From Olsenella profusa (GTDB taxonomy: Bacteria > Actinomycetota > Coriobacteriia > Coriobacteriales > Atopobiaceae), in NCBI RefSeq assembly GCF_016900315.1, contig NZ_JACSNQ010000006.1, positions 1 to 64,000 on the forward strand: a DNA stretch of 64,000 bases, given 5' to 3'. The notes beneath the pieces were generated by a model. The model did not search any database. It saw only the letters and a list, made by a program, of their open reading frames with translations, and was not told the origin of the DNA. Positions 1 to 64,000 of the stretch are shown one piece after another (position 1 is the stretch's first letter; every line of letters begins with the position of its first letter). The position numbers were made by a program, and so were the translations under genes.

Positions 1-596
1 GGGGCGGGGGCGGACGCCGCGTGGCGCGAGCCGCGCGGGGCGTCGGAGCCGCCGCGGCGCTGCGAGCGGCCCTGCCCGGCAGCCTTCTTCTTGGCGGACT
101 CCTCCGCCTGCTTCTTCAGGACCTCCTCCTGCTGGGCGATCTGGTCCAGCAGCGAGGTGAACGTCGGGAGGCTCTTCGGCGCGTTGTCGCGCACGCGGTT
201 CTTCTCGGCCTCCTCCTTGGCCTTGCGCTCGGCCTCGGCCTTCTCGGCCTCCGCCTTCTTGCGGGCCTCCTCGGCGGCGGCGCGGCGGCGCTCCTCCTCG
301 GCGCGCTCGGCCTCGCGGCGCTGCTCGGCGGCGATGCGCTCCGCCTCGGCCTTCTCGGCGGCGATGCGGGCCTCCTCGGCCTTGGCCTCCTCCTCGGCGC
401 GCTTGGCGGCCTCGATCTCGGCGGCGCGGGCCTCGAGGATCGGCTTGAGCTTCTTGCGAACCATGGAGACGTAGGCGTCCTCGAGCGTCGAGGACGCGGA
501 CTTGGCCGGGATCTTCATGTCACGGAGGTGCTCGAGCATCTCCTTGCTCGACATTCCGTACTCCTTAGCAAGGTCGTGAACGCGCGTCTTTGCCAT
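1..596 (-). CDS. infB: translation initiation factor IF-2, N-terminal part (cut by window edge)
   Basis: The visible 198 codons begin MAKTRVHDLAKEYGMSSKEM, the IF2_N module that opens IF-2 (residues about 1-55). A long charged Ala/Glu/Lys/Arg helix follows (about 55-140), then a Gly/Arg/Ser-rich linker that runs off the left edge, so the GTPase domains are not seen. IF-2 is the GTPase that brings initiator tRNA to the 30S subunit. It is the last visible gene of the leftward rimP-nusA-infB operon, 77 bp after nusA. The ATG is preceded by a purine-rich GGAAGGT a few bases upstream. Identity rests on the N-terminal module plus gene order. Confidence 0.9.
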   Translation of the reverse strand, partial: MAKTRVHDLAKEYGMSSKEMLEHLRDMKIPAKSASSTLEDAYVSMVRKKLKPILEARAAEIEAAKRAEEEAKAEEARIAAEKAEAERIAAEQRREAERAEEERRRAAAEEARKKAEAEKAEAERKAKEEAEKNRVRDNAPKSLPTFTSLLDQIAQQEEVLKKQAEESAKKKAAGQGRSQRRGGSDAPRGSRHAASAPA

Positions 597-673
597 GTGA
601 CCTACCTTCCAAGAGAACGGGCGGGCGCCCGCGGGACAGTGCGTGTTGCCTTTCGAGGCGCGGGGCTCACCCG

Positions 674-1915
674 CTAGATGAGCGAGTCGGGGTCGGAGCT
701 CACCTCTGCGGAGGCCATCTGCTCGTGGACGCCGCAGAAGCGCGAGCCCGGGCGCGCCATGTTGCGGCACTGGATGCCATTGGCGCCCACGTACTCGCAG
801 CGGTGCTCACCCTCGTCGAGGTCGTCCTCGTCCTCGGCGGCGTGCGGCAGGTCGCGCAGGACGCCGGCCGCGAGCGACTCGTTCTTGATGTCGATGTGCA
901 GCCCGGTGAGGCGGGCGGCGAGGCGGGCGTTCTGGCCCTCCTTGCCGATGGCCAGGGAGAGCTGGTCATCGGGCACGATCACCGTGGCGTAGTTGGTCTC
1001 GGGATCGATAATGACGCGGGACACCTTGGCCGGGGAGAGCGCGGAGGCCACGCAGCGGGCCGGGTCGTCGCTCCAGAGCACCACGTCGACGCGCTCGCCG
1101 CGCAGCTCGGAGACGACGGTGCGCACGCGGCTGCCCTTGGGGCCCACGCAGGCGCCCACCGGGTCGAGGCGGTCGTCGTTGGAGGAGACGGCCACCTTGG
1201 AGCGGATGCCGGGCTCGCGGGCGATGCTCCTGACCTCGACGACGCCGTCGTAGACCTCCGGCACCTCCAGCTCGAAGAGACGGCGCAGCAGGTCCGGGTG
1301 GGTGCGGGAGACCACGATGGGCGGGCGCTGGCGCTCGCCGCGGACCACCGGCTGGGTGGAGTTGGGGTCGCGCACGTCGATGATGATGGCCTTGATGCGC
1401 TGGTTGTGGCCGTAGCGCTCTCCGGCGGGGCGCTCGTTGCGCTCCTCGGGGTGGCGGCGCTGGTCGAAGTGGGGCAGCTCGGCCTCCACGCCCTCGCGGA
1501 TCTTGATGATCGTGAAGTCGGGCGTGGTCTGCAGCACGGTGCCGGTGATGATGTCGCCGATGCGCTGCGAGAACTCCTCGTAGATCTGCTGGCGGGCGGC
1601 GTTGCGCACGATGGCCTTGATCTCGGCCTTGGCGTGCTGGGCGGCGATGCGGCTCGTGTCCGGCGGGGTGACGTCCACCTCGTCGAACTCGGAGTACTCG
1701 CCGGTCTCCGGGTCCTCCTCGCCCTTGGGGACGAGCTCGTAGACGTAGACCTTGCCGGTGGCGCGGTCGATCGTGACGCGCGCGCCGAAGGGCAGGTGCA
1801 GGACGTCGGCGTAGCTCTTGGCGAGGCTCTGCTCAAGGCGGTCGAGCAGGTAGAGCTGGTCGATGTGCTTCTCCTGGCAGAGGAGCTCGAGGGCTTCCAT
1901 CATCTCAGAGGCCAT
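674..1915 (-). CDS. nusA: transcription termination/antitermination factor NusA with an extra C-terminal zinc-binding motif
   Basis: 413 aa. The N-terminal RNAP-binding domain (about 1-125) is followed by an S1 domain (about 130-200) and two KH domains (about 230-365; [12 protein letters not shown] and [15 protein letters not shown] are the KH signatures). NusA binds RNA polymerase and modulates pausing and termination. The start ([12 protein letters not shown]) has an AGGAAGGA ribosome site; codons further upstream are non-homologous. Unusually, an acidic linker is followed by Cys373-x9-Cys383-x10-Cys394-x2-His397, a likely zinc knuckle. No ylxR or ylxQ gene lies between nusA and infB, although many bacteria have one there. 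Confidence 0.95.
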
Positions 1916-1933
1916 GGTCTTTCCTTCCTGGTT

Positions 1934-1942
1934 CTTCTCGCC
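1934..1942. repeat. dispersed core motif CTTCTCGCC in the rimP-nusA gap
   Basis: One exact copy of the 9-bp core (here within GTTCTTCTCGCC) lies in the 26-bp space between rimP and nusA, touching the last base of the rimP stop codon. It is one of about two dozen non-coding copies counted by hand in the window. Confidence 0.6.
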
Positions 1943-2445
1943 TACCTCTTGCCGCCCGCGGCGGAGAAGTCCGGCTTGATCTTGCACGTACGGATGTCGG
2001 CGAGGGCGAGCCCCACGTGCTCGCCGTCGCAGTCGAGCTCCACGGTCTCTGCGCCGGGCTCGCCCTCGATGCCGAGGAGCGTGCCGGTGAAGCGCCGACG
2101 GCCCTCGCCGGCGACAAGGCTCACCTGGACCGTCTGGCCCGCGAAGCGGGAGAAGTCGCGCGGCTTGCGCAGCGGGCGCGCCATGCCGGGGCTGGAGACC
2201 TCGAGCGTGAAGCTCGACGGAATGGGGTCGAGCTCGTCGAGAGCGGCCGAGATCCACTCGGTCTCCGCCGTGACCTCGTCGAGCGTGATCGTGGGCGCCG
2301 ACTCGTCCGCGTGGTCGATCCGCACGCGCACGCACGGCGCCTTGCTCGCGCCGACCACCTCAACGTCCACGACGTCGATACCGCGGGGCGCGGCGAGCGG
2401 CTCGAGGGCGTCGATGATCTGCTGCTCGAGACCCTGCTTCGGCAT
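1942..2445 (-). CDS. rimP: ribosome maturation factor RimP
   Basis: 167 aa. The N-terminal alpha/beta domain contains the family pattern ITLDEVTAETEWISAALDE and LEVSSPGMARPL (about 50-95), followed by a small SH3-like barrel. RimP helps 30S subunit maturation. It is the first gene of rimP-nusA-infB, the order found across bacteria. The ATG at 2445 is preceded by an AGGAGGGTAC ribosome site. No oddities. Confidence 0.95.
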   Translation of the reverse strand: MPKQGLEQQIIDALEPLAAPRGIDVVDVEVVGASKAPCVRVRIDHADESAPTITLDEVTAETEWISAALDELDPIPSSFTLEVSSPGMARPLRKPRDFSRFAGQTVQVSLVAGEGRRRFTGTLLGIEGEPGAETVELDCDGEHVGLALADIRTCKIKPDFSAAGGKR

Positions 2446-2670
2446 GTACCCTCCTCCTGCATACAGAAAGGAAGCGGGGCGAGAAAATCCACCCCACTTC
2501 CTACGATTACAACTGCGTTACGCAGCTAGTTTATGGTGTTTCACGCCCCGCGTCAAGCGCCCCTCCACGAGAGCACCACAAGTGGCATCGGCGGGCGGCG
2601 GGGACGGCCCCGGGGCCGGGGCGCGGGGCCGGTCTCCCGCACAGGGTCGGGCCCCCGCGCGGGCGCCTGC

Positions 2671-5241
2671 CTAGATGGCCACGATGTTCACCAGGCGGCC
2701 CTTGATGACGATGACCTTCTTAATCTCTTTGCCGGCGAGCTGCTCGGCCACGGCGGCCTGCGCTGCGGCGGCGACCTCGTCGTCGGTGGCGTCGGCGGCG
2801 ATCGTCACGTGGCCGCGCACCTTGCCCTTGATCTGAACGGCGATCTCCACCTCGTCGGAGGCGGCGGCGGACTCGTCGAACTCCGGCCACGCGGCGTTGT
2901 AGACCGAGCCCTCCTGGTGGAGCGCCGCGGTCCAGAGCTCGTCGGCCCAGTGCGGGCAGATCGGTGAGAGCGTGCGCACGATGGCGCTTGCCACGGCAAA
3001 GCTCAGCGTCGGGTCGCGCTGCTCCACGGGAACGTCGTTCACGTACTTGGACGCGGCGTTGGTGATCTCCATCACGGCGGAGATGGCGGTGTTGAACTGG
3101 CAGCGGTCGAAGTCGACGGTGCACTTGAGGCCCATCGCGTTGGTCACGCGCCAGAGCTCCTTGCCCGCGGCGTCGAGCGTGCCGGCGTCCACCGCGCCCG
3201 CGGCCGCGCCCTGGGAGAGCAGCCACACCACGCGCCAGGCGCGCTTGATGAAGCGGTTGGCGCCGGCGACGGCCTCCTCGTCCCAGTTGAAGTCCTTCTC
3301 GGGCGGGGCGATGAAGAGGATGGCCAGGCGCATGGTGTCCGCGCCGTAGGGCTCGATCACCGAGGACGGCGGCACGACGTTGCCCTTGGACTTAGACATG
3401 GTGTCGCCGTTGGCGTCCTTGACCATGCCCTGGCAGAGCAGGTTCTCGAAGGGCTCGTCGCAGTCGATCATGCCGAGGTCGCGCAGGACCTTGGTGAAGA
3501 AGCGGCTGTAGAGCAGGTGCAGGATGGCGTGCTCGATGCCGCCGATGTAGTTGTCCACCGGCATCCAGCGGTCCACGGCCTCCTTGGAGAAGGGCAGCTC
3601 GGTGTTGTGGGGGTCGCAGTAGCGCAGGTAGTACCAGCTGGAGCACGTAAAGGTATCCATGGTGTCGGTGATGCGCTTGGCGGGACGCCCGCACTTGGGG
3701 CAGGTGGTCTCGTAGAACGGCGCGTACTCGGCGAGGGTGTCGCCGGCGCCGAGGTCGAGGTTGTCCGGCAGCGTGACGGGCAGGTCCTCGTAGGGCACCG
3801 GCACGTCGCCGCAGCAGTCGCAGTGGATCATCGGGATCGGGTTGCCCCAGTAGCGCTGGCGGGAGATCAGCCAGTCGCGCAGGCGGAACTGCACGGTCTT
3901 GCGGCCGAGGCCCTTCTCGCCGAGCCACTTGATGATGGCGTCGACGGCCTCGGAGTGCTTGCCGCCCTTCATGCCGGTGAAGGGGCCGGACTGCACGAGG
4001 TAGCCCTCGGCCACCATCGCGTGGTCCCAGTCCACCGACGTCACGCGGAGCTCGCGCTCGTCCTTGAGCTCCTCGTAGAGCGGGTCGTCCTTCTCGCAGA
4101 TGATTGGGGCGATCTCAAGGCCGTACTTCTTGGCGAAGTCGAAGTCGCGCTGGTCGCCGCAGGGCACGCCCATGACGGCGCCGGTGCCGTAGTCCATGAG
4201 GACGTAGTCGGCGACCCAGATGGGCGCGGGACGGCCGTTCACCGGGTTGATCACGTAGCGGCCGGTGAAGACGCCGTGCTTCTCGCGCTCCGAGCCCTGG
4301 CGGTCCACCGAGGAGACCTTCTCCGCGGCGGCCTTGAGCTCCAGGAAGGCGGGCTCGTACTCGGTGCCGGCCACGAGCTCGGCGGCAAGCGGGCTCTCGG
4401 GCGGCAGCAGGAAGAAGCTCACGCCGAAGAGCGTGTCCGGGCGCGTGGTGAAGACGGTGATCTTGGTGTCGGTGGGGGTCACGCCGTCGACGTCGGCGAG
4501 CGTGAAGTCGATCTCGGCGCCCTCGGAGCGGCCGATCCAGTTGGACTGCATCGCACGGACGCGCTCGGGCCACTTGCCCTCGAGCAGCTTGAGGTCGTCG
4601 AGGAGCTCCTGGGCGTAGTCGGTGATCTTGAAGTACCACTGGGAGAGCGGGCGCTTCTCGGGGATCGAGCCGCAGCGCCAGCACTTGCCGTCCACGACCT
4701 GCTCGTTGGCGAGGACGGTCTGGCAGCCGGGGCACCAGTTGACCGGCGAGGTGTCGCGGTAGACGAGGCCCTTCTCCCACATCTTGAGGAAGATCCACTG
4801 GCCCCACTTGTAGTACTCGGGGTCGCAGGTGTTGAACATGCGGTCGTAGTCGTAGGAGAAGCCCATGCGGTGCATGGTCTTGACGGCCTGCTCGATGTTC
4901 TTGTGCGTCCAGACGCTCGCCTGCGTGTTGTGCTTGATGGCGGCGTTCTCCGCGGGCAGGCCGAAGGCGTCGAAGCCGATGGGGTGCAGCACGTCGAAGC
5001 CGCGCATGCGGGCCTGGCGGGCCATCGCGTCACCGATGGTGTAGTTGCGCGCGTGGCCCATGTGCAGGTCGCCCGAGGGGTACGGGAACATCTCGAGCAC
5101 GTACTTCTTGGGCTTGCTCGGGTCCTCGTCGGTCTTGTAGAGCTCCTCGGCCTCCCAGCGGGCCTGCCACTTGGTCTCGATGGCCTCGGCGTCGTAGGCC
5201 GGGACCTCGAAGGCATCAGTCTTCTTTGCGTCGTCGCACAT
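2671..5241 (-). CDS. leuS: leucyl-tRNA synthetase
   Basis: 856 aa, normal bacterial length. Class I synthetase: the HIGH-type sequence is HMGH in [14 protein letters not shown] (about residue 58) and the KMSKS-type sequence is MSKSKGN. A zinc-type pair (CPGC and CWRCG, about 160-180) and the CP1 editing domain lie between them. It charges tRNA-Leu in the cytoplasm. The ATG at 5241 has GAAGGAG 8 nt upstream and a TACAAT -10 box about 40 bp upstream. The 225-bp gap to rimP on its left holds only GC-rich sequence and one degenerate core (GGCGAGAAAA near 2479). Confidence 0.97.
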
Positions 5242-5279
5242 CTGCGCTGCTCCTTCGTCGTGCGATTGTGAACCGAGCT

Positions 5280-5288
5280 ATTGTAGCA
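5280..5288 (-). promoter_or_regulatory. extended -10 promoter of leuS
   Basis: On the minus strand TGC-TACAAT forms an extended -10 element; transcription would start about 30 nt before the leuS ATG. No convincing -35 is visible, as expected for TGN-type promoters. The same TGCTAnnnT arrangement precedes guaB, ileS, rpmF, rpmB and the gene at 41847. Confidence 0.6.
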
Positions 5289-5479
5289 GGACGCGCGGCC
5301 GCCGGGCGGACCGAGGCGCGGCCTGGCGTCCCCGGACGCGCCGTGCGCGCCGGGGCGGGGTTCTACGACGCGGGCTCTTCTCGGTGCGGGCCTTCCGGGC
5401 GCGGGTCCTTCCTGGCAGCCACCCTTCTCGGCGACCGCCCCTCTCGACGACCGTCCCTCTCGACGCTTAGAAAACCGCG

Positions 5480-5760
5480 GACGATGCACCGTTTGGCTTC
5501 GCAGGCGCTTTCAAAATGGGGACTGTTGCGTCGCCCGAACTGAGCGCGCTTTAGAAATCGAGGTCGTTTCGCCGCCTGCAGCCGGAAGCGCTTTGAAACT
5601 CGCGGCCATCCCGCCTGGCGAGAAGAACCAGGCGCAACGGTCGGCAGTTTCAAAGCAGCTTTTGGTGCGTCGGCCGCAACAACTCGGATTTCGTAAGCAG
5701 GGACCGCACCGCAGGCCGCATCAGGCCGCATTTCGTAAGCACACGCCGCGCCCAAGGGCG
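5480..5760. repeat. repeat cluster F: TTTCAAAG / TTTCGTAAGC units around a GGCGAGAAG core
   Basis: Part of the 1,024-bp gene-free stretch 5242-6265. An inverted pair, GCGCTTTGAAACT (5589-5601) and AGTTTCAAAGC (5646 onward), brackets CCTGGCGAGAAGAACCAGG (5614-5632), a core with its own CCTGG/CCAGG arms. Looser copies occur near 5510 (CGCTTTCAAAA) and 5550 (GCGCTTTAGAAA). Two direct copies of GCATTTCGTAAGCA-like sequence lie at about 5690-5745, and another core at 5777-5785. No credible gene is seen; the open frames here have no ribosome sites or recognisable domains. Confidence 0.6.
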
Positions 5761-5854
5761 CAAAACAGGGCCGTCCGGCGAGAAGAACCTGCGGCGGCGC
5801 CAGGCTGCCCCGGGTACGGGGCGCTTCGTCAGGAGCTGCGCCGCCCGCTGCGCC

Positions 5855-6100
5855 AGGTGCACTCCCGAGCGTCTCCGTGTCAGGTGCACTCCTCAGGTGC
5901 ACTCCCAGACGGGTGCACTTGATGCGAAAAGGGCGTTTCTCGGTGCACCTGAGCCTGTTTTTCGGGAGTGGAGAGTGCACCTGAGGGGTACACCTACGAA
6001 CAGCGTGCACCTGAGGGGGCACACGTCTGCCGAAGCGTCACCTGAGTACACCTGAGGGGGGCACACGTCTGCCGAAGCGTCACCCGAGGGGTGCACCTGA
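5855..6100. repeat. repeat cluster A: GTGCAC array between leuS and guaB
   Basis: Eight GTGCAC hexamers (5857, 5884, 5897, 5913, 5943, 5975, 6005, 6091) plus near copies GTACAC. Left copies read CAGGTGCACTC and right copies GAGTGCACCTG, so the two halves face each other across a centre (about 5920-5942) containing CGAAAA...TTTCTCG. Inside the right half a block starting GGGGGCACACGTCTGCCGAA is tandemly repeated with a period of about 41 bp (6014 and 6056). The same motif family returns at 31906-32166. Confidence 0.75.
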
Positions 6101-6173
6101 CGTGCCCACCCACCCAACGTACCCGCAGGACGCGCGCGGACCGCACCGCAAGCGGCAGCCCGCACCGCAAACG

Positions 6174-6209
6174 CCGCGACCCCGGCACCACGGGGCGTCG
6201 GGGTCGCGG
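6174..6209 (-). terminator. hairpin downstream of guaB
   Basis: CCGCGACCCC (6174-6183) and GGGGTCGCGG (6200-6209) are perfect 10-bp arms about 55 bp after the guaB stop in the direction of transcription. On the minus strand GTTT follows 1-2 nt later, so it could act as a weak intrinsic terminator. A dispersed core copy (6219-6227) lies between it and guaB. Confidence 0.5.
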
Positions 6210-6265
6210 AAACAGGTTCTTCTCGCCGGACGGGTTGGCGGGGCCGCGCGTGGCGGCCACCTCCC

Positions 6266-7777
6266 CTAGCGGTAGCTCACCGAGTGCTGGGAGTCCTTCA
6301 CCACGACGTCGTGCGCGCCGCCCTCGACGATCGAGGTGGAAGAGACGAGCGTGAGGCGGGCCTTCTGCTGCAGCTCCTTGATCGTGAGCGCGCCGCAGTT
6401 GCACATCGTGGACTTGATCTTGTAGACGGTCTGGCGCACGCCCTCCTTGAGCGAGCCCGCGTAGGGCACGTAGGAGTCGACGCCCTCGACGAAGCCGAGC
6501 TTCTGGGCGCCGCCCTGGTCGTAGCGCTGCCAGTTGCGGGCGCGCGCGGAGCCCTCGCCCCAGTACTCCTTCATGTACTGGCCGTTCACGTTGACGCGCT
6601 CGGTGGGGCTCTCGTCGAAGCGGGCGAAGTAGCGGCCGAGCATCATGAAGTCGGCGCCCATGGCCAGCGCGAGCGTCATGTGGTAGTCGTAGACGATGCC
6701 GCCGTCGGAGCACACCGGCACGTAGACGCCCGTCTCCTCGAAGTACTCGTCGCGCGCACGGCACACGTCGATGACCGCGGAGGCCTGGCCGCGGCCGATG
6801 CCCTTGGTCTCGCGCGTGATGCAGATCGAGCCGCCGCCGATGCCCACCTTGACGAAGTCAGCGCCGCAGTCGGCGAGGAAGCGGAAGCCGTCGGCGTCCA
6901 CCACGTTGCCGGCGCCCACCTTGACCGAGTCGCCGTAGTTGGCGCGAATCCAGTCCAGGGTGCGCTTCTGCCACTCGGAGAAGCCCTCGGAGGAGTCGAT
7001 GCAGAGCACGTCGGCGCCGGCCTCCACCAGCAGCGGCACGCGCTCGGCGTAGTCGCGCGTGTTGATGCCCGCGCCCACCATGTAGCGCTTGTTGGCGTCA
7101 AGCAGCTCGTCGGGGTTGGACTTGTGCTGGTCGTAGTCCTTGCGGAAGACGATGCCCACCAGGTGGTCGTTCTCGTCCACGACGGGCAGGGCGTTGAGCT
7201 TGTTGTCCCAGATGACGTCGTTGGCGCGCTTGAGGGTGATGTCCTTGTCGCCCACGATGAGCCGCTCGCGCGGGGTCATGAAGTCGCGGACCTTCTTCTG
7301 GTGGTCGTCACGGGTGGGGCGGTAGTCACGGGAGGTCACGATGCCCAGCAGCCTGCCGTGGGGGGAGCCGTCCTCAGTCACGGGCATGGTCGAGTGGCCG
7401 GTGCGGGCCTTGAGCTCCATGACCTCCTCCATCGTCATGTCCGGCGTGAGGGTGGAGTCGGACTCCACGAAGCCCGCCTTGTGGTCCTTGACGGCCTTGA
7501 CCATGGCCGCCTCCTGGGCCGGCGTCTGGTTGCCGTAGATGAAGGCCAGGCCGCCCTCGATGGCAAGGGCCACGCCCATGTCGACGCCGGAGACGGACTG
7601 CATGATGGCCGAGACCATGGGGATGTTGAGGCTGAGCGAGGGCTCCTCGCCACGGCGGAACTTCACGAGCGGGGTCTTGAGCGACACGTTGGCGGGGATG
7701 TTCTCCGCCGAGGAGTATCCAGGTACGAGTAGATACTCAGAAAAGGTGTGGGACTCCCCCTCGAAGAACGTTGCCAT
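6266..7777 (-). CDS. guaB: IMP dehydrogenase
   Basis: 503 aa. TIM-barrel halves flank a CBS-domain pair (about 100-225). The catalytic loop reads [20 protein letters not shown], with the Cys that forms the thioimidate with IMP; this is the [10 protein letters not shown] variant rather than [24 protein letters not shown] is the phosphate-binding/flap region. It makes XMP, the committed step to GMP. The ATG at 7777 has GAGAGGAG 8 nt upstream; TGC-TACAAT lies at 7831-7839. It stands alone, divergent from the AraC gene. Confidence 0.95.
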
Positions 7778-7830
7778 TCAGTGGCTCCTCTCCCCGCCCG
7801 CGGCGGTCCTGGCACGGCCAAATTTGAGCC

Positions 7831-7839
7831 ATTGTAGCA
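7831..7839 (-). promoter_or_regulatory. extended -10 promoter of guaB
   Basis: On the minus strand the sequence is TGC-TACAAT, about 47 nt upstream of the expected leader and ATG. It is identical to the leuS -10. No clear -35. Confidence 0.6.
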
Positions 7840-7992
7840 TCCGCTTACGGGTTTTCAGGCGCCGCTTGCCGAGAAGCACGTCATATGCGCCGGCAGGCGG
7901 GGCCCGCGGGCGAGCGGCTCGCTCGACGTCACGTTTTCGCAGCCCAAAGCATAACTTTGCGCGAGGCGGCGGGCACGCCCCGGGCGCGCCGC

Positions 7993-8010
7993 TACAATGG
8001 GGCGAGAAGG
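7993..8010 (+). promoter_or_regulatory. -10 box and ribosome site of the AraC-type gene
   Basis: GCTACAAT (7993-7998 for the hexamer) is followed by GGCGAGAAGG (8001-8010). With a start site near 8005 the leader would be only about 12 nt. The dispersed core GGCGAGAAG here doubles as the Shine-Dalgarno sequence (AGAAGG, 6 nt before ATG 8017). Confidence 0.5.
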
Positions 8011-8016
8011 ACGGTG

Positions 8017-8847
8017 ATGTACGTGGACGGCAAGCGCGTGATGACGGCGGTGCGCCAGATCATGGACGAGACCGAGCGGCGCGGGGCGCCGCGCGGGCAC
8101 GGCGTGGCCATGCTCGCATGGTTCGTGGATGAGCGCGGCGGCGACGTCAGCGGCACCGACGAGCTCGACATCGTCTCTGCAAGCATCACGCTTGCGGAAC
8201 TTGCGGGAGACGCCGCCGGCGATGACGCAGAGCGCAAGGTCATGCTCACCGTCTTTGTCCCGAGCAAGCTCCTCGTCCAGGGGCTCACGCAGCTCGCCGC
8301 GCCCGGCACCGACGTCTTCCGCGTGCTCACGACCACCGCAACCAGGCGCCACGCCCCAATCTACGTCGAGGCGCCCGAGCCGGATCGCGACCTCATGTGC
8401 GACCTCTACGCGAACGCCGCCGTAGCCTACGCGGAGCGGCGGCCCGGCTGGGAGCAGGTGGTGGAGGCGCTGGCGCTCGCCCTCGTGGCGGCGACCTCGC
8501 CTTTGGTCCCCGAGGCCGAGCCAGGGTCTGCCGACGACGCGCTCGCGCTGATCCTGTCCGAGGTGGCCGCGCGGCCGGAGAGCGTCACGCTCGGCGAGCT
8601 CGCGGCGCGCTACTCCTACAGCCAGAGCTACCTCTCCGAGCTCATCCACGAGCGCTGCGGCAAGACCTTCGGCGAGCTCGTGCGCGAGAGGCGCATGGAG
8701 CGCGCGGCGATGCTGCTGCGCGCGACCAACCTGCCCGTGGCCGAGGTCGCCCGACGCGTGGGCTACTCCGGCACGAGCAACTTCCACCGGGCGTTTCGGG
8801 AGCAGTTCGGCTGCTCGCCGGCCGAGCTGCGCGCCAAGGGGCGGTAG
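8017..8847 (+). CDS. AraC-family transcriptional regulator (1)
   Basis: 276 aa. The C-terminal AraC/XylS double HTH is clear: first helix pair LGELAARYSYSQSYLSELIH, second LPVAEVARRVGYSGTSNFHR ending FREQFGCSPAELR. The N-terminal 180 residues match no sensing domain I recognise. The ATG at 8017 is chosen because AGAAGG lies 6 nt upstream and a -10 just before it; open codons back to 7885 would overlap the guaB promoter. It converges on the ABC-exporter genes and resembles the second regulator at 13178, so the pair plausibly controls the exporter block (inference). Confidence 0.85.
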   Translation: MYVDGKRVMTAVRQIMDETERRGAPRGHGVAMLAWFVDERGGDVSGTDELDIVSASITLAELAGDAAGDDAERKVMLTVFVPSKLLVQGLTQLAAPGTDVFRVLTTTATRRHAPIYVEAPEPDRDLMCDLYANAAVAYAERRPGWEQVVEALALALVAATSPLVPEAEPGSADDALALILSEVAARPESVTLGELAARYSYSQSYLSELIHERCGKTFGELVRERRMERAAMLLRATNLPVAEVARRVGYSGTSNFHRAFREQFGCSPAELRAKGR

Positions 8848-8938
8848 CGGGCGGCGGGCTCTTCTCGCCGGGACAACGCCGTCCCTCTTGCCGGCCGTCC
8901 TAAGACGCACGGATTTGTGGCACACGCACCGCCGGGTG

Positions 8939-10603
8939 CTAGCGCACGCGGCGCAGCACGCCGTCCTCGATGCGCAGGATCTGGTCTGCCGCGGCGTCGA
9001 GGTCGTCGGAGTGCATGATGGCCACAACGGTCCTGCGACCGCGAAGCCCAGCCAGATAGTCGCAGAGCCGCGCGCTCGTGGCAGCATCGAGGTTGGTAAG
9101 CGGCTCGTCCAGCAGCACCACCGGCTCCGGGCGCGAAAGCGCGCGCAGCAGCCCCAGCTTCTGGCGCTCGCCGAGCGAGAGGTTAACCGTTGAGCCATCG
9201 ATTTGCTTGCCCGCAAAGCCGCTCACGTCAAGCACACGCGCCACCTCGGGGTCGGCCGTGCCGCCGAGCAGGTTGTATGCAAGGTCGCCCGTCACCACGG
9301 GCACCGGGTAGGTGAGGTAGGCGGCATGCGCGAGCTCAGGGGCCAACTCGGCCGTGCCGTCAAGGTCGTCCGGGTCGGAGAGGCCGCGCAGGAAGTCGAG
9401 CAGCATCGACTTGCCTGACCCGTTGGCGCCGAGCAGCACCACGAGCTCGCCGCGACGGATCGTGAGGTCGTGGGTCTCCCATAGGCGACGTCCCCCCTCC
9501 CCGCGCTCGGGCGTGGCCCAGAGCGTGCCGTCGATGCGGACGACGACGTCCGCGCCATCGTCCTTCTCGCCGCCGTCTCCGCCCGCCCCGCGAAGCCCCT
9601 CGAACCCCGACGGCTCCTCGGACGCCGCGGCCAGCTCGGCCAGCCGCTCGGCGTGCACGCGATTGCCACGCACGTTGGCAAGCTTGGAGAGCAGCGTGGA
9701 GAGCGGGCCCTGCGCAAGCTGCGCGATCTGGTAGGCCACGAAGACCTGCCCCGCACCGGCAAGCCCCGCCGAGGCGCGCCACACCTCCGCGGCCATCATC
9801 GCCGCCGCGAGCACGCAGGAGAGCACCGTCGGCAGCTCGTCTATCAGGGCCGCGTTGAACCGGTAGCGCGTGATAAAGGCGAGGTACCCCGCCGAGCGCT
9901 CGCGGTAGCGCGCGGAGAAGAAGCCCTCGGAGGCACTCGCGTTGATCGAGCGCTTCTCCTCCACGATGCGCTTGGACTCGCCGAGCCAGGCATCCTGCGC
10001 GGGGATGCCCTCGCCCTGCAGGCGCGCGAGGCGGCGGGCCGGCAGGCGCAACGCCAAGGCGAAGACGGGCACGTAGACCAAAAGCATCGCGGCGAGAAGG
10101 ACGTCCTGGGCCGCGGCTACGGCCACGAGCGCCGCAAGTGCCAGGCCGGATCCGAGCACGGAGACGTTGAGGTCGGCGTACATGGCGCCGTAGGTCTCCG
10201 TGGAGCCGGTGAGGGCATTGACGTAGTAGCCCTTGTCGTGCCGGGCAACGGCGCGGCTCGGGGCCGAAAGCAGCTGGCGGACCGCGCTCACGGCCGCGCC
10301 CATGGCGCGCGAGACGCCGGCCCAGCGCGGCACCCACGCGCCGAGAAGGACCGTGGCAGCCGCAGCCAGCATGGCGACGGCGAGTGAGGCGGCAAGGCGG
10401 AGCGTGACGTCCTCGCCGGCGGCGAGCGCGTCGATGATGGAGCCGACGGCGAGGCTCGCGGCAGCAGAGGCAACGGTGGCAAGCGCCACGCCGAGAGCGC
10501 GGGCGAGGTTTTTGGGCGTGAGGTCGAGGACGGGGTAGGCGGCGGACGCGCGACGGGTTGCGGCGGGCGCGGTTGCGGCGGCATCGGCGGTGACGCTAGG
10601 CAT
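8939..10603 (-). CDS. ABC exporter, fused membrane and ATPase domains
   Basis: 554 aa. About six membrane segments (about 30-300), then the linker EEPSGFEGLRGAGGDGGEKDD, then an ATPase domain: Walker A GANGSGKS, signature LSLGE (variant of LSGGQ), Walker B VVLLDEP. It is the only subunit of the three-gene block that carries an ATPase. Its start overlaps the end of the upstream gene (10596) by 8 bp, so translation is coupled. Substrate unknown. The linker contains the peptide GEKD, encoded by the dispersed core GGCGAGAAGGAC. Confidence 0.85.
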   Translation of the reverse strand: MPSVTADAAATAPAATRRASAAYPVLDLTPKNLARALGVALATVASAAASLAVGSIIDALAAGEDVTLRLAASLAVAMLAAAATVLLGAWVPRWAGVSRAMGAAVSAVRQLLSAPSRAVARHDKGYYVNALTGSTETYGAMYADLNVSVLGSGLALAALVAVAAAQDVLLAAMLLVYVPVFALALRLPARRLARLQGEGIPAQDAWLGESKRIVEEKRSINASASEGFFSARYRERSAGYLAFITRYRFNAALIDELPTVLSCVLAAAMMAAEVWRASAGLAGAGQVFVAYQIAQLAQGPLSTLLSKLANVRGNRVHAERLAELAAASEEPSGFEGLRGAGGDGGEKDDGADVVVRIDGTLWATPERGEGGRRLWETHDLTIRRGELVVLLGANGSGKSMLLDFLRGLSDPDDLDGTAELAPELAHAAYLTYPVPVVTGDLAYNLLGGTADPEVARVLDVSGFAGKQIDGSTVNLSLGERQKLGLLRALSRPEPVVLLDEPLTNLDAATSARLCDYLAGLRGRRTVVAIMHSDDLDAAADQILRIEDGVLRRVR

Positions 10604-11669
10604 GGCAGGCTCCTTCGGTTACGGGTGACAGGGTCGTAGGCGCGGCGGCGCTTGCCGCGCGGTCGCGCTTCCCGGAAGACGCGCCGTGGGAGGTCCTTCT
10701 CAGGCGCTCGAAGCCGGAGGGCTCGGCGGCCTCGCGCTCGAGCGCGCGCAGCAGGTCAATGTTCACGCGATTGGCGGCGTAGATGCTCTGGGCCTGGCAG
10801 AGGTAGCTCATCGGCAGGGCGAGCAGCCCCGCGAGCTGCCAGGCCACCACGAGCGTGCCGGCGCCCGCACCGCCAGCCACGAGCGCGCAGACCACGACGG
10901 CGAGCGCCTGCACGAGCAGTCCGGAGGCGTACGGAAGCTCGTTGGAGAGCGTGTCCGCCAGCAGGTAGCCGCGGCGGAAGCGCCGGTACTTCTCGGTGCG
11001 CTCCTGATAGCGGTGCTCGTAGAAGCCCTCGGCCCCGGCCGCCACGGCGGCGCGGCGCTCCTCCACCACGCGACGGCCCTCGTCGAGCCAGGCCTCGCGC
11101 GGCGGCATCATCTGCGTCTGGAGCCGGTTGGCCACGTGCGACGGCGCCCACACGATGATCACGTAGGCCGGCGCGCAGGCCGCGAGCACCACAGCGAGCG
11201 CCGGGTCCTCGAGCGCGGCCATCGCAAGCAGCACCGCGAGCGAGAGCACCGCGCCTGGCACGTACGCACTCATGGCCACGACGATGGCACCGTGCGCGAA
11301 GGAGGCTAGGTTCACGAGGTTGAGGTAGTGACCGGCGTCGTGGCGGGCAAAGGCACGCTGCGGCATGGCGAGTACGAGCTCGATGGCGCGCGCGGAGGAG
11401 TCCACCTCCCGGCGCAGGTTGGCGCGCTCGGGCAGCCAGCCGGCGAGCGCAAAGGTGGCGAGCTGCGCGGAGAGCGAGAGCGCCAGGTAGGCGAGAAGCA
11501 CGGGCGCCGCCGCGGCCGCATCAAGCTCTCCGGAGGCAACGTCGCTCACAAGCGAGCCGGCGACGAGCGCGGAGGCGGCGGAGAGCAGCGTGCCCAGACT
11601 GGCGCCGAGCGCGAGCGCCAGATAGGCGCCCCTCAGCTCGAAGACGGGAAACTGCGTGCGGTGTCTCAT
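10596..11669 (-). CDS. ABC exporter membrane domain without an ATPase domain (1)
   Basis: 357 aa. It starts MRHRTQFPVFEL with AAAGGAG 7-8 nt upstream. It aligns along its length with the membrane half of the neighbouring complete exporter (shared FARHDAGHYLN-type, EAWLDEGRRVVEERR and AEPSGFERLRR blocks), with about six membrane segments. It stops about 30 residues after PSGFERLRR, just where the ATPase domain begins in the partner. No Walker motifs are present. It probably pairs with or regulates the 8939 product; it could also be a decaying exporter. Confidence 0.75.
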   Translation of the reverse strand: MRHRTQFPVFELRGAYLALALGASLGTLLSAASALVAGSLVSDVASGELDAAAAAPVLLAYLALSLSAQLATFALAGWLPERANLRREVDSSARAIELVLAMPQRAFARHDAGHYLNLVNLASFAHGAIVVAMSAYVPGAVLSLAVLLAMAALEDPALAVVLAACAPAYVIIVWAPSHVANRLQTQMMPPREAWLDEGRRVVEERRAAVAAGAEGFYEHRYQERTEKYRRFRRGYLLADTLSNELPYASGLLVQALAVVVCALVAGGAGAGTLVVAWQLAGLLALPMSYLCQAQSIYAANRVNIDLLRALEREAAEPSGFERLRRTSHGASSGKRDRAASAAAPTTLSPVTEGACHA

Positions 11670-11779
11670 GGGCCACTCCTTTCGACGGGGAAGCCGCGCC
11701 CTCGTGGGAGGAGCGGGCTCGACGGCCCCATCGTAGGGGTACGCCAACGCGCCGCAGCTCACGAGCACCATCCGTCCGA

Positions 11780-12020
11780 AGCGCCATGCCCATCCGACCG
11801 AAATTCCGGCGCATTGCCCCGCGCCGCCGCTTCGGAGGGCCCTTCTCGCCTGGTGCCGAAATCGCCGCCTTTGGACGCTGCGCCGAAATCGCCAGGAGTG
11901 TGCGTTTCCGGCGCCAGAATCGGCGCCTCCGTGCGTAAGCCCGCGCACACCTCCGGCGATTTTGGCGCACCAAACGCACACTCCCCCGGATTCCGGCACG
12001 GCGCACACTCCCGCCCAATC
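11780..12020. repeat. repeat cluster B: AACGCACAC / GATTCCGGCGC family
   Basis: This fills most of the 349-bp gap between two exporter genes. Repeated pieces are CGAAATCGCC, AGTGTGCGTTTCCGGCGCC and the opposite-strand forms GGCGATTTTGGCGCACC and AAACGCACACTCCCCCGGAT. The copies face each other, and a CTTCTCGCC core lies at 11842-11850. The same long motif recurs at 14090-14250 and 42660-42830. No gene is seen. Confidence 0.65.
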
Positions 12021-13050
12021 AGGCACCACGTTGGCTCCGGCAACCGCCCGGCGCACGCCGCAGCCGCTCGAAACCGGAGGGCTCGGCGGCGTCGCGCTCG
12101 AGCGTGCGCAGCAGGCGAAGGCTCTCGAGGTTGGAGAGCAAAAACCCGACGAAGCTCACGCAGTCGGCAAGCGGCGCGCACGCCAGCGAGAAGATCTGAA
12201 GGGCCGCCACCGCCCCACCGACCCCGAGCGACCCCTCTGCCACGAGCCCCGCCGCAACCACAAGCGCAGCAACCTGCATCACCGGCCCGAGAGCTCCCGG
12301 AAGCGAGCTCGTCAGGGTGTCTGCAAAGAGGTAGCCCCACCGGGCACGACGGTGCTCTGCCGTGCGCTCGGCAAAGCGCTCACCGAAGAACGCCCCGGCA
12401 TCGGCTGCGCAAATGCTGCGACGCTCCCCCACGACGCGGCGCGCCTCGTCAAGCCAGGCCTCGCGCCGCGGGAGCCAGCGTGCCTGCAGAAGGCGCGCTC
12501 GCAGCGCCGGCAGCCAGTCCGCCACAGCCACGGCTGCCACGCACGCCACGAACACGCTCGCAAGGGCGGGGCTCTCCAGCGTCAGCACCGCGACCAGCGC
12601 GCCGACGGCAAGCGCCGCGCCTACCACGGACACGCTGAGGTAGGTGTAGGCCGAGCCGGAGACGCCTGCCACCATGGTCACGAGGTTGAGATAGTAGCCG
12701 GCGTCGTGCCGCACAAAGGCACGCTGCGACATGGCAAGCACGAGGTCTATCGCGTGCTCGGAGGCGCGCGTTTCCCGGCGCAGATCCAGGCGCGTCGGCA
12801 GCCAATTCACCAGGTAGAAGTTAGCAACTGCCGCCGCAAGCGAGACGCCCAGGTACGCAAGCAGGCCCCCCACGGCCGCACTGCCCGAAAGCGCGCCTAC
12901 CGCCGCTCCGTCCACAAGGGCGCCGAGCACAAGCGCGGACGCAACCGAGAGCAACGTCCCCGCCAGTCGCGCAAGCGCAAGCCCCAGGTTGCGCACGCTC
13001 GGCTCAAAGACCGGAAACGAGCTGCGCTCCCCCACCGCTCTTCTCGCCAT
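12019..13050 (-). CDS. ABC exporter membrane domain without an ATPase domain (2)
   Basis: 343 aa, starting MARRAVGERSSFPVFEPSVR behind GGAGGGGAG. It has about six membrane segments and shares FVRHDAGYYLNLV, REAWLDEARRVVGERRS and AEPSGFERLRR with the two genes downstream. Like gene 10596 it ends just past PSGFERLRR and has no Walker A, signature or Walker B. Two ATPase-less subunits with one complete subunit is an unusual set. It is divergent from the second AraC gene, with 127 bp between them. Substrate unknown. Confidence 0.75.
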   Translation of the reverse strand: MARRAVGERSSFPVFEPSVRNLGLALARLAGTLLSVASALVLGALVDGAAVGALSGSAAVGGLLAYLGVSLAAAVANFYLVNWLPTRLDLRRETRASEHAIDLVLAMSQRAFVRHDAGYYLNLVTMVAGVSGSAYTYLSVSVVGAALAVGALVAVLTLESPALASVFVACVAAVAVADWLPALRARLLQARWLPRREAWLDEARRVVGERRSICAADAGAFFGERFAERTAEHRRARWGYLFADTLTSSLPGALGPVMQVAALVVAAGLVAEGSLGVGGAVAALQIFSLACAPLADCVSFVGFLLSNLESLRLLRTLERDAAEPSGFERLRRAPGGCRSQRGA

Positions 13051-13086
13051 GTGACTCCCCTCCTCGAAACATAGAGGAATCGTAGG

Positions 13087-13148
13087 CCGCCGGCACAATC
13101 GGGTGCCAAGCGTGCCGGGCCATGCCCAACGAAACGACGCGGTATCCT
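13087..13148 (+). promoter_or_regulatory. operator-like dyad and -10 in the AraC/exporter divergent gap
   Basis: CCGGCAC (13090-13096) and GTGCCGG (13112-13118) form a 7-bp dyad between the divergent genes. Downstream TATCCT (13143-13148) is a plausible -10 for the AraC gene; the same TATCCT form precedes the FmdB gene at 57694. That the dyad is a regulator site is inference from position. Confidence 0.35.
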
Positions 13149-13177
13149 AAAAATCAGACACTCGATGAGGGAGACCC

Positions 13178-14062
13178 ATGAACGACGACCGCTTTCTCCG
13201 CTCACTTGATGAGCTCATAGCGCAAAGCAGCACATGCTCCAGCGAGAAGGACCTCTACCTCGCAGCCGAGCGCGTGGGCGGCCGCTCGCTCGCGCCGGCG
13301 GCAGACGGCTACTTCGCGCTCACCTCCACCTTCCGCGGCACCGAGCTCGTGAGCGCCGTCCCGGTCCCCGCCCTCGTGCGTGACGGGCGCTTCCCGGACG
13401 GGGCGCTGCTGCAGACCAGGCCGGCAGACGTCATCGTCACCATACTCGTGCGCGAGCCCCACCTCGACCGCCTCTTGCTCGGCCTTGCCGCGCCGCACGC
13501 CGCCACGCTGAGAAACCACCTCTTACGCTATGGGGCCGACACCGGCACCTGGAAGGTCTCCGACCGGCGTGACGTCGAGGTCTGCACAGACATCCTGAAG
13601 CTCATGGTAGTCACTTACACCAAGGCGGCCGAGGACTGGCAAACCACGCTCGACGCGCTCGTGGTGGCCTATCTGAGCCAGATGGTCCCGCGTACGCCCG
13701 CGACGAGGCCGCAGTCCCCGGAGCAGGCCGTCGAGCTCGTGCGCGCGGCCGTAGCAGCGCACCCCGAGGAGGTGACGCTTGCGGGGCTCGCCGAGCTTCT
13801 CTCGCTCAACGCGAGCTATCTCTCCACGCTGGTGCACGAGCGCTGCGGCGAGTCCTTCTCCGAGCTCGTGGCCGAGGCGCGCATGAGGCGGGCAGCAGAG
13901 CTGCTGCGGAGCACGGACCTGCCCGTGGCCGAGATCGCCCGGAGCGTAGGGTATGCGGGAACGAGCCGCTTCCACCGCCTCTTCCGGGAGCGCTTCGGCC
14001 GCACGCCGGCCGCATGGCGCAAAAGCGAGCGAGAGGGCCGAGTGCCAGGCTGCGCCGACTAA
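13178..14062 (+). CDS. AraC-family transcriptional regulator (2)
   Basis: 294 aa. The C-terminal AraC-type DNA-binding domain (about 190-285) has LAGLAELLSLNASYLSTLVH and LPVAEIARSVGYAGTSRFHR followed by FRERFGRTPAAWR. The N-terminal region (about 40-180) is unrecognised. The ATG has GAGGGAG 5 nt upstream. It is a paralogue of the regulator at 8017 and stands divergent to the exporter genes, so local control is likely but not shown. Confidence 0.85.
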   Translation: MNDDRFLRSLDELIAQSSTCSSEKDLYLAAERVGGRSLAPAADGYFALTSTFRGTELVSAVPVPALVRDGRFPDGALLQTRPADVIVTILVREPHLDRLLLGLAAPHAATLRNHLLRYGADTGTWKVSDRRDVEVCTDILKLMVVTYTKAAEDWQTTLDALVVAYLSQMVPRTPATRPQSPEQAVELVRAAVAAHPEEVTLAGLAELLSLNASYLSTLVHERCGESFSELVAEARMRRAAELLRSTDLPVAEIARSVGYAGTSRFHRLFRERFGRTPAAWRKSEREGRVPGCAD

Positions 14063-14080
14063 CCCCACGAGCAGCAGGCC

Positions 14081-14250
14081 CTTCTCGCCTGGCGCCGAAA
14101 TCAGCGGGGATGTGCGTCTGCGGTGCCAAAATTACCCGCAATGCGCGCGGGCGCCGCCAAAAAACGAGGGCCTGTGCACCGCTACGCGCACAGGCCCCGC
14201 AAATCAGGCGCTCAGAACGCACACACCCGGCGATTCAGCCGGCGATTCAG
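14081..14250. repeat. repeat cluster B', between convergent genes
   Basis: This 3'-3' gap opens with CAGGCCCTTCTCGCCTGG (core with short flanking arms), then CGCCGAAATCAGCGGGGATG, whose reverse complement matches the AACGCACA-CCCC-GCGATT motif of clusters B and G. GAACGCACACACCCGGCGAT follows near 14217 and GGCGATTCAG twice at its end. It probably also serves as the bidirectional 3' end of both flanking genes. Confidence 0.6.
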
Positions 14251-14277
14251 ACACCGCTGCCGACTACGGCCGCCCCG

Positions 14278-15579
14278 CTAGACGTCGCCCCCGACGATCT
14301 GGTCAACGTTGACGGCGATGTCGTGCTTGGTGGGCACCCACTCGACCTTCTTGAACAGGGCGGCCACCGTGATGGGGATGTAGGTCATCATGAAGAGCGG
14401 GAACGTGAAGAGGTTGGTCACGATGCGCCACTTCTTCTTGGCGTGGATCCGCTTGCGCTCGGAGACCGTGGTAATGATGGCGAGGATGAAGAAGACCACG
14501 TACATGGACGCGAAGGTCATGATCAGCGACCCCACGCACATGTTGAGCTCGCCCTGGGTGGCGATGAAGCCGTGGGAGAGCGAGCCCACGATCAGGTAGG
14601 TGGCGTTCACGAAGAACGACAGCAGCGTCAAGATCATGCCCGGCGCCACCGTCATGAGCATGTCGTAGCTTGCGAACTGCCCCTTGGAGATGCCCTTCAC
14701 AAGGTCGCGCCCGTAGCTGAAGAACACCTGGTAGAAGCCCTTGGTCCAGCGCATGCGCTGCGTCCAGGAGGCCTTGAAGGTCACGGGCTGCTCGTCGAAG
14801 AACTCCGCCGGCGCGTAGCCGATCTGCACGTTGTTGGCGCAGCAGAAGGTGGAGAACTGGATGTCCTCGGTCAGGGTGTGGAAGTCCCAGCCGTGCATGC
14901 CGCGCACGATGCGCTCGGAGACCATCCAGCCCGAGCCCGAGATCGCGCAGCTCGTGCCGACCATCATGCGGGCGTTGTTGAGGAACTTGGCCTCGCGCAT
15001 GAACCACAGGGCGTAGGCCGAGCTCACCCAGCTGGAGTCGAAGTTCTTGGAGTTGCGGTAGCCCGTGCAGACGAGGTATCCCGCGTCGAAGGCCTGGTTC
15101 ATCACCGAGATGAAGTCGCGGGAGACGAGGTTGTCGGCGTCGAGCACCACGAAGGCCTCGTACTTGTCGCCGTACTCGTTCAGGATGCGGTCGAAGCCGT
15201 AGTCGAGCGCCCAGCTCTTGCCGCGGCGTGCGAGGTCGTTTCTGTCCCAGACGATGGCGCCGGCGCGCTCGGCCTCCTCGTGGGTGTTATCCGTGCAGGC
15301 GTCGCACACCACGAAGACGTCCATGAGCTCGCGCGGGTAGTCCTGCGCCAGGATCGAGCGCACGAGGTTGCCGATGACGACCTCCTCGTTGTGCGCGGAG
15401 ATGAAGAACGCGTAGCGGTGCTGCTTCTTGGCCTTGGGCAGCCGCACCGTGCCGCGCGCGATGACGCGCAGGATGTAGACAATCTGGTAGAAGTAGGCCA
15501 GGGTGAAGAACAGCCAAATGATCATGTTGAAGATGACGATCGGCGTGAGGCCGAGCCTGTTGAACTCCATGAGCGGCAT
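14278..15579 (-). CDS. family 2 membrane glycosyltransferase
   Basis: 433 aa. There is one N-terminal membrane segment (about 12-38) and a GT-A catalytic domain with HNEE, CDACTDNT, the metal-binding DADN, the acceptor region EDIQ and the processive-type QRMRW (QxxRW) motif. Three to four C-terminal membrane segments follow (about 310-415). This is the architecture of cellulose/PNAG/hyaluronan-type synthases, so a surface polysaccharide is likely; the product cannot be told. It sits 24 bp downstream of the pseudouridine synthase in the same direction. The start is backed only by a weak GGGGG. Confidence 0.85.
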   Translation of the reverse strand: MPLMEFNRLGLTPIVIFNMIIWLFFTLAYFYQIVYILRVIARGTVRLPKAKKQHRYAFFISAHNEEVVIGNLVRSILAQDYPRELMDVFVVCDACTDNTHEEAERAGAIVWDRNDLARRGKSWALDYGFDRILNEYGDKYEAFVVLDADNLVSRDFISVMNQAFDAGYLVCTGYRNSKNFDSSWVSSAYALWFMREAKFLNNARMMVGTSCAISGSGWMVSERIVRGMHGWDFHTLTEDIQFSTFCCANNVQIGYAPAEFFDEQPVTFKASWTQRMRWTKGFYQVFFSYGRDLVKGISKGQFASYDMLMTVAPGMILTLLSFFVNATYLIVGSLSHGFIATQGELNMCVGSLIMTFASMYVVFFILAIITTVSERKRIHAKKKWRIVTNLFTFPLFMMTYIPITVAALFKKVEWVPTKHDIAVNVDQIVGGDV

Positions 15580-15603
15580 GTCGGGACCCCCAGGACTCGT
15601 CGG

Positions 15604-16626
15604 TTACCAGGTGACGCCCAGCTCCGGGCAGATCCTCTCCCCCGCCGCGGTGCGCCCCATCGAGCTTTCCTTCAGTGATTCTAGTACATCGAGCAGGTCC
15701 TGCGGCAGCCGGTCAGCGAGCTCTACGGTCCGTCCCGTGACCGGGTGGTCGAAGCGGATGTGCCAGGAGTGCAGGAACTGGCGAGAAAGACCTCGATTCA
15801 GCCGCTCGTCCCCGCGCCCGTAGAGCGGGTCGCCCACGAGCGGGTGGCCGATGTGGCGCATGTGCACGCGGATCTGGTGGGTGCGCCCGGTGTAGAGGTG
15901 ACACTCCATGAGCGTGTAGCCGTCGTCGCGCCGGCCGGCCTCGAAGCGCTCGAGCACGCGGAAGGTTGTGATGGCCTCGCGCGCCCCGGGCGCGTCGGAG
16001 ACCGCCATGCGGATGCGGTCGCGCGTGGAGCGAGCGATGCCTGTCTCGACGGTGCCCTCGTCGTGGGCCACGTAGCCGTGCACGAGCGTCACGTAGCGGC
16101 GGTCGAGCACGCGCAGGCGGATGAGGTCCTGGAGCGCCTTCTGCGTGGCGTCGTCCTTGGCGGCCACCATGAGGCCGGAGGTGTCCATGTCGAGGCGGTG
16201 CACGATGCCGGGGCGCTCCTCGCCCTGGAGCATGCCGAGGTGCTCGTAGCCGCAGTGGGCCACGAGCGCGTTGGCGAGCGTGTCGTCCACGTGCCCCGGG
16301 CTCGGGTGGCAGACGAGCCCGGCCTGCTTGGAGAGCACGATCAGGTGCTCGTCCTCGAAGCGGATGTCGAGCGGGATGTAGGGGTTGGGGGCAAGCGGTC
16401 CGGCTGCTGGCTCCGGGTCCTCGACGAGCGCGCGGACGCGGTCGCCCAGGAGGACCCTCTCGGACTTTGAGGTGGCCGGCGTCTCGTTGATGGTGACCGA
16501 TCCGGCCTCCACGAGGCGTGCGCAGGCCGAGCGGCTCGGCATGCCCTCCCCCGCGGCGAGAAACGCGTCGAGCCGCATACCGTCGGACTCCGGTCCCACG
16601 AGCAGGTTGACGACGCGCTGGGACAT
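15604..16626 (-). CDS. RluD-family 23S rRNA pseudouridine synthase
   Basis: 340 aa. An N-terminal S4 RNA-binding domain (about 14-75; RLDAFLA, SRSACARLVEAGSVTIN) precedes the catalytic domain with HRLDMDTSGL, whose Asp is the nucleophile. Later family motifs are GRTHQIRVHMRHIGHPLVGDP, split here by ordinary sequence. It isomerises uridines in 23S rRNA. lspA, a frequent neighbour of rluD, lies elsewhere here. Which RluA/C/D member it is cannot be decided from the sequence. Confidence 0.9.
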   Translation of the reverse strand: MSQRVVNLLVGPESDGMRLDAFLAAGEGMPSRSACARLVEAGSVTINETPATSKSERVLLGDRVRALVEDPEPAAGPLAPNPYIPLDIRFEDEHLIVLSKQAGLVCHPSPGHVDDTLANALVAHCGYEHLGMLQGEERPGIVHRLDMDTSGLMVAAKDDATQKALQDLIRLRVLDRRYVTLVHGYVAHDEGTVETGIARSTRDRIRMAVSDAPGAREAITTFRVLERFEAGRRDDGYTLMECHLYTGRTHQIRVHMRHIGHPLVGDPLYGRGDERLNRGLSRQFLHSWHIRFDHPVTGRTVELADRLPQDLLDVLESLKESSMGRTAAGERICPELGVTW

Positions 16627-16823
16627 GGGGCTCCTCTCGGACGGGCGGGGTGCGGGCGGCAGGCGCCGGCGGACGGCGGGCGCCGGCAGGCCGCGTCCGG
16701 GCGGGCCCGCCGGCAGGCTATCGTATCATGCGCCGCCGCGTCCTGGCGCGCGGGCTCAGCGAGGGGCGGCGCGCCAGAGGGACGCACGGCGAGGCAGGGC
16801 GGCACGCCGGCCCCGCGGCCGCC

Positions 16824-17156
16824 CTACAGCGAGAAGAGCGCGAGGTCGAGCAGGCAGGCCACTACCTCGACGCCGGCCCCGGCCACGATGAGGGCCACGC
16901 GCCAGTCGAGCCCGAGCGGGCGGGGGCTCCCCTCTCTGGGCTCGGAGCGCACGACCATGCCGATGGCGCCCACGAAGAGGCCGACAGCCCCGAGGGCGAG
17001 CAGCACCCGGCGGGCCGCGTCGCCCGCCGCGAGCGCGTCCCCGGTCACGAGGAGCGCCACGAGGAACGCGGCCGCGCCCACGCACACGGCGGCGAGGGCG
17101 CCTACGAGAAGCGCCCTCGCCGCGGCGGCAAGCACTCTGGCGACGCGCCTACCCAT
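16824..17156 (-). CDS. small hydrophobic membrane protein, function unknown
   Basis: 110 aa with about three membrane segments (about 15-38, 48-68, 86-108) and a short charged loop. Its ATG overlaps the stop of the upstream ATPase gene (ATGGGTAG), indicating coupled translation as the last gene of the opp operon. No family is recognised. Low complexity (Ala/Val/Leu) means a chance open frame is possible, but the coupling favours a real gene. The 197 bp to its left carry nothing recognisable. Confidence 0.55.
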   Translation of the reverse strand: MGRRVARVLAAAARALLVGALAAVCVGAAAFLVALLVTGDALAAGDAARRVLLALGAVGLFVGAIGMVVRSEPREGSPRPLGLDWRVALIVAGAGVEVVACLLDLALFSL

Positions 17157-18126
17157 TGAGGTGGCAGGCGCAGAGGTGCCCCGGGGACACCTCGCGGAGC
17201 TGCGGGGTCTCGGTGTGGCAGCGCTCGGTAGCGAGCGGGCAGCGGCTGCAGAAGCGACATCCCGCCGGCGGATCCACGGGGCTCGTGACCTCGCCAGTGA
17301 GCTTCACGCCGCCCGCGACGCGCGCCGCCTCGGCCTTGGGGTCCGGGATGGGCACCGAGGCCAGGAGGGCCCGCGTGTAGGGATGGGCGGGGTGCTCGCA
17401 GAGCTCCTCGGAGGGGCCGATCTCCACGAGCACGCCGAGGTACATGACCGCGATGCGGTCGGAGATGTAGCGCAGCATGGAGAGGTCGTGGCTGATGAAG
17501 AGCATCGCGAGGTCGCGCTCGCGGCGGAGCTTCACCAGCAGGTTCACGACCTGCGCCTGGATGGAGACGTCGAGCGCGGAGATGGGCTCGTCGAGCACCA
17601 GAAACGACGGGTCGACCGCCATGGCGCGGGCGATGCCGACGCGCTGGCGCTGGCCGCCGGAGAACTCGTGCGGGAAGCGGCTCGCCTGCTCCTCGTTGAG
17701 GCCGACCATGCGCAGGTAGGAGTAGACCATCTTGGTGCGCTCCTCGTGGCTCTTGGCCAGGTGGTGCACGTCGATGCCCTCCCCCACGATGTCGGCGACC
17801 GTCATGCGCGGGTCGAGGCTCGCAAACGGGTCCTGGAAGACCATCTGCGCCTCGCGGCGGAAGCTCGCGAGCTCGGAGTGCGAGAGCTTGGTGATGTCGC
17901 GCCCGCGGAAGAGCACCTCGCCGGAGGTGGGCTGGTAGAGGCCGAGCACGCAGCGGCCGCAGGTGGACTTCCCGCAGCCCGACTCTCCGGCCAGGCCCAA
18001 GGACTCGCCGGGCATGATGTCAAAGGAGACGTCGTCGACGGCCTTGAGCTGGGAACCGTGACCCATCGGGAAGAACTTGCTCAGGTGCCTCACCGAGAGG
18101 ATCGGGTCGGCCGTGGGATCACTCAT
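17149..18126 (-). CDS. oppF: oligopeptide ABC importer ATPase (OppF type)
   Basis: 325 aa. Walker A GESGCGKS, signature FSGGQ, Walker B FLVLDEP, switch His in ISHD. The C-terminal OppD/F extension with Cys residues ([13 protein letters not shown]) is typical of this family and may bind an iron-sulfur cluster. The ATG at 18126 overlaps the end of oppD by 8 bp. It works with the other Opp subunits in peptide uptake. Confidence 0.92.
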
Positions 18127-19201
18127 GGGTGCCCCCTTCCTGCGTCGGGGCCTGGATCGTGTCGTCGACGTGCGGCGCGCGCTCGTCGTGCAGCCAGCAC
18201 GCCGCGCGGTGCCCGCCGCCGAAGTCGGTCTCGGGCGGCATGAGGCGGTCGCAGACGTCCATGCGATACGGGCAGCGGGTGCAGAAGGGGCAGCCGGCCG
18301 GAGGGTTGATGAGGTCCGGGGGCGTGCCCTGGATCGCAAAGAGCTCGTCGGAGCGGGACTGGTCCACGCGGGGCACCGCGGCGAGGAGCGCCTTGGCGTA
18401 GGGGTGGCGCGGGTGCTCGAAGATGTCGGCGACTGACCCGCGCTCCACGATGAGGCCCGAGTACATGACCACCATGTCGCGCGCGATGTCGGCGACGACG
18501 CCCATGTCATGCGTGATCATGATGACGGCCGTGCCGTAGCGACGCTGCATCTCGCGGATCTCGGAGAGGATCTGGTCCTGGATCGTGACGTCGAGCGCCG
18601 TGGTGGGCTCGTCGCAGATGAGCAGCTCGGGCTTGCAGGCAAACGCGATGGAGATCATGACGCGCTGGCGCATGCCGCCGGAGAGCTCGTGCGGGAACTG
18701 CCTGAAGCGCCGCTCGGGCTCGGGGATGCCCACCTCGTGGAGCAGCTCGACGGCGCGCTTCTCGGCCTCGGCCTTGCTCACCTTCTCGTGGGCCAGTATC
18801 GCCTCGGTGATCTGCCTGCCCACGCGCATGGTGGGGTCGAGCGCGGAGAGCGCCTCCTGGAAGATCATCGCGGCCGAGCCGCCCTTGTAGCGGCGCCAGT
18901 CCTCCTTGGTGAAGGTGGAGGTGTCGCGCCCCTTGAAGACGATGTGGCTCTGGGGGTCGATGACGCCCGGGTCCTTGACGAGGCCCATGACCGCCTTCGC
19001 CGAGACCGACTTGCCGCACCCCGACTCGCCCACGATGGCGAGCGTGCCACCGGGGGCCAGCGAGAAGGACACGCCGCGCACGGACTGGACCACTCCGGCG
19101 TAGGTGTGGTAGGAGACCTTGAGGTCGCGGACGTCGAGAAGGGCGTCCGGTGCGGGCGCGGCCTGCTCGGCGACGCCCGGCGTCTGGTTCTTCTCGTCCA
19201 T
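18119..19201 (-). CDS. oppD: oligopeptide ABC importer ATPase (OppD type)
   Basis: 360 aa. Walker [10 protein letters not shown]-loop IFQEALSALDP, signature LSGGM, Walker B LLICDEP, switch ITHD, and the OppD/F C-terminal Cys region (CPFCTRCPYRMDVC). The N-terminus carries a 20-residue polar extension. It forms the ATPase pair with OppF. Only 4 bp separate it from oppC. Confidence 0.92.
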   Translation of the reverse strand: MDEKNQTPGVAEQAAPAPDALLDVRDLKVSYHTYAGVVQSVRGVSFSLAPGGTLAIVGESGCGKSVSAKAVMGLVKDPGVIDPQSHIVFKGRDTSTFTKEDWRRYKGGSAAMIFQEALSALDPTMRVGRQITEAILAHEKVSKAEAEKRAVELLHEVGIPEPERRFRQFPHELSGGMRQRVMISIAFACKPELLICDEPTTALDVTIQDQILSEIREMQRRYGTAVIMITHDMGVVADIARDMVVMYSGLIVERGSVADIFEHPRHPYAKALLAAVPRVDQSRSDELFAIQGTPPDLINPPAGCPFCTRCPYRMDVCDRLMPPETDFGGGHRAACWLHDERAPHVDDTIQAPTQEGGTHE

Positions 19202-19205
19202 GGGC

Positions 19206-20186
19206 TTACTTCCTCATCCTCGGGTCGAGCGCGTCGCGCAGGCCGTCACCGAAGAGGTTGAACGCGAGCACGATGAGGCACAGGACGAGCGCGGGATAGA
19301 ACAGCTGGAACGGGTAGATCTGAAGGAGCGACTGTCCGTCGGAGATAAGCGTGCCGAGGGAGATCTCGGGGGCCTTGAGGCCCATGCCCAGGAAGGAGAG
19401 GGACGCCTCCGAGAAGATGTAGCTCGGGATGCTCATGAACAGGTCGAGCAGCAGGATGGAGAGCGTGTTGGGGATCAGGTGGCGCACGATGATCTTGAGC
19501 GGCGAGGCGCCCAGGCAGCGCGCCGCGGCCACGTAGTCGCTCTCGCGCAGGCCCTTGACGAGGCCTCGGACCTGACGGGCGGTGTCCATCCAGCTCGTGA
19601 TGCACATGGCGAGCAGCAGCGCCCCCATGTTGTTGCCGGCCACCATCATGATGATCAGCGAGATGAGCAGGCTCGGCACGGAGCTCATGAGCTCGATGAC
19701 GCGCATGAGCACCTCGTCGACGGTGCCGCCGAAGTAGGCCATCGCGGCCCCGCAGAGCGAGCCCACCACGATTTGCACGAACGCGCAGGCGATGGCGACG
19801 ATAAGCGAGACGCGGGCGCCCACCCACACGCGGGTCCACAGGTCGCGGCCGAGGGCGTCGGTCCCGAACCAGAAGGCCGAGGACGGTTCCTGGTTGACGA
19901 CGGTGGCGTCCATGGCGTAGGCGTCGTGGCCGGAGGTCAGCGGGGCGAAGATTACGAGCAGCGCAAAGACCACGAGCACGGCCAGGGCTACCATCGCGAG
20001 CGGGTTGCGGCGGAAGCGCCGCCAGGCGTCGGACCAGTAGGAGACCAGCGGGCGCATGTTGCCCTCAAGGTCGGACTCCCTGATGCCGCGCGTGACGAAG
20101 TCCTCGGGGACGAGGGAGAGGTCCTGCGGGACGTGCCCGGTGGGGTCGATCACGGCGCGGGCGGCCCGCTTGAGCGTATCGGTCAT
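19206..20186 (-). CDS. oppC: oligopeptide ABC importer permease (OppC type)
   Basis: 326 aa. An N-terminal soluble stretch and first membrane segment (about 65-87) precede the permease core. The EAA loop reads YVAAARCLGASPLKIIVRHL. The C-terminal FNLFGDGLRDALDPRMRK is the hallmark end of OppC/DppC proteins. The start MTDTLKRAAR follows GGGAGGGGAG; upstream open codons lack support. Confidence 0.93.
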   Translation of the reverse strand: MTDTLKRAARAVIDPTGHVPQDLSLVPEDFVTRGIRESDLEGNMRPLVSYWSDAWRRFRRNPLAMVALAVLVVFALLVIFAPLTSGHDAYAMDATVVNQEPSSAFWFGTDALGRDLWTRVWVGARVSLIVAIACAFVQIVVGSLCGAAMAYFGGTVDEVLMRVIELMSSVPSLLISLIIMMVAGNNMGALLLAMCITSWMDTARQVRGLVKGLRESDYVAAARCLGASPLKIIVRHLIPNTLSILLLDLFMSIPSYIFSEASLSFLGMGLKAPEISLGTLISDGQSLLQIYPFQLFYPALVLCLIVLAFNLFGDGLRDALDPRMRK

Positions 20187-20199
20187 GTCTCTCCCCTCC

Positions 20200-21159
20200 C
20201 TAGCGCGCCTGGTCGCCGGCAAGGCGGATGCGCGGGTCGACGACGTGGTAGAGGATGTCGGTCAGGAAGATGACCACCATGTACATGGCGGCGATGATCA
20301 CCGTGAAGCCCATCACCATCGTGACGTCGCGGCCGGAGATGGCCTGGATGTAGTAGCGGCCCAGGCCGGGGATCGCGAAGATCGTCTCGATGTAGAACGA
20401 GCCGGTGAGGCACATGGCAATCGTCATCGGGAGCTTGGTCACGATGGGGACGGCGGCGTTGCGAATCATGTGGCGCCGCACGATCTGGCCGCCCGAGAGG
20501 CCGCGCGCCTCGGCGGCCAGGATGTAGTCCTGGCCGAGGACGTCGGACATCGAGGCCTTGAGCAGGCGGGCGTACATGGCCATGTAGCTGAAGCTGCCGG
20601 CCAGGGTGGGCAGGATGGTGTACTCCCACCCGCCGAACATGAGGTCGCTCCCCGTGGGCCATCCGATGACCGGGAAGAGCCCCAGCTCGCCGGCAAACAC
20701 CTGTTGCAGCAGCAGGCCGAAGACGAGCGTCGGGACGCTCACCATGAGTATCGAGAACGCGATGACGGTGTAGTCGACCCAGGTGTTCTTGCGTATCGTG
20801 GCAAGGACGCCCAGGACCAGCCCCACGCCCACGCCCAGGACCACCTGCTGCACGCCGAGGCGCAGCGAGATCGGGCCCTTCTCGGCGATGACGCTCTGGA
20901 CGGTCTGGCCCGGGAAGACGATCGACTCGCCGAAGTCGCCGACCACGAGGCCCTTCATGGTGATGGCGTAGCGCTCCATCACCGGCTTGTCGAGGCCGTA
21001 GCGGGCGTAGACGCGCGCCGCGACGTCCTCCGGGAGGCGGGCCGTGCGCTCGGTGAGCGCGTCACCGGGAACGGCCGCCAGCATGAAGAAGGTGGCGCTC
21101 GCCACGATGAACAGCATGACGATCATCGTGACGAGGCGCTTGAGTGCGTACTTTGCCAT
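20200..21159 (-). CDS. oppB: oligopeptide ABC importer permease (OppB type)
   Basis: 319 aa. Six membrane segments. It starts MAKYALKRLVTM, with the early GD(A)LT segment seen in OppB/DppB. The EAA loop reads YILAAEARGLSGGQIVRRH and the end DILYHVVDPRIRL is family-typical. The gene stands 3 bp after oppA and 13 bp before oppC in the leftward operon. Confidence 0.93.
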   Translation of the reverse strand: MAKYALKRLVTMIVMLFIVASATFFMLAAVPGDALTERTARLPEDVAARVYARYGLDKPVMERYAITMKGLVVGDFGESIVFPGQTVQSVIAEKGPISLRLGVQQVVLGVGVGLVLGVLATIRKNTWVDYTVIAFSILMVSVPTLVFGLLLQQVFAGELGLFPVIGWPTGSDLMFGGWEYTILPTLAGSFSYMAMYARLLKASMSDVLGQDYILAAEARGLSGGQIVRRHMIRNAAVPIVTKLPMTIAMCLTGSFYIETIFAIPGLGRYYIQAISGRDVTMVMGFTVIIAAMYMVVIFLTDILYHVVDPRIRLAGDQAR

Positions 21160-21162
21160 GGG

Positions 21163-22911
21163 CTAGGCTTCCTTGCCAGAAATGTAGGAACGGGAGACCT
21201 CGAGGCCGTTGCCAAACTGCGGGAGAGAGAGGTCCATGACGTAGGGCTGCGTGAAGTTGTGACGGACAGTGTAGTAGACGGGCGCGATGCCGGCGTTCTC
21301 GATGATGTTCTGCTCCATCTTCTGGTAGACGGCGGTGCGCTCCTCGGAGTCGGCCATGGTCTTGAGGGACTCGTACATCTCGTCGTACTCTGCATTGGAG
21401 TAGCCACCCATGAACTTGGCGTAGCCCGAGCCGGTGGCGAAGAGGTCGAAGTAGGAGATCGGGTCGGAGAAGTCGGCGTTCCAGCCCATGAGGTAGAAGT
21501 CGTAGTTGTTGCTGTCACGCTCGGTCACGAAGTTGGCCGCCTCGGACTGGGCGTTGATGTTGACGGTCACGCCCACGCCCGCGCCGATCTGCTGGGCGAG
21601 CCACTCGGTGGTGTTCTTGGCCTGGGTGTTGGTCTGCTGGGTGAGGATGGTCAGGGTCACGCCGGAGACGTCGTCGGAGCCGGTGACCTCCTTGACACCC
21701 TCGCGGAAGAGCTCCTGGCACTTCTCGGGGGTGTCGTACTGCTCCAGAAGGGCCTTGAGCGGCTCGTCGTAGGTGGAGCGGTACTCAACGTCGCCGGAGA
21801 GGATGCCAAACGGGATGAGGCCGTAGGCAGGCAGGTTGAGACCGGAGAGCGCCGTGTTGTTGAAGTCCTCGCGGTTGAAGCAGCAGGAGATGGCCAGGCA
21901 GCACTTGGCGTTGTTCATGAGGCCGGAGGGGCCGCCGGTGTGGTGGTTGAAGACGAGGTAGTCAGAGCCCACGTCGGTCTTCTGGTTGTAAACGAGCTGG
22001 CCCTGGTCGGCAAGCTCCTTCCACTGGTTCACGTACTCGGAGGTGCAGTCGACGGAGTCGAGTGCGCGGGACGTCAGCAGCTGCGTGCGGGTGGCGTCCT
22101 CGGTGACGATGGTGTAGGTCAGCTTCTTGAGCTTAACGTTGTCCTTGTCCCAGTAGTTCTCGTTGGGCTCGAGGACGATCGAGTTCTCAAGGGTGCGAGA
22201 GGTGATCTTGAACGGACCGCTGTAGACCTGCTTCTCCCAGTCATTGGACATGGTGTCAGCGTACTCGTTGATGAGGTCCATGCGCACTGGGTCAAAGCAG
22301 ACATTGGAAAGCTTGGCCAGGAAGAACGGAATGGGGTTGGCGAGACGAATCTCGAGGGTCTTGTCGTCGAGAGCCGCAACGGCGATGTCCTCGGCGGCGC
22401 CCTCGCCGTTCATGTACGCGGCGGCACCGGCAATGTCCTCGGCGAGGAAGGCATAGGAGAAGCCGTTGTCCGGGTTGCAGAGCCGAAGAATCGAGTCCAC
22501 GTAGTGCTGCGCCACGACGGGCTGGCCGTCGGACCATCCGTTATCGCGCAGGTGGAAGGTATAGGTGAGACCATCTTCGGAGACCTCGTAGTCCTCGCAG
22601 CCGGCGCATTCGACGTCATCGATGCCGTTCTCGTCCGTGAAAGTACGGAACAGGCCCTCGTTGAGCTCGGAGAGAACCTCGAACTCGTTCTCGTTGCGGA
22701 TGTCGTTGACATCAAGCGTCTGGAGGTCATTCAGCTCGACGAGGTTCATCTCCTGGGTGGCGTCGGGCGTGCCGTCACCGGCGGCCGCCGCGGGCGCGGA
22801 GGCGTCGTCGGAGCCGCTGTTGCCGCAGGCGGCGAGGCCGGCGAGCGAGGCGAGGCCGGCGGCGCTGGCGAGAAGACCGCGACGGGTGACAGAGGGGTTG
22901 CTACGGATCAT
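21163..22911 (-). CDS. oppA: oligopeptide-binding lipoprotein (OppA/family 5 SBP), Tat-type signal
   Basis: 582 aa. The signal sequence has a twin-arginine TRRGLL (about 9-14), an Ala/Leu core and lipobox LAAC, so it is probably Tat-exported and lipid-anchored. The mature part is a family 5 solute-binding protein (YTFHLRDNGWSDGQPV, SGPFKI, GWNADFSDP). It captures peptides for OppBCDF. The start MIRSNPS has GGGAGGAG 6 nt upstream. It is the first gene of the operon; the 185-bp leader gap shows no clear promoter. Paired Cys (CAGC, CC) in the mature part are unusual. Confidence 0.92.
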   Translation of the reverse strand: MIRSNPSVTRRGLLASAAGLASLAGLAACGNSGSDDASAPAAAAGDGTPDATQEMNLVELNDLQTLDVNDIRNENEFEVLSELNEGLFRTFTDENGIDDVECAGCEDYEVSEDGLTYTFHLRDNGWSDGQPVVAQHYVDSILRLCNPDNGFSYAFLAEDIAGAAAYMNGEGAAEDIAVAALDDKTLEIRLANPIPFFLAKLSNVCFDPVRMDLINEYADTMSNDWEKQVYSGPFKITSRTLENSIVLEPNENYWDKDNVKLKKLTYTIVTEDATRTQLLTSRALDSVDCTSEYVNQWKELADQGQLVYNQKTDVGSDYLVFNHHTGGPSGLMNNAKCCLAISCCFNREDFNNTALSGLNLPAYGLIPFGILSGDVEYRSTYDEPLKALLEQYDTPEKCQELFREGVKEVTGSDDVSGVTLTILTQQTNTQAKNTTEWLAQQIGAGVGVTVNINAQSEAANFVTERDSNNYDFYLMGWNADFSDPISYFDLFATGSGYAKFMGGYSNAEYDEMYESLKTMADSEERTAVYQKMEQNIIENAGIAPVYYTVRHNFTQPYVMDLSLPQFGNGLEVSRSYISGKEA

Positions 22912-23048
22912 GTGGGCTCCTCCCATGTTTTCCTTTGCCCCAGACGGCAGGCCGAGCCACCTGCGGGGCCATTTACCGGTAGGTATTTTCCCGGCCGGGG
23001 GTTACAGGGAGGTTTCCGCGGAATAAACGGTCACGTAAAGGAAATCTA

Positions 23049-23140
23049 CCGGGCTACCGGAACGCCTCGTCGCCGGCCTGCGCCCGCTCGTCCGGGCTAC
23101 CGGGCTACCGGCGCGCCGTCGTCGGCCTGCGCCCGCTCGC
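23049..23140. repeat. 51-bp tandem duplication of the lspA 3' end
   Basis: A 40-bp block beginning CCGGGCTACCGG occurs at 23049 and again at 23100, 51 bp apart; both continue with GGCCTGCGCCCGCTCG. The right copy encodes the last codons of lspA. The left copy is a decayed duplicate downstream of the stop. Confidence 0.7.
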
Positions 23141-23993
23141 GCTCGAGGCGGGCGTCCCAGCGCCACCAAAGCGCCACGGCGAGAAACACCCCACAGGTCA
23201 CGAAGATGTCCGCGACGTTGAAGACGGCGAAGTCGAAGAGCGTGGTGTCGAAGAAGTCCGTCACGGCTCCGGCGGCCACGCGGTCGATGGCGTTGCCGAT
23301 GCCGCCGCCCGCCACGGCCGCCACCGTGAGCACCAGCGAGAGCGGGGCGTCGGTACGTCTGAGCGCAAGCCACGCGCCGCCGGCCGCGATGACCGCAGCG
23401 ATGGCCACGAAGACGGGGCCCGCGCCCTCACCGAGCGAGAAGGCAGCGCCCGTGTTGTAGACGAGGGTGAGGTCCATGACGCCCGGGACGAGCGTCACGG
23501 GCTCGCCCGGGACGAGCGCGGCGCGCGCCGCGGCCTTGGTCAGCTGGTCGAGAAGGACCACCAGGACGGCGGCCAGGCAGAAGAGGGCGAGCCGCGCCGC
23601 CGGGCGGGCGCCGGAGGCGGCACCAGGGTCGGCGACGGGGCCGGCGCACTGTTTCTGGACGTTCTTCTCGCCAGAACCGTCCGGGGACGGTGCGCCCGGG
23701 GTGACGTCAGGGCCGGCGCACCGTTTCCGGTCGGAATTGAACCCCAAACCGTCCGAAGACGGTGCACCGGAGGCGGTACCCGAGGCGGCACACCGTTTCT
23801 GGACGTTCTTATCGCCAGAATCGTCCGGTGACGGTGCGCGTGGGGTGGCGTCAAGGCCACCACCGGGGGCGACGCACCGCTTCCGGTCGGAACTGGATCC
23901 CAAACCGTCCGAAAGCGGTGCGCCAGAGACAGCGCCCTGAGCAGAGCCCTGGGCGCCGCCCGACCCCGCGCGTGTGTCGTGAAGAGGGGCCAC
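23097..23993 (-). CDS. lspA: lipoprotein signal peptidase with a repeat-encoded N-terminal extension
   Basis: 298 aa from a GTG start. The last 170 residues are a normal LspA: four membrane segments, DQLTKAAAR, YNTGAAFSL, and the catalytic aspartates in NAIDR and FNVADI. It cleaves lipoprotein signal peptides in the membrane. The first 125 residues are hydrophilic and repetitive (RKRC and VQKRC blocks) and are encoded by four 52-bp palindromic units. No ATG, GTG or TTG occurs in frame between the last unit and the core. The GTG at 23993 has GGAG 5 nt upstream and lies 2 bp after the ileS stop, so coupled translation through the repeats is the simplest reading. Confidence 0.85.
   Translation of the reverse strand: MAPLHDTRAGSGGAQGSAQGAVSGAPLSDGLGSSSDRKRCVAPGGGLDATPRAPSPDDSGDKNVQKRCAASGTASGAPSSDGLGFNSDRKRCAGPDVTPGAPSPDGSGEKNVQKQCAGPVADPGAASGARPAARLALFCLAAVLVVLLDQLTKAAARAALVPGEPVTLVPGVMDLTLVYNTGAAFSLGEGAGPVFVAIAAVIAAGGAWLALRRTDAPLSLVLTVAAVAGGGIGNAIDRVAAGAVTDFFDTTLFDFAVFNVADIFVTCGVFLAVALWWRWDARLERERAQADDGAPVAR
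23644..23923. repeat. repeat cluster C: four 52-bp palindromic units inside lspA
   Basis: Units at 23644-23695, 23716-23767, 23788-23839 and 23872-23923, each exactly 52 bp, with outer arms near GCGCACCGTTTCCGG and its complement. Starts are 72, 72 and 84 bp apart, all multiples of three. Units alternate between two centres: TTCTTCTCGCCAGAAC (units 1 and 3; unit 3 has TTCTTATCGCC) and GGAATTGAACCCCAAA-like (units 2 and 4). The same 52-bp unit recurs at 58128-58506. Confidence 0.85.
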
Positions 23994-23995
23994 GC

Positions 23996-26833
<2,838 letters not shown>

Positions 26834-27150
26834 GCCTCGTCCTTTCGTCTCCCCGGAACGCAGGAAAGCGCCCCGTCCCACATGCTGGGACGAAGCGCTC
26901 TCACACGGCACTTCGCTTGTGAACCACCCAGCGAGCGGATCTCCGCCTTACTCGGCTGGCCTGTCTCGGCGGCCACTCCGGCGACGCCTACTTGCGGGGT
27001 GCGCCGGCGAGAAGGACCTCCCGCCCGGACTCCCCGCTTTGGGGCCGCGGCTCGGGGGTGATCTTCGCACGGACGCGGCCGCGGGCTCCCACCGTCCCCG
27101 CTCTCTCTGGGCCGCGCGACCCGGGCTACTCTCCCCGTCATCGCCTGTGT
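26834..27150 (-). ncRNA. T-box leader of ileS (Ile-specific)
   Basis: On the minus strand the leader contains a Stem-I-like region with GAGAGTAG and a specifier candidate ATC (27062-27060, in GAAGATCACCC), which matches an isoleucine codon. The T-box stretch GGGTGGTTCAC (26920-26930) includes UGGU, complementary to an ACCA tRNA end. A 14-bp hairpin with AGCGC and GTCCCA arms at 26867-26899 lies just before the ribosome site. Uncharged tRNA-Ile should switch on ileS-lspA. Whether control is by termination or by ribosome-site access cannot be settled; a short U-rich run follows the hairpin. A core GGCGAGAAG (27006-27014) lies in the middle of the leader. Confidence 0.85.
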
Positions 27151-27155
27151 TGAGG

Positions 27156-27187
27156 ATGGTAGCACGTCCGCGCGCGACGGTCACGCG
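27156..27187 (-). promoter_or_regulatory. promoter of the ileS T-box transcript
   Basis: On the minus strand: GTGACC (-35-like), a 17-bp spacer ending TGC, then TACCAT (-10; 27161-27156). It fits an extended -10 promoter placed directly before the leader. Confidence 0.5.
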
Positions 27188-27258
27188 AGAGCGCGGCGCT
27201 CCCGAGGTTCTTCTCGCCGGCCGGGGCGGCCGCTCGCGGCCCCGATGAGGTGGATTCT

Positions 27259-27286
27259 TTGTGCCGGGAGTGCGACGCGGTAATCT
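27259..27286 (+). promoter_or_regulatory. putative ftsH promoter
   Basis: TTGTGC (27259-27264), 16-bp spacer, TAATCT (27281-27286). It would give a leader of about 85 nt before the ftsH ATG. A core CTTCTCGCC (27210-27218) lies upstream. Nothing else is recognised between the T-box promoter and ftsH. Confidence 0.4.
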
Positions 27287-27378
27287 TGGGTATCAAAGAC
27301 CCATGGGTTCGCGCCGGGCGGTCGCTCGCCGGCACGAGCCGGCCCCCGACAGGACGACACGAAGGGCAACGGAACACG

Positions 27379-29286
<1,908 letters not shown>

Positions 29287-29295
29287 CCCTCTCGG

Positions 29296-29375
29296 CCCCG
29301 AAACGTGGAAGGCCCTCCCTCACTGCTCACTGCTTCGCAGAAATCGCGTGAGGGAGGGTCTTCCACGTTTCGGGG
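29296..29375. terminator. very long hairpin after ftsH
   Basis: Arms of 28 bp (29296-29323 and 29348-29375, each beginning CCCCGAAACGTGGAAG on its own strand) differ at a single position that would be a G-U pair. The loop is 24 nt. It starts 9 bp after the ftsH stop and lacks a T-run on either side. It may work as a Rho-independent-like block, an RNA-processing site or a shared 3' end for ftsH and the convergent methyltransferase 110 bp away. Confidence 0.6.
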
Positions 29376-29483
29376 CGTGCTGAGGCCGTCGGCGGTGCGG
29401 GCGGCTTGGGCGCGAGGGCGTCGCGCGCCGCTCGGGGCCGCGGGAGTTTGGGCTGAGGGGGGTGGCGCAGCGCGTGTGGCCGC

Positions 29484-30302
29484 CTAGCGGAAGAGCTGCC
29501 AGAAGGCGACGGCGGAGCTGGCGGCAACGTTGAGGGAGTCGACGCCGCGCCCCATGGGGATGATGACGCTGCGGTCGCATGCGTCGAGCGTCCTTCTCGC
29601 CAGGCCGGTGCCCTCCGTACCAAAGACGAGCGCACGCCGTTCGCCGGCACGCAGCGACGGGTCGTCAAGGGGCACCGCGCCCTCCGTCAGCGCGAGCGCC
29701 AGCACCGTGAAGCCCTGCGCGCGCAGGCCATCGAGCGTGGCCTCGGGCCACTCCCCCGCCGTCGCGCGCGCCCAGGGCAGCTTGAGGACGCAGCCCATGG
29801 AGACGCGCAGGGCCCGACGGCAGAGCGGGTCCGCGCAGCGCGGTGAGAGCACCACCGCGTCGGCCCCGAGCGCCGCGGCGCTGCGGAAGAGCGCGCCGAC
29901 GTTGGCCACGTCCACGAGGTCCTCGAGGACGGCCACCCGGCGCGCCCCGGAGACGACCTCCCCCACCGTGCGCTCGGACGGGCGGTGCAGCGCGCACATG
30001 AGCCCGCGCGTCATCCTGAAGCCGGTGAGGCGGGAGACCTCCTCGTGCGGGAGGACGTAGGCGTCCACGTCGTCGCCCGCTCGTGCGAGCACGTCCGCGC
30101 TCGACGCGAGGTCGCGCTCGTCCACGAGAAACGAGCGCGGGCGGGCCCCGCACTCGAGCGCCACCTCGACCACCAGGCGCGACTCCGCGATGACCGTCGC
30201 CTCCCCGGGCTCGAGACGGTTTCTGAGCTGATGTTCGGTCAGGCGCGCGTAGACGTCGAGGCGGCGGTCGTCCAGAGAACTGACACGTATGACCCTTGCC
30301 AC
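29484..30302 (-). CDS. TrmH/SpoU-family RNA 2'-O-methyltransferase
   Basis: 272 aa from GTG (VARVIRVSSLDDRRLDVY), with GAGGGAG about 6 nt upstream. An N-terminal substrate-binding domain (about 1-105) precedes the SPOUT knot domain with its three motifs: DVANVGALFRSAAALGADAV, VFGTEGTGL and IIPMGRGVDSLNVAASSAV. It methylates ribose in tRNA or rRNA using S-adenosylmethionine. The exact target is unknown. Confidence 0.9.
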   Translation of the reverse strand: MARVIRVSSLDDRRLDVYARLTEHQLRNRLEPGEATVIAESRLVVEVALECGARPRSFLVDERDLASSADVLARAGDDVDAYVLPHEEVSRLTGFRMTRGLMCALHRPSERTVGEVVSGARRVAVLEDLVDVANVGALFRSAAALGADAVVLSPRCADPLCRRALRVSMGCVLKLPWARATAGEWPEATLDGLRAQGFTVLALALTEGAVPLDDPSLRAGERRALVFGTEGTGLARRTLDACDRSVIIPMGRGVDSLNVAASSAVAFWQLFR

Positions 30303-30317
30303 GGGGACTCCCTCTCC

Positions 30318-30365
30318 TGTCGGTGTATCATCACACGTACATATGCTATGACAACTCGCCGGCGC
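30318..30365. promoter_or_regulatory. AT-rich divergent promoter region
   Basis: An island of lower GC between divergent genes. Leftward, TTGTCA and ATGATA are 17 bp apart. Rightward, TATGCT is a possible -10 for the L,D-transpeptidase. Assigned from position and base composition. Confidence 0.45.
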
Positions 30366-30405
30366 GCTCGCGCCGGCGGGCAGGAACACGCTACGAGGTA
30401 GACAG

Positions 30406-31887
30406 ATGCCCAGTCACATGCAGCAGACAAGCAAGAAGGCCAGCCCCGCCCGCAGGCGTCGGCGGCGCCTCTGGATCATCCCCGTCGTCATCCTGGCCCT
30501 TCTCGCCGTGGCGTACGCGGGGGGCGTCGTGACCTTCAGCTCCTTCGTCTTCATGCCCGGCACCACGCTCGACAGCTCCGACGTCTCCTGGCGCACCGTC
30601 GACGACGTGGCCGCCGAGAAGAGCGCCTCGCTCGGAGACTTTGAGTCCCGCGTCACCGGGGACGGCATCGACCTCAACGTCAAGGGCTCCGAGGTGGGGC
30701 TGGCCTGCGACGGGGAGAGCTACGCACGCTCCGCCATCGCGCAGGTCAACGCCTGGGCCTGGCCCTACGAGCTCACCCAGCGGCGCACGATCTCGGCCGA
30801 GGCGGGCGTCTCTCTTGACGAGGACGCGCTCTCCACGCTCGTCCAGCAGGCGGTCGACGCCGTCAAGCAGGCCAACGCTGACGCCGGCTCGGGCATCTCC
30901 TACGACGCCGAGCAGGCCCAGTTCGTGCTCGACAAGGGGGCCATCGCCAACCACCTCGACGCCGCGGCCGTAACCGAGCACGTCTCCGAGGGGCTCAGGC
31001 AGCGCCAGGAGAGCATCGAACTCGGCGACGAGTGCCTCGACGTGGCCGACTCCCTGACCAGCGCTCTCGACACCGCCAACTCCTACCTGGCGGGCACCGT
31101 CACCCTCAACCTCGGCGGGCAGCACGCCTACGACGTCACCGCCGAGCAGATCGCCGGGTGGGTCACCATCGGCGACGACTTCTCCGTCTCCCTGGACACC
31201 GCCGCGATCGACGACTGGGGCCACGGCGAGCTCTCCCAGATGTTCGATACCGTGGGCACCGAGCGCACCTACACCCGCCCCGACGGCGCCACCTTCACCG
31301 TGAACGACGGCGACGCCCAGTACGGCCGCAGCACCTACGGCTGGATCATCGACGGCGGGGCGGCGGCGCAGCAGGTCGCGGCCGCCATCCAGACCGGGCA
31401 GCCCTCCACGATCGAGATTCCCACGCTCCAGACGGCCGCGCAGGTGCCCACCGACGGCGGGCAGGACTGGGGCGCGCGCTACATCGACGTCGACCTCACC
31501 GCCCAGCACGCAATCATGTACGACGAGAACGGCGCCGTCATCTGGCAGGCCGACATCACCACGGGCCAGCCCAGCCTCGGCAACGCCACGCCCACCGGCG
31601 TCTGGGCCATCACCAACCGCAAGTCGCGTGCCGTGGACGGCGACATCAACCTCAAGGGGCCCATCGACCCGGCGACCGGCGAGCCCGAGTGGGACAGCCA
31701 CGTGGACTTCTGGCTCGGCGTGGTGGGCAACCTCATCGGGTTCCACAACGCGCCGTGGCAGTCGGTCTTCGGCGGGCAGATCTACACCTGGAACGGCAGC
31801 CACGGCTGCATCAGGATGAGCTACGCGGACGGCCAGGCGCTCTACGACGTCGCCCGCGTGGGCGACACCGTCGTCATTCACAACTAG
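30406..31887 (+). CDS. L,D-transpeptidase with YkuD domain
   Basis: 493 aa. A short basic N-terminus (RRRRRR) and one membrane anchor (about 22-45) leave the rest outside the cell. The middle (about 100-330) looks like one or two peptidoglycan-binding PG_binding_4-type domains. The C-terminal YkuD domain (about 355-492) ends with SHGCIRM, catalytic Cys468 with His466. It makes L,D cross-links in peptidoglycan or attaches proteins to it. GAGG lies 7 nt before the ATG. It stands alone. Confidence 0.9.
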   Translation: MPSHMQQTSKKASPARRRRRRLWIIPVVILALLAVAYAGGVVTFSSFVFMPGTTLDSSDVSWRTVDDVAAEKSASLGDFESRVTGDGIDLNVKGSEVGLACDGESYARSAIAQVNAWAWPYELTQRRTISAEAGVSLDEDALSTLVQQAVDAVKQANADAGSGISYDAEQAQFVLDKGAIANHLDAAAVTEHVSEGLRQRQESIELGDECLDVADSLTSALDTANSYLAGTVTLNLGGQHAYDVTAEQIAGWVTIGDDFSVSLDTAAIDDWGHGELSQMFDTVGTERTYTRPDGATFTVNDGDAQYGRSTYGWIIDGGAAAQQVAAAIQTGQPSTIEIPTLQTAAQVPTDGGQDWGARYIDVDLTAQHAIMYDENGAVIWQADITTGQPSLGNATPTGVWAITNRKSRAVDGDINLKGPIDPATGEPEWDSHVDFWLGVVGNLIGFHNAPWQSVFGGQIYTWNGSHGCIRMSYADGQALYDVARVGDTVVIHN

Positions 31888-31905
31888 GGGGGTCGGTCCC
31901 CCCAG

Positions 31906-32166
31906 GTGCACGTCAGGCGCGCCCTGACGGTCCCTGCCGCAGGCGCACTCGTTAGGTGTGCGCCCCCCGGCCCAGGTGCACCCGTCAAGTGCACCCACAT
32001 CCCAGGTGCACCCCTCAAGTGCACCCATACCTCGGTACACTTGACGAGAAAAACGTTCTTCTCGGTGCACTTAACGCGTTTTGAGCGGGTTTGTCAGTGC
32101 ACTTGACGAGTGCACCTGAGAAATGCAGGAGTTCTCCCGAAGAGGGAGTGCACTTGAGAAGTGCAC
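31906..32166. repeat. repeat cluster A': paired GTGCAC sites, between convergent genes
   Basis: Ten GTGCAC hexamers: 31906, 31976, 31989, 32006, 32019, 32065, 32097, 32110, 32148, 32161. Four pairs lie exactly 13 bp apart, giving a 19-bp dyad near GTGCAC-TTGAnnA-GTGCAC. Left pairs read GTGCACCCSTCAAGTGCAC and right pairs GTGCACTTGAnnAGTGCAC, facing each other across CGAGAAAAACGTTCTTCTCG (32045-32064). The 428-bp gap 31888-32315 contains only this cluster, a weak G6/C6 hairpin right after the transpeptidase stop (31887-31903) and the ffh terminator. Confidence 0.8.
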
Positions 32167-32201
32167 CTAAAAGGCGCGGAAGTGAGCCCTCCCAACCGCG
32201 C

Positions 32202-32242
32202 AAAAAAGGCGCACCCACAGATCAAGAGCCTGTGGGTGCGCC
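32202..32242 (-). terminator. intrinsic terminator of the ffh operon
   Basis: A perfect 13-bp stem, GGCGCACCCACAG (32208-32220) with CTGTGGGTGCGCC (32230-32242), has a 9-nt loop and is followed on the minus strand by six U (A6 at 32202-32207). It lies about 75 bp after the ffh stop. Confidence 0.9.
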
Positions 32243-32315
32243 ATCCAGAACGTCTATGCGACGCTCCGCAGCGCTAGGAAGCCTCCCTGGCCGTCGCTAG
32301 ACTCTGCGGCCGCCG

Positions 32316-33710
32316 CTAGAACGGCATCTTGCCGCCGCCCATGTTGCCCATGTTGCGCATCATCTGTTGCATCGCGCGCCGGCCCTTGCGGCCTCCCTTG
32401 CCGCCCATCTGCTGGGCCATGCCGCGCATCTTGCCCATCATCTTGTTCATCTCGGACCACTGCTTGATGAGCTGGTTGACCTCCTGGACGCTCCTCCCGG
32501 AGCCCTGGGCGATGCGCTTGCGACGCTGGCCGTTGATGATCTTGGGACGCGCACGCTCCTCGCGCGTCATGGAGCGGATGATCGACTCGATGCGGGTGAG
32601 CTGGGAGTCGTCCATGCCGGCCGCGGGCACCTGCGAGAGCGCGCGCTCCATGCCCGGGATCATGCCGATGATCTTCTGCAGGCCGCCCATCTTACGGATC
32701 TGCTGCATCTGGGAGAGCAGGTCGTCCATCGTGAAGCCCTCGCGCAGCATGCGCTCGGCGTCCTCGATCTGCTGCTCGTCGGCGACCTTCTGGGCCTGCT
32801 CGATGATGCCCACCACGTCGCCCATGCCCAGGATGCGCTTGGCCATGCGGTCGGGGTGGAAGACCTCGAGCGAGTCGGGCTTCTCGCCCATCGAGACGAA
32901 CTTGATCGGCTTGCCGGTGACCTCGCGCACGGAGAGCGCACCGCCGCCACGGGCGTCGCCGTCGAGCTTGGACATGATGACGCCGTCGAAGTCCACGCGG
33001 TTGGCGAACTCCGTGACCACGTTGACGATGTCCTGGCCGGTCATCGCGTCCACGACCATGAGGATCTGGTCCGGGCGGACGGCCTGCTTGATGGCCACGG
33101 CCTCCTGCATCATCTCCTCGTCAATCTGCAGGCGGCCCGCGGTGTCTACGATCACGATGTCGTTCAGGTGGTCGACGGCCTCCTGGATGGCGCCGGAGGC
33201 AACCGCCACCGCGTCGACGCCGTCCCCGCGGAAGACCGGCACGCCGATCTCCGCGCCGAGCGTGGCGAGCTGGTCGGCCGCGGCGGGGCGGTGCGTGTCG
33301 CAGGCGGCCAGAAGCGGGCTGTGGCCCTGCCCCTTGAGGAGGTAGGCAAGCTTGGCCGCCGCGGTGGTCTTGCCCGAGCCCTGCAGGCCCACGAGCATGA
33401 TCACGTTGGGCGTGCGGTTCTGGGCGAGCGTCAGCTTGGACTCCGTGGAGCCGAGCAGCGCCGTCAGCTCGTCGAGCACGATGCGCACGACGTTTTGCGC
33501 CGGCGTGAGGGAGTCGAGCACCTCGGCCGTGAGGCACTTCTCCTTGCAGCGGGCCACGAAGCTCTTGACCACGCGGTAGTTGACGTCGGCCTCGAGCAGG
33601 GCCATCCGGATCTCGCGCATGGCGAGGTTGATGTCGTCCTCGGTGAGGCGACCCTTGCCGCGGAGCTTGTCGAAGGTGTCCTGGAGGCGGTCGGAGAGGG
33701 AGTTGAACAT
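32316..33710 (-). CDS. ffh: signal recognition particle protein Ffh
   Basis: 464 aa. N domain (1-90), GTPase domain with GLQGSGKTT, DTAGRLQ and SKLDGDARGG, then a Met-rich M domain (about 300-464) ending in the MxxM-rich tail QQMMRNMGNMGGGKM that contacts SRP RNA and signal peptides. It starts 2 bp after the ftsY stop. It targets membrane proteins together with FtsY. Confidence 0.96.
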   Translation of the reverse strand: MFNSLSDRLQDTFDKLRGKGRLTEDDINLAMREIRMALLEADVNYRVVKSFVARCKEKCLTAEVLDSLTPAQNVVRIVLDELTALLGSTESKLTLAQNRTPNVIMLVGLQGSGKTTAAAKLAYLLKGQGHSPLLAACDTHRPAAADQLATLGAEIGVPVFRGDGVDAVAVASGAIQEAVDHLNDIVIVDTAGRLQIDEEMMQEAVAIKQAVRPDQILMVVDAMTGQDIVNVVTEFANRVDFDGVIMSKLDGDARGGGALSVREVTGKPIKFVSMGEKPDSLEVFHPDRMAKRILGMGDVVGIIEQAQKVADEQQIEDAERMLREGFTMDDLLSQMQQIRKMGGLQKIIGMIPGMERALSQVPAAGMDDSQLTRIESIIRSMTREERARPKIINGQRRKRIAQGSGRSVQEVNQLIKQWSEMNKMMGKMRGMAQQMGGKGGRKGRRAMQQMMRNMGNMGGGKMPF

Positions 33711-33712
33711 GG

Positions 33713-34624
33713 CTACATCCCTTCGCCCACGAGCGCGCGGCAGAAGTCGAGCGCGTCGAAGGTCTGGAGGTCGTCGAGGGCCTCGCCCACGCCGATGCGG
33801 TAGATGGGCAGGCTCAGCTGGCTGGATATGGCAAGCGCGATACCGCCCTTGGCGGTGCCGTCGAGCTTGGTCACGATGAGGCCGTCGAGCTCGAGAGCGT
33901 CGTTGAACTCGTGCGCCTGGTTGAGGCCGTTCTGGCCGGTGGTGGCGTCGATCACGAGGACCACGCTCACCGGCATCGACTGGCAGCGCTTGCGCGTGAC
34001 GTTCACCACCTTGGCGAGCTCGCGCATGAGGTCGGAGGAGGTGTGCAGGCGCCCGGCGGTGTCGATGAGCACGAGCCTCGAGCCGCGGCGCTCGGCCTCC
34101 TCCACCACGTCGTAGCAGACGCTCGCGGGGTCGGCGCCGCGGTCGCGCGTGATGACGTCCACGCTCGCACGCTGGCCCCAGACCTCGAGCTGCTCGATCG
34201 CGGCGGCGCGGAAGGTGTCCGCCCCGCCGATCACGCAGGGGATCCCGGCCTCGCGGGCGCGCCCGGCGAGCTTGCCCACCGTGGTCGTCTTGCCCGCCCC
34301 GTTGATGCCCACGAAGAGCACACAGGAGGGTAGGTCGGTGAACGGGTCGCGCCCCGCTGCGGGGAACTCCGCCGCCAGGCGACGCGCCAGGGCGTCGCGC
34401 AGCTGGTCGGCACGGGTGAGGTTCTCGCGGGCGGCCTGCTCGCGCAGGTCGTCGGTCACGCGCATGGCGACCTCGGCACCCATGTCGCCCATCACGAGCG
34501 TGTCCTCGAGGTCCTCCCAGAAGTCCTCGTCAACCTCGCCGCCCATGTAGAAGATCTCGTTGATGGCCTCGCGCGAGCGCTTGAGGCCGGCCTTCAGGCT
34601 GTCGAGAAGACCCATCTTAGGCAT
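33713..34624 (-). CDS. ftsY: signal recognition particle receptor FtsY
   Basis: 303 aa. A short N domain without an acidic A domain, then GTPase motifs GINGAGKTTT, DTFRAAA, DTAGRLH and TKLDGTAKGG. The start MPKMGLLDSL overlaps the smc stop (ATGCCTAAG) and has AAGGTGG 5 nt upstream; the ATG three codons later is the alternative. It is the membrane receptor for Ffh-ribosome complexes. Confidence 0.95.
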   Translation of the reverse strand: MPKMGLLDSLKAGLKRSREAINEIFYMGGEVDEDFWEDLEDTLVMGDMGAEVAMRVTDDLREQAARENLTRADQLRDALARRLAAEFPAAGRDPFTDLPSCVLFVGINGAGKTTTVGKLAGRAREAGIPCVIGGADTFRAAAIEQLEVWGQRASVDVITRDRGADPASVCYDVVEEAERRGSRLVLIDTAGRLHTSSDLMRELAKVVNVTRKRCQSMPVSVVLVIDATTGQNGLNQAHEFNDALELDGLIVTKLDGTAKGGIALAISSQLSLPIYRIGVGEALDDLQTFDALDFCRALVGEGM

Positions 34625-37600
34625 CAACCACCTTTCCGGTTGCACGGTCGAGCCGCTGCGAGACCACGCGGCTCACGCCGTCGGCCTGCATCGACACGCC
34701 GTAGAGGACGTCCGCCTGCTCCATCGTGCGCCGCTGGTGCGAGATCACGATGAGCTGCGTGGTCTGCTTGAGCCGCTCGATCGCGTCGAGCAGCTTGGAG
34801 AGGTTGGAGTCGTCGAGGGCGGCCTCAACCTCGTCAAAGACGTAGAACGGCACCGTACGGACCTTGTAGACCGCAAAGAGCAGCGCGAGGGCCGTGAGGG
34901 ACTTCTCGCCGCCGCTCATGAGCATCATCTTGGAGAGCCGCTTGCCGCGCGGCTGGGCCACGATCTCGATACCGGTGTCCGCGGGGTTGTCCGGGTCGGT
35001 CATCTCGATGTGGGCGCGCCCGCCCGGGAACAGCAGCGAGAAGATCTCGGAGAAGTTCTCGTTGACCTTGGAGAAGACCGTGAGGAAGCGGTTCCTCATC
35101 TTGCGGTCGATGGCCGCGGTGATCTTCTTCAGGGAGGCGCGGGCGCTCTCGAGGTCGGCCACCTGCTCGTTGATGTAGTCGGCGCGCTGCTTGAGCCTGA
35201 GGTACTCGTCCATGGCCACGGCGTTGACCGGACCGATGGACTCGATCTGCGCCTTCAGGGAGGCCACGCGGCGCTCGGCGGCGTCGCGGTCCTCGGGCTC
35301 GGGCAGCTCGAGCGCCTCGTCGAGCACCGCTCCGGTGGCCACGATCGCGTTGATCGCGCCCTCCACCTGCACCTCGAGCTTGCCGAGGTCGACCTTGACG
35401 TCGGAGGCGGCGGAGCGCGCGGCGTCGAGCTCGGCGGAGGCGGCGCTCACGGCCTCGCGCGCGCCTCCGATGGTGCGCTTGAGGGAGTCCGAGTCCGCCT
35501 CGGCGAGCGAGGCGCGGTCCTTGAGGCGCGCGGCCCACTCGAGGGCGCGCTCGCGGATGGCGTCGTAGCGGTCGTGGAGCGGGTCCACGCGCAGGCGCAC
35601 GACCTCGAGGGCGCGCGAGGAGCGCTCGGTGGAGACGATCAGCTCGTCGAGCTCCCCCACCCGGGCGGCGAGCTCCGCCACGCGGGACTCGAGGTTGCCG
35701 CGGCGCTCCGTGACCATGGCGAGCTCGAGACGGGCATCGGAGAGCGCACGGCTCGCCTTGCCCTGCTCGGCGATGGCCTCCTGGTGGTCGTCGCTGCGCT
35801 CGGAGAGGGTGGCGGCGAGCTCGTCTGCCAGCTCGCGCGCCTCGCGCGCGGCGGCGCGGTGCCCCTCGATCTGCCCGCGGGCGTCGGCCGCCTTCTCCGC
35901 CGCGGCCTCGCGGCGCTTGGCAACCTGGGCGCGCTCCGAGCGGGAGCTCGCAAGCTGGGCCTCCAGGCGCCCGCGCTCGGAGGTCGCCGAGGAGAGCTCG
36001 GCGGTGAGGCGCGCCACCTCGCCCTTGGCGGAGGCGGCCTCGTCGCGGGCCTCGGCGAGGGCGAGCTCGGCGTCGCGGGCCTCGGCGGAGGAGAGCCTCT
36101 CGGCGCGCTCGAGCTCGGCCATGCCCCCCTCGAGCTCGCGGATGCGGCGCTTGCGCTCGAGGGCGCCCGCCTCGCTCGTGCGGGCGGCGCCCACGCGGAC
36201 GCGCCCGTCGGGTAGCACCGTCGCGCCGTCGAAAGTCACGTAGGTGCAGGAGGGAGCGGCGGCGTGGGCCGCCACGGCAGCTGCGGCGTCCTCGACGAGA
36301 CGGACCCCGCCGAAGAGGGCGCTCAGGAGCGGGCGGGCCTCGTCGGACACGCGCAGGCGGTCGACGAGCGGGGTGCCCGGGGCGTCTGCGGCCGGGACTG
36401 GGCCGGAGCCCGCGCGCGCCACGATGGCGGCGCGGCCCTCGGTGCCCGCCAGCGCGAGCGCGCGCTCGGCAAGGGCGGTCGCCGCGTCGGCGTCGGCCAC
36501 CACGAGCGCAGCGAGGTCGTCGCCGAGCAGCTGCTCCACGAGCGTCTCCACCGATGCGTCGGCGTCGACGAGGTCGGCGAGGCGGCACTCCACGCGGTCG
36601 GCCTCGCCCTCGGCAAGCGCCGCCACGAGCGGGCTCGCCTTCTCCACGTCCGCGTCCACGGAGCGCAGCGCGTCGAGGGTCGCCGTGGCCGAGGAGAGCG
36701 CCGTGCGCGCCTGAGCCTCCGCCGTGCGGGCGCGCTCGAGCTCGGCGGTGGCGTCCCTGATCTCGGCGGCCAGCTCGTCGGCGCGCCCGCGCGCGGCGGC
36801 AAGCTCGCCCTCGAGGGCGTCCGCGCGCTCGGAGCGCTCGGCGAGCGCCTCCTCGGCGGTGCTCACGGCGTCTTCGAGCTGGTCGAGGCGCGAGGCGAAC
36901 ATCTGGTCCTCGACCTCGGCGTTGGAGATCTGGTCCTCGAGCTTGGCGTAGGCGAGCGTCTCGCGGTCCGCCTCGGAGCGGGCGGCACGCTCCTGCGCCG
37001 TGATGCGCGAGATCTCGTCGTCGAGCGCGCGGCGGCGCTGGACGGCCTTGTGGGAGGCCTCGGAGAGCGCGGCCACCGACGCCTTGAGGTCCTTCTCGCG
37101 AACCCCGAGGTCCGAGAGCTCGCTTGCCACCCGCTCGTGCTCCGAGGCGGCGTCGGCGCGCTGCTTCTGGGAGGCGGAGAGCTGCATGCGCATGTCGGAG
37201 AGGCGCGAGACCATGTTCTTGCCCTTCTCCTCGAGCAGGCGCATGTCGGAGTCCATGCGGCCGAGGAGGTCCTGCATGCGGCGGCGCTGCTCGCCGAGGT
37301 CGCCCACAAAGAGGCCCTTCTGCTCCAGCAGCGACTGGAGCTTCTCGAGCTCGCGGCTCTTCTCGTCATAGCGGTACTGGGCGAGCTCGATGGCGGCGTC
37401 GGCCTCCTTGCCGCGCGCCTGGAGCCTCCCGTAGCTCTCCTGGAGGCGGCGCAGGTCGTCCACGGCCAGCTGGACCTCGAGGCCCTTGAGCTCGTCCTCA
37501 AGCGCGCGGGCGCGCTGGGCCTTGTCGACCTGGCGCTCGAGGGGCTTGAGCTGGCGGGAGATCTCGCGCGAGAGCACCTTGGCGCGGGCGAGGTTGTCGT

Positions 37601-38153
37601 CCATCGAGACGAGCTTGCGCTGGCTGCGCTCCTTGCGGCGGCGGTGCTTGGAGATGTCGGCCGCCTCCTCGATGAGGGAGCGGCGCTCCTCGGGGCGGCT
37701 CGAGAGGATGGAGTCGAGCTTGCCCTGGGAGATGATCGAGTGGGTGTCCTTGCCGAGGCCCGAGTCGTGCAGGATGTCCTGGACGTCCATGAGGCGGCTC
37801 GGCGCCCCGTTGATGAGGTACTCGGACTCGCCGGAACGGTACATCCGGCGCGTGATGCCCACCTCGTTGAAGTCGATGGGGAGGGTGTGGTCGGAGTTGT
37901 CCAGCACGAGGGTGACCTCGGCCACGCCCACCGCGCCGCGCGCCGAGGAGCCCGAGAAGATCACGTCCTCCATGGCCTGGCCGCGCAGCTGCTTGGCGCT
38001 CTGCTCGCCAAGGACCCACAGGATCGCGTCGGAGACGTTGGACTTGCCCGACCCGTTGGGCCCCACCACCACGGTGAGGCCGGGATCGAAGGCCATCTGG
38101 GTGCGGTCGGCGAACGACTTGAACCCCTTGAGTGTGAGCGACTTCAGGTACAC
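34617..38153 (-). CDS. smc: chromosome segregation protein SMC
   Basis: 1178 aa, normal length. Walker A GPNGSGKSN (about 32-40), long coiled coil, hinge (about 510-650, with GDDLAAL), second coiled coil, signature LMSGGEKSLTALALLF and Walker B FYVFDEVEAALDD near the end. It compacts and segregates the chromosome as a dimer with ScpAB. The start is GTG (VYLKSLTLKGFKSF), with AGGAG/GAGAGG 6-9 nt upstream. It lies between rnc and ftsY in a compact leftward run. Confidence 0.96.
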   Translation of the reverse strand: MYLKSLTLKGFKSFADRTQMAFDPGLTVVVGPNGSGKSNVSDAILWVLGEQSAKQLRGQAMEDVIFSGSSARGAVGVAEVTLVLDNSDHTLPIDFNEVGITRRMYRSGESEYLINGAPSRLMDVQDILHDSGLGKDTHSIISQGKLDSILSSRPEERRSLIEEAADISKHRRRKERSQRKLVSMDDNLARAKVLSREISRQLKPLERQVDKAQRARALEDELKGLEVQLAVDDLRRLQESYGRLQARGKEADAAIELAQYRYDEKSRELEKLQSLLEQKGLFVGDLGEQRRRMQDLLGRMDSDMRLLEEKGKNMVSRLSDMRMQLSASQKQRADAASEHERVASELSDLGVREKDLKASVAALSEASHKAVQRRRALDDEISRITAQERAARSEADRETLAYAKLEDQISNAEVEDQMFASRLDQLEDAVSTAEEALAERSERADALEGELAAARGRADELAAEIRDATAELERARTAEAQARTALSSATATLDALRSVDADVEKASPLVAALAEGEADRVECRLADLVDADASVETLVEQLLGDDLAALVVADADAATALAERALALAGTEGRAAIVARAGSGPVPAADAPGTPLVDRLRVSDEARPLLSALFGGVRLVEDAAAAVAAHAAAPSCTYVTFDGATVLPDGRVRVGAARTSEAGALERKRRIRELEGGMAELERAERLSSAEARDAELALAEARDEAASAKGEVARLTAELSSATSERGRLEAQLASSRSERAQVAKRREAAAEKAADARGQIEGHRAAAREARELADELAATLSERSDDHQEAIAEQGKASRALSDARLELAMVTERRGNLESRVAELAARVGELDELIVSTERSSRALEVVRLRVDPLHDRYDAIRERALEWAARLKDRASLAEADSDSLKRTIGGAREAVSAASAELDAARSAASDVKVDLGKLEVQVEGAINAIVATGAVLDEALELPEPEDRDAAERRVASLKAQIESIGPVNAVAMDEYLRLKQRADYINEQVADLESARASLKKITAAIDRKMRNRFLTVFSKVNENFSEIFSLLFPGGRAHIEMTDPDNPADTGIEIVAQPRGKRLSKMMLMSGGEKSLTALALLFAVYKVRTVPFYVFDEVEAALDDSNLSKLLDAIERLKQTTQLIVISHQRRTMEQADVLYGVSMQADGVSRVVSQRLDRATGKVVDA

Positions 38154-38181
38154 GCGGAGCCTCTCCTGCCTCTTGCCTGCG

Positions 38182-38910
38182 CTAGTTGGTGGTCCCGGCG
38201 CCCTCAAAGTCCCCCTGCTCGGCGTAGCCGAGGCGCACGAGCGCGTCGATCGCCGCCGCACTCTCCGAGGACTTCTTGGACGAGCCCACGCCGCGCCCCA
38301 CGCGCCGCCCCTCCACGAGGACGACCGAGGTGAAGGTGGGGTCGTGGGCCGGACCCTCCTCCGAGACGAGCCTGTACTCCGGGCCGCAGTGCAGGTCGCG
38401 CTGGGTGACCTCCTGCAGGCGGGACTTGGGGCTGATGGGCTTGCGCGCGAGCGCCGGGGACACCTCCGGGCCGAGCGTCTCCATGACGAAGGCGTGCGTG
38501 GCGCCGTACCCCGCGTCCAGGTAGAGGGCGCCCACGAGCGCCTCGTAGACGTTCTCCAGGGCGGAGTGCATGCCGCGCGAGCCGGTGCCGCGCTCGGACT
38601 CCCCCATCACGATGAGCGGCGCCACGCCGAGGCGGCCGGCCACGCTCGAGAGCATCTTGCCCGAGACGAGGCTGATCTTGGCCTGCGTGAGCGCACCCTC
38701 ATCCATATCCGGGAAGCGCTCGAAGAGGTCGGTGGCCACGATGGCCCCGAGGATGGAGTCACCGAGGAACTCGAGGCGCTCGTAGGAGGCCGAGACGGGC
38801 CGCCCCTCCACGGCCGAGGGGTGCGTAAGCGCCGCGACGATGAGGTCCTGGTTGTCGAAGTGGTGGCCGCAGATCTTCTCGGCCGCGGCCACCCGCTCGC
38901 ACATCTTCAA
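38182..38910 (-). CDS. rnc: ribonuclease III
   Basis: 242 aa. The RNase III signature ERLEFLGDSILG (about 43-54) and the second metal site ENVYEALVGALYLD are present, followed by a dsRNA-binding domain (about 160-232). It processes rRNA precursors and structured mRNA. The start is ambiguous: TTG at 38910 has GGGGG 8 nt upstream and is used here; the ATG at 38904 is the alternative. acpP lies 12 bp upstream. Confidence 0.95.
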   Translation of the reverse strand: MKMCERVAAAEKICGHHFDNQDLIVAALTHPSAVEGRPVSASYERLEFLGDSILGAIVATDLFERFPDMDEGALTQAKISLVSGKMLSSVAGRLGVAPLIVMGESERGTGSRGMHSALENVYEALVGALYLDAGYGATHAFVMETLGPEVSPALARKPISPKSRLQEVTQRDLHCGPEYRLVSEEGPAHDPTFTSVVLVEGRRVGRGVGSSKKSSESAAAIDALVRLGYAEQGDFEGAGTTN

Positions 38911-38922
38911 CGAACGGGCCCC

Positions 38923-39165
38923 CTACTGCTGGGCCCGCTGGATGGCGTCGACGACCGCACCCACGGTGGGGATCTGGTTCACCGCGTCGTCGGAGAAGGT
39001 GACGGAGAACTCGTCCTCGAGCGAGGTCACGAGCTCGAGCAGGTCGAAGGAGTCGGCGCCGAGCTCCTTCAGGTTGGTGTCCTCGGTGAGCGTGACGTCG
39101 TCGCCGAGGGAGAGCGTATCCTCGGTGACCTCGATGACCTTGGCGAGAATTGCGTCGCGGTCCAT
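38923..39165 (-). CDS. acpP: acyl carrier protein
   Basis: 80 aa, acidic and helical, with the phosphopantetheine site Ser39 in GADSFDLLEL. It carries acyl chains in fatty-acid synthesis. It is flanked by plsX and rnc, a common order. GGAGGA precedes the ATG. The 204-bp gap to plsX is very GC-rich and holds a 19-bp direct repeat GCGGGCCGGGGCGTGGGCG-like (about 39283 and 39314). Confidence 0.95.
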   Translation of the reverse strand: MDRDAILAKVIEVTEDTLSLGDDVTLTEDTNLKELGADSFDLLELVTSLEDEFSVTFSDDAVNQIPTVGAVVDAIQRAQQ

Positions 39166-39369
39166 GGCTGTCCTCCTTGCGTTCGGGGCGCGCGGCCCCG
39201 CCTGTGGCCGGGCCCTCCGGCCCGGCGGCTTCCATCAGATTCTACCCCGTCTCCGGCGCCCGCGCGGGGCGCGGGCCGGCGGGCGGGCCGGGGCGTGGGC
39301 GCTCCCGGGTGCGGCGGGCCGGGGCGTGGGCGCCATCAAATGCGGCGGCCCGTCGGCCGCGGGGCCGCC

Positions 39370-40359
39370 CTATGACGAGAGCTCGCAGGCCTCGGCGATG
39401 CGCTCGGACAGGTGCGCGCGGACGGCGCGCGCGGCGGCGTGGGTGCCCATGCGCACAGCCTGGGCGCTCGTGGCGCCGTGGCCCTTGACCACCGGGGCGC
39501 GCAGACCCAGCAGGATGGCGCCACCGTACTCGTCGCCGGTCATCTCGGCGGCGAGGGCCTTGAGCGACTTGGCCAGGAGCGCCATGCCGATCTTGTTGGT
39601 GAGCGACTCCTCCATCGCGGCCTTGAGGCGCTTGATCACGAACTTGCCCGTACCCTCGATGGACTTGAGCGCCACGTTGCCGGTGAAGCCGTCGGCCACG
39701 ATCACGTCGAACGTGCCGGCGAGCAGGTCCGTGCCCTCGGCGTTGCCCGCGAACCCGCAGTTGCCCTCCGCGAGCGCCGCGTGGTAGGCAAGCGCCATCT
39801 CGGAGCCCTTGGTGTCCTCCGAGCCGTTGCAGAGCAGCCCCACGCGCGGGTCCTCCACGCCGAGCACCTCGCGCGAGTAGGCGCGGCCCATGTGCGCGAA
39901 CTGTACCATGACCTCGGGCTTGACGTCGGCGTTGGCGCCCATGTCCAGAAAGACCGTCGGCCGCCCGGAGATGCCGGGGAACGGCAGGCAGAGGCCGGGG
40001 CGCTTGACGCCCTTGATGCGCCCCACGCCGAAGGTGGCCGCCGTGAGCACGGCGCCGGTGGAGCCGGCCGAGAAGAGGCCGTCGGCGTCGCCGGCGCGCA
40101 CCGCGGCGGCGGCGCGCACGATGCTCGCGTCCTTCTTCTGGCGCACGGCGTTGGCCGGGTGCTCGGACATCGTGATGACCTGGGTGGTCACGAGGGCTCG
40201 CGCGCGGTCGTGGGAGGCCGCGAACGGCTCCACCACCTCGGCGTCGCCGGCGACGAGCACCTCGAGCTCGGGGTCGTCGGCAAGCGCCTGGGCCACGCCC
40301 TCCAGCAGGACGGCGGGCTCCTTGTCCGCGCCCATCACGTCAACGCAGATCGTGGTCAT
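39370..40359 (-). CDS. plsX: phosphate acyltransferase PlsX
   Basis: 329 aa. Family motifs: VDVMGADKEP at the start, SAGSTGAVLTAA, DMGANADVKPE and VADGFTGNVALKSIEG. It converts acyl-ACP to acyl-phosphate for phospholipid synthesis. AGGAGGAAGC lies before the ATG. First gene of the plsX-acpP-rnc-smc-ftsY-ffh run. Confidence 0.95.
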   Translation of the reverse strand: MTTICVDVMGADKEPAVLLEGVAQALADDPELEVLVAGDAEVVEPFAASHDRARALVTTQVITMSEHPANAVRQKKDASIVRAAAAVRAGDADGLFSAGSTGAVLTAATFGVGRIKGVKRPGLCLPFPGISGRPTVFLDMGANADVKPEVMVQFAHMGRAYSREVLGVEDPRVGLLCNGSEDTKGSEMALAYHAALAEGNCGFAGNAEGTDLLAGTFDVIVADGFTGNVALKSIEGTGKFVIKRLKAAMEESLTNKIGMALLAKSLKALAAEMTGDEYGGAILLGLRAPVVKGHGATSAQAVRMGTHAAARAVRAHLSERIAEACELSS

Positions 40360-40411
40360 GCTTCCTCCTTAGTGGCCGCGCCGCCCCGACGACCGCGCAG
40401 CCCTCGCACAT

Positions 40412-40436
40412 GCCCATTCATTATGACGCAATGGGC
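40412..40436 (-). promoter_or_regulatory. plsX promoter with operator-like dyad
   Basis: Arms GCCCATT (40412-40418) and AATGGGC (40430-40436) enclose CATAAT, a plausible -10 for leftward transcription. A repressor bound there would block initiation. The sequence does not match the FapR consensus I know; the role is inference. Confidence 0.4.
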
Positions 40437-40444
40437 GGACGCGC

Positions 40445-40492
40445 GTCCTTCTCGCCGTCCTTCTCGCCGTCCTTCTCGCCGTCCTTCTCGCC
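40445..40492. repeat. 12-bp tandem repeat x4: GTCCTTCTCGCC
   Basis: Four perfect head-to-tail copies of GTCCTTCTCGCC, the same 12-mer that is dispersed singly through the window. This shows the motif itself is the amplified unit. It lies in the 502-bp plsX-rpmF gap. Confidence 0.9.
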
Positions 40493-40548
40493 AGCGTCAC
40501 GGCCGCAGCCAGCGTCACGACCCGGCCTGCGCATCACGGCAAGCCGCC

Positions 40549-40755
40549 GTTAGGAATTGGCGCTCCTTAGTTCGTTTGGCCCCCATTTGGTTAGCTTTTG
40601 CCGCACCTTTTGCCCGCGCGGACTAAACATGCCGCGGTTCTTAACGCAGGCGTTGGCCGCCCCGCTCCCGCGGACCAAACATGCCGCTATTCTTAACGCA
40701 GACGTTGATCACCCTATTCCCGCGAACCAAACATGCCGCGATTCCTAACGGAGGC
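40549..40755. repeat. repeat cluster E: 52-bp tandem repeat with an inverted copy
   Basis: Tandem units start at 40618, 40670 and 40722 (period 52): GCGGACCAAACATGCCGCGA followed by TTCTTAACGCAG. The third is cut after about 34 bp. On the left, CCGTTAGGAATTGGCG and TAGTTCGTTTGG (40549-40579) are the reverse complement of parts of the unit, giving inverted halves again. No gene is seen. Confidence 0.75.
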
Positions 40756-40812
40756 AGACCGGACGGGCAGCGCCGTCGAGAAGGACCTCAAGAAGGCCCG
40801 CGACACAGCAAA

Positions 40813-40840
40813 GCGGCCGACCCCGAGGGGCCGGCCGCGG
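40813..40840 (-). terminator. hairpin after rpmF
   Basis: GCGGCCGACCCC and GGGGCCGGCCGC (about 40813-40839) form a strong stem about 22 bp after the rpmF stop; the minus strand continues with TTT. A likely terminator. Confidence 0.6.
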
Positions 40841-40861
40841 CTTCAGCGCTTGTCCCGAGGA

Positions 40862-41041
40862 CTACTCGGTGACGATAACCTCGCGGTCCTTGTAGTAGCC
40901 GCAGTTGGGGCACACGTGGTGCGGGAGCTTGGGGGCGCCGCACTGCGGGCAGACGGAACGCGCCGGGGCCGCGAGCTTGCTGTTGGCCGAACGACGGGTG
41001 TGGGTGGCGCTGCGGCCCTTCTTTTGCTTGGGTACTGCCAT
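40862..41041 (-). CDS. rpmF: 50S ribosomal protein bL32
   Basis: 59 aa, starting MAVPKQKKGRSATHTRRS. The zinc-type Cys pairs CPQC and CPNC (about residues 31-47) mark the C+ form. GAGAGG precedes the ATG by about 8 nt; a TTG two codons earlier is unlikely. It follows the yceD gene, the usual order, though 173 bp with a separate promoter intervene. Confidence 0.96.
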   Translation of the reverse strand: MAVPKQKKGRSATHTRRSANSKLAAPARSVCPQCGAPKLPHHVCPNCGYYKDREVIVTE

Positions 41042-41121
41042 GGTCAAACCTCTCTTGTCACGAACCTACGCCCACGCTCGCGGCGGGGTGCGCATCTATC
41101 GCCAGAATCATGCAAGGCGAT

Positions 41122-41130
41122 ACTATAGCA
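41122..41130 (-). promoter_or_regulatory. extended -10 promoter of rpmF
   Basis: TGC-TATAGT on the minus strand (hexamer 41127-41122). The transcript would begin about 75 nt before the rpmF start. A core GGCGAGAAG copy (41191-41199) lies between it and the yceD gene. Confidence 0.5.
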
Positions 41131-41214
41131 CGCCTCCCGGCAAAGTGCACGCAATCAGCAATTCTTCACTCACGCGCAGGCCGCTGCCCCGGCGAGAAGG
41201 ACTTCGGGCCCCGC

Positions 41215-41838
41215 CTACTCCTCCGTGGAGCCGCCGGCCGCTTCGTCGTCCTTACCAGTCGCGTCGTCGGCGTCGTCCCCGGAGCCGGAGAGGTCGAGCG
41301 CCGCCAGCGCCGCAAACGGCGACGCCTCCATGCGGTCGCGCTCCCGCTCGGCCTCGATCTGGGCGGCGTGGCCGCAGTCCACCTCGTTGAGGTTGGCGCC
41401 GCAGACCGGGCAGAGGCCGCGGCAGTCCTCGCGGCACAGCACCACGAACGGCGTCTCCATCACCAGGGCGGCGAGAAGCGCCCCGGAGAGGTCGATCGTG
41501 CGGTCCGCGGAGACGAGCTCGTAGTCGGCCTCGTCCTCGTCGTCCGCCACGTCGACGGGCTCCTCGAAGAGGTAGTACTCGTCCACCTCGGCGGCGACGT
41601 CGAAGGTCGCCTCCTCGAGGCAGCGGTCGCAGGTGCCCACCACGTGGGCGCGCAGGAGCCCCGTCGCGAGGATTCCCTCGCCGGCGTTGGTGAGCACCAC
41701 GTCGTAGTCCATGCCGTCAGGCAGGGAGAAGTCGTGGTCGCCGAGGGAGTAGCCCTTCTCGTCGAGGTGGCCGGCAACCGACCACGTGTCGCCGGGGTTG
41801 GCGAGGCGGTCGTCGATGGCAATGATGATCGGGTCCAT
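41215..41838 (-). CDS. yceD: YceD/DUF177 family protein
   Basis: 207 aa. The DUF177 core includes GTCDRCLEEA (about 68) and CREDCRGLCPVCGANLN (about 135-152), the conserved Cys cluster of this family. The acidic C-terminus is low complexity. YceD is known to influence 23S rRNA accumulation and is usually found beside rpmF, as here. The ATG lies 8 bp after the stop of the upstream coiled-coil gene. Confidence 0.9.
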   Translation of the reverse strand: MDPIIIAIDDRLANPGDTWSVAGHLDEKGYSLGDHDFSLPDGMDYDVVLTNAGEGILATGLLRAHVVGTCDRCLEEATFDVAAEVDEYYLFEEPVDVADDEDEADYELVSADRTIDLSGALLAALVMETPFVVLCREDCRGLCPVCGANLNEVDCGHAAQIEAERERDRMEASPFAALAALDLSGSGDDADDATGKDDEAAGGSTEE

Positions 41839-41846
41839 CGCAGACG

Positions 41847-42344
41847 CTACCAGGGCACGTTGTTGGTGGTGTTACGCGGGCCGGAGTTCTCGTCGAGCGT
41901 CTGGCGCACGCGCGTGACCGAGCTCGTGAGGCTCTTGAGGTTCTCCTCGAGGTGCGCGAGCACGGTGTCGGCGTACTCCTCGGCGTTGTAGCGGGTGTCG
42001 CGCTCATACTGGGCGGCCTGGTCGCGGATGCCCTCGGCCTGCTGCTGGGCGATGCGCACGATCTCCTGGTCGCCCGCGAGGATCACGGCCTGCTGCTGGG
42101 CGTCGGCGATGATGGAGTTGGCCTGCTGCTGGGCGCGGTCGAGCGTCTCCTGCTCCTCCTTGAGGATGCGGCGGGCGTCCGCGAACTCCTGCGGGAAGAC
42201 GCGGCGAATCTCGTCGAGGATCTCATAGACGTCCTGGGCGTCGATAATCTTCTTGGTGCCGTTGTCCATGATGGGGGACTTGGCCTCGTTCACAATCTGC
42301 TCGAGCTCGTCGACCAAGCTCTCGATTTCCTCACCTGGCTGCAT
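41847..42344 (-). CDS. coiled-coil protein (DivIVA/ATP-synthase-b-like), function unknown
   Basis: 165 aa, almost entirely helical and charged. A central coiled coil (about 55-150) is rich in Gln/Ala/Glu (QQQANSIIADAQQQ, EIVRIAQQQAEG). It has the look of small DivIVA-related or ATPase-stalk-like proteins, but no catalytic motif is visible. It begins the rpmF-proximal operon with AAAGGAAC before the ATG. Direct evidence for function is lacking. Confidence 0.75.
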   Translation of the reverse strand: MQPGEEIESLVDELEQIVNEAKSPIMDNGTKKIIDAQDVYEILDEIRRVFPQEFADARRILKEEQETLDRAQQQANSIIADAQQQAVILAGDQEIVRIAQQQAEGIRDQAAQYERDTRYNAEEYADTVLAHLEENLKSLTSSVTRVRQTLDENSGPRNTTNNVPW

Positions 42345-42401
42345 GTAAGGTTCCTTTCGCGTGACTCATCGGGAGCAGACTCCCCTGGCCCATTCCCTAG
42401 C

Positions 42402-42410
42402 ATGGTAGCA
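42402..42410 (-). promoter_or_regulatory. extended -10 promoter of the 41847 operon
   Basis: TGC-TACCAT on the minus strand, identical to the ileS -10. It would give a leader of about 50 nt. Confidence 0.5.
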
Positions 42411-42496
42411 GATTGCAGGACATATCACGAAACGGCTCGGTGAGTCAACGATTACGCACACGTCTCCCCGCTGCCGGTCGGTGCCAGTCGCTGCCG

Positions 42497-42680
42497 GCGC
42501 GCGGGATTTCGCGGGGTTGCGTGCCTCGGGGTGGGCGCGCGGGATTTCGCGGGGTTGCGTGCCTCGGGGTGGGCGCGCGGGATTCCGCGGGGTTGCGTGC
42601 CTCGGGGTGGGCGCGCGGGATTCCGCGGGGTTGCGTGCCTCGGGGTGGGCGCGCGGGATTCCGCGGGAGTGTGTACTTTG
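42497..42680. repeat. repeat cluster G, left half: 38-bp tandem repeat x5
   Basis: Five copies with a period of exactly 38 bp, GGGATTTC/GGGATTCC at 42503, 42541, 42579, 42617 and 42655, each GCGCGGGATTCCGCGGGGTT followed by GCGTGCCTCGGGGTGG. Copies 1-2 have TTT and copies 3-5 TTC, and the last is degenerate after GCGGGAG. They lie in the 604-bp gap 42345-42948. The open frames encode only repeated Gly/Arg/Ala peptides without a ribosome site, so I do not call a gene. Confidence 0.9.
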
Positions 42681-42835
42681 GGTGCGAGAAGAACGGCGTC
42701 TGTGCGCGGCGCCGCGCACAACCCATGCGATTCAGGCGGCGCGAACGCACAACCCCAGCGATTCCGGCGCAAGGGGCTCGGACGCGGGGCGCGAACGCAC
42801 AACCCCGGCGATTCCGGCGCAAGGGGCGCGCGGCA
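42680..42835. repeat. repeat cluster G, centre and right half
   Basis: GCGAGAAGAACGG (about 42685) and a palindrome CTGTGCGCGGCGCCGCGCAC form the centre. To the right come GCGCACAACCCATGCGATTC, then two copies of GAACGCACAACCCC followed by GCGATTCCGGCGC (42743 and 42793, period 50). Their reverse complement matches the left 38-bp unit, so the halves are inverted. The motif is the one in clusters B and B'. Confidence 0.75.
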
Positions 42836-42948
42836 CGGGGCGCGGCTCGGGCACAGGGCACGGGTCACAGGCGCGCGAGGGCGCGCGAGGCGCTGAGCGG
42901 GTGTCGGACGCGAACGCGCCGCGGGGCGCGCGGCGCCGCGCGCCCGCG

Positions 42949-43461
42949 CTACGAGCGGTAGTGCTCGCGCAGGCGCTCGGCCACGTTGGCGGTCACGAGG
43001 ATGCTCACGTCGGAGCCCATCGAGGCGATCTCGCGCACGATCGAGGAGGAGACGTAGCCGTACTCCGGGCTCGACATGACGAAGACCGACTCGATCTCCG
43101 GCGAGAGGTGGCTGTTGAGGTCGGCCTGCTGCAGCTCGTACTCGAAGTCGGTCATGGCGCGCAGGCCCTTGACCACCCCGCCGGCCCCGATCTGGGAGCA
43201 GAAGCTGACGAGAAGCCCGGTGAAGGGCTGGACGTCGATGTCGTCGGGCAGGCCCTCGAGCGCGAGGGCCTCGCGGATCATCTCCACGCGCTCGTCGAGC
43301 GTGAAGGTGGTGCCCCGCCCGTTCTTGTTGGCCGAGGCCGCCACGGCCACGGTCACGCGCGGGAAGAGCCGGCGCGTGCGGCGGATGACGTCGATGTGTC
43401 CAAGCGTCACCGGGTCGAAGGTCCCCGGAACGACGACGTGCGTAATGGTGTCGGCGCTCAC
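42949..43461 (-). CDS. coaD: phosphopantetheine adenylyltransferase
   Basis: 170 aa from GTG, with GGGAG 6 nt upstream. Nucleotidyltransferase motif PGTFDPVTLGHID (HxGH type), with KNGRGTTFTLDER and the second motif YGYVSSSIVREIA. It makes dephospho-CoA. The GTGA overlap with the rsmD stop couples the two genes. Confidence 0.94.
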   Translation of the reverse strand: MSADTITHVVVPGTFDPVTLGHIDVIRRTRRLFPRVTVAVAASANKNGRGTTFTLDERVEMIREALALEGLPDDIDVQPFTGLLVSFCSQIGAGGVVKGLRAMTDFEYELQQADLNSHLSPEIESVFVMSSPEYGYVSSSIVREIASMGSDVSILVTANVAERLREHYRS

Positions 43462-44045
43462 GCGCGCTCCCTTCCGCCCCGTGCGACCAGCAGGTCCACG
43501 GCGCTGATCCCATGTGTCTTGGTCCTCACCGGCTCGAGGCATGCGCACACGAGCCCGTCCGCCCTGGCGGAGCGCTCGTAGACCACGACGGCCCCCTCGG
43601 CGAGCTGGCCCGTCTTTTCGAGCGCGTCCACGAGCGCGGAGACCCGGGCGGCCTCGACGGCGTACGGCGGGTCGAGAAAGACGACGTCGAAGGGCGCGCC
43701 CGCAAGGCCGCGCGCGGCGAGCGAGAAGACGTCGCCGGCAACCACGCGCACCTCGTCCCGTGCGGCCCCGAGCGCGGCGGCGCTGCGGCGGATGCGCGCG
43801 ACGGCCGGGCGGTCGTGGTCGACGAACGTGGCCCGCGCGGCCCCGCGCGAGAGCAGCTCCAGGCCCATCGCGCCCGAGCCCGCGAAGGCGTCGAGCACGC
43901 TCGCCCCCGTGAGGTCGAGCCCGCGCGCGGAGAGCACCATCGAGGCGATCTGCTCGCGCGTGCGGTCCGTGGTGGGCCGCGTGGTCCCGCGCCCCTCCGG
44001 CGCCTCGATGGCGCGCCCGCGCCACCGTCCCCCGACGATCCTCAT
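43458..44045 (-). CDS. rsmD: 16S rRNA (guanine966-N2)-methyltransferase RsmD
   Basis: 195 aa. The start MRIVGGRWRGR is family-typical, with GAGGAGG upstream. SAM motif I is LDAFAGSGAMGLE and the catalytic motif IV is FLDPPY. It methylates 16S rRNA in the small subunit. It lies between recG and coaD; rsmD-coaD is a widespread pair. Confidence 0.93.
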   Translation of the reverse strand: MRIVGGRWRGRAIEAPEGRGTTRPTTDRTREQIASMVLSARGLDLTGASVLDAFAGSGAMGLELLSRGAARATFVDHDRPAVARIRRSAAALGAARDEVRVVAGDVFSLAARGLAGAPFDVVFLDPPYAVEAARVSALVDALEKTGQLAEGAVVVYERSARADGLVCACLEPVRTKTHGISAVDLLVARGGRERA

Positions 44046-44055
44046 GCGTCCCTCC

Positions 44056-46347
44056 TCATGCCCGTTCCAGCTCGTCAAAGTAGGCGCCGAAGCGGTCGCG
44101 CACCTCGAGCGCCATCGCCCGGTGGGCGGGCGCGGCGAGGCGCGGGTCCTGCCCGGCGAGCTCCCGGGCGTCGGCGTGGGCCGCCTCCACGAGGTCGCGG
44201 TCCGCGTCCAGGTCAGAGATCTCTAGCGAGACCCCGCCGCTCTGGCGGTACCCCAGCACCTCGCCCTCGTGGCGCAGCCTCAGGTCCAGCTCGGCGAGCT
44301 CGAAGCCGTCCGAGGTGGCCTCGAGGGCGGCCAGGCGCTCGCGCGCGCGGCTGTCGCGCCTTGCCGCGCAGCAGAGGTAGACCGTGCCAGGCACGTCCCC
44401 GCGGCCCACGCGCCCGCGCAGCTGGTGGAGGGTCGCCAGGCCGAAGCGGTCCGCGTCGAGAACGACCATCGCCGTGGCGTTGGGCACGTCCACGCCCACC
44501 TCCACCACCGTGGTGGCAACGAGCACCTGCGTCTTGCCGGCACGGAAGCGCTCCATCGCGAGGTCCTTCTCGGCGGCTGACATCCTACCGGTGAGCAGGT
44601 CGGAGCTCACGTCCGGCATGATCTGGCCGCGCAGCTCCTCCAGCATGGAGACGGCCGAGCGGACGCGCGAGCCCCCGGAGCGCAGCGACTCGGGAACGTC
44701 CTCGAGCTCCGAGCCGTCGTCGGCGTCGTCCACGAGCGCGCAGATGACGTAGGCCTGGTGCCCCGCCGCCACGGCGTCGCGGACCGCGCCCCAGGCGAGG
44801 TCGAGGCTGCCCGGCGCGATCACGTGGGTGGTGACGCCGGCGCCGGCGCGCGGGCGGCGGCGGATGCGGGAGAGCTCGACGTCCCCGTAGAGGGAGAGCG
44901 CGAGCGTGCGCGGGATCGGCGTGGCCGTCATGGCCAGGAGGTCGGCGCCGGCACCCTTGCGGCGCAGGGCGGCACGCTGGTCCACGCCAAAGCGGTGCTG
45001 CTCGTCGATGACCACGAGGGTGAGCGCGGCGAACTCGACGCCCTCGGAGAGAAGCGCCGTGGTGCCGAAGGCCACGGTGGTCTCCCCGCGGGCGAGCGAC
45101 CCCTCGGCGAGGGCGCGCTCGTCGGCGGGCGTGGCGCCCGTCACGAGAGCCCAGCTCACGTGCGCCGCGTCGAGCACCGGGCCGAGCTTCTCGGCGTACT
45201 GGCGGGCGAGCACGGAGGTCGGCGCCATGACGGCAGCCTGGGTGCCGGCGTCCGCCACGGCGGCCAGCGCCACCGCGGCCACGGCGGTCTTGCCGGTGCC
45301 GACGTCGCCCAGGAGCAGCCGGTTCATCACGTGCGGGGCCGCCATGTCGGCCAGGATCTCGTCTGCGGCCGTGCGCTGCTCGTCGGTGAGCTCAAAGGGC
45401 AGCGCGGCGAGAAGGGCGCGCTGGTGGGGGCCGTCCGGCACGTGGCAGGTGGGCTCCACGCCGGAGAGCTCGATCTGCCGGCGCGTGAGGAGCGCGAGCT
45501 GCAGGCAGAGCAGCTCGTCGTAGGCGAGCCGACGCCGCGCCTGGCCGGCCGCCTCCATCGAGGACGGGAAGTGCACCTCGCGCAGGGCGCGCGCGAGCGT
45601 CATGAGGCCGTGGCCCGCGGCCAGGCGCGCGGGCAGCCAGTCGGCCACGTCGCCCACGTCGGCCAGGGCGGCCGCCACGATTCGACGCATCCAGGAGGCG
45701 GTGACGCCCTCCCCCACCGGGTGCACCGGCAGCACGCGCGCGTACTTCTCGCCGGGCGATGCCTGAGCGGGCCGGAGTGGACGACCCCCGTCCTCAGACA
45801 GCTTCGCCGGGGCGAGGGACACGCCCCGGCTGCAGAACTGCGGGCGGGGGTCGTCCCCTCCGGCCTCAGACGGCGCGACGGCGGACGCCGCACGCTCGAC
45901 CACCTCGTAGAAGGGGGCCTTCATCTGGCGAAAGCCGTAGGCGAAGGTGACCTTGCCCGAGAGCGCCACGCGGTCGCCGACCCTGACCTGCTCGGCGATC
46001 CAGGGCTGGCGGAAGAACGTGGCCATGAGCACGCCCGTCTCGTCGACCACGGAGAGCTCCACGATCTGCATGCGCGGCTTGGGGCGCTTGAGGTTCACGC
46101 GGTCCACGATGGCCACCACCGTGGCCTCGGAGCCCACGTCGGCGTAGGCGATCTTGGTCACGTGGGTGAAGTCGAGGTAGCGGTGGGGTATGTGGAGCAG
46201 CAGGTCACGCACGCGGCGGATGCCGAGGCGCTCGAGCGCGGCCTCGCGCGCGCCGGAGACGTAGCGCAGCCTCGACACAGAGTCAGAGAGGGCGCAGGTT
46301 CGCTGCGCCCTCTCCGCTGCCGCTGGTATGGCGAGGCGCTCCCCCAC
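44056..46347 (-). CDS. recG: ATP-dependent DNA helicase RecG with an inserted repeat element
   Basis: 763 aa. Wedge/OB domain in the first third, then helicase motifs: LLLGDVGTGKTAVA (Walker A), VIDEQHRFGV (DEQH), MTATPIPRTLALS and QLRGRVGRG (motif VI). It remodels stalled forks. The OB region carries a non-conserved insert of roughly 45 residues (about 165-210, including GGDDPRPQFCSRG and QASPGEKYARV) encoded by a nested inverted repeat at 45763-45869. The start is a GTG with weak support; an internal GTG (VSRLRYVSG) is possible. A perfect 12-bp hairpin lies at 46286-46314 in the first codons. Confidence 0.92.
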   Translation of the reverse strand: MGERLAIPAAAERAQRTCALSDSVSRLRYVSGAREAALERLGIRRVRDLLLHIPHRYLDFTHVTKIAYADVGSEATVVAIVDRVNLKRPKPRMQIVELSVVDETGVLMATFFRQPWIAEQVRVGDRVALSGKVTFAYGFRQMKAPFYEVVERAASAVAPSEAGGDDPRPQFCSRGVSLAPAKLSEDGGRPLRPAQASPGEKYARVLPVHPVGEGVTASWMRRIVAAALADVGDVADWLPARLAAGHGLMTLARALREVHFPSSMEAAGQARRRLAYDELLCLQLALLTRRQIELSGVEPTCHVPDGPHQRALLAALPFELTDEQRTAADEILADMAAPHVMNRLLLGDVGTGKTAVAAVALAAVADAGTQAAVMAPTSVLARQYAEKLGPVLDAAHVSWALVTGATPADERALAEGSLARGETTVAFGTTALLSEGVEFAALTLVVIDEQHRFGVDQRAALRRKGAGADLLAMTATPIPRTLALSLYGDVELSRIRRRPRAGAGVTTHVIAPGSLDLAWGAVRDAVAAGHQAYVICALVDDADDGSELEDVPESLRSGGSRVRSAVSMLEELRGQIMPDVSSDLLTGRMSAAEKDLAMERFRAGKTQVLVATTVVEVGVDVPNATAMVVLDADRFGLATLHQLRGRVGRGDVPGTVYLCCAARRDSRARERLAALEATSDGFELAELDLRLRHEGEVLGYRQSGGVSLEISDLDADRDLVEAAHADARELAGQDPRLAAPAHRAMALEVRDRFGAYFDELERA
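45763..45869. repeat. 107-bp nested inverted repeat inside recG
   Basis: Outer arms run from CTGAGCGGGCCGGAG (45763) through GACGACCCCCG to about 45793, and 45842-45869 on the other side, about 28 bp each. Inner arms GCCGGGGCG (45806-45814) and CGCCCCGGC (45822-45830) are perfect. The core CTTCTCGCC lies just outside (45745-45753). The element reads through in frame. Confidence 0.8.
46286..46314. repeat. perfect 12-bp hairpin at the recG 5' end
   Basis: GAGAGGGCGCAG (46286-46297), a 5-nt loop and its exact complement (46303-46314). It may weaken read-through from fakA or mark a later true recG start. There is no U-run. Confidence 0.6.
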
Positions 46348-46351
46348 GCGC

Positions 46352-48031
46352 CTACTCGATCGAGAAAATCACGGGGTAGAGGGGCTGCTCGCCGCGGTGC
46401 GGGTCGACCTCGAGGTCCGGCTGGGCCTCCTCGATGGCCGCCACGAGCCGGTCGAACGACTCGTCGTCCATGTCCTGGCCGGCGAGGATGGTGAGCGAGT
46501 CGCCCTCCTCCTCGTCCTGCATGCGGTTGATGAGCTCGAGGGTGACCTCCTCGACGGAGCTGCCCACCACCTCGATGGAGTCGTCCTGGATGCCCATGAC
46601 GTCACCGGCGTGGATGGGGCTGCCGTCTGCGGCCTGGGAGTCGCGCACGGCGGTGGTGACCTCGCCGCCGCGGACGTCGGCGATGGCCTCGGTCATCGCG
46701 GCCGCGTTGTCCTCCAGGGAGGCCTCCGGGTCCACGGCGAACATGGCCGAGAAGCCCTGGAGCACGGTCTTGGTGGGGACCACCGCGACCTTGCAGTCCT
46801 CGCAGGCCGAGGCCGCGGCCTCGGCGGCCATGCGGATGTTGCCGTTGCCGGGCAGCACGATGACGTTGTCGGCGTTGGCCTGCTCGATGGCGGAGAGGAT
46901 GTCGGCGGTGGAGGGGTTCATCGTCTGGCCGCCGGAGACCACCACGTCCACGCCGAGCGAGCGCAGAATCTCCTCCTCGCCCGATCCGGCGGCCACCGCC
47001 ACGAAGCCGAGTGCCTTGCGCGGGCCCGCGTCCTTCTCGCCGGCACCGGCCGCGGCGGCCTGGTCCGCGGCGATCTTTGCGGTGCGGTCGTGGGACTCCA
47101 TGTCCATGTTGTGGATGAAGACCTCGTAGACCTGGCCGAACTGGAGCATGTACTCGAGCACGCGGTTGGGCTCGTTGGAGTGGACGTGCACCTTGAAGTC
47201 GGGGTAGGAGCCCACGATGAGCTCGCAGTCGCCGAGGGTGGCCAGGTGGGCCAGGGCCTCGTCCACGTCGAAGGGCTTCTCGGCCTTGAAGAGGAACTCG
47301 TTGCAGTAGCGGAACTCCGAGCCCTCCCAGTCGTCGTTGAGCTCGATGGCCACCTTGGCGGAGACGTCGGCCTTGGCGTCGACGGTGGTCTTGAAGTCGG
47401 TGAGCTCGCCGGACTTGCCCTCGGCGGCGTTCACGAAGGCCTCGAGGAAAACGGCGAAGCCGAAGGCGCCCGAGTCCACCACGCCGTTCTCCTTGAGGAC
47501 GGGCAGCAGGTCGGGCGTGCGGGCGACGGACTCGTAGGCCTCCACCACCAGGGCGTCGAGCATGTCGTGGACGTCGAGCCCCTTGGTCTTCTCGAGCTGG
47601 TCGGCCTTGGCTGAGACGTCACGCAGGACGGTGAGGATGGTGCCCTCGACGGGCTTGCGGACGGCCTTGAAGGCCACCTTGACGCCGCGGCGCCAGGCGT
47701 GGGCGATGTCGGAGGGCGTGGGGTGGTCCTGGTTCTTGGCCTCGACGAGCCCCTCGGCGATGCCGCGCAGGATCTGGCTCGTGATGACACCGGAGTTGCC
47801 GCGCGCGCCCATGAGCGAGCCATGGGTGATCGCCTTGGCGATGTCCTCCATCGAGGCGTCGGCCGGCAGGGCCTCGACCTCCTTGACCACGGTACCGAGC
47901 GTGAGGGACATGTTGGTGCCGGTGTCCCCGTCGGGCACGGGGAAGACGTTGAGTTTGTTGATTTCCTCGGCGCGGTCAGCGACGACCTTCGCTGCCACCG
48001 GGAAGCACGTGCGGATGGTGGTGGATATCAT
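46352..48031 (-). CDS. fakA: fatty acid kinase FakA (YloV/DAK-type)
   Basis: 559 aa. The N-terminal DhaL-like domain has NVFPVPDGDTGTNMSLT and HGSLMGARGNSGVI, which bind nucleotide and metal. The middle and C-terminal domains are those of YloV/FakA. It phosphorylates fatty acids bound to a FakB partner (not in this window). A linker at about 325-340 reads AGAGEKDAGPRKA, encoded by the dispersed core. It follows asp23 directly, the standard yloU-yloV pair. Confidence 0.9.
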   Translation of the reverse strand: MISTTIRTCFPVAAKVVADRAEEINKLNVFPVPDGDTGTNMSLTLGTVVKEVEALPADASMEDIAKAITHGSLMGARGNSGVITSQILRGIAEGLVEAKNQDHPTPSDIAHAWRRGVKVAFKAVRKPVEGTILTVLRDVSAKADQLEKTKGLDVHDMLDALVVEAYESVARTPDLLPVLKENGVVDSGAFGFAVFLEAFVNAAEGKSGELTDFKTTVDAKADVSAKVAIELNDDWEGSEFRYCNEFLFKAEKPFDVDEALAHLATLGDCELIVGSYPDFKVHVHSNEPNRVLEYMLQFGQVYEVFIHNMDMESHDRTAKIAADQAAAAGAGEKDAGPRKALGFVAVAAGSGEEEILRSLGVDVVVSGGQTMNPSTADILSAIEQANADNVIVLPGNGNIRMAAEAAASACEDCKVAVVPTKTVLQGFSAMFAVDPEASLEDNAAAMTEAIADVRGGEVTTAVRDSQAADGSPIHAGDVMGIQDDSIEVVGSSVEEVTLELINRMQDEEEGDSLTILAGQDMDDESFDRLVAAIEEAQPDLEVDPHRGEQPLYPVIFSIE

Positions 48032-48068
48032 CTTCGGAACCTCTATCTTGTCCGTTGTCCGCGGGTGC

Positions 48069-48416
48069 CTAGCGCGCGTTGCGCAGGCCCTCGATGTGCA
48101 CGTGTACGTCGACGTTGTCCAGCTCGGCGATCTGCTTGAGCAGGAACTTCACGGAGCTCGAGAGGTTGCCGACGACGGAGGACATGTTCACGCCCTGCTC
48201 CACGATCACGTGGAGGTCCACGCTCACGCGGCCGCCCGACGCGGCCACGTCGATGCCCTTCCGCAGCCTGAAGGACGGCAGCAGGCGCGCGACGCCGGCC
48301 TGCTCGTCGATCTCGGCCATGCCGACGACGCCGTAGCACTCAAGCGCGGCGTAGCCCGCAAGGTCCGCGATGCAGTCGTTGGACACCCTCAGCGTTCCTG
48401 GTACGGCACCAGACAT
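48069..48416 (-). CDS. Asp23/Gls24 family envelope protein (YloU)
   Basis: 115 aa. Conserved start VSNDCIADLAGYAALECYGVVGM and VSVDLHVIVEQGVNM, split over residues 8-75. Members sit at the membrane or envelope and accompany FakA. GAGAGGAG lies before the ATG. It heads the leftward asp23-fakA-recG-rsmD-coaD run, with TATAAT at 48469-48474. Confidence 0.9.
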   Translation of the reverse strand: MSGAVPGTLRVSNDCIADLAGYAALECYGVVGMAEIDEQAGVARLLPSFRLRKGIDVAASGGRVSVDLHVIVEQGVNMSSVVGNLSSSVKFLLKQIAELDNVDVHVHIEGLRNAR

Positions 48417-48468
48417 GTGGTCTCCTCTCGCTGGCAGTGGCAGTAGGCAATCTGTCAGAATCCAACTG

Positions 48469-48477
48469 ATTATAGCC
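48469..48477 (-). promoter_or_regulatory. -10 promoter of the asp23-fakA operon
   Basis: GGC-TATAAT on the minus strand, a consensus -10 about 55 nt upstream of the ATG. No clear -35. Confidence 0.6.
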
Positions 48478-48556
48478 CATGCTCGGCTGCCGGGGCCGGC
48501 GGCGGGGCGCGGCACCGCTTCCGCAAGCCCCGGCGGCAACGGAGGCGCGGCGGGCG

Positions 48557-49258
48557 CTAGAGCTGGCGCAGGGCGTCCACGAGGCCGGTCTTGGAGTCGG
48601 TCTTCACGTCGCGCTGCTTGATCACGCGCGCGGGGCACCCCGCCACCACGGCGCGCGGCGGCACGTCCTCCACACAGACGGCGCCGGCTGCCACCACGGC
48701 GCCCTCCCCCACGTGCACGCCCTCGATGACCACGGCGTTTGCGCCGATCAGCACGTCGTCCTCCACGATGACGGGCGTCGCGCTCGCCGGCTCCACCACG
48801 CCCGCGAGCACCGCGCCGGCTCCCACGTGGCAGCGCGCACCCACGATGGCGCGCCCGCCGAGCACGGCCCCCATGTCGATCATGGTGCCGGGGCCCACCA
48901 CGGCGCCGATGTTGATGACGGCGCCCATCATGATCACGGCGTTGTCGCCGATCTCCACCTGGTCGCGGATGATCGCGCCCGGCTCGATGCGCGCGTTCAC
49001 GCCCCTGAGGTCGAGCAGCGGCACCGCGGAGTTGCGCCGGTCGCACTCGACGTCGGCGTACTCTATCTGGTCCGCGTTGGCGAGAAGCACGGGCTCGAGC
49101 CGCGCCCAGTCGCCAAAGACGACGCGCCCCTCGGGCCCGCCGTAGACGTGGGCGTCGCCCCAGTCCAGGCGCGCGCCGTCCTTCTCGCGCACGTAGAGCT
49201 TGACCGGGGTGGTCTTCTCCGCGTTGGCGATGAAGTTGATGATCTCCTGTGCGTTCAT
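48557..49258 (-). CDS. dapH: tetrahydrodipicolinate N-acetyltransferase
   Basis: 233 aa. The N-terminal DapH domain ([20 protein letters not shown]) precedes a left-handed beta-helix of hexapeptide repeats (about 85-215; [17 protein letters not shown]). It acetylates tetrahydrodipicolinate in the acetylase branch of lysine synthesis. Length and N-terminus fit DapH rather than the succinylase DapD. The start MNAQEI follows GGGGAG. Last gene of lysA-dapA-dapB-dapH. Confidence 0.93.
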
Positions 49259-49297
49259 GTGCACTCCCCTTTGCTGTCGCGGCCGCAGAGCGCGCCC

Positions 49298-50035
49298 CTA
49301 GCCGAACATCAGCGTGTCGAAGTCGTAGAAGCCGGCCGGGCGCGCGAGCAGGCGGCCCGCGGCCGTCACCGCGCCGGAGACGAAGATCTGGCGGCTCGCG
49401 GCGCGGTGCGTGAGGCAGACCTCCTCGTCGGTGCCGAAGAAGTGCACCTCGTGCGTGCCGGCCACGGTGCCGCCGCGCAGCGCGTGCATGCCGATCTCCC
49501 CGGGCGTGCGGGCACCGACGACGCCCTCCCGGCCGCTCACCACCGGACGCTCCCCCGTCGGGTCGACCTCGGCGAGAAGGGCCTTGGCGGTCCCGGAGGG
49601 AGCGTCGACCTTGCGGTTGTGGTGGGTCTCCACGATCTCCACGTCCCAGCCGGGCAGCGCCTCGGCCACGAGACGTGTGGCGTGGCGCAGGGCCGCGACG
49701 CCCAGCGAGTAGTTGGACGACCACACCACGCGGGACGCCTCCCCGAGGGAGCGCAGCTCGTCGAGCTGCTCCGCCGTGTAGCCCGTGGCGCCGCTCACGA
49801 GCGCCGCGCCGGTCCTTCGCACGTAGGCTGCCACGTGCGGCAGGGCCGCCGGGGCGGAGAAGTCCACGACGAGGTCGGCCGCGGGGGCCTCCATGTCGAG
49901 CTCGGCGATGTTGTCGACGTCGTAGGAGCCCGCAAGCTCGAAGCCCCGCGCGGCGAGCTCGGCGCGCACGAGGGTCCCCATGCGGCCGCTGCCGCCCACC
50001 ACGATCGCGCGCACGGCGCAAGACTCGCTAGCCAA
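49298..50035 (-). CDS. dapB: 4-hydroxy-tetrahydrodipicolinate reductase
   Basis: 245 aa. N-terminal NAD(P) site VVGGSGRMG; signature ETHHNRKVDAPSGTA. The start is a TTG overlapping the dapA stop (TTGGCTAG), with GGTGGGG 4 nt upstream; an internal GTG 7 codons later is possible. It reduces the DapA product. Confidence 0.93.
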   Translation of the reverse strand: MASESCAVRAIVVGGSGRMGTLVRAELAARGFELAGSYDVDNIAELDMEAPAADLVVDFSAPAALPHVAAYVRRTGAALVSGATGYTAEQLDELRSLGEASRVVWSSNYSLGVAALRHATRLVAEALPGWDVEIVETHHNRKVDAPSGTAKALLAEVDPTGERPVVSGREGVVGARTPGEIGMHALRGGTVAGTHEVHFFGTDEEVCLTHRAASRQIFVSGAVTAAGRLLARPAGFYDFDTLMFG

Positions 50036-50918
50036 GGAGCCCCACCTCCCTCAGGGCGGCGGTGAGCCGTGCACGGCCGGCGTCGGAAATCGGGCAGAGC
50101 GGCAGGCGGTAGACCTCCTCGATCATACCCATCTCGGCGAGCGCGCACTTGACCGGAATCGGGTTGACCTCGCAGAACAGGGCGTGGACGAGCTCGAGGT
50201 TGTCGAGCTGGGCGGCACGGGCGGCCGCCACGTCGCCGGCGAGGAAGTCGGCGCACATCTTGTGCACCGTGGCGGGCGCGACGTCGGCCCACACCGAGAT
50301 CACGCCGCGCGCGCCGAGCGACATGAGCGGCACCACGATGTCGTCGTTGCCGGAGAACATGCGGAAGTCGTCGGAGAGGTAGCGCGCCGCCATCGTCGCG
50401 TACTCGATCGAGCCCGAGGCCTCCTTGAGGCCCCACGCGTTGGGGTGGCGAGAAAGACGCGCGAGGTTCTTCTCGCTGATGGAGCAGCCGGTGCGGCCGG
50501 GGATGTTGTAGAGGATGCACGGCACGTCGACCTGGTCCATGACGGTCGTGAAGTGCTGGTAGATCCCCTCCTCGTTGGACTTGTTGTAGTACGGCGTGAT
50601 GAGCAGCAGGCCGTCCACGCCCAGGTCGACGAGGGCCTTGGCCTTGCGCTCGGATTCGAAGGTGGCGTTGGAGCCCGCGCCGCCGATCACCGGCACGCGG
50701 CCCGCGACGCGCTCCACCACGCAGCGGGCCACCTCGAGGTCCTCCGCGTCGGTCATCGTGGAGGACTCGCCGGTGGTGCCGAGCACGAGGATGCCGTCGG
50801 TGCCGTTCTCCAACTGGAAGTCCACGAGCTGCTCGAGGGCGGCGAAGTCGATCGACCCGTCGGGGGCAAACGGCGTCACCAGCGCGACGATTGATCCGGA
50901 GAGGTTGGTCATGTCCAT
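50028..50918 (-). CDS. dapA: 4-hydroxy-tetrahydrodipicolinate synthase
   Basis: 296 aa TIM barrel. Schiff-base Lys in WGLKEASG, Tyr in ILYNIPGRTG, substrate loop GTTGEST. It condenses pyruvate with aspartate semialdehyde. Its leader contains GCGAGAAGAAC, a core variant that serves as the ribosome site. A second ATG two codons in is equally possible. Confidence 0.95.
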   Translation of the reverse strand: MDMTNLSGSIVALVTPFAPDGSIDFAALEQLVDFQLENGTDGILVLGTTGESSTMTDAEDLEVARCVVERVAGRVPVIGGAGSNATFESERKAKALVDLGVDGLLLITPYYNKSNEEGIYQHFTTVMDQVDVPCILYNIPGRTGCSISEKNLARLSRHPNAWGLKEASGSIEYATMAARYLSDDFRMFSGNDDIVVPLMSLGARGVISVWADVAPATVHKMCADFLAGDVAAARAAQLDNLELVHALFCEVNPIPVKCALAEMGMIEEVYRLPLCPISDAGRARLTAALREVGLLG

Positions 50919-51019
50919 GTTCTTCTCGCTTTCGCTTGGGTCGCCTGTTTTGCGTGGGGTTTCGGGGGCGGGCGGCGCGGGGCCCGGAGTCGTGCGAGAC
51001 CGGCGGCGCGCGCTGCGCG

Positions 51020-52333
51020 TCAGGGTTTTCGCCGCGGCCGCGCCAGGGCAAAGAAGCGCGGGTCGTCGTCGAAGGTGGCGAAGTAGTCGGCCGGCGTCTC
51101 TGCGCGGCGGATCTGCTGGACGCTCCCGTCGCAGCGCAGCAGCAGCTCGGCCGAGCGCAGCGACCCGTTGTAGTTGTAGCCCATCGAGAAGCCGTGGGCG
51201 CCCGCGTCGTGAATGAAGAGCAGGTCACCGATGCCGCACGGCGGCAGCAGGCGGTCGCGGGCAAACTGGTCGTTGTTCTCGCAGAGCCGTCCGACCACGT
51301 TGTAGCGGCGCGTGGCCGGCACGTCCTCGGAGCCCATCACGGTGATGTGGTGGTAGGCGTCGTAGACGGCCGGCCGCATGAGGTTGGCCGCGCACGCGTC
51401 CACGCCCAGGTAGTCGCGGTAGGTCACCTTCTCGTGGATCACGCGCGTCACCAGGGCGCCGGCCGGCGCGAGCATCCAGCGCCCGAGCTCGGTGAAGATC
51501 GCCACGTCCCCCATGCCCGCCGGCACGAGCACCTCCTCAAAGGCCTGCCGCACGCCCTCGCCAATGACGGCCAGGTCGCAGGGGGTGTCCTCGGGGCGGT
51601 ACGCCACCCCGATCCCGCCGGAGAGGTCGACGAAGCCCACGTGGACCCCCAGCTCGCGCGAGAGGCGGACCGCCATCTCGAAGAGCAGGCGCGCAAGGCG
51701 TGGGTAGTAGTCGTTGACCTGGGTGTTGCTGGCGAGAAACGCGTGGATGCCGAACTCTTGCACCCCCAGCGCGGAAAGGCGCCGGAAGCTCTCCTCGAGC
51801 TGGGGCTCGGTCATGCCGAACTTGGAGTCCTCCGGGCTGCCGATGATGCCGTTCGAGGCCTCGAAGCTGCCGCCGGGGTTCACGCGGCAGCAGACCGTGC
51901 GCGGGACGCGGCCGCCGAGCGCGCGCACGAGGCAGTCGACCATGTCCGCCCCGTCGAGGTTGATGATCGCGCCCAGCTCGTCGGCAGCACGGAAGTCCTC
52001 GTCGGGCGTGTCGTTGGAGGAGAGCATCACGTTGCGGCCGGTGACGCCCGCCGCCTCGGCGAGCATGAGCTCCGTCCCGGTGGCGCAGTCGCAGCCGCAG
52101 CCGCACTCCGCCAGGATCGAGACAATCCACGGGTTGGGCGTGGCCTTGACGGCAAAGTACTCCTTGAAGCCGGGGTTCCACGAGAAGGCGGCCGCAAGCT
52201 CCGCCGCGCGGCGGCGAATCTCGGCCTCGTCGTAGAGGTAGAAGGGGGTGGGGTGCTCGGCGGCGATGGCCTCGAGCTGGTCCTTGGTGACAAACGGACG
52301 CTTCTGCGGCGTCGGGCGGCTGATGCGCTCCAT
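51020..52333 (-). CDS. lysA: diaminopimelate decarboxylase
   Basis: 437 aa. The PLP lysine is in YFAVKATPNP (about 60), the glycine loop in DLSGGIGVAY, and the C-terminal barrel has GRLCENND and the substrate Cys/Glu region. It converts meso-diaminopimelate to lysine. GGGAG lies 7 nt before the ATG. First gene of the lysine operon, with a hairpin-rich leader. Confidence 0.93.
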   Translation of the reverse strand: MERISRPTPQKRPFVTKDQLEAIAAEHPTPFYLYDEAEIRRRAAELAAAFSWNPGFKEYFAVKATPNPWIVSILAECGCGCDCATGTELMLAEAAGVTGRNVMLSSNDTPDEDFRAADELGAIINLDGADMVDCLVRALGGRVPRTVCCRVNPGGSFEASNGIIGSPEDSKFGMTEPQLEESFRRLSALGVQEFGIHAFLASNTQVNDYYPRLARLLFEMAVRLSRELGVHVGFVDLSGGIGVAYRPEDTPCDLAVIGEGVRQAFEEVLVPAGMGDVAIFTELGRWMLAPAGALVTRVIHEKVTYRDYLGVDACAANLMRPAVYDAYHHITVMGSEDVPATRRYNVVGRLCENNDQFARDRLLPPCGIGDLLFIHDAGAHGFSMGYNYNGSLRSAELLLRCDGSVQQIRRAETPADYFATFDDDPRFFALARPRRKP

Positions 52334-52354
52334 TCACGGCTCCCTGATAGCGCT

Positions 52355-52398
52355 CCTGCGGGTTCTTCGCAGACAGTCCTGCGGGTCTTTCCCGCAGG
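52355..52398 (-). promoter_or_regulatory. alternative-hairpin leader of lysA
   Basis: CCTGCGGG occurs at 52355-52362 and 52378-52385, and CCCGCAGG at 52391-52398. The last can pair with either, giving mutually exclusive hairpins just upstream of lysA, while CTGCG/CGCAG closes a third. This has the logic of an attenuator. It does not resemble the lysine riboswitch. Confidence 0.4.
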
Positions 52399-52558
52399 CC
52401 CACCCGACGACCGCGCCCGGCCGCCGAGTTCGGCGGGCTCGCCTCCCCGCGGGATCTGCGCCTGCCGGCTCCCCCGCGGGCCTTCTCGCCCGCGCCTCTA
52501 TCGAGTGAGGACACTCTATCACAGCGGGGCGCCGCCGGGCGCCGAGCCGTCCCACGTT

Positions 52559-52566
52559 GATATACT
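52559..52566 (+). promoter_or_regulatory. -10 box of the M20 deacetylase gene
   Basis: GATATACT with TATACT at 52561-52566, about 30 nt before the ATG. No clear -35. Confidence 0.5.
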
Positions 52567-52595
52567 CGAAACGATTTTTCCGGGAGGGAGGCCCC

Positions 52596-53882
52596 ATGGG
52601 CAGAAGCGACCGCGCAGGCGAGAAGAACCTTACGGGTGAGGGCGTCGCGGCGGGCGCGGCCGGGGCGGCGGTTGACGCGGGCGCGGCGACGGGCGTGGCA
52701 GCTGACACGTGCGCGCGCGGCGCGGCCGGGGCAGACGCGGCCGGGACGGCCGAGCTCGCCGCACTCACGCGCTGGCGCCGCGACCTGCACCGCATTCCCG
52801 AGCTGGATGACGATCTGCCGGAGACGATCTCCTATGTACACGGAGTCCTCGAGGGGCTTGCTTGCGAGGTGCTCGAGCCGTGCCCCGGCGCGCTTGCCGC
52901 CTGGTTCGACCTCGGGCGGCCGACAACCGTGGCCCTGCGCGCGGACATGGACGCCCTGCCTGTGGCCGAGCGGACGGGCGCGCCCTACGCGAGCGTGCAT
53001 CCGGGCCGCATGCACGCCTGCGGCCACGACGGCCACATGGCCATGGCCCTCGGCGCGGCGCGCTGGGTGAGCGACGTGGTGCGCGGCCGTGCGGACGGCC
53101 TCACCGCCGACGACCTGCCGCGCAACGTGCTCGTGGTGTTCCAGCCCGCCGAGGAGACCACCGGCGGCGCGGCGCGCGTCTGCGCAAGCGGCCTCTTCGA
53201 GCGCACGCGCACCGAGCGCATCTTCGGCTTCCATCTCTGGCCGGAGCTGCCCGCGGGCGTCGTGGCGTCGCGGGCCGGCGCCCTTCTCGCCCGCTCGAGC
53301 GAGGTCACGGCGGAGTTCACCGGACGCTCGAGCCACATCGCGCGCTGGCAGGAGGGCCGCGACGCCCTTGCCGCCGCGGCGCGCTTCGTGCCGTCGGCCG
53401 AGGCTATGTGCGGGAAGCTTGACGAGGAGGCCGACGAGCCCTGCCTGCTGCGCTTCGGCCGGCTCGAGGCGGGCACGGTGAGAAACGCCATCGCGGGCGA
53501 GGCACGGGCCGAGGGAAGTCTGCGCGTGTTCTCCGATGCGATGTTCGACCGGGCGCGCGAGGCCGTGGGCGGGCTGGCGCGGGCGGCCGCGGCCGCCGAG
53601 GGCTGCGAGGTCAGGCTCGGCTTCTCCGAGGGCTACCCTCCCGTCGTGAACGACGAGGCGCTCTTCGCGCAGGTAGAGCAGGCACTCCCGGAGCTCTCGC
53701 ACGTGGGGGAGCCGCTGCTCATAGCCGAGGACTTCGCGTTCTACCAGCGCCACCTGCCGGGAGTGTTCCTGCTGCTCGGCACCGGGACGGGCATCCCGCT
53801 CCACGCGGACACGTTCAACTTCGACGAGCGGGTTCTTCTCGCCGGCGTGGACACGTACCGCCGCCTCGTGCAGATGCCGTAG
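52596..53882 (+). CDS. M20-family amidohydrolase, probable N-acetyldiaminopimelate deacetylase
   Basis: 428 aa. M20D metal motifs: ADMDALPVAE, RMHACGHDGHMAM, QPAEETTGGA, FGFHLWPELP and a C-terminal HADTFNFDE. The dimerisation domain lies at about 225-330. Its divergent position beside dapH suggests it removes the acetyl group in the same pathway (inference); a general aminoacylase is the alternative. The first 55 residues are an Ala/Gly-rich extension (RAGEKNLTGEG, AAGAAVDAGAATG) with no family counterpart, partly encoded by a core copy. The ATG has GGGAGGGAGG upstream. Confidence 0.85.
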   Translation: MGRSDRAGEKNLTGEGVAAGAAGAAVDAGAATGVAADTCARGAAGADAAGTAELAALTRWRRDLHRIPELDDDLPETISYVHGVLEGLACEVLEPCPGALAAWFDLGRPTTVALRADMDALPVAERTGAPYASVHPGRMHACGHDGHMAMALGAARWVSDVVRGRADGLTADDLPRNVLVVFQPAEETTGGAARVCASGLFERTRTERIFGFHLWPELPAGVVASRAGALLARSSEVTAEFTGRSSHIARWQEGRDALAAAARFVPSAEAMCGKLDEEADEPCLLRFGRLEAGTVRNAIAGEARAEGSLRVFSDAMFDRAREAVGGLARAAAAAEGCEVRLGFSEGYPPVVNDEALFAQVEQALPELSHVGEPLLIAEDFAFYQRHLPGVFLLLGTGTGIPLHADTFNFDERVLLAGVDTYRRLVQMP

Positions 53883-53939
53883 GAGCGGATCCGCCGCTCG
53901 GGCGCGGGTGCCCCCCTACGGCGCTTCCCCGCCACGCCC

Positions 53940-54160
53940 TCGGCAGGGCACGTACACCCTCCCCTAGGGTACGTACACTGCCGCGGCGTCGACGTCCTTC
54001 TCGCCACCTCAACTACCTGCGGAAACGTCGGGCGGCCCGGCGAGAAGGGCGGTAGGAAGTGTACGTACCCTGCCGGGTGGTGTACGTACCCTGCCGGGGG
54101 CGTGACGGGAAGTGTACGTACCCTTCCGGAGGGCGCGGCGGGGTGTACGTACCCTAAAGC
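53940..54160. repeat. repeat cluster D: GTACGTAC array, between convergent genes
   Basis: Left: two copies of GCACGTACACCCT/GGGTACGTACACT. Centre (about 53981-54047): CGACGTCCTTCTCGCC, then ACCTCAACTACCTGCGGAAA, CGTCGG and GGCGAGAAG, a large imperfect palindrome with two opposed cores. Right: four copies of GTGTACGTACCCT (54060, 54081, 54113, 54143). The 333-bp gap holds nothing else. A second copy lies at 55360-55610. Confidence 0.85.
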
Positions 54161-54215
54161 GTGGCGCCCGTAGGATACGGGGAAGCCGGAAGGCTGTTCT
54201 CAAAAGCTGCCTGCG

Positions 54216-55172
54216 CTAGGGAATCTGCATGAGCTGGGAAATGAGCTCGCCCTGAAGCCGGCGAAAGCTCGGGTCATCCGGGAGAGAGCGACCCGCCTTG
54301 GCCATGACCTTGCCGACGAGCTCGGTTCGCATGGCCTCCCTCTTGAGCATGCCAAACGTAATCGATCGCACCATCCAGCCAAGGTCCCGAAGCCCCTCGT
54401 TGCGAACCGCGTCGGAGTCAACCTGGGAGGGCGTGGAGTGGAACTCGTAGCTGTCGTACTCAAAGATGATGCCAAACTCCGGCCAGCAGAGGTCGACGAC
54501 AAGATACGGCTTGCCCAGCGCCCTCTGCAGCGAGGGAGGGATCTCCACCCTGGCGTTAAGTAGGGGACGCGGAAGCCCACATCCGCCCAGCTCAACCGGG
54601 AGGATGAAGAAGAGGACCAGCACGGTCTCCATCGGCGAGCGGGAGCCGTCCACGACGTACACAAGTGCCTCTCTCGCCCGCCTTGCCCCGTATCCGTGGT
54701 TATCTGCAAAGAGGTCGGTGAGCTCGGCGACCGTCACAAGCGGCGGACGCCCGAAGAAGCCACGGCATGCCAGCGGGGAGCGCGTGTAGCGGCCGCAGAT
54801 CTCCATTCCAATGCTGGCGGTTCGCGCAAGGCTCGACCGCGCCGCCATCTGCTGGAGGCAGAACCCCGGCGAGGCCAGGAGCACGTCATCGGTCAGACGG
54901 CAGAGTGCCCCTTCCGGCAGAGGCGTCGACCAGATGTGGCTTCTGATGCGTCGAGAGCGAACCCGCGCCGCCTCTCCCGAAACAAGGATGTGAAGCGGAT
55001 GCTCCTCGGTCGCCTCAAGACGTGCGGCGGAGAGGTCAATCGTGCCAAGCTCGCTGACGCCCGCGAGGGACCAGTCGAGGTTGGCAGGCAGCTGCGCCAG
55101 ACGTTCAATACGTCCGGGCAGGCCCGTCTCTCCCCATCGGGCAAGTGCGGATATGTCGCAAACGGCAATCAT
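54216..55172 (-). CDS. DUF559-like protein with nuclease-fold C-terminus, function unknown
   Basis: 317 aa (a GTG three codons earlier is possible; no clear ribosome site). The N-terminal half is unrecognised. The C-terminal part (about 215-290) reads GKPYLVVDLCWPEFGIIFEYDSYEFH, which I split as VDLCWPE and FEYDSYEFH. It matches the D-x(n)-E-x-D pattern of DUF559/very-short-patch-like PD-(D/E)XK folds. Such proteins are often multi-copy in actinobacteria and sometimes linked to defence. Codon use is less GC-biased than in its neighbours. It is flanked on both sides by near-identical copies of cluster D in the same orientation. Confidence 0.6.
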   Translation of the reverse strand: MIAVCDISALARWGETGLPGRIERLAQLPANLDWSLAGVSELGTIDLSAARLEATEEHPLHILVSGEAARVRSRRIRSHIWSTPLPEGALCRLTDDVLLASPGFCLQQMAARSSLARTASIGMEICGRYTRSPLACRGFFGRPPLVTVAELTDLFADNHGYGARRAREALVYVVDGSRSPMETVLVLFFILPVELGGCGLPRPLLNARVEIPPSLQRALGKPYLVVDLCWPEFGIIFEYDSYEFHSTPSQVDSDAVRNEGLRDLGWMVRSITFGMLKREAMRTELVGKVMAKAGRSLPDDPSFRRLQGELISQLMQIP

Positions 55173-55359
55173 GGTCTGCACATTGTCCCGAAAGGGGCTT
55201 CCGGCTTGCCGACAACAGGCTGACGGTTAGCTTTCCTTAGTCATTCTCCCCGCTCCAGCGAAGGACAGCCACGCAGCTAGGACTCTTTGACCGATTTGTC
55301 CTTCAGCCACTGCGGCAAAGGGGAGCCCGTACGCCTACACAGAACGCACAAGAGGCGCC

Positions 55360-55610
55360 TTGAGGGTACGTGCACCCCCTGCCACTCTCCCCAAGGTTAC
55401 GTACACCCTCCCCCAGGGTACGTACACTGCCGCGGCGCCGACGTTCTTCTCGCCACCTCAACTACCTGCGGAAACGTCGGACGGCCCGGCGAGAAGGACG
55501 CCGAGAAGTGTACGTACCCTAAAGCGGGGTGTACGTACCCTTTCGGGGGCGTGGCTAGAAGTGTACGTACCCTGCGGGGGGCGCAATGGGGGTGTACGTA
55601 CCCTGCCCGA
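55360..55610. repeat. repeat cluster D': second copy of the GTACGTAC array
   Basis: Left: three copies of AGGGTACGTACAC type (55363, 55394, 55416). Centre (55438-55496): CGACGTTCTTCTCGCC, ACCTCAACTACCTGCGGAAA, CGTCGG and GGCGAGAAGG, almost identical to the centre at 53981. Right: four GTGTACGTACCCT copies (55508, 55530, 55561, 55592). The rest of the 544-bp gap 55173-55716 is featureless apart from the rpmB terminator. Confidence 0.85.
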
Positions 55611-55651
55611 AAGCGCGCCTAAAGCGCGCGGCGCCCGAAGCCAGCCGCAAC

Positions 55652-55680
55652 AAAAAAAGAGGCCGCCCGAGGACGGCCTC
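55652..55680 (-). terminator. intrinsic terminator of rpmB
   Basis: Stem GAGGCCG (55659-55665) with CGGCCTC (55674-55680), followed on the minus strand by seven U (A7 at 55652-55658). It lies about 37 bp after the rpmB stop. Confidence 0.9.
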
Positions 55681-55716
55681 CAGCCAAATCCGTTGTGCGC
55701 AGAACTAGCTGTCAGG

Positions 55717-55905
55717 CTAGCTGCGGGCGATCTTGCCGGACTTGAGGCAGCGGGAGCAGACGTTGGCCTTGCGACGGTGACCGTCAACGACCACGGTGAC
55801 GCGCTGGATGTTCGGCTTGAACGTGCGGTTCACCACACGGTGGGAGTGGCTGATGGAATGACCGGCAACGGCGTGCTTGCCGCAGAACTCACAGACCTTG
55901 GACAT
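55717..55905 (-). CDS. rpmB: 50S ribosomal protein bL28
   Basis: 62 aa: MSKVCEFCGKHAVAGHSISH followed by HRVVNRTFKPN and a C-terminal CSRCLKSGKI. The two Cys pairs suggest the zinc-binding C+ form. GAGGAGG lies 7 nt upstream and TGC-TATAGT at 55966-55974. A monocistronic transcript with its own terminator. Confidence 0.96.
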   Translation of the reverse strand: MSKVCEFCGKHAVAGHSISHSHRVVNRTFKPNIQRVTVVVDGHRRKANVCSRCLKSGKIARS

Positions 55906-55965
55906 GCTCGTACCTCCTCGGGGGCGCGGCGCTCTTCTCGCGCCCGCAACTTTCACAGCTCGCCA

Positions 55966-55996
55966 ACTATAGCACATGCTCCACCAGCCGCAACGA
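55966..55996 (-). promoter_or_regulatory. rpmB promoter
   Basis: TTGCGG, a 16-bp spacer ending TGC, then TATAGT (55971-55966). The best -35/-10 pair in the window. Confidence 0.6.
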
Positions 55997-56139
55997 GAAA
56001 CCCCAAGATATTGTGTCGTTTCTCTGGTGGCGCGGGGGCACGCAGGCGCAGGGGCACGCAGGTGTGGCGGCGGGACGGCAACGGCCACGACGGCCGCCAC
56101 GACCAGAGGGCCTCGCGGGGCGCCCGACCCGCCGGCCCC

Positions 56140-57480
56140 CTACCGCAGCAGGAACGCCGCCACAGCACCGGAGCGGCACGCGACCTCGGCGTCGGGGCTC
56201 GTCACCACGTTGGAGATCCCCAGGTCGTCGAGAAGCCCCATCGGCTTGTCCTCAAGCTCCCACCGCATGCCGCGCTCGTCGACGCGCGTGTCCGGCGCCA
56301 CGGCCACCGCGGAGAACGTGCGGCCCACGGCGTCCGCGCCAAGCCGCCAGGCCCGCTCGCCGGCCGCCGAGACGATCCTCATCTCGTAGCCGTCCTCCAC
56401 GAGCTGCGCCGACGCCGTCCCCGCGCCCGCGAGCTGCCCCACCACCGCAAGCGCGTGGTCGGGACGGCCACCGGAGGCGCACGTGAGCGTCACGGCGAGC
56501 GGCGCGCCGCGGCGGGCGGCCTCGTGCCGGGCGCAGTCGAGCGCGAGCGCGAGGTCCGTGGCGTATTTCTCCGAGGGGAAGCTCACGCAGGTGCGCGCCG
56601 CCGCCCGCGCCCAGGCAGCGGCCTCCCCCGAGGCGGAGTCGGAGTCCCCGCAGAAGACGTCCGGGGCCACGCCCGCCGCCCGGCACACGTCGGCCCCACC
56701 GTCGGCGCAGACCACGTAGTCGGCCTCGTCGGCAAGCGACGCCACCAGCGCGGGCGAGCTCGGCTCGGGCGAGCCTGCCACCACGAGCGCGCGCAGCGGC
56801 TCCCCAGCCGCGGGCGCCGGGCGCGCGTAGTCGCGCAGCAGCGGGAGGGAGAGCTCGGCGAACCCGTGGACGAAGACGTCACACCACGGGCGGACGTCCT
56901 CCTCGCGCCGGCCGTCGTGGTCGTTCATGAGGCCGACCACGTAGAAGCCGGCCCGACGCGCCGTCCGCACGCCGAAGGGCGCGTCCTCGAAGACCCACGT
57001 GCCCTCCCGCGACGTGCCCAGCCGGCGCAGCGCCTCCAGGTAGACGTCGGGGAACTCCTTGTCGCGCCCGCCGACCTCCTCGGTGCTCACCACGTCCGTG
57101 AAGAAGCCGTCGAGGCCGTGCGCCCTCAGGCAGAAGAGCAGCTCGCGACGGGGCGTCGACGACGCCACGATCATCGGCACGCCCGCGGCGGAGAGCTCCT
57201 CCAGAAACGCGCGCGCCCCGGGCATGAGCGCCACGTCGTGCTCGTAACCGTCACGGACGTGGGCGCAGAGCGTCTCGTAGACCTCCTCGGTCGACGAGCC
57301 CATGCCGTACTTGTCATGGAAGAGCCGGCAGGCCTCGGCCAGCGCCATCGGCTCCACCTCGTCGATCGGCGCGCCCGGCGAGTCGTAGTGCCGGTAGAGC
57401 CACTCGTAGGCGTGCGACCACATGCCCATCGAGTCCACGAGCGTGCCGTCGCAGTCAAAGATCGCTCCCGTGACGTCCAT
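56140..57480 (-). CDS. fusion of a HAD hydrolase and thiamine pyrophosphokinase
   Basis: 446 aa. Residues 1-225 are a beta-PGM-like HAD hydrolase (IFDCDGTLVDS, VASSTPRRE, VFEDAPFGVRTARRAG). Residues about 235-446 are a thiamine pyrophosphokinase (VVCADGGADVC, VFCGDSDSAS, FPSEKYATDLALAL, GGRPDHALAV), which makes thiamine diphosphate; the usual acidic residue after EK is Tyr here. Joining a phosphatase to this kinase is uncommon. The start MDVTGAIFDCDG has GGGGG close by; upstream codons (with RSGEKND) are leader. thiN near rpmB is a known neighbourhood. Confidence 0.85.
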   Translation of the reverse strand: MDVTGAIFDCDGTLVDSMGMWSHAYEWLYRHYDSPGAPIDEVEPMALAEACRLFHDKYGMGSSTEEVYETLCAHVRDGYEHDVALMPGARAFLEELSAAGVPMIVASSTPRRELLFCLRAHGLDGFFTDVVSTEEVGGRDKEFPDVYLEALRRLGTSREGTWVFEDAPFGVRTARRAGFYVVGLMNDHDGRREEDVRPWCDVFVHGFAELSLPLLRDYARPAPAAGEPLRALVVAGSPEPSSPALVASLADEADYVVCADGGADVCRAAGVAPDVFCGDSDSASGEAAAWARAAARTCVSFPSEKYATDLALALDCARHEAARRGAPLAVTLTCASGGRPDHALAVVGQLAGAGTASAQLVEDGYEMRIVSAAGERAWRLGADAVGRTFSAVAVAPDTRVDERGMRWELEDKPMGLLDDLGISNVVTSPDAEVACRSGAVAAFLLR

Positions 57481-57495
57481 CTGTCCCCCGTCGTT

Positions 57496-57504
57496 CTTCT
57501 CGCC
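57496..57504. repeat. core motif upstream of the HAD-TPK gene
   Basis: CTTCTCGCC within GTTCTTCTCGCC, 16 bp upstream of the start. The rest of the gap to 57694 holds an AT-rich divergent promoter area with TATCCT (57654-57659) as a possible -10 for the FmdB gene. Confidence 0.55.
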
Positions 57505-57693
57505 TGACCTGTCCCGCCTGGGTCCGCCGTGCTGGGCCGGCCCGTCGGCCACGTCTTACCCCGGGCCAGGTGCCTTTCCCACCGCGCAGATATGATGATA
57601 TACGCGCCTGGCGACAAAAACCTCGCGTTCGCCGATGCGCTGGTTGGGTAAAGTATCCTGCGGTTTGAGTGAATCGTTTTCTCGGAGGGAACC

Positions 57694-57921
57694 ATGGCTC
57701 GTTACGACTATCACTGTCCGGACTGCGGCGCGACGTTCGAGGTGGAGCACCCCATGAGCGCGCACCCCAAGGTCAGCTGCCCCAGCTGCGGCCACGAGGC
57801 CGAGCGCGTCTTCGACCCCTCCGGGATCGTCTTCAAGGGGTCCGGCTTCTACAACACCGACGAGCGCAACTCCGGAGCCAGCAAGTCCGAGAAGTGCGAG
57901 AGCTGCGGCGCCTGCGACTAG
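57694..57921 (+). CDS. FmdB-family zinc ribbon protein
   Basis: 75 aa. It begins MARYDYHCPDCGATFEV, with the second pair CPSCGHEAERVF, the CxxC...CxxC zinc ribbon of the FmdB regulatory family; FKGSGFYNTD is the conserved tail. A third Cys pair, CESCGAC, lies at the C-terminus. GGAGGGAACC precedes the ATG. Function of the family is unclear (putative regulators). Confidence 0.9.
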   Translation: MARYDYHCPDCGATFEVEHPMSAHPKVSCPSCGHEAERVFDPSGIVFKGSGFYNTDERNSGASKSEKCESCGACD

Positions 57922-57939
57922 GTCTTGTCAGGCGGCCCG

Positions 57940-57991
57940 CCGAAGCCCCGCGCCGAAACCCCACGCCGAAGCCCCACGCCGAAGCCCCACC
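57940..57991. repeat. 13-bp tandem repeat x4
   Basis: CCGAAGCCCCACG at 57940, 57953, 57966 and 57979 with one or two changes. It starts 19 bp after the FmdB stop, inside the 678-bp gap 57922-58599. Confidence 0.8.
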
Positions 57992-58003
57992 CGCGTGCGA
58001 AAT

Positions 58004-58043
58004 AATCCCCATCTGTGCGTTCTACTTGCACAGATGGGGATTT
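58004..58043. terminator. bidirectional intrinsic terminator after the FmdB gene
   Basis: A perfect 15-bp stem, AATCCCCATCTGTGC (58004-58018) with its complement (58028-58042), loop 9 nt, flanked by AAATA and TTT. It would stop transcripts from either side. Confidence 0.85.
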
Positions 58044-58127
58044 GTGTGCCGGGGCGAGGCGTGGGCGCCGCCCGAGGTGACGCGCCCGGAAGACGTACCC
58101 AGGTCGGGCGGCGCACTCAGGTGGGCG

Positions 58128-58506
58128 GCGCACCGCTTCCGGACGGTTTTGGGCCGCAGAGTGTCCTAAAACGGTACGTCCCTCTGGACGCGCACTGTTC
58201 CCGGACAATCCGAGGCCGCAGAACGTCCGAAGACGGTGCGTACTCACGGCGCACCGTTTTAGGACGGTTTGGAGTTTCATTTCGTCCGGAGACGGTATGT
58301 CCTTCTTGGCCCGCACCGTCTCCGGACGGTCTGGGGCCACAAACCGTCCGAGAACAGTACGCTCCACATGGCGCACCGTCTTCGGACGGTTCGGGGAGTT
58401 CGTTCCGCCAATTCAGAGGACCTGTTCCGTCCTAAAACAGTACGCCCAAAGAGGACACACCGTTCTTGGACGGTCTGAGATCGAATTCCGTCCTAAAACG
58501 GTGCGC
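58128..58506. repeat. repeat cluster C': six 52-bp palindromic units
   Basis: Regular units at 58128-58179, 58190-58241, 58249-58300, 58311-58362 and 58455-58506, each exactly 52 bp. A sixth starts at 58371 and is stretched by 23 bp to about 58445. The consensus is GCGCACCGTYTYCGGACGGT, a 12-bp centre, then the complement. Two cores, GGCGAGAAGGACC, follow at 58515 and 58547. The unit is the one embedded in lspA. No gene is seen. Confidence 0.9.
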
Positions 58507-58599
58507 TCCGCGGCGGCGAGAAGGACCATCGGCCCGCAGCCGCGGCGGCGAGAAGGACCGCGGACCCCGCCCCCTCGCGCGCGTCCCCCGCGCCCCGCG

Positions 58600-60501
58600 C
58601 TACGCGAACTGGCTGCGGTAGAGCTCGGCGTAGGCGCCACCGGCAGCAAGCAGCTCCGCGTGGGTGCCCTGCTCGATGATCGTGCCCTTCTCCATCACGA
58701 GGATGAGGTCCGCGTCGACGATCGTGGAGAGCCGGTGCGCGATCACGAAGCTCGTCCGGTTCTCCATGATGGCCTCCATGGCCCGAACGATGGCCTGCTC
58801 GGTGCGGGTGTCCACGCTCGAGGTGGCCTCGTCGAGGATGAGGATGGCCGGGTCCGTGAGCATGGCGCGCGCAATGGTGAGCAGCTGCCGCTGGCCCTGG
58901 GAGATGTTCTCGGCGTCGTTGGAGAGCATCGTGTCGTAGCCGTGCGGCAGCGTCCGCACGAAGAAGTCCACGTGCGCGGCACGAGCTGCCGCCTCGACCT
59001 CCTCGCGCGTGGCGCCGGGCTTGCCGTAGGCGATGTTCTCGGCGATGGTGCCCTCGAAGAGCCACGCGTCCTGAAGCACCATACCAAACTGCCGGCGCAG
59101 GTCTGCGCGGGTGAGCTCGCGGGTGTCCACGCCGTCGAGCGTGATGCGCCCGCCGTCCACCTCGTAGAAGCGCATGAGCAGGTTGATGAGGGTGGTCTTG
59201 CCCGCGCCCGTGGCGCCGACGATGGCCACTTTCTGCCCCGGCTCCGCCACGAGGGAGACGTCGCGCATGAGCGGGCGGTCCGGCGCGTAGCCAAAGCGCA
59301 CGTGCTCGAAGGCCACACGACCGCGCACCGGGCTGGGCAGCTCCGCGGGGGCCTCCGGGTCAGGGACCACCTCGCCCTCGTCCAGCAGCGCAAAGACGCG
59401 CTCCGCGGCGGCGAGCGCACCCTGGAGCATGTTGATCGTCAGCGAGAGCTGCGTGAGCGGCTCGGACGCCTGCATCACGTACTGGAAGAACGCCTGGAAC
59501 ACGCCGACCGACATCTGCCCCATCACGAGCATGCCGCCGGCGAGAAGACCCACCGTCACCTGGCAGAGACGCATGAGGAAGCGGATTGCGGGCGTGATGG
59601 CGTTGGTTACGAAGTCGGCCTCGGCGGACGTCTGCGCCAGGTCCTCGGCCGCCTGGCGGATCTCCTCCAGGCTCGCCTCCTCGCGCCCGAAGGCCTTGAT
59701 GACGGCGCGGCCGCTGTAGGCCTCCTCCACGCGGCCGGTGAGGACGCCGAGGGAGGCCTGGCGCGCGGCGGCAACCCTGAGGGTGTGGGCGGTCACGAGC
59801 TTGGTCACCACGAAGGAGACGAGAGCAAAGGCCACGAAGATGCCCGTGAGCGCAAGGTCGTAGGTGGCCATGAGGATCACGGCGCCGCCGACCATGCACA
59901 CGGCGATGAGCAGCTGCAGCACGCCGCGCTGGAGCACCTCGGAGATCTTGTCGAGGTCGTTGGTGGCGCGGCTGATGGTGTCGCCGGGCTGGTGCGCGTC
60001 ATAGTAGGAGAGCGGCAGGAGCGCGAGCTTCTCGCCGATGCGCTCGCGCAGGCGGAGGTTGAGGCGCTCCGCGAAGCTCGCCATGACGAGCACCTGGATC
60101 GTGTAGAAGAACCAGGCCGCCGTCCAGATGCCCAGGAAGGTCAGGATCTGGGCGCCACCGTTCTCGAGCGTCACCACAAAGGGCGCTCCCGTGGCAAAGG
60201 TGGCCTGGATGTTGCCCCAGAGCAGGTCGAGAAGACCGGCGCTGTAGGCGGTGGCCCCCAGGCTGCCGGCCACGTAGAGCACCGAGCAGAACGCGGCCAC
60301 GACGAGCCTCCAGCGCTGCCCCTCCGCGGCCCTCCAGAGGCGGGCCAGGGTGCCGAGCGCGTCGGAGGGGACCTCTGACTCTTCGGCCGCGGCAGGCTCC
60401 GCGAGCAGGGCCTCCCCGCCCGGGGCCACGGCGCCGTCCCGTGTCTCGCGGCGGCGGTCCCTCTCCCGACGCCTCGCGCGGTCCTTGGCTGCGTTAGTCA
60501 T
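58600..60501 (-). CDS. heterodimeric ABC exporter subunit, consensus Walker B
   Basis: 633 aa. A long basic N-terminus (about 1-60), six membrane segments (about 75-360), then the ATPase domain: Walker A GATGAGKTT, signature ISQGQ (degenerate from LSGGQ), Walker B ILILDEATSSVD with catalytic Glu, His in IAHRLS. Its ATG overlaps the stop of the partner gene. The pattern, one consensus and one degenerate catalytic site, matches heterodimeric multidrug exporters such as TM287/288. Confidence 0.9.
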   Translation of the reverse strand: MTNAAKDRARRRERDRRRETRDGAVAPGGEALLAEPAAAEESEVPSDALGTLARLWRAAEGQRWRLVVAAFCSVLYVAGSLGATAYSAGLLDLLWGNIQATFATGAPFVVTLENGGAQILTFLGIWTAAWFFYTIQVLVMASFAERLNLRLRERIGEKLALLPLSYYDAHQPGDTISRATNDLDKISEVLQRGVLQLLIAVCMVGGAVILMATYDLALTGIFVAFALVSFVVTKLVTAHTLRVAAARQASLGVLTGRVEEAYSGRAVIKAFGREEASLEEIRQAAEDLAQTSAEADFVTNAITPAIRFLMRLCQVTVGLLAGGMLVMGQMSVGVFQAFFQYVMQASEPLTQLSLTINMLQGALAAAERVFALLDEGEVVPDPEAPAELPSPVRGRVAFEHVRFGYAPDRPLMRDVSLVAEPGQKVAIVGATGAGKTTLINLLMRFYEVDGGRITLDGVDTRELTRADLRRQFGMVLQDAWLFEGTIAENIAYGKPGATREEVEAAARAAHVDFFVRTLPHGYDTMLSNDAENISQGQRQLLTIARAMLTDPAILILDEATSSVDTRTEQAIVRAMEAIMENRTSFVIAHRLSTIVDADLILVMEKGTIIEQGTHAELLAAGGAYAELYRSQFA

Positions 60502-62368
60502 GGCTCTCCTCCCCTCTGGTCTGGGAGTCCGCGATGGCACGGTAGGTGGGGCAGCCCTCCATGAGATCGTCGTGGGTCCCCAGCCCCACCACCTCGCCGT
60601 CCCTGAGGACGACGATCTGGTCCGCGTCGTGGATGGTACTCACGCGCTGGGCGATGATGAGCGTGGCGGCGTCCGCGAGCTCAGGCGCGAGGGCGCGGCG
60701 CAGCGCGGCGTCGGTCTTGTAGTCGAGGGCGGAGAAGGAGTCGTCGAAGACGTAGAGGTCGGCGCGGCGCACGAGGGCCCGCGCGATGGCGAGACGCTGG
60801 CGCTGGCCGCCGGAGAAGTTGGTGCCTCCCTGGGCCACGCGCGTCCCCAGGCCGTCGGAGAGCTCGCGCACAAAGCCACCCTGCGCGACCTCCAGCGCGT
60901 GCCAGAGCCGCTCGTCGGAGGCGTGGGCGTCCCCGTGACGGAGGTTCTCCGCGATGGTGCCCGAGAAGAGCCACGCCTTCTGCGGCACGTAGGCTATGTG
61001 CGAGCGCAGCTCCTCCTGCGTGAGGCGCCGCACGTCGACCCCCTCGAAGGTGAGGCTGCCGGCCGTGACGTCGTTGAAGCGCAGCAGGAGCTTGGCGATC
61101 GTGGACTTTCCGGATCCGGTGTTGCCGATGATGGCCGTGGTCTGGCCGCGCCGCAGGGCGAAGCTGATGTCGTGCAGGGTGTCCTCGTCGGCGTCCGAGA
61201 AGCGCAGGCTCACGTGGTCGAAGCGCGCCACCTCGGCGTCCTTCTCGCCGCGCGGGGACGCGGCCGGGCCGCCTGGGCCGCCCGCTGCGCCCGCGGCGAC
61301 CGAACCGCCCGCCGCCCCCGGCAGGCAAGCGCCCGGGCGCCCCTCCCCCACCGCAAGCTCGGCGGGGGTCGCGGGGTCCGCGATCTCCGGCTCAACGTCC
61401 AGCACCGCGGCAGCGCGGGTGAGGCACGCAAGGGCCCGCGGCACCTGGAGGATGGCGAACTGCGCCATCATGAGGAACATCATGATGAGCATCGCGTACT
61501 CAACCAGCGCGGAGATCGAGCCGATCTGCATGGCGTGGGCGCCCACGCGGTCCGCGCCCGCCCACATGATGGCCGCCTCCACGGCGTTCATGAGGAAGAA
61601 GGTCACCGAGTCCGTGACGGCAAAGACGAGGTTCACGCGAATGGCGTTGGACGCGTAGTCGGTGAAGGTCTCGTCGAGGCGCTCGCGCTCGCGGCGCTCC
61701 TTGCCAAAGGCGCGGATCACGCGCACGCCCGTGATGGACTCGCGCAGGCGCGTGTTCATGTTGTCGATGAAACCCTGCAGGCGCGTGAAGATGGGGGCCG
61801 ACTTGGCCACGGCAAGCAGGCAGATGGCGATGACCGCAAGGGTCACGGCAAGCAGCACCCAGCCCATCACCGCGTCGGTGGAGAAGGCCAGCGCAACCGA
61901 GATGACGCACATGAGCGGCACCGGGAAGATCATGAGGATGGACATGAGCAGCGTCTGCTGGACGACGTTGGCGTCCGAGAGGGTGCGCGTGATCATGGAG
62001 CCGGTGCCGAAGGCGTTGAAGTCTGACCCGGAGAACGCAAGGGACGACTCGTAGACCCGAAGCCGCAGGTCACGTCCCACCTTGGCGCAGAGCCTCGAGG
62101 CGAGAAACACCGAGGATATGTAGCCGCCCGACCCCACGAGCGCCGCGATGAGCATGGCGACGCCATGGCCCATGAGGGCGCTCATGTCCCGCGAGTTCAC
62201 GGCAACGTTGACCATCGCCGAGAGCTGCGTAGGAATGTAGAGCATGCCGGTCATGTCACAGATCAGCGTGACACAGGTCAGCGCCACGAGGCCCTTGTAG
62301 GGCGCGACCAAGCTCAACAGCAGCCGCGCCGAGGTGCGCTTGCTGTAGTCGCGGGTCTTTCCGCTCAC
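60494..62368 (-). CDS. heterodimeric ABC exporter subunit, degenerate Walker B
   Basis: 624 aa from GTG (VSGKTRDYSKRTSARLL), with GGGAG 7 nt upstream. Six membrane segments, then Walker A GNTGSGKST, consensus signature FSGGQ, and Walker B LYVFDDSFSALD in which the catalytic Glu is Asp. The linker before the ATPase (about 325-375) is Ala/Gly/Pro-rich and ends ASPRGEKDAEV, encoded by a core copy. It forms a heterodimer with the downstream subunit. Substrate unknown. Confidence 0.9.
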   Translation of the reverse strand: MSGKTRDYSKRTSARLLLSLVAPYKGLVALTCVTLICDMTGMLYIPTQLSAMVNVAVNSRDMSALMGHGVAMLIAALVGSGGYISSVFLASRLCAKVGRDLRLRVYESSLAFSGSDFNAFGTGSMITRTLSDANVVQQTLLMSILMIFPVPLMCVISVALAFSTDAVMGWVLLAVTLAVIAICLLAVAKSAPIFTRLQGFIDNMNTRLRESITGVRVIRAFGKERRERERLDETFTDYASNAIRVNLVFAVTDSVTFFLMNAVEAAIMWAGADRVGAHAMQIGSISALVEYAMLIMMFLMMAQFAILQVPRALACLTRAAAVLDVEPEIADPATPAELAVGEGRPGACLPGAAGGSVAAGAAGGPGGPAASPRGEKDAEVARFDHVSLRFSDADEDTLHDISFALRRGQTTAIIGNTGSGKSTIAKLLLRFNDVTAGSLTFEGVDVRRLTQEELRSHIAYVPQKAWLFSGTIAENLRHGDAHASDERLWHALEVAQGGFVRELSDGLGTRVAQGGTNFSGGQRQRLAIARALVRRADLYVFDDSFSALDYKTDAALRRALAPELADAATLIIAQRVSTIHDADQIVVLRDGEVVGLGTHDDLMEGCPTYRAIADSQTRGEESHD

Positions 62369-62478
62369 GTGCTCACTCCCTTTCCGTAAGGCATGGGCGG
62401 GGAACATACCACGTTGGAAGAAGGGGCGTCAAGGAGGCCGAGGCGGGCGGCACGGGGACGTCGGCAGGCGTGCGGACG

Positions 62479-62505
62479 AAAAAAGGGCCCGTCTGGGACG
62501 GGCCC
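62479..62505 (-). terminator. intrinsic terminator of cspA
   Basis: GGGCCCGTC (62485-62493) and GACGGGCCC (62497-62505) with a 3-nt loop, followed on the minus strand by six U. It lies 33 bp after the cspA stop. Confidence 0.92.
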
Positions 62506-62537
62506 TCTCAGCTCACATTTGTTATGAAGCTTAGATC

Positions 62538-62741
62538 TTAGAGCTTGCGAACGTTGGAAGCCTGGAGCTTGCCGTTCTGGCCGGTCGTGATGTCGAACTC
62601 AACGAGCTGGCCCTCGTCCAGCGTCTTGAAGCCGTCCATCTGAATCTCGGAGTAGTGAACGAACAGGTCGTCGCCATCCTCACGAGAGATGAAGCCGTAG
62701 CCCTTGTCCGGATTGAACCACTTGACAGTACCCTGAGCCAT
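62538..62741 (-). CDS. cspA: cold shock protein
   Basis: 67 aa single cold-shock domain: [19 protein letters not shown] (RNP1 KGYGFI) and DLFVHYSEI (RNP2). It binds single-stranded RNA or DNA. The start MAQGTVKWF follows AAAGG; earlier codons are leader. Its own terminator makes it monocistronic. Confidence 0.95.
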
Positions 62742-62837
62742 TTCGTGCCTTTCTTTCTCTGCCCCGCGGGGCAAAAGCTGCGCTTGCGCGCGATACCCGT
62801 GGCCGAAGCCACGTCGGATATGTTACCCCGAAAAGAA

Positions 62838-62867
62838 GGCCCCAAACGCGACAATCCGTTTGGGGCC
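62838..62867 (-). terminator. terminator of the NlpC/P60 gene
   Basis: GGCCCCAAAC (62838-62847) and GTTTGGGGCC (62858-62867), 10-nt loop, with TTCTTTT following on the minus strand. A core GGCGAGAAG (62885-62893) lies between it and the gene. Confidence 0.85.
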
Positions 62868-62914
62868 GATTCCGTGCCGGTGGGGGCGAGAAGAACCAGG
62901 GGGCGCGAGAAGTG

Positions 62915-64000
62915 CTACTTGGTGAACGGTCGCGCGCAGCCGAGGATGGTGCCCGGGCTGTACACGCTCGCCTCGCGGACGTTGGAGGCGTAGGGCGTGG
63001 ACTCGAGGATCCTGCCGTTGCCAAGGTAGATGGCCACGTGCCCGCTGTAGTAGACGATGTCGCCACGCTCGAGCTCGCTAAACGAGATGGGCTGGAACGT
63101 CTGGCTGTTGCGCCACGTGTTGGCGAAGTGGTGGTTCTGGTAGTACTTCGTGTAGGGGTTGTAGTCCCCGCCGGCCGCGCCGGTGAGGTCCATGCCCACG
63201 GCGTAGAGGGACTCCATGACCAGGCCCGAGCAGTCGACCGTGGTGCCCGGGGCGCCACACTGGTTGTCCACCCAGCGCGTGCCGGCGCGCTGGTAGTCGT
63301 ACGCGGCGTCGATGAACGCCTCGATGACCTGGGAGCGCGTGGCGTCGGCGGAGATGGTGCAGGGGTGCACGTAGCTCCAGTACGAGCCCTGAGCGTAGCT
63401 CGGCAGCGTCACGTTGCGAGCGGCGAGCATGAGGTTGTTCCACTTGACCTGGTAGCCGGTCTTGAGGCACGCGCCGCTGGAGTCGAAGGACCGCAGGTAG
63501 CCGTCGATCCAGCGCGTGCCCGTCACCATGGCGCCGGACGACTCAAGGTAGTAGGTCTTCCCGCCCACGGTGAGCCAGCCGGTCTGCATCGCCCTCGTCG
63601 TGGGATCGAGATAGTACCACGTTCCGGAGAGCTGCAGCCAGCCAGAGGCAAAGTCGTTGCCCTGGAGGTAGTACCACTTTCCGTCAATCAGAAGCCAGCC
63701 GTCGCCATTGTCGGTATAGGTCAGCCCCTCGACCTCGGACATCCCGTATCCCAGAATCAGCGAGAGCCGGGCCTTGAACCCGTTCGAGAAGACCGACGTT
63801 CCGCCAAAGAACTTGATGTAGCTCGGCTTCGACGTCCAAGGGAACGACGTCGCACTTGAGCTCGCCTCGTCCTTCAGGCAGAGAACGGAATTCTCGGAAC
63901 CCTGCACGGAGCCTCCGCCAAGTGCGTCGTAGGGAGCCAGACCCGAGGTAAAGGCAGTGCCCTCCCAGCTCATACCATGCTCGGAAACCGCATACTGGGC
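62915..64000 (-). CDS. secreted NlpC/P60 peptidase with cell-wall-binding repeats (5' end beyond window)
   Basis: The reading frame stays open to the window edge, so the start is not seen. The visible 361 codons hold an unrecognised segment (up to about 85), three to four choline/glucan-binding repeats (GWLLIDGKWYYLQGNDFASG, GWLQLSGTWYYLD, GWLTVGGKTYYLESSGAM), and a C-terminal NlpC/P60 domain with catalytic Cys in TVDCSGLV and His in GHVAIYLGNG. It cleaves peptidoglycan stem peptides at the cell surface. Confidence 0.9.
   Translation of the reverse strand, partial: AQYAVSEHGMSWEGTAFTSGLAPYDALGGGSVQGSENSVLCLKDEASSSATSFPWTSKPSYIKFFGGTSVFSNGFKARLSLILGYGMSEVEGLTYTDNGDGWLLIDGKWYYLQGNDFASGWLQLSGTWYYLDPTTRAMQTGWLTVGGKTYYLESSGAMVTGTRWIDGYLRSFDSSGACLKTGYQVKWNNLMLAARNVTLPSYAQGSYWSYVHPCTISADATRSQVIEAFIDAAYDYQRAGTRWVDNQCGAPGTTVDCSGLVMESLYAVGMDLTGAAGGDYNPYTKYYQNHHFANTWRNSQTFQPISFSELERGDIVYYSGHVAIYLGNGRILESTPYASNVREASVYSPGTILGCARPFTK

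What the first reader, a model, noticed from the sequence alone, without database searches (positions are those of the whole stretch)
5480..58510. A family of 3'-end repeat clusters with inverted halves around a GGCGAGAAG core
Ten gap regions (5480-5760, 5855-6100, 11780-12020, 14081-14250, 23644-23923, 31906-32166, 40445-40755, 42497-42835, 53940-54160/55360-55610, 58128-58506) each carry many copies of one cluster-specific motif. In most, left copies are inverted relative to right copies and the centre or flank contains CTTCTCGCC/GGCGAGAAG. Every cluster touches the 3' end of at least one gene. Different motifs with the same layout suggest one mechanism acting on different sequences, for example small non-autonomous elements, 3'-end RNA structures or arrayed protein sites. 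I know no described family with this layout.
Basis: partly seen in the sequence, partly recalled or inferred. Interest (0 to 1): 0.85.

Follow-up and report, generated by a model that had tools for sequence, protein, structure and literature searches.

The report
Uptake-like word amid phased DNA-site arrays
A gut actinobacterium related to Olsenella carries two overlapping features for which I found no description: a 12-letter DNA word repeated hundreds of times in the way that "take up my own kind's DNA" signals are, and small arrays of repeated sites, mostly behind genes, spaced by whole turns of the DNA helix as protein-bound sites would be.

Summary
The clusters are real, but two phenomena are mixed in the finding. 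(1) The "core" is a genome-wide word, GGCGAGAAGRAC: 855 copies in 2.07 Mb against 1 for the reversed word. One-base variants at inner positions number 0-3 and copies lie in both orientations. In genes it forces the tetrapeptides GEKN/GEKD: 60, against a mean of 1.26 for other orders of the same residues, 60 of 60 spelled by the exact word. This is the signature of a DNA uptake sequence; comEA, comEC and a probably Tad-type pilus locus are present. A 2025 paper names Neisseriaceae and Pasteurellaceae as the only families known to recognise such motifs. (2) The clusters are about seven families of short-site arrays: 63 in 549 kb sampled. In the eight families tested (own and congeners), spacings are multiples of 10.35 bp (R=0.78, 0 of 20,000 nulls); family U fits poorly. 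One family keeps a conserved centre across the genus while its arms change by species. RNA-hairpin covariation is absent. Best reading: helically phased protein-binding sites in small dispersed elements that turn over quickly. Word and arrays are statistically independent (24/60 vs 17/43 gaps). No function was tested.

The parts
5465..5760 (.). Array, family T (GCTTTGAAAATCGCGG-like units 41-42 bp apart, then inverted copies), with a word copy near the centre
   Evidence: gap 5242-6265 beats 100/100 shuffles
5617..5628 (+). Word GGCGAGAAGAAC inside family T array
5777..5788 (+). Word GGCGAGAAGAAC
5855..6101 (.). Array, family U (GTGCACCTGA; left copies inverted against right)
11780..12020 (.). 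Array, family V (GCGCCGAAATCGCCG-like) with GGCGAGAAG at 11842 (minus)
14081..14250 (.). V-like cluster by eye; not above shuffles
   Evidence: 17 and 22 of 100 shuffles reach it
23647..23920 (.). Array, family P (CACCGTTTTCGGACG / inverse, alternating, +- distance 31)
23661..23672 (-). Word GGCGAGAAGAAC in a family P spacer
31906..32166 (.). Array, family U, between an L,D-transpeptidase gene and ffh (convergent)
   Evidence: not seen in the same gap of nine related loci
40445..40492 (-). Four head-to-tail copies of GGCGAGAAGGAC, 12 bp apart
40549..40749 (.). Array, family R (GTTAGGAATCG / inverse, spacing 52)
42497..42835 (.). V-like array by eye: left tandem units, right inverted units, around GCGAGAAGAAC at 42684
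53945..54155 (.). Element, family Q: 2 left and 4 right GTGTACGTACCCT arms, inner arms 93 bp apart
53997..54022 (+). Conserved family Q centre CTTCTCGCC-N7-CTACCTGCGG
55363..55604 (.). Element, family Q: 3 left and 4 right arms, inner arms 93 bp apart
55446..55471 (+). Conserved family Q centre
58131..58503 (.). Array, family P, 11 sites scored, alternating
58515..58558 (+). Two copies of GGCGAGAAGGAC beside the family P array

Best explanation
Two systems overlap in the gene gaps. (1) GGCGAGAAGRAC is a DNA-uptake-sequence-like word. Copies accumulate because DNA carrying it is preferentially taken up and recombined by natural transformation, probably through a Tad-type pilus, ComEA and ComEC. 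Shown: abundance, tight consensus, orientation independence, effect on proteins, presence in most sampled genomes of the genus, ComEA/ComEC and a pilus-type ATPase in the genome. Inferred: uptake itself, the Tad assignment and the receptor. (2) The clusters are small dispersed elements made of several copies of a 10-24 bp site. Copies are placed by whole helical turns so that a sequence-specific protein (unidentified; one cognate protein per family) can bind cooperatively along one face of the DNA, bend or loop it, and form a nucleoprotein complex behind genes. Shown: phasing in eight tested families, conserved centre with changing arms in one family, no RNA covariation, gain and loss in one orthologous gap, avoidance of promoter gaps. 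Inferred: the protein, the bending or looping, and any effect on transcription or chromosome folding.
For: Word: 855 against 1 for the reversed control. 333-673 copies in 7 of 7 other same-genus genomes drawn (an eighth, G190, has 40). One-mismatch variants 0-3 each at the inner positions. Not fixed to transcription: 27 sense and 20 anti in tandem gaps, 29 convergent, 26 divergent. GEK[ND] 60 against 1.26 mean, 60/60 exact codons. ComEC in 40 of 41 Atopobiaceae; comEA-comEC pair; T2SSE ATPase with T2SSF and SAF neighbours. Arrays: 41/103 gaps beyond shuffles; spacing period 10.35 bp, R=0.78 for 63 spacings and 0.69 for 36 family-distinct ones, 0/20,000 nulls each; seen in G096 and G116 with unrelated motifs; family Q inner distance exactly 93 in 17 of 21 arrays, kept even where the centre sequence differs (C1:52373); centre present in 13 of 16 genus genomes searched while arms differ by species; no pairing covariation; divergent gaps avoided.
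Against: No uptake, binding or transcription was measured. G190, a congener with ComEC and a T2SSE protein, has only 40 copies of the word, and G060, with 5 copies, has both genes too, so gene content does not discriminate. Word and arrays are statistically independent. No binding protein was identified. Spacings within one array are not independent, and the families were picked by eye before the phase test. Families U and V were not in that test; U spacings include 13, 38, 39, 45 and 70 and give only R=0.37 at 10.35 bp.
Confidence: 0.55

Rival explanations
1. The arrays are 3'-end RNA hairpins (terminators or stabilisers); the repeats pair in the transcript.
For: Inverted copies, 3' location, and inverted arms 51-61 bp long.
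Against: Family P arms show less pairing at variable positions than shuffled arms (0.353 vs 0.453 Watson-Crick, 17 units). Nested left/right copies in T (2 arrays), R (3) and Q (16) are no more complementary than non-nested ones (p 0.34, 0.48, 0.59). Period 10.35 fits B-DNA rather than A-form RNA. No array of the window reached an Rfam gathering score.
Confidence: 0.12
2. The arrays are REPIN/BIME-type non-autonomous repeats moved by a Y1 (RAYT) transposase.
For: Fixed-distance inverted pairs, alternating arrays, extragenic, species-specific. Two Y1_Tnp proteins in the genome. In G022 all 9 matches of one arm type (4 complete pairs) lie within 28 kb, as REPs near a young RAYT can.
Against: No array motif was seen in the 1.0-1.6 kb read on each side of the two Y1 genes, which carry other repeats (an R array lies about 2.8 kb from one of them). 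Pairing is not conserved. Congener G013 has no Y1_Tnp match but carries family-Q elements.
Confidence: 0.2
3. The arrays are miniature DDE transposons whose arms are transposase sites, as at Tn7 ends.
For: Inverted multi-site arms around a centre; presence or absence at an orthologous gap; pairs of Q elements 0.8-3 kb apart in several places.
Against: No target duplication in 21 own and 12 congener copies. In G022 and G043 all 15 complete arm pairs are 88-89 bp apart. The frames between three close G043 elements look by eye like comF and a DUF559-type gene, not a transposase. P and S arrays have no left and right end.
Confidence: 0.1
4. The word is a Chi/KOPS-like or nucleoid-protein site, not an uptake signal.
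For: Abundance and DNA-level constraint alone do not name the function.
Against: Orientations are interleaved and balanced (413/442; strand strings), unlike polar Chi or KOPS. Close inverted pairs occur.
Confidence: 0.25

Closest known systems
DNA uptake sequences (Neisseriaceae DUS) and uptake signal sequences (Pasteurellaceae USS)
   Same: 9-12 nt asymmetric word, hundreds of copies, both strands, in genes and gaps, inverted pairs, shared within a lineage (PMC12616744 and PMC3630211, passages read)
   Different: Different sequence; a monoderm actinobacterial lineage; pilus probably of Tad type; uptake not measured
BIMEs / REPINs (REP-RAYT repeats)
   Same: Regular spacing, alternating or inverted pairs, extragenic, species-specific (PMC2817692 abstract and passages; PMC3733652 passages; PMC3116915 listing only)
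   Different: Pairing not conserved; array motifs not found beside the genome's Y1 transposase genes; spacings quantised in helical turns; conserved centre with changing arms
Lrp/AsnC-type regulator site arrays
   Same: Sites two or three helical turns apart on one face (PMC2995911, passages)
   Different: About 200 arrays per genome by extrapolation, behind genes, many unrelated motifs; no protein identified
Tn7-type transposon ends (recalled)
   Same: Several binding sites per end, ends inverted
   Different: No cargo, no transposase, no target duplication found

Membership tests
DUS/USS | Short word with hundreds of copies, far above chance | tested here: met
   855 vs 1 control; top de novo 12-mer of the own sample
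DUS/USS | Perfect copies far outnumber one-base variants | tested here: met
   69 and 59 exact vs 0-3 for each variant at inner positions
DUS/USS | Orientation independent of transcription and not polar | tested here: met
DUS/USS | Present in coding DNA at the cost of amino-acid choice | tested here: met
   GEK[ND] 60 vs 1.26, 60/60 exact codons
DUS/USS | Inverted pairs at gene ends | tested here: inconclusive
   Close pairs within 150 bp: 10 (-+), 5 (+-), 14 (++), 9 (--) of 208 neighbours; word density 3.45 per kb in convergent, 1.99 in tandem, 1.46 in divergent gaps
DUS/USS | Competence machinery | tested here: met
   ComEC, ComEA, T2SSE; but also in genomes with few copies of the word
DUS/USS | Preferential uptake of word-bearing DNA | not testable with these tools
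   needs transformation assays
REP/BIME/REPIN | Pairing of palindromic or inverted units preserved by complementary changes | tested here: not met
REP/BIME/REPIN | Same repeat flanks a RAYT gene | tested here: not met
   in 1.0-1.6 kb on each side the two Y1 genes carry other repeats, by eye
REP/BIME/REPIN | Extragenic, regular, alternating or inverted | tested here: met
DDE MITE | Target-site duplication | tested here: not met
   33 elements
DDE MITE | Autonomous partner with the same ends | tested here: inconclusive
   three genomes, one arm type, all 15 complete pairs 88-89 bp apart; no transposase by eye between three close G043 elements
Chi/KOPS | Polar orientation along replichores | tested here: not met
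   balanced and interleaved; tested on contigs, not on a closed chromosome rich in the word
Lrp-type site array | Cognate Lrp protein | not tested
   no candidate searched

The most novel reading that the evidence does not exclude
A third, independent uptake-sequence lineage exists in Actinobacteria (Olsenella/Thermophilibacter, Atopobiaceae), using a Tad pilus. The same gaps carry a previously undescribed class of elements: helically phased site arrays, several with an uptake word in a spacer or centre, which spread between genomes by riding on transformation while their sites evolve quickly with fast-changing binding proteins.
Probability: 0.35. Interest if true: 0.93.

Novelty: new variant of a known kind. 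Interest (0 to 1): 0.85.

Why it matters
[quoted passage not shown] A monoderm lineage with such a word would suggest that the strategy arose a third time, would offer a marker of gene exchange in gut bacteria, and would give an entry to a sequence-specific receptor on a Tad-type pilus. The phased arrays, roughly 200 per genome by extrapolation, would be an abundant repeat class whose geometry is conserved while its sequence is not, which makes a direct test (change spacing by half a turn) possible.

Tried and rejected
Rejected or weakened: RNA hairpins; RAYT-driven REPs; DDE MITEs; replication polarity of the word (an apparent all-plus run for G028 in the list is probably a listing limit; the 80 kb examined has both strands of the 9-letter core). 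No link between word and arrays. Looked for a cognate gene in the 55 kb around the G022 cluster of family-Q copies; nothing stood out by eye. The 321-aa frame between the two window Q elements has no Pfam or PHROG match. Of the G190 family-Q flanks, none gave a clear ortholog beside an own Q element in the 305 kb held then, so orthologous placement of Q could not be judged there. Gene calls on L158 alone came out on the wrong strand and were replaced by reading the frames.

Literature: searches for an actinobacterial or Gram-positive uptake sequence, for the letters GGCGAGAAG (267 papers hold them, only 15 listed, none of these listed looking related), for Olsenella repeats and for phased dispersed arrays (97 papers, 10 listed) listed nothing describing this. 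Most subscription papers are outside the library, which also states that no bioRxiv preprints are held.
Full report
What was checked. The window is a stretch of contig C53 of an unnamed 2.07 Mb, 56-contig genome, 69% G+C. Loci fetched with the L,D-transpeptidase gene place it near Olsenella and Thermophilibacter, family Atopobiaceae (names are those of the records). Genes were called with a codon-usage script of my own, so gene borders are approximate.

The clusters exist. Repeat coverage of every gene gap of 120 bp or more in 246 kb (window plus contigs C1-C3) was compared with 100 dinucleotide shuffles: 41 of 103 gaps beat all shuffles on direct or inverted repeats, where about 2 are expected. 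Nine of the eleven regions named lie in such gaps, 55360-55610 is reached by 1 of 100, and 14081-14250 is not above chance. Of gaps with GGCGAGAAG 24 of 60 are repeat-rich, of gaps without it 17 of 43, so the core and the repeats are independent.

The core is a genome-wide word. GGCGAGAAGRAC occurs 855 times (413 and 442 by strand) against 0 and 1 for the reversed word; 28 of these are in the window. It is the top over-represented 12-mer of the genome sample, and its A/G forms are top or near the top in four congeners. In 246 kb there are 69 and 59 exact copies of the two forms, while each one-base variant at inner positions is found 0 to 3 times. The eight-letter core is about 3.4 times denser between genes (122 in about 51 kb) than in them (138 in about 195 kb). 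Copies between genes show no fixed orientation to transcription; they are densest in convergent gaps (3.45 per kb, against 1.99 in tandem and 1.46 in divergent gaps). Copies in genes are read mostly as Gly-Glu-Lys-Asn/Asp: 60 such tetrapeptides in 145,009 residues against a mean of 1.26 for the 46 other orders of the same residues (largest, DGEK, 12), and all 60 are spelled by the exact word. In G190, which has only 40 copies (reversed control 2), there are 2 in 110,768 residues. Seven of seven other same-genus genomes hold 333 to 673 copies; some related genera hold 44 to 291, most of the order fewer than 20. G190 is the exception among the eight congeners counted.

What the word is. Constraint acts on DNA, not on RNA or protein: orientation is free, synonymous codons are not used, and amino-acid order is bent to the word. 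Known drivers of such words are uptake sequences; Chi- and KOPS-like sites are polar (recalled), and this word is not. ComEC is present, a helix-hairpin-helix ComEA lies directly before it, and a T2SSE ATPase lies beside T2SSF and SAF-domain genes, which I read as a Tad-type pilus locus; no Flp pilin was searched for. A review passage says that Micrococcus luteus, an actinobacterium, transforms with ComEA, ComEC and Tad/Flp pili (PMC6370729, passages read). Against it, ComEC and T2SSE also occur in genomes poor in the word, such as G190 (40 copies) and G060 (5 copies). A 2025 paper states that only Neisseriaceae and Pasteurellaceae are known to recognise such motifs (PMC12616744, passages read). 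Searches listed no actinobacterial case.

The arrays. By eye and then by motif scan I defined seven families in the own genome: P (CACCGTTTTCGGACG), Q (GTGTACGTACCCT), R (GTTAGGAATCG), S (GTGACTTTGAGCGAG), T (GCTTTGAAAATCGCGG), U (GTGCACCTGAG), V (GCGCCGAAATCGCCG). In 549 kb there are 63 arrays (Q 21, P 13, T 9, R 7, S 7, U 5, V 1). Parts of this sample were chosen because they held Q or P. In the 246 kb not so chosen there are 26, about 220 per genome by extrapolation. P and S alternate in orientation with about 31 bp per step; R units are mostly 41 bp apart with a 45-bp centre in 5 of 7 arrays; T units are 41-42 bp apart; Q has inner arms exactly 93 bp apart in 17 of 21 arrays (the rest 92, 92, 94, 111) and outer arms mostly at 21-22 or 31-32 bp.

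Phasing. For eight families (own P, Q, R, S, T; two from G096; one from G116), 63 same-orientation spacings fit a period of 10.35 bp with R=0.78 and offset near zero. After collapsing to 36 family-distinct values R is 0.69. None of 20,000 jittered sets reached either value. The motifs in G096 and G116 are unrelated to those of the own genome, yet their spacings are 30-31, 41, 60-61, 83-84, 95, 122-124 and 135, with one of 29. One own Q array (C1:52373) has the 93-bp inner distance with a largely different centre sequence. Results against: the values within a family are not independent, the families were picked by eye, and families U and V were left out; U spacings (13, 22, 30-32, 38, 39, 41, 45, 51, 64, 70, 80-83, 96) give only R=0.37 at the same period. 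Fixed geometry with free spacer sequence points to proteins bound on one face of B-DNA for the eight families tested.

Not RNA. Variable positions of family P arms pair less, not more, than shuffled arms (17 units). Left and right copies that would be partners in a folded transcript are no more complementary than non-partners in T (2 arrays), R (3) and Q (16). Q-family arms do change together on both sides between species, but tandem copies on the same side change as well, as binding sites would.

Evolution. Family P is found in none of 100 other family genomes at one mismatch. The exact Q arm occurs 92 times in the own genome, 7 times in G190 and once in one of the other 99 genomes, which is no more than the reversed control gives. 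The Q centre, CTTCTCGCC-N7-CTACCTGCGG at up to 2 mismatches, is in 13 of 16 genus genomes (27 in the own, 18 in G043, 17 in G197; reversed control 0 in all 16) and in 15 of 105 others at 1 to 3 places, near chance. I read 40 of the 73 centre matches in ten congeners, picked by eye as the better ones, so the share with arms is not an unbiased estimate: in all but one (L149) the centre is flanked by inverted arms, and the arm sequence differs by species and subfamily. The arm GGGTGTGTACGAAGTT forms 15 complete pairs in G022 and G043, 13 at 89 and 2 at 88 bp, besides some unpaired matches. In the gap between the L,D-transpeptidase gene and ffh, the own genome has a U array, Olsenella sp. An293 (L015) a Q-type element, L020 a single inverted pair with CGAAACGGAGC arms, L019 a short inverted repeat, and the other six of nine comparable loci show by eye at most a single hairpin, including L012, whose ffh is 96% identical. 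Arrays are thus gained and lost quickly, on the evidence of this one gap and of the species-specific families. No target duplication was found.

Position. Only 2 of 61 placed arrays are in divergent gaps, against 56 of 308 gaps (p=0.0018).

Closest known. P and S arrays look like BIMEs (regular, alternating repeats; PMC2817692 abstract and passages), and minimal Q elements look like REPINs, but pairing is not preserved, and the two Y1 transposase genes of the genome carry other repeats in the 1.0-1.6 kb read on each side. Sites two or three turns apart are known for Lrp-type regulators (PMC2995911, passages read).

Verdict. The finding is real and richer than described: an uptake-like word and an independent set of mostly helically phased site arrays. 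Both need bench tests; the binding proteins and the receptor are unknown.

Noticed in passing
window 52340-52508 (minus): Lysine riboswitch (RF00168, 67 bits, gathering 30).
   Followed up: no
window 62479-62775 (minus): Sub-threshold cspA thermoregulator match (59.4 bits, gathering 78) over a 67-aa gene.
   Followed up: no
L042 5245-6117 and L043 9371-10225: Two RAYT-like Y1 transposase genes of the own genome with their own flanking repeats containing GGGGACAG or GAGACAGGGGGACGG.
   Followed up: partly
L034:17871-18344 and L035:18409-18960 (G116): Two hairpin elements with arms TTATCTACCACTAGA and a similar loop, MITE-like.
   Followed up: no
L029:9709-10133 (G056); own C1 21077-21654: A hairpin sharing AAAAGAGAGACTA in two species; in G056 it is enclosed by inverted word copies, in the own genome followed by nine CTGTGAGGTT repeats.
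   Followed up: no
G022:C71:42194-70413: All 9 matches of one Q arm type in G022 lie within 28 kb of a 2.1 Mb genome.
   Followed up: partly
window 54219-55181 (minus): 321-aa open frame between the two Q elements without any Pfam or PHROG match.
   Followed up: partly
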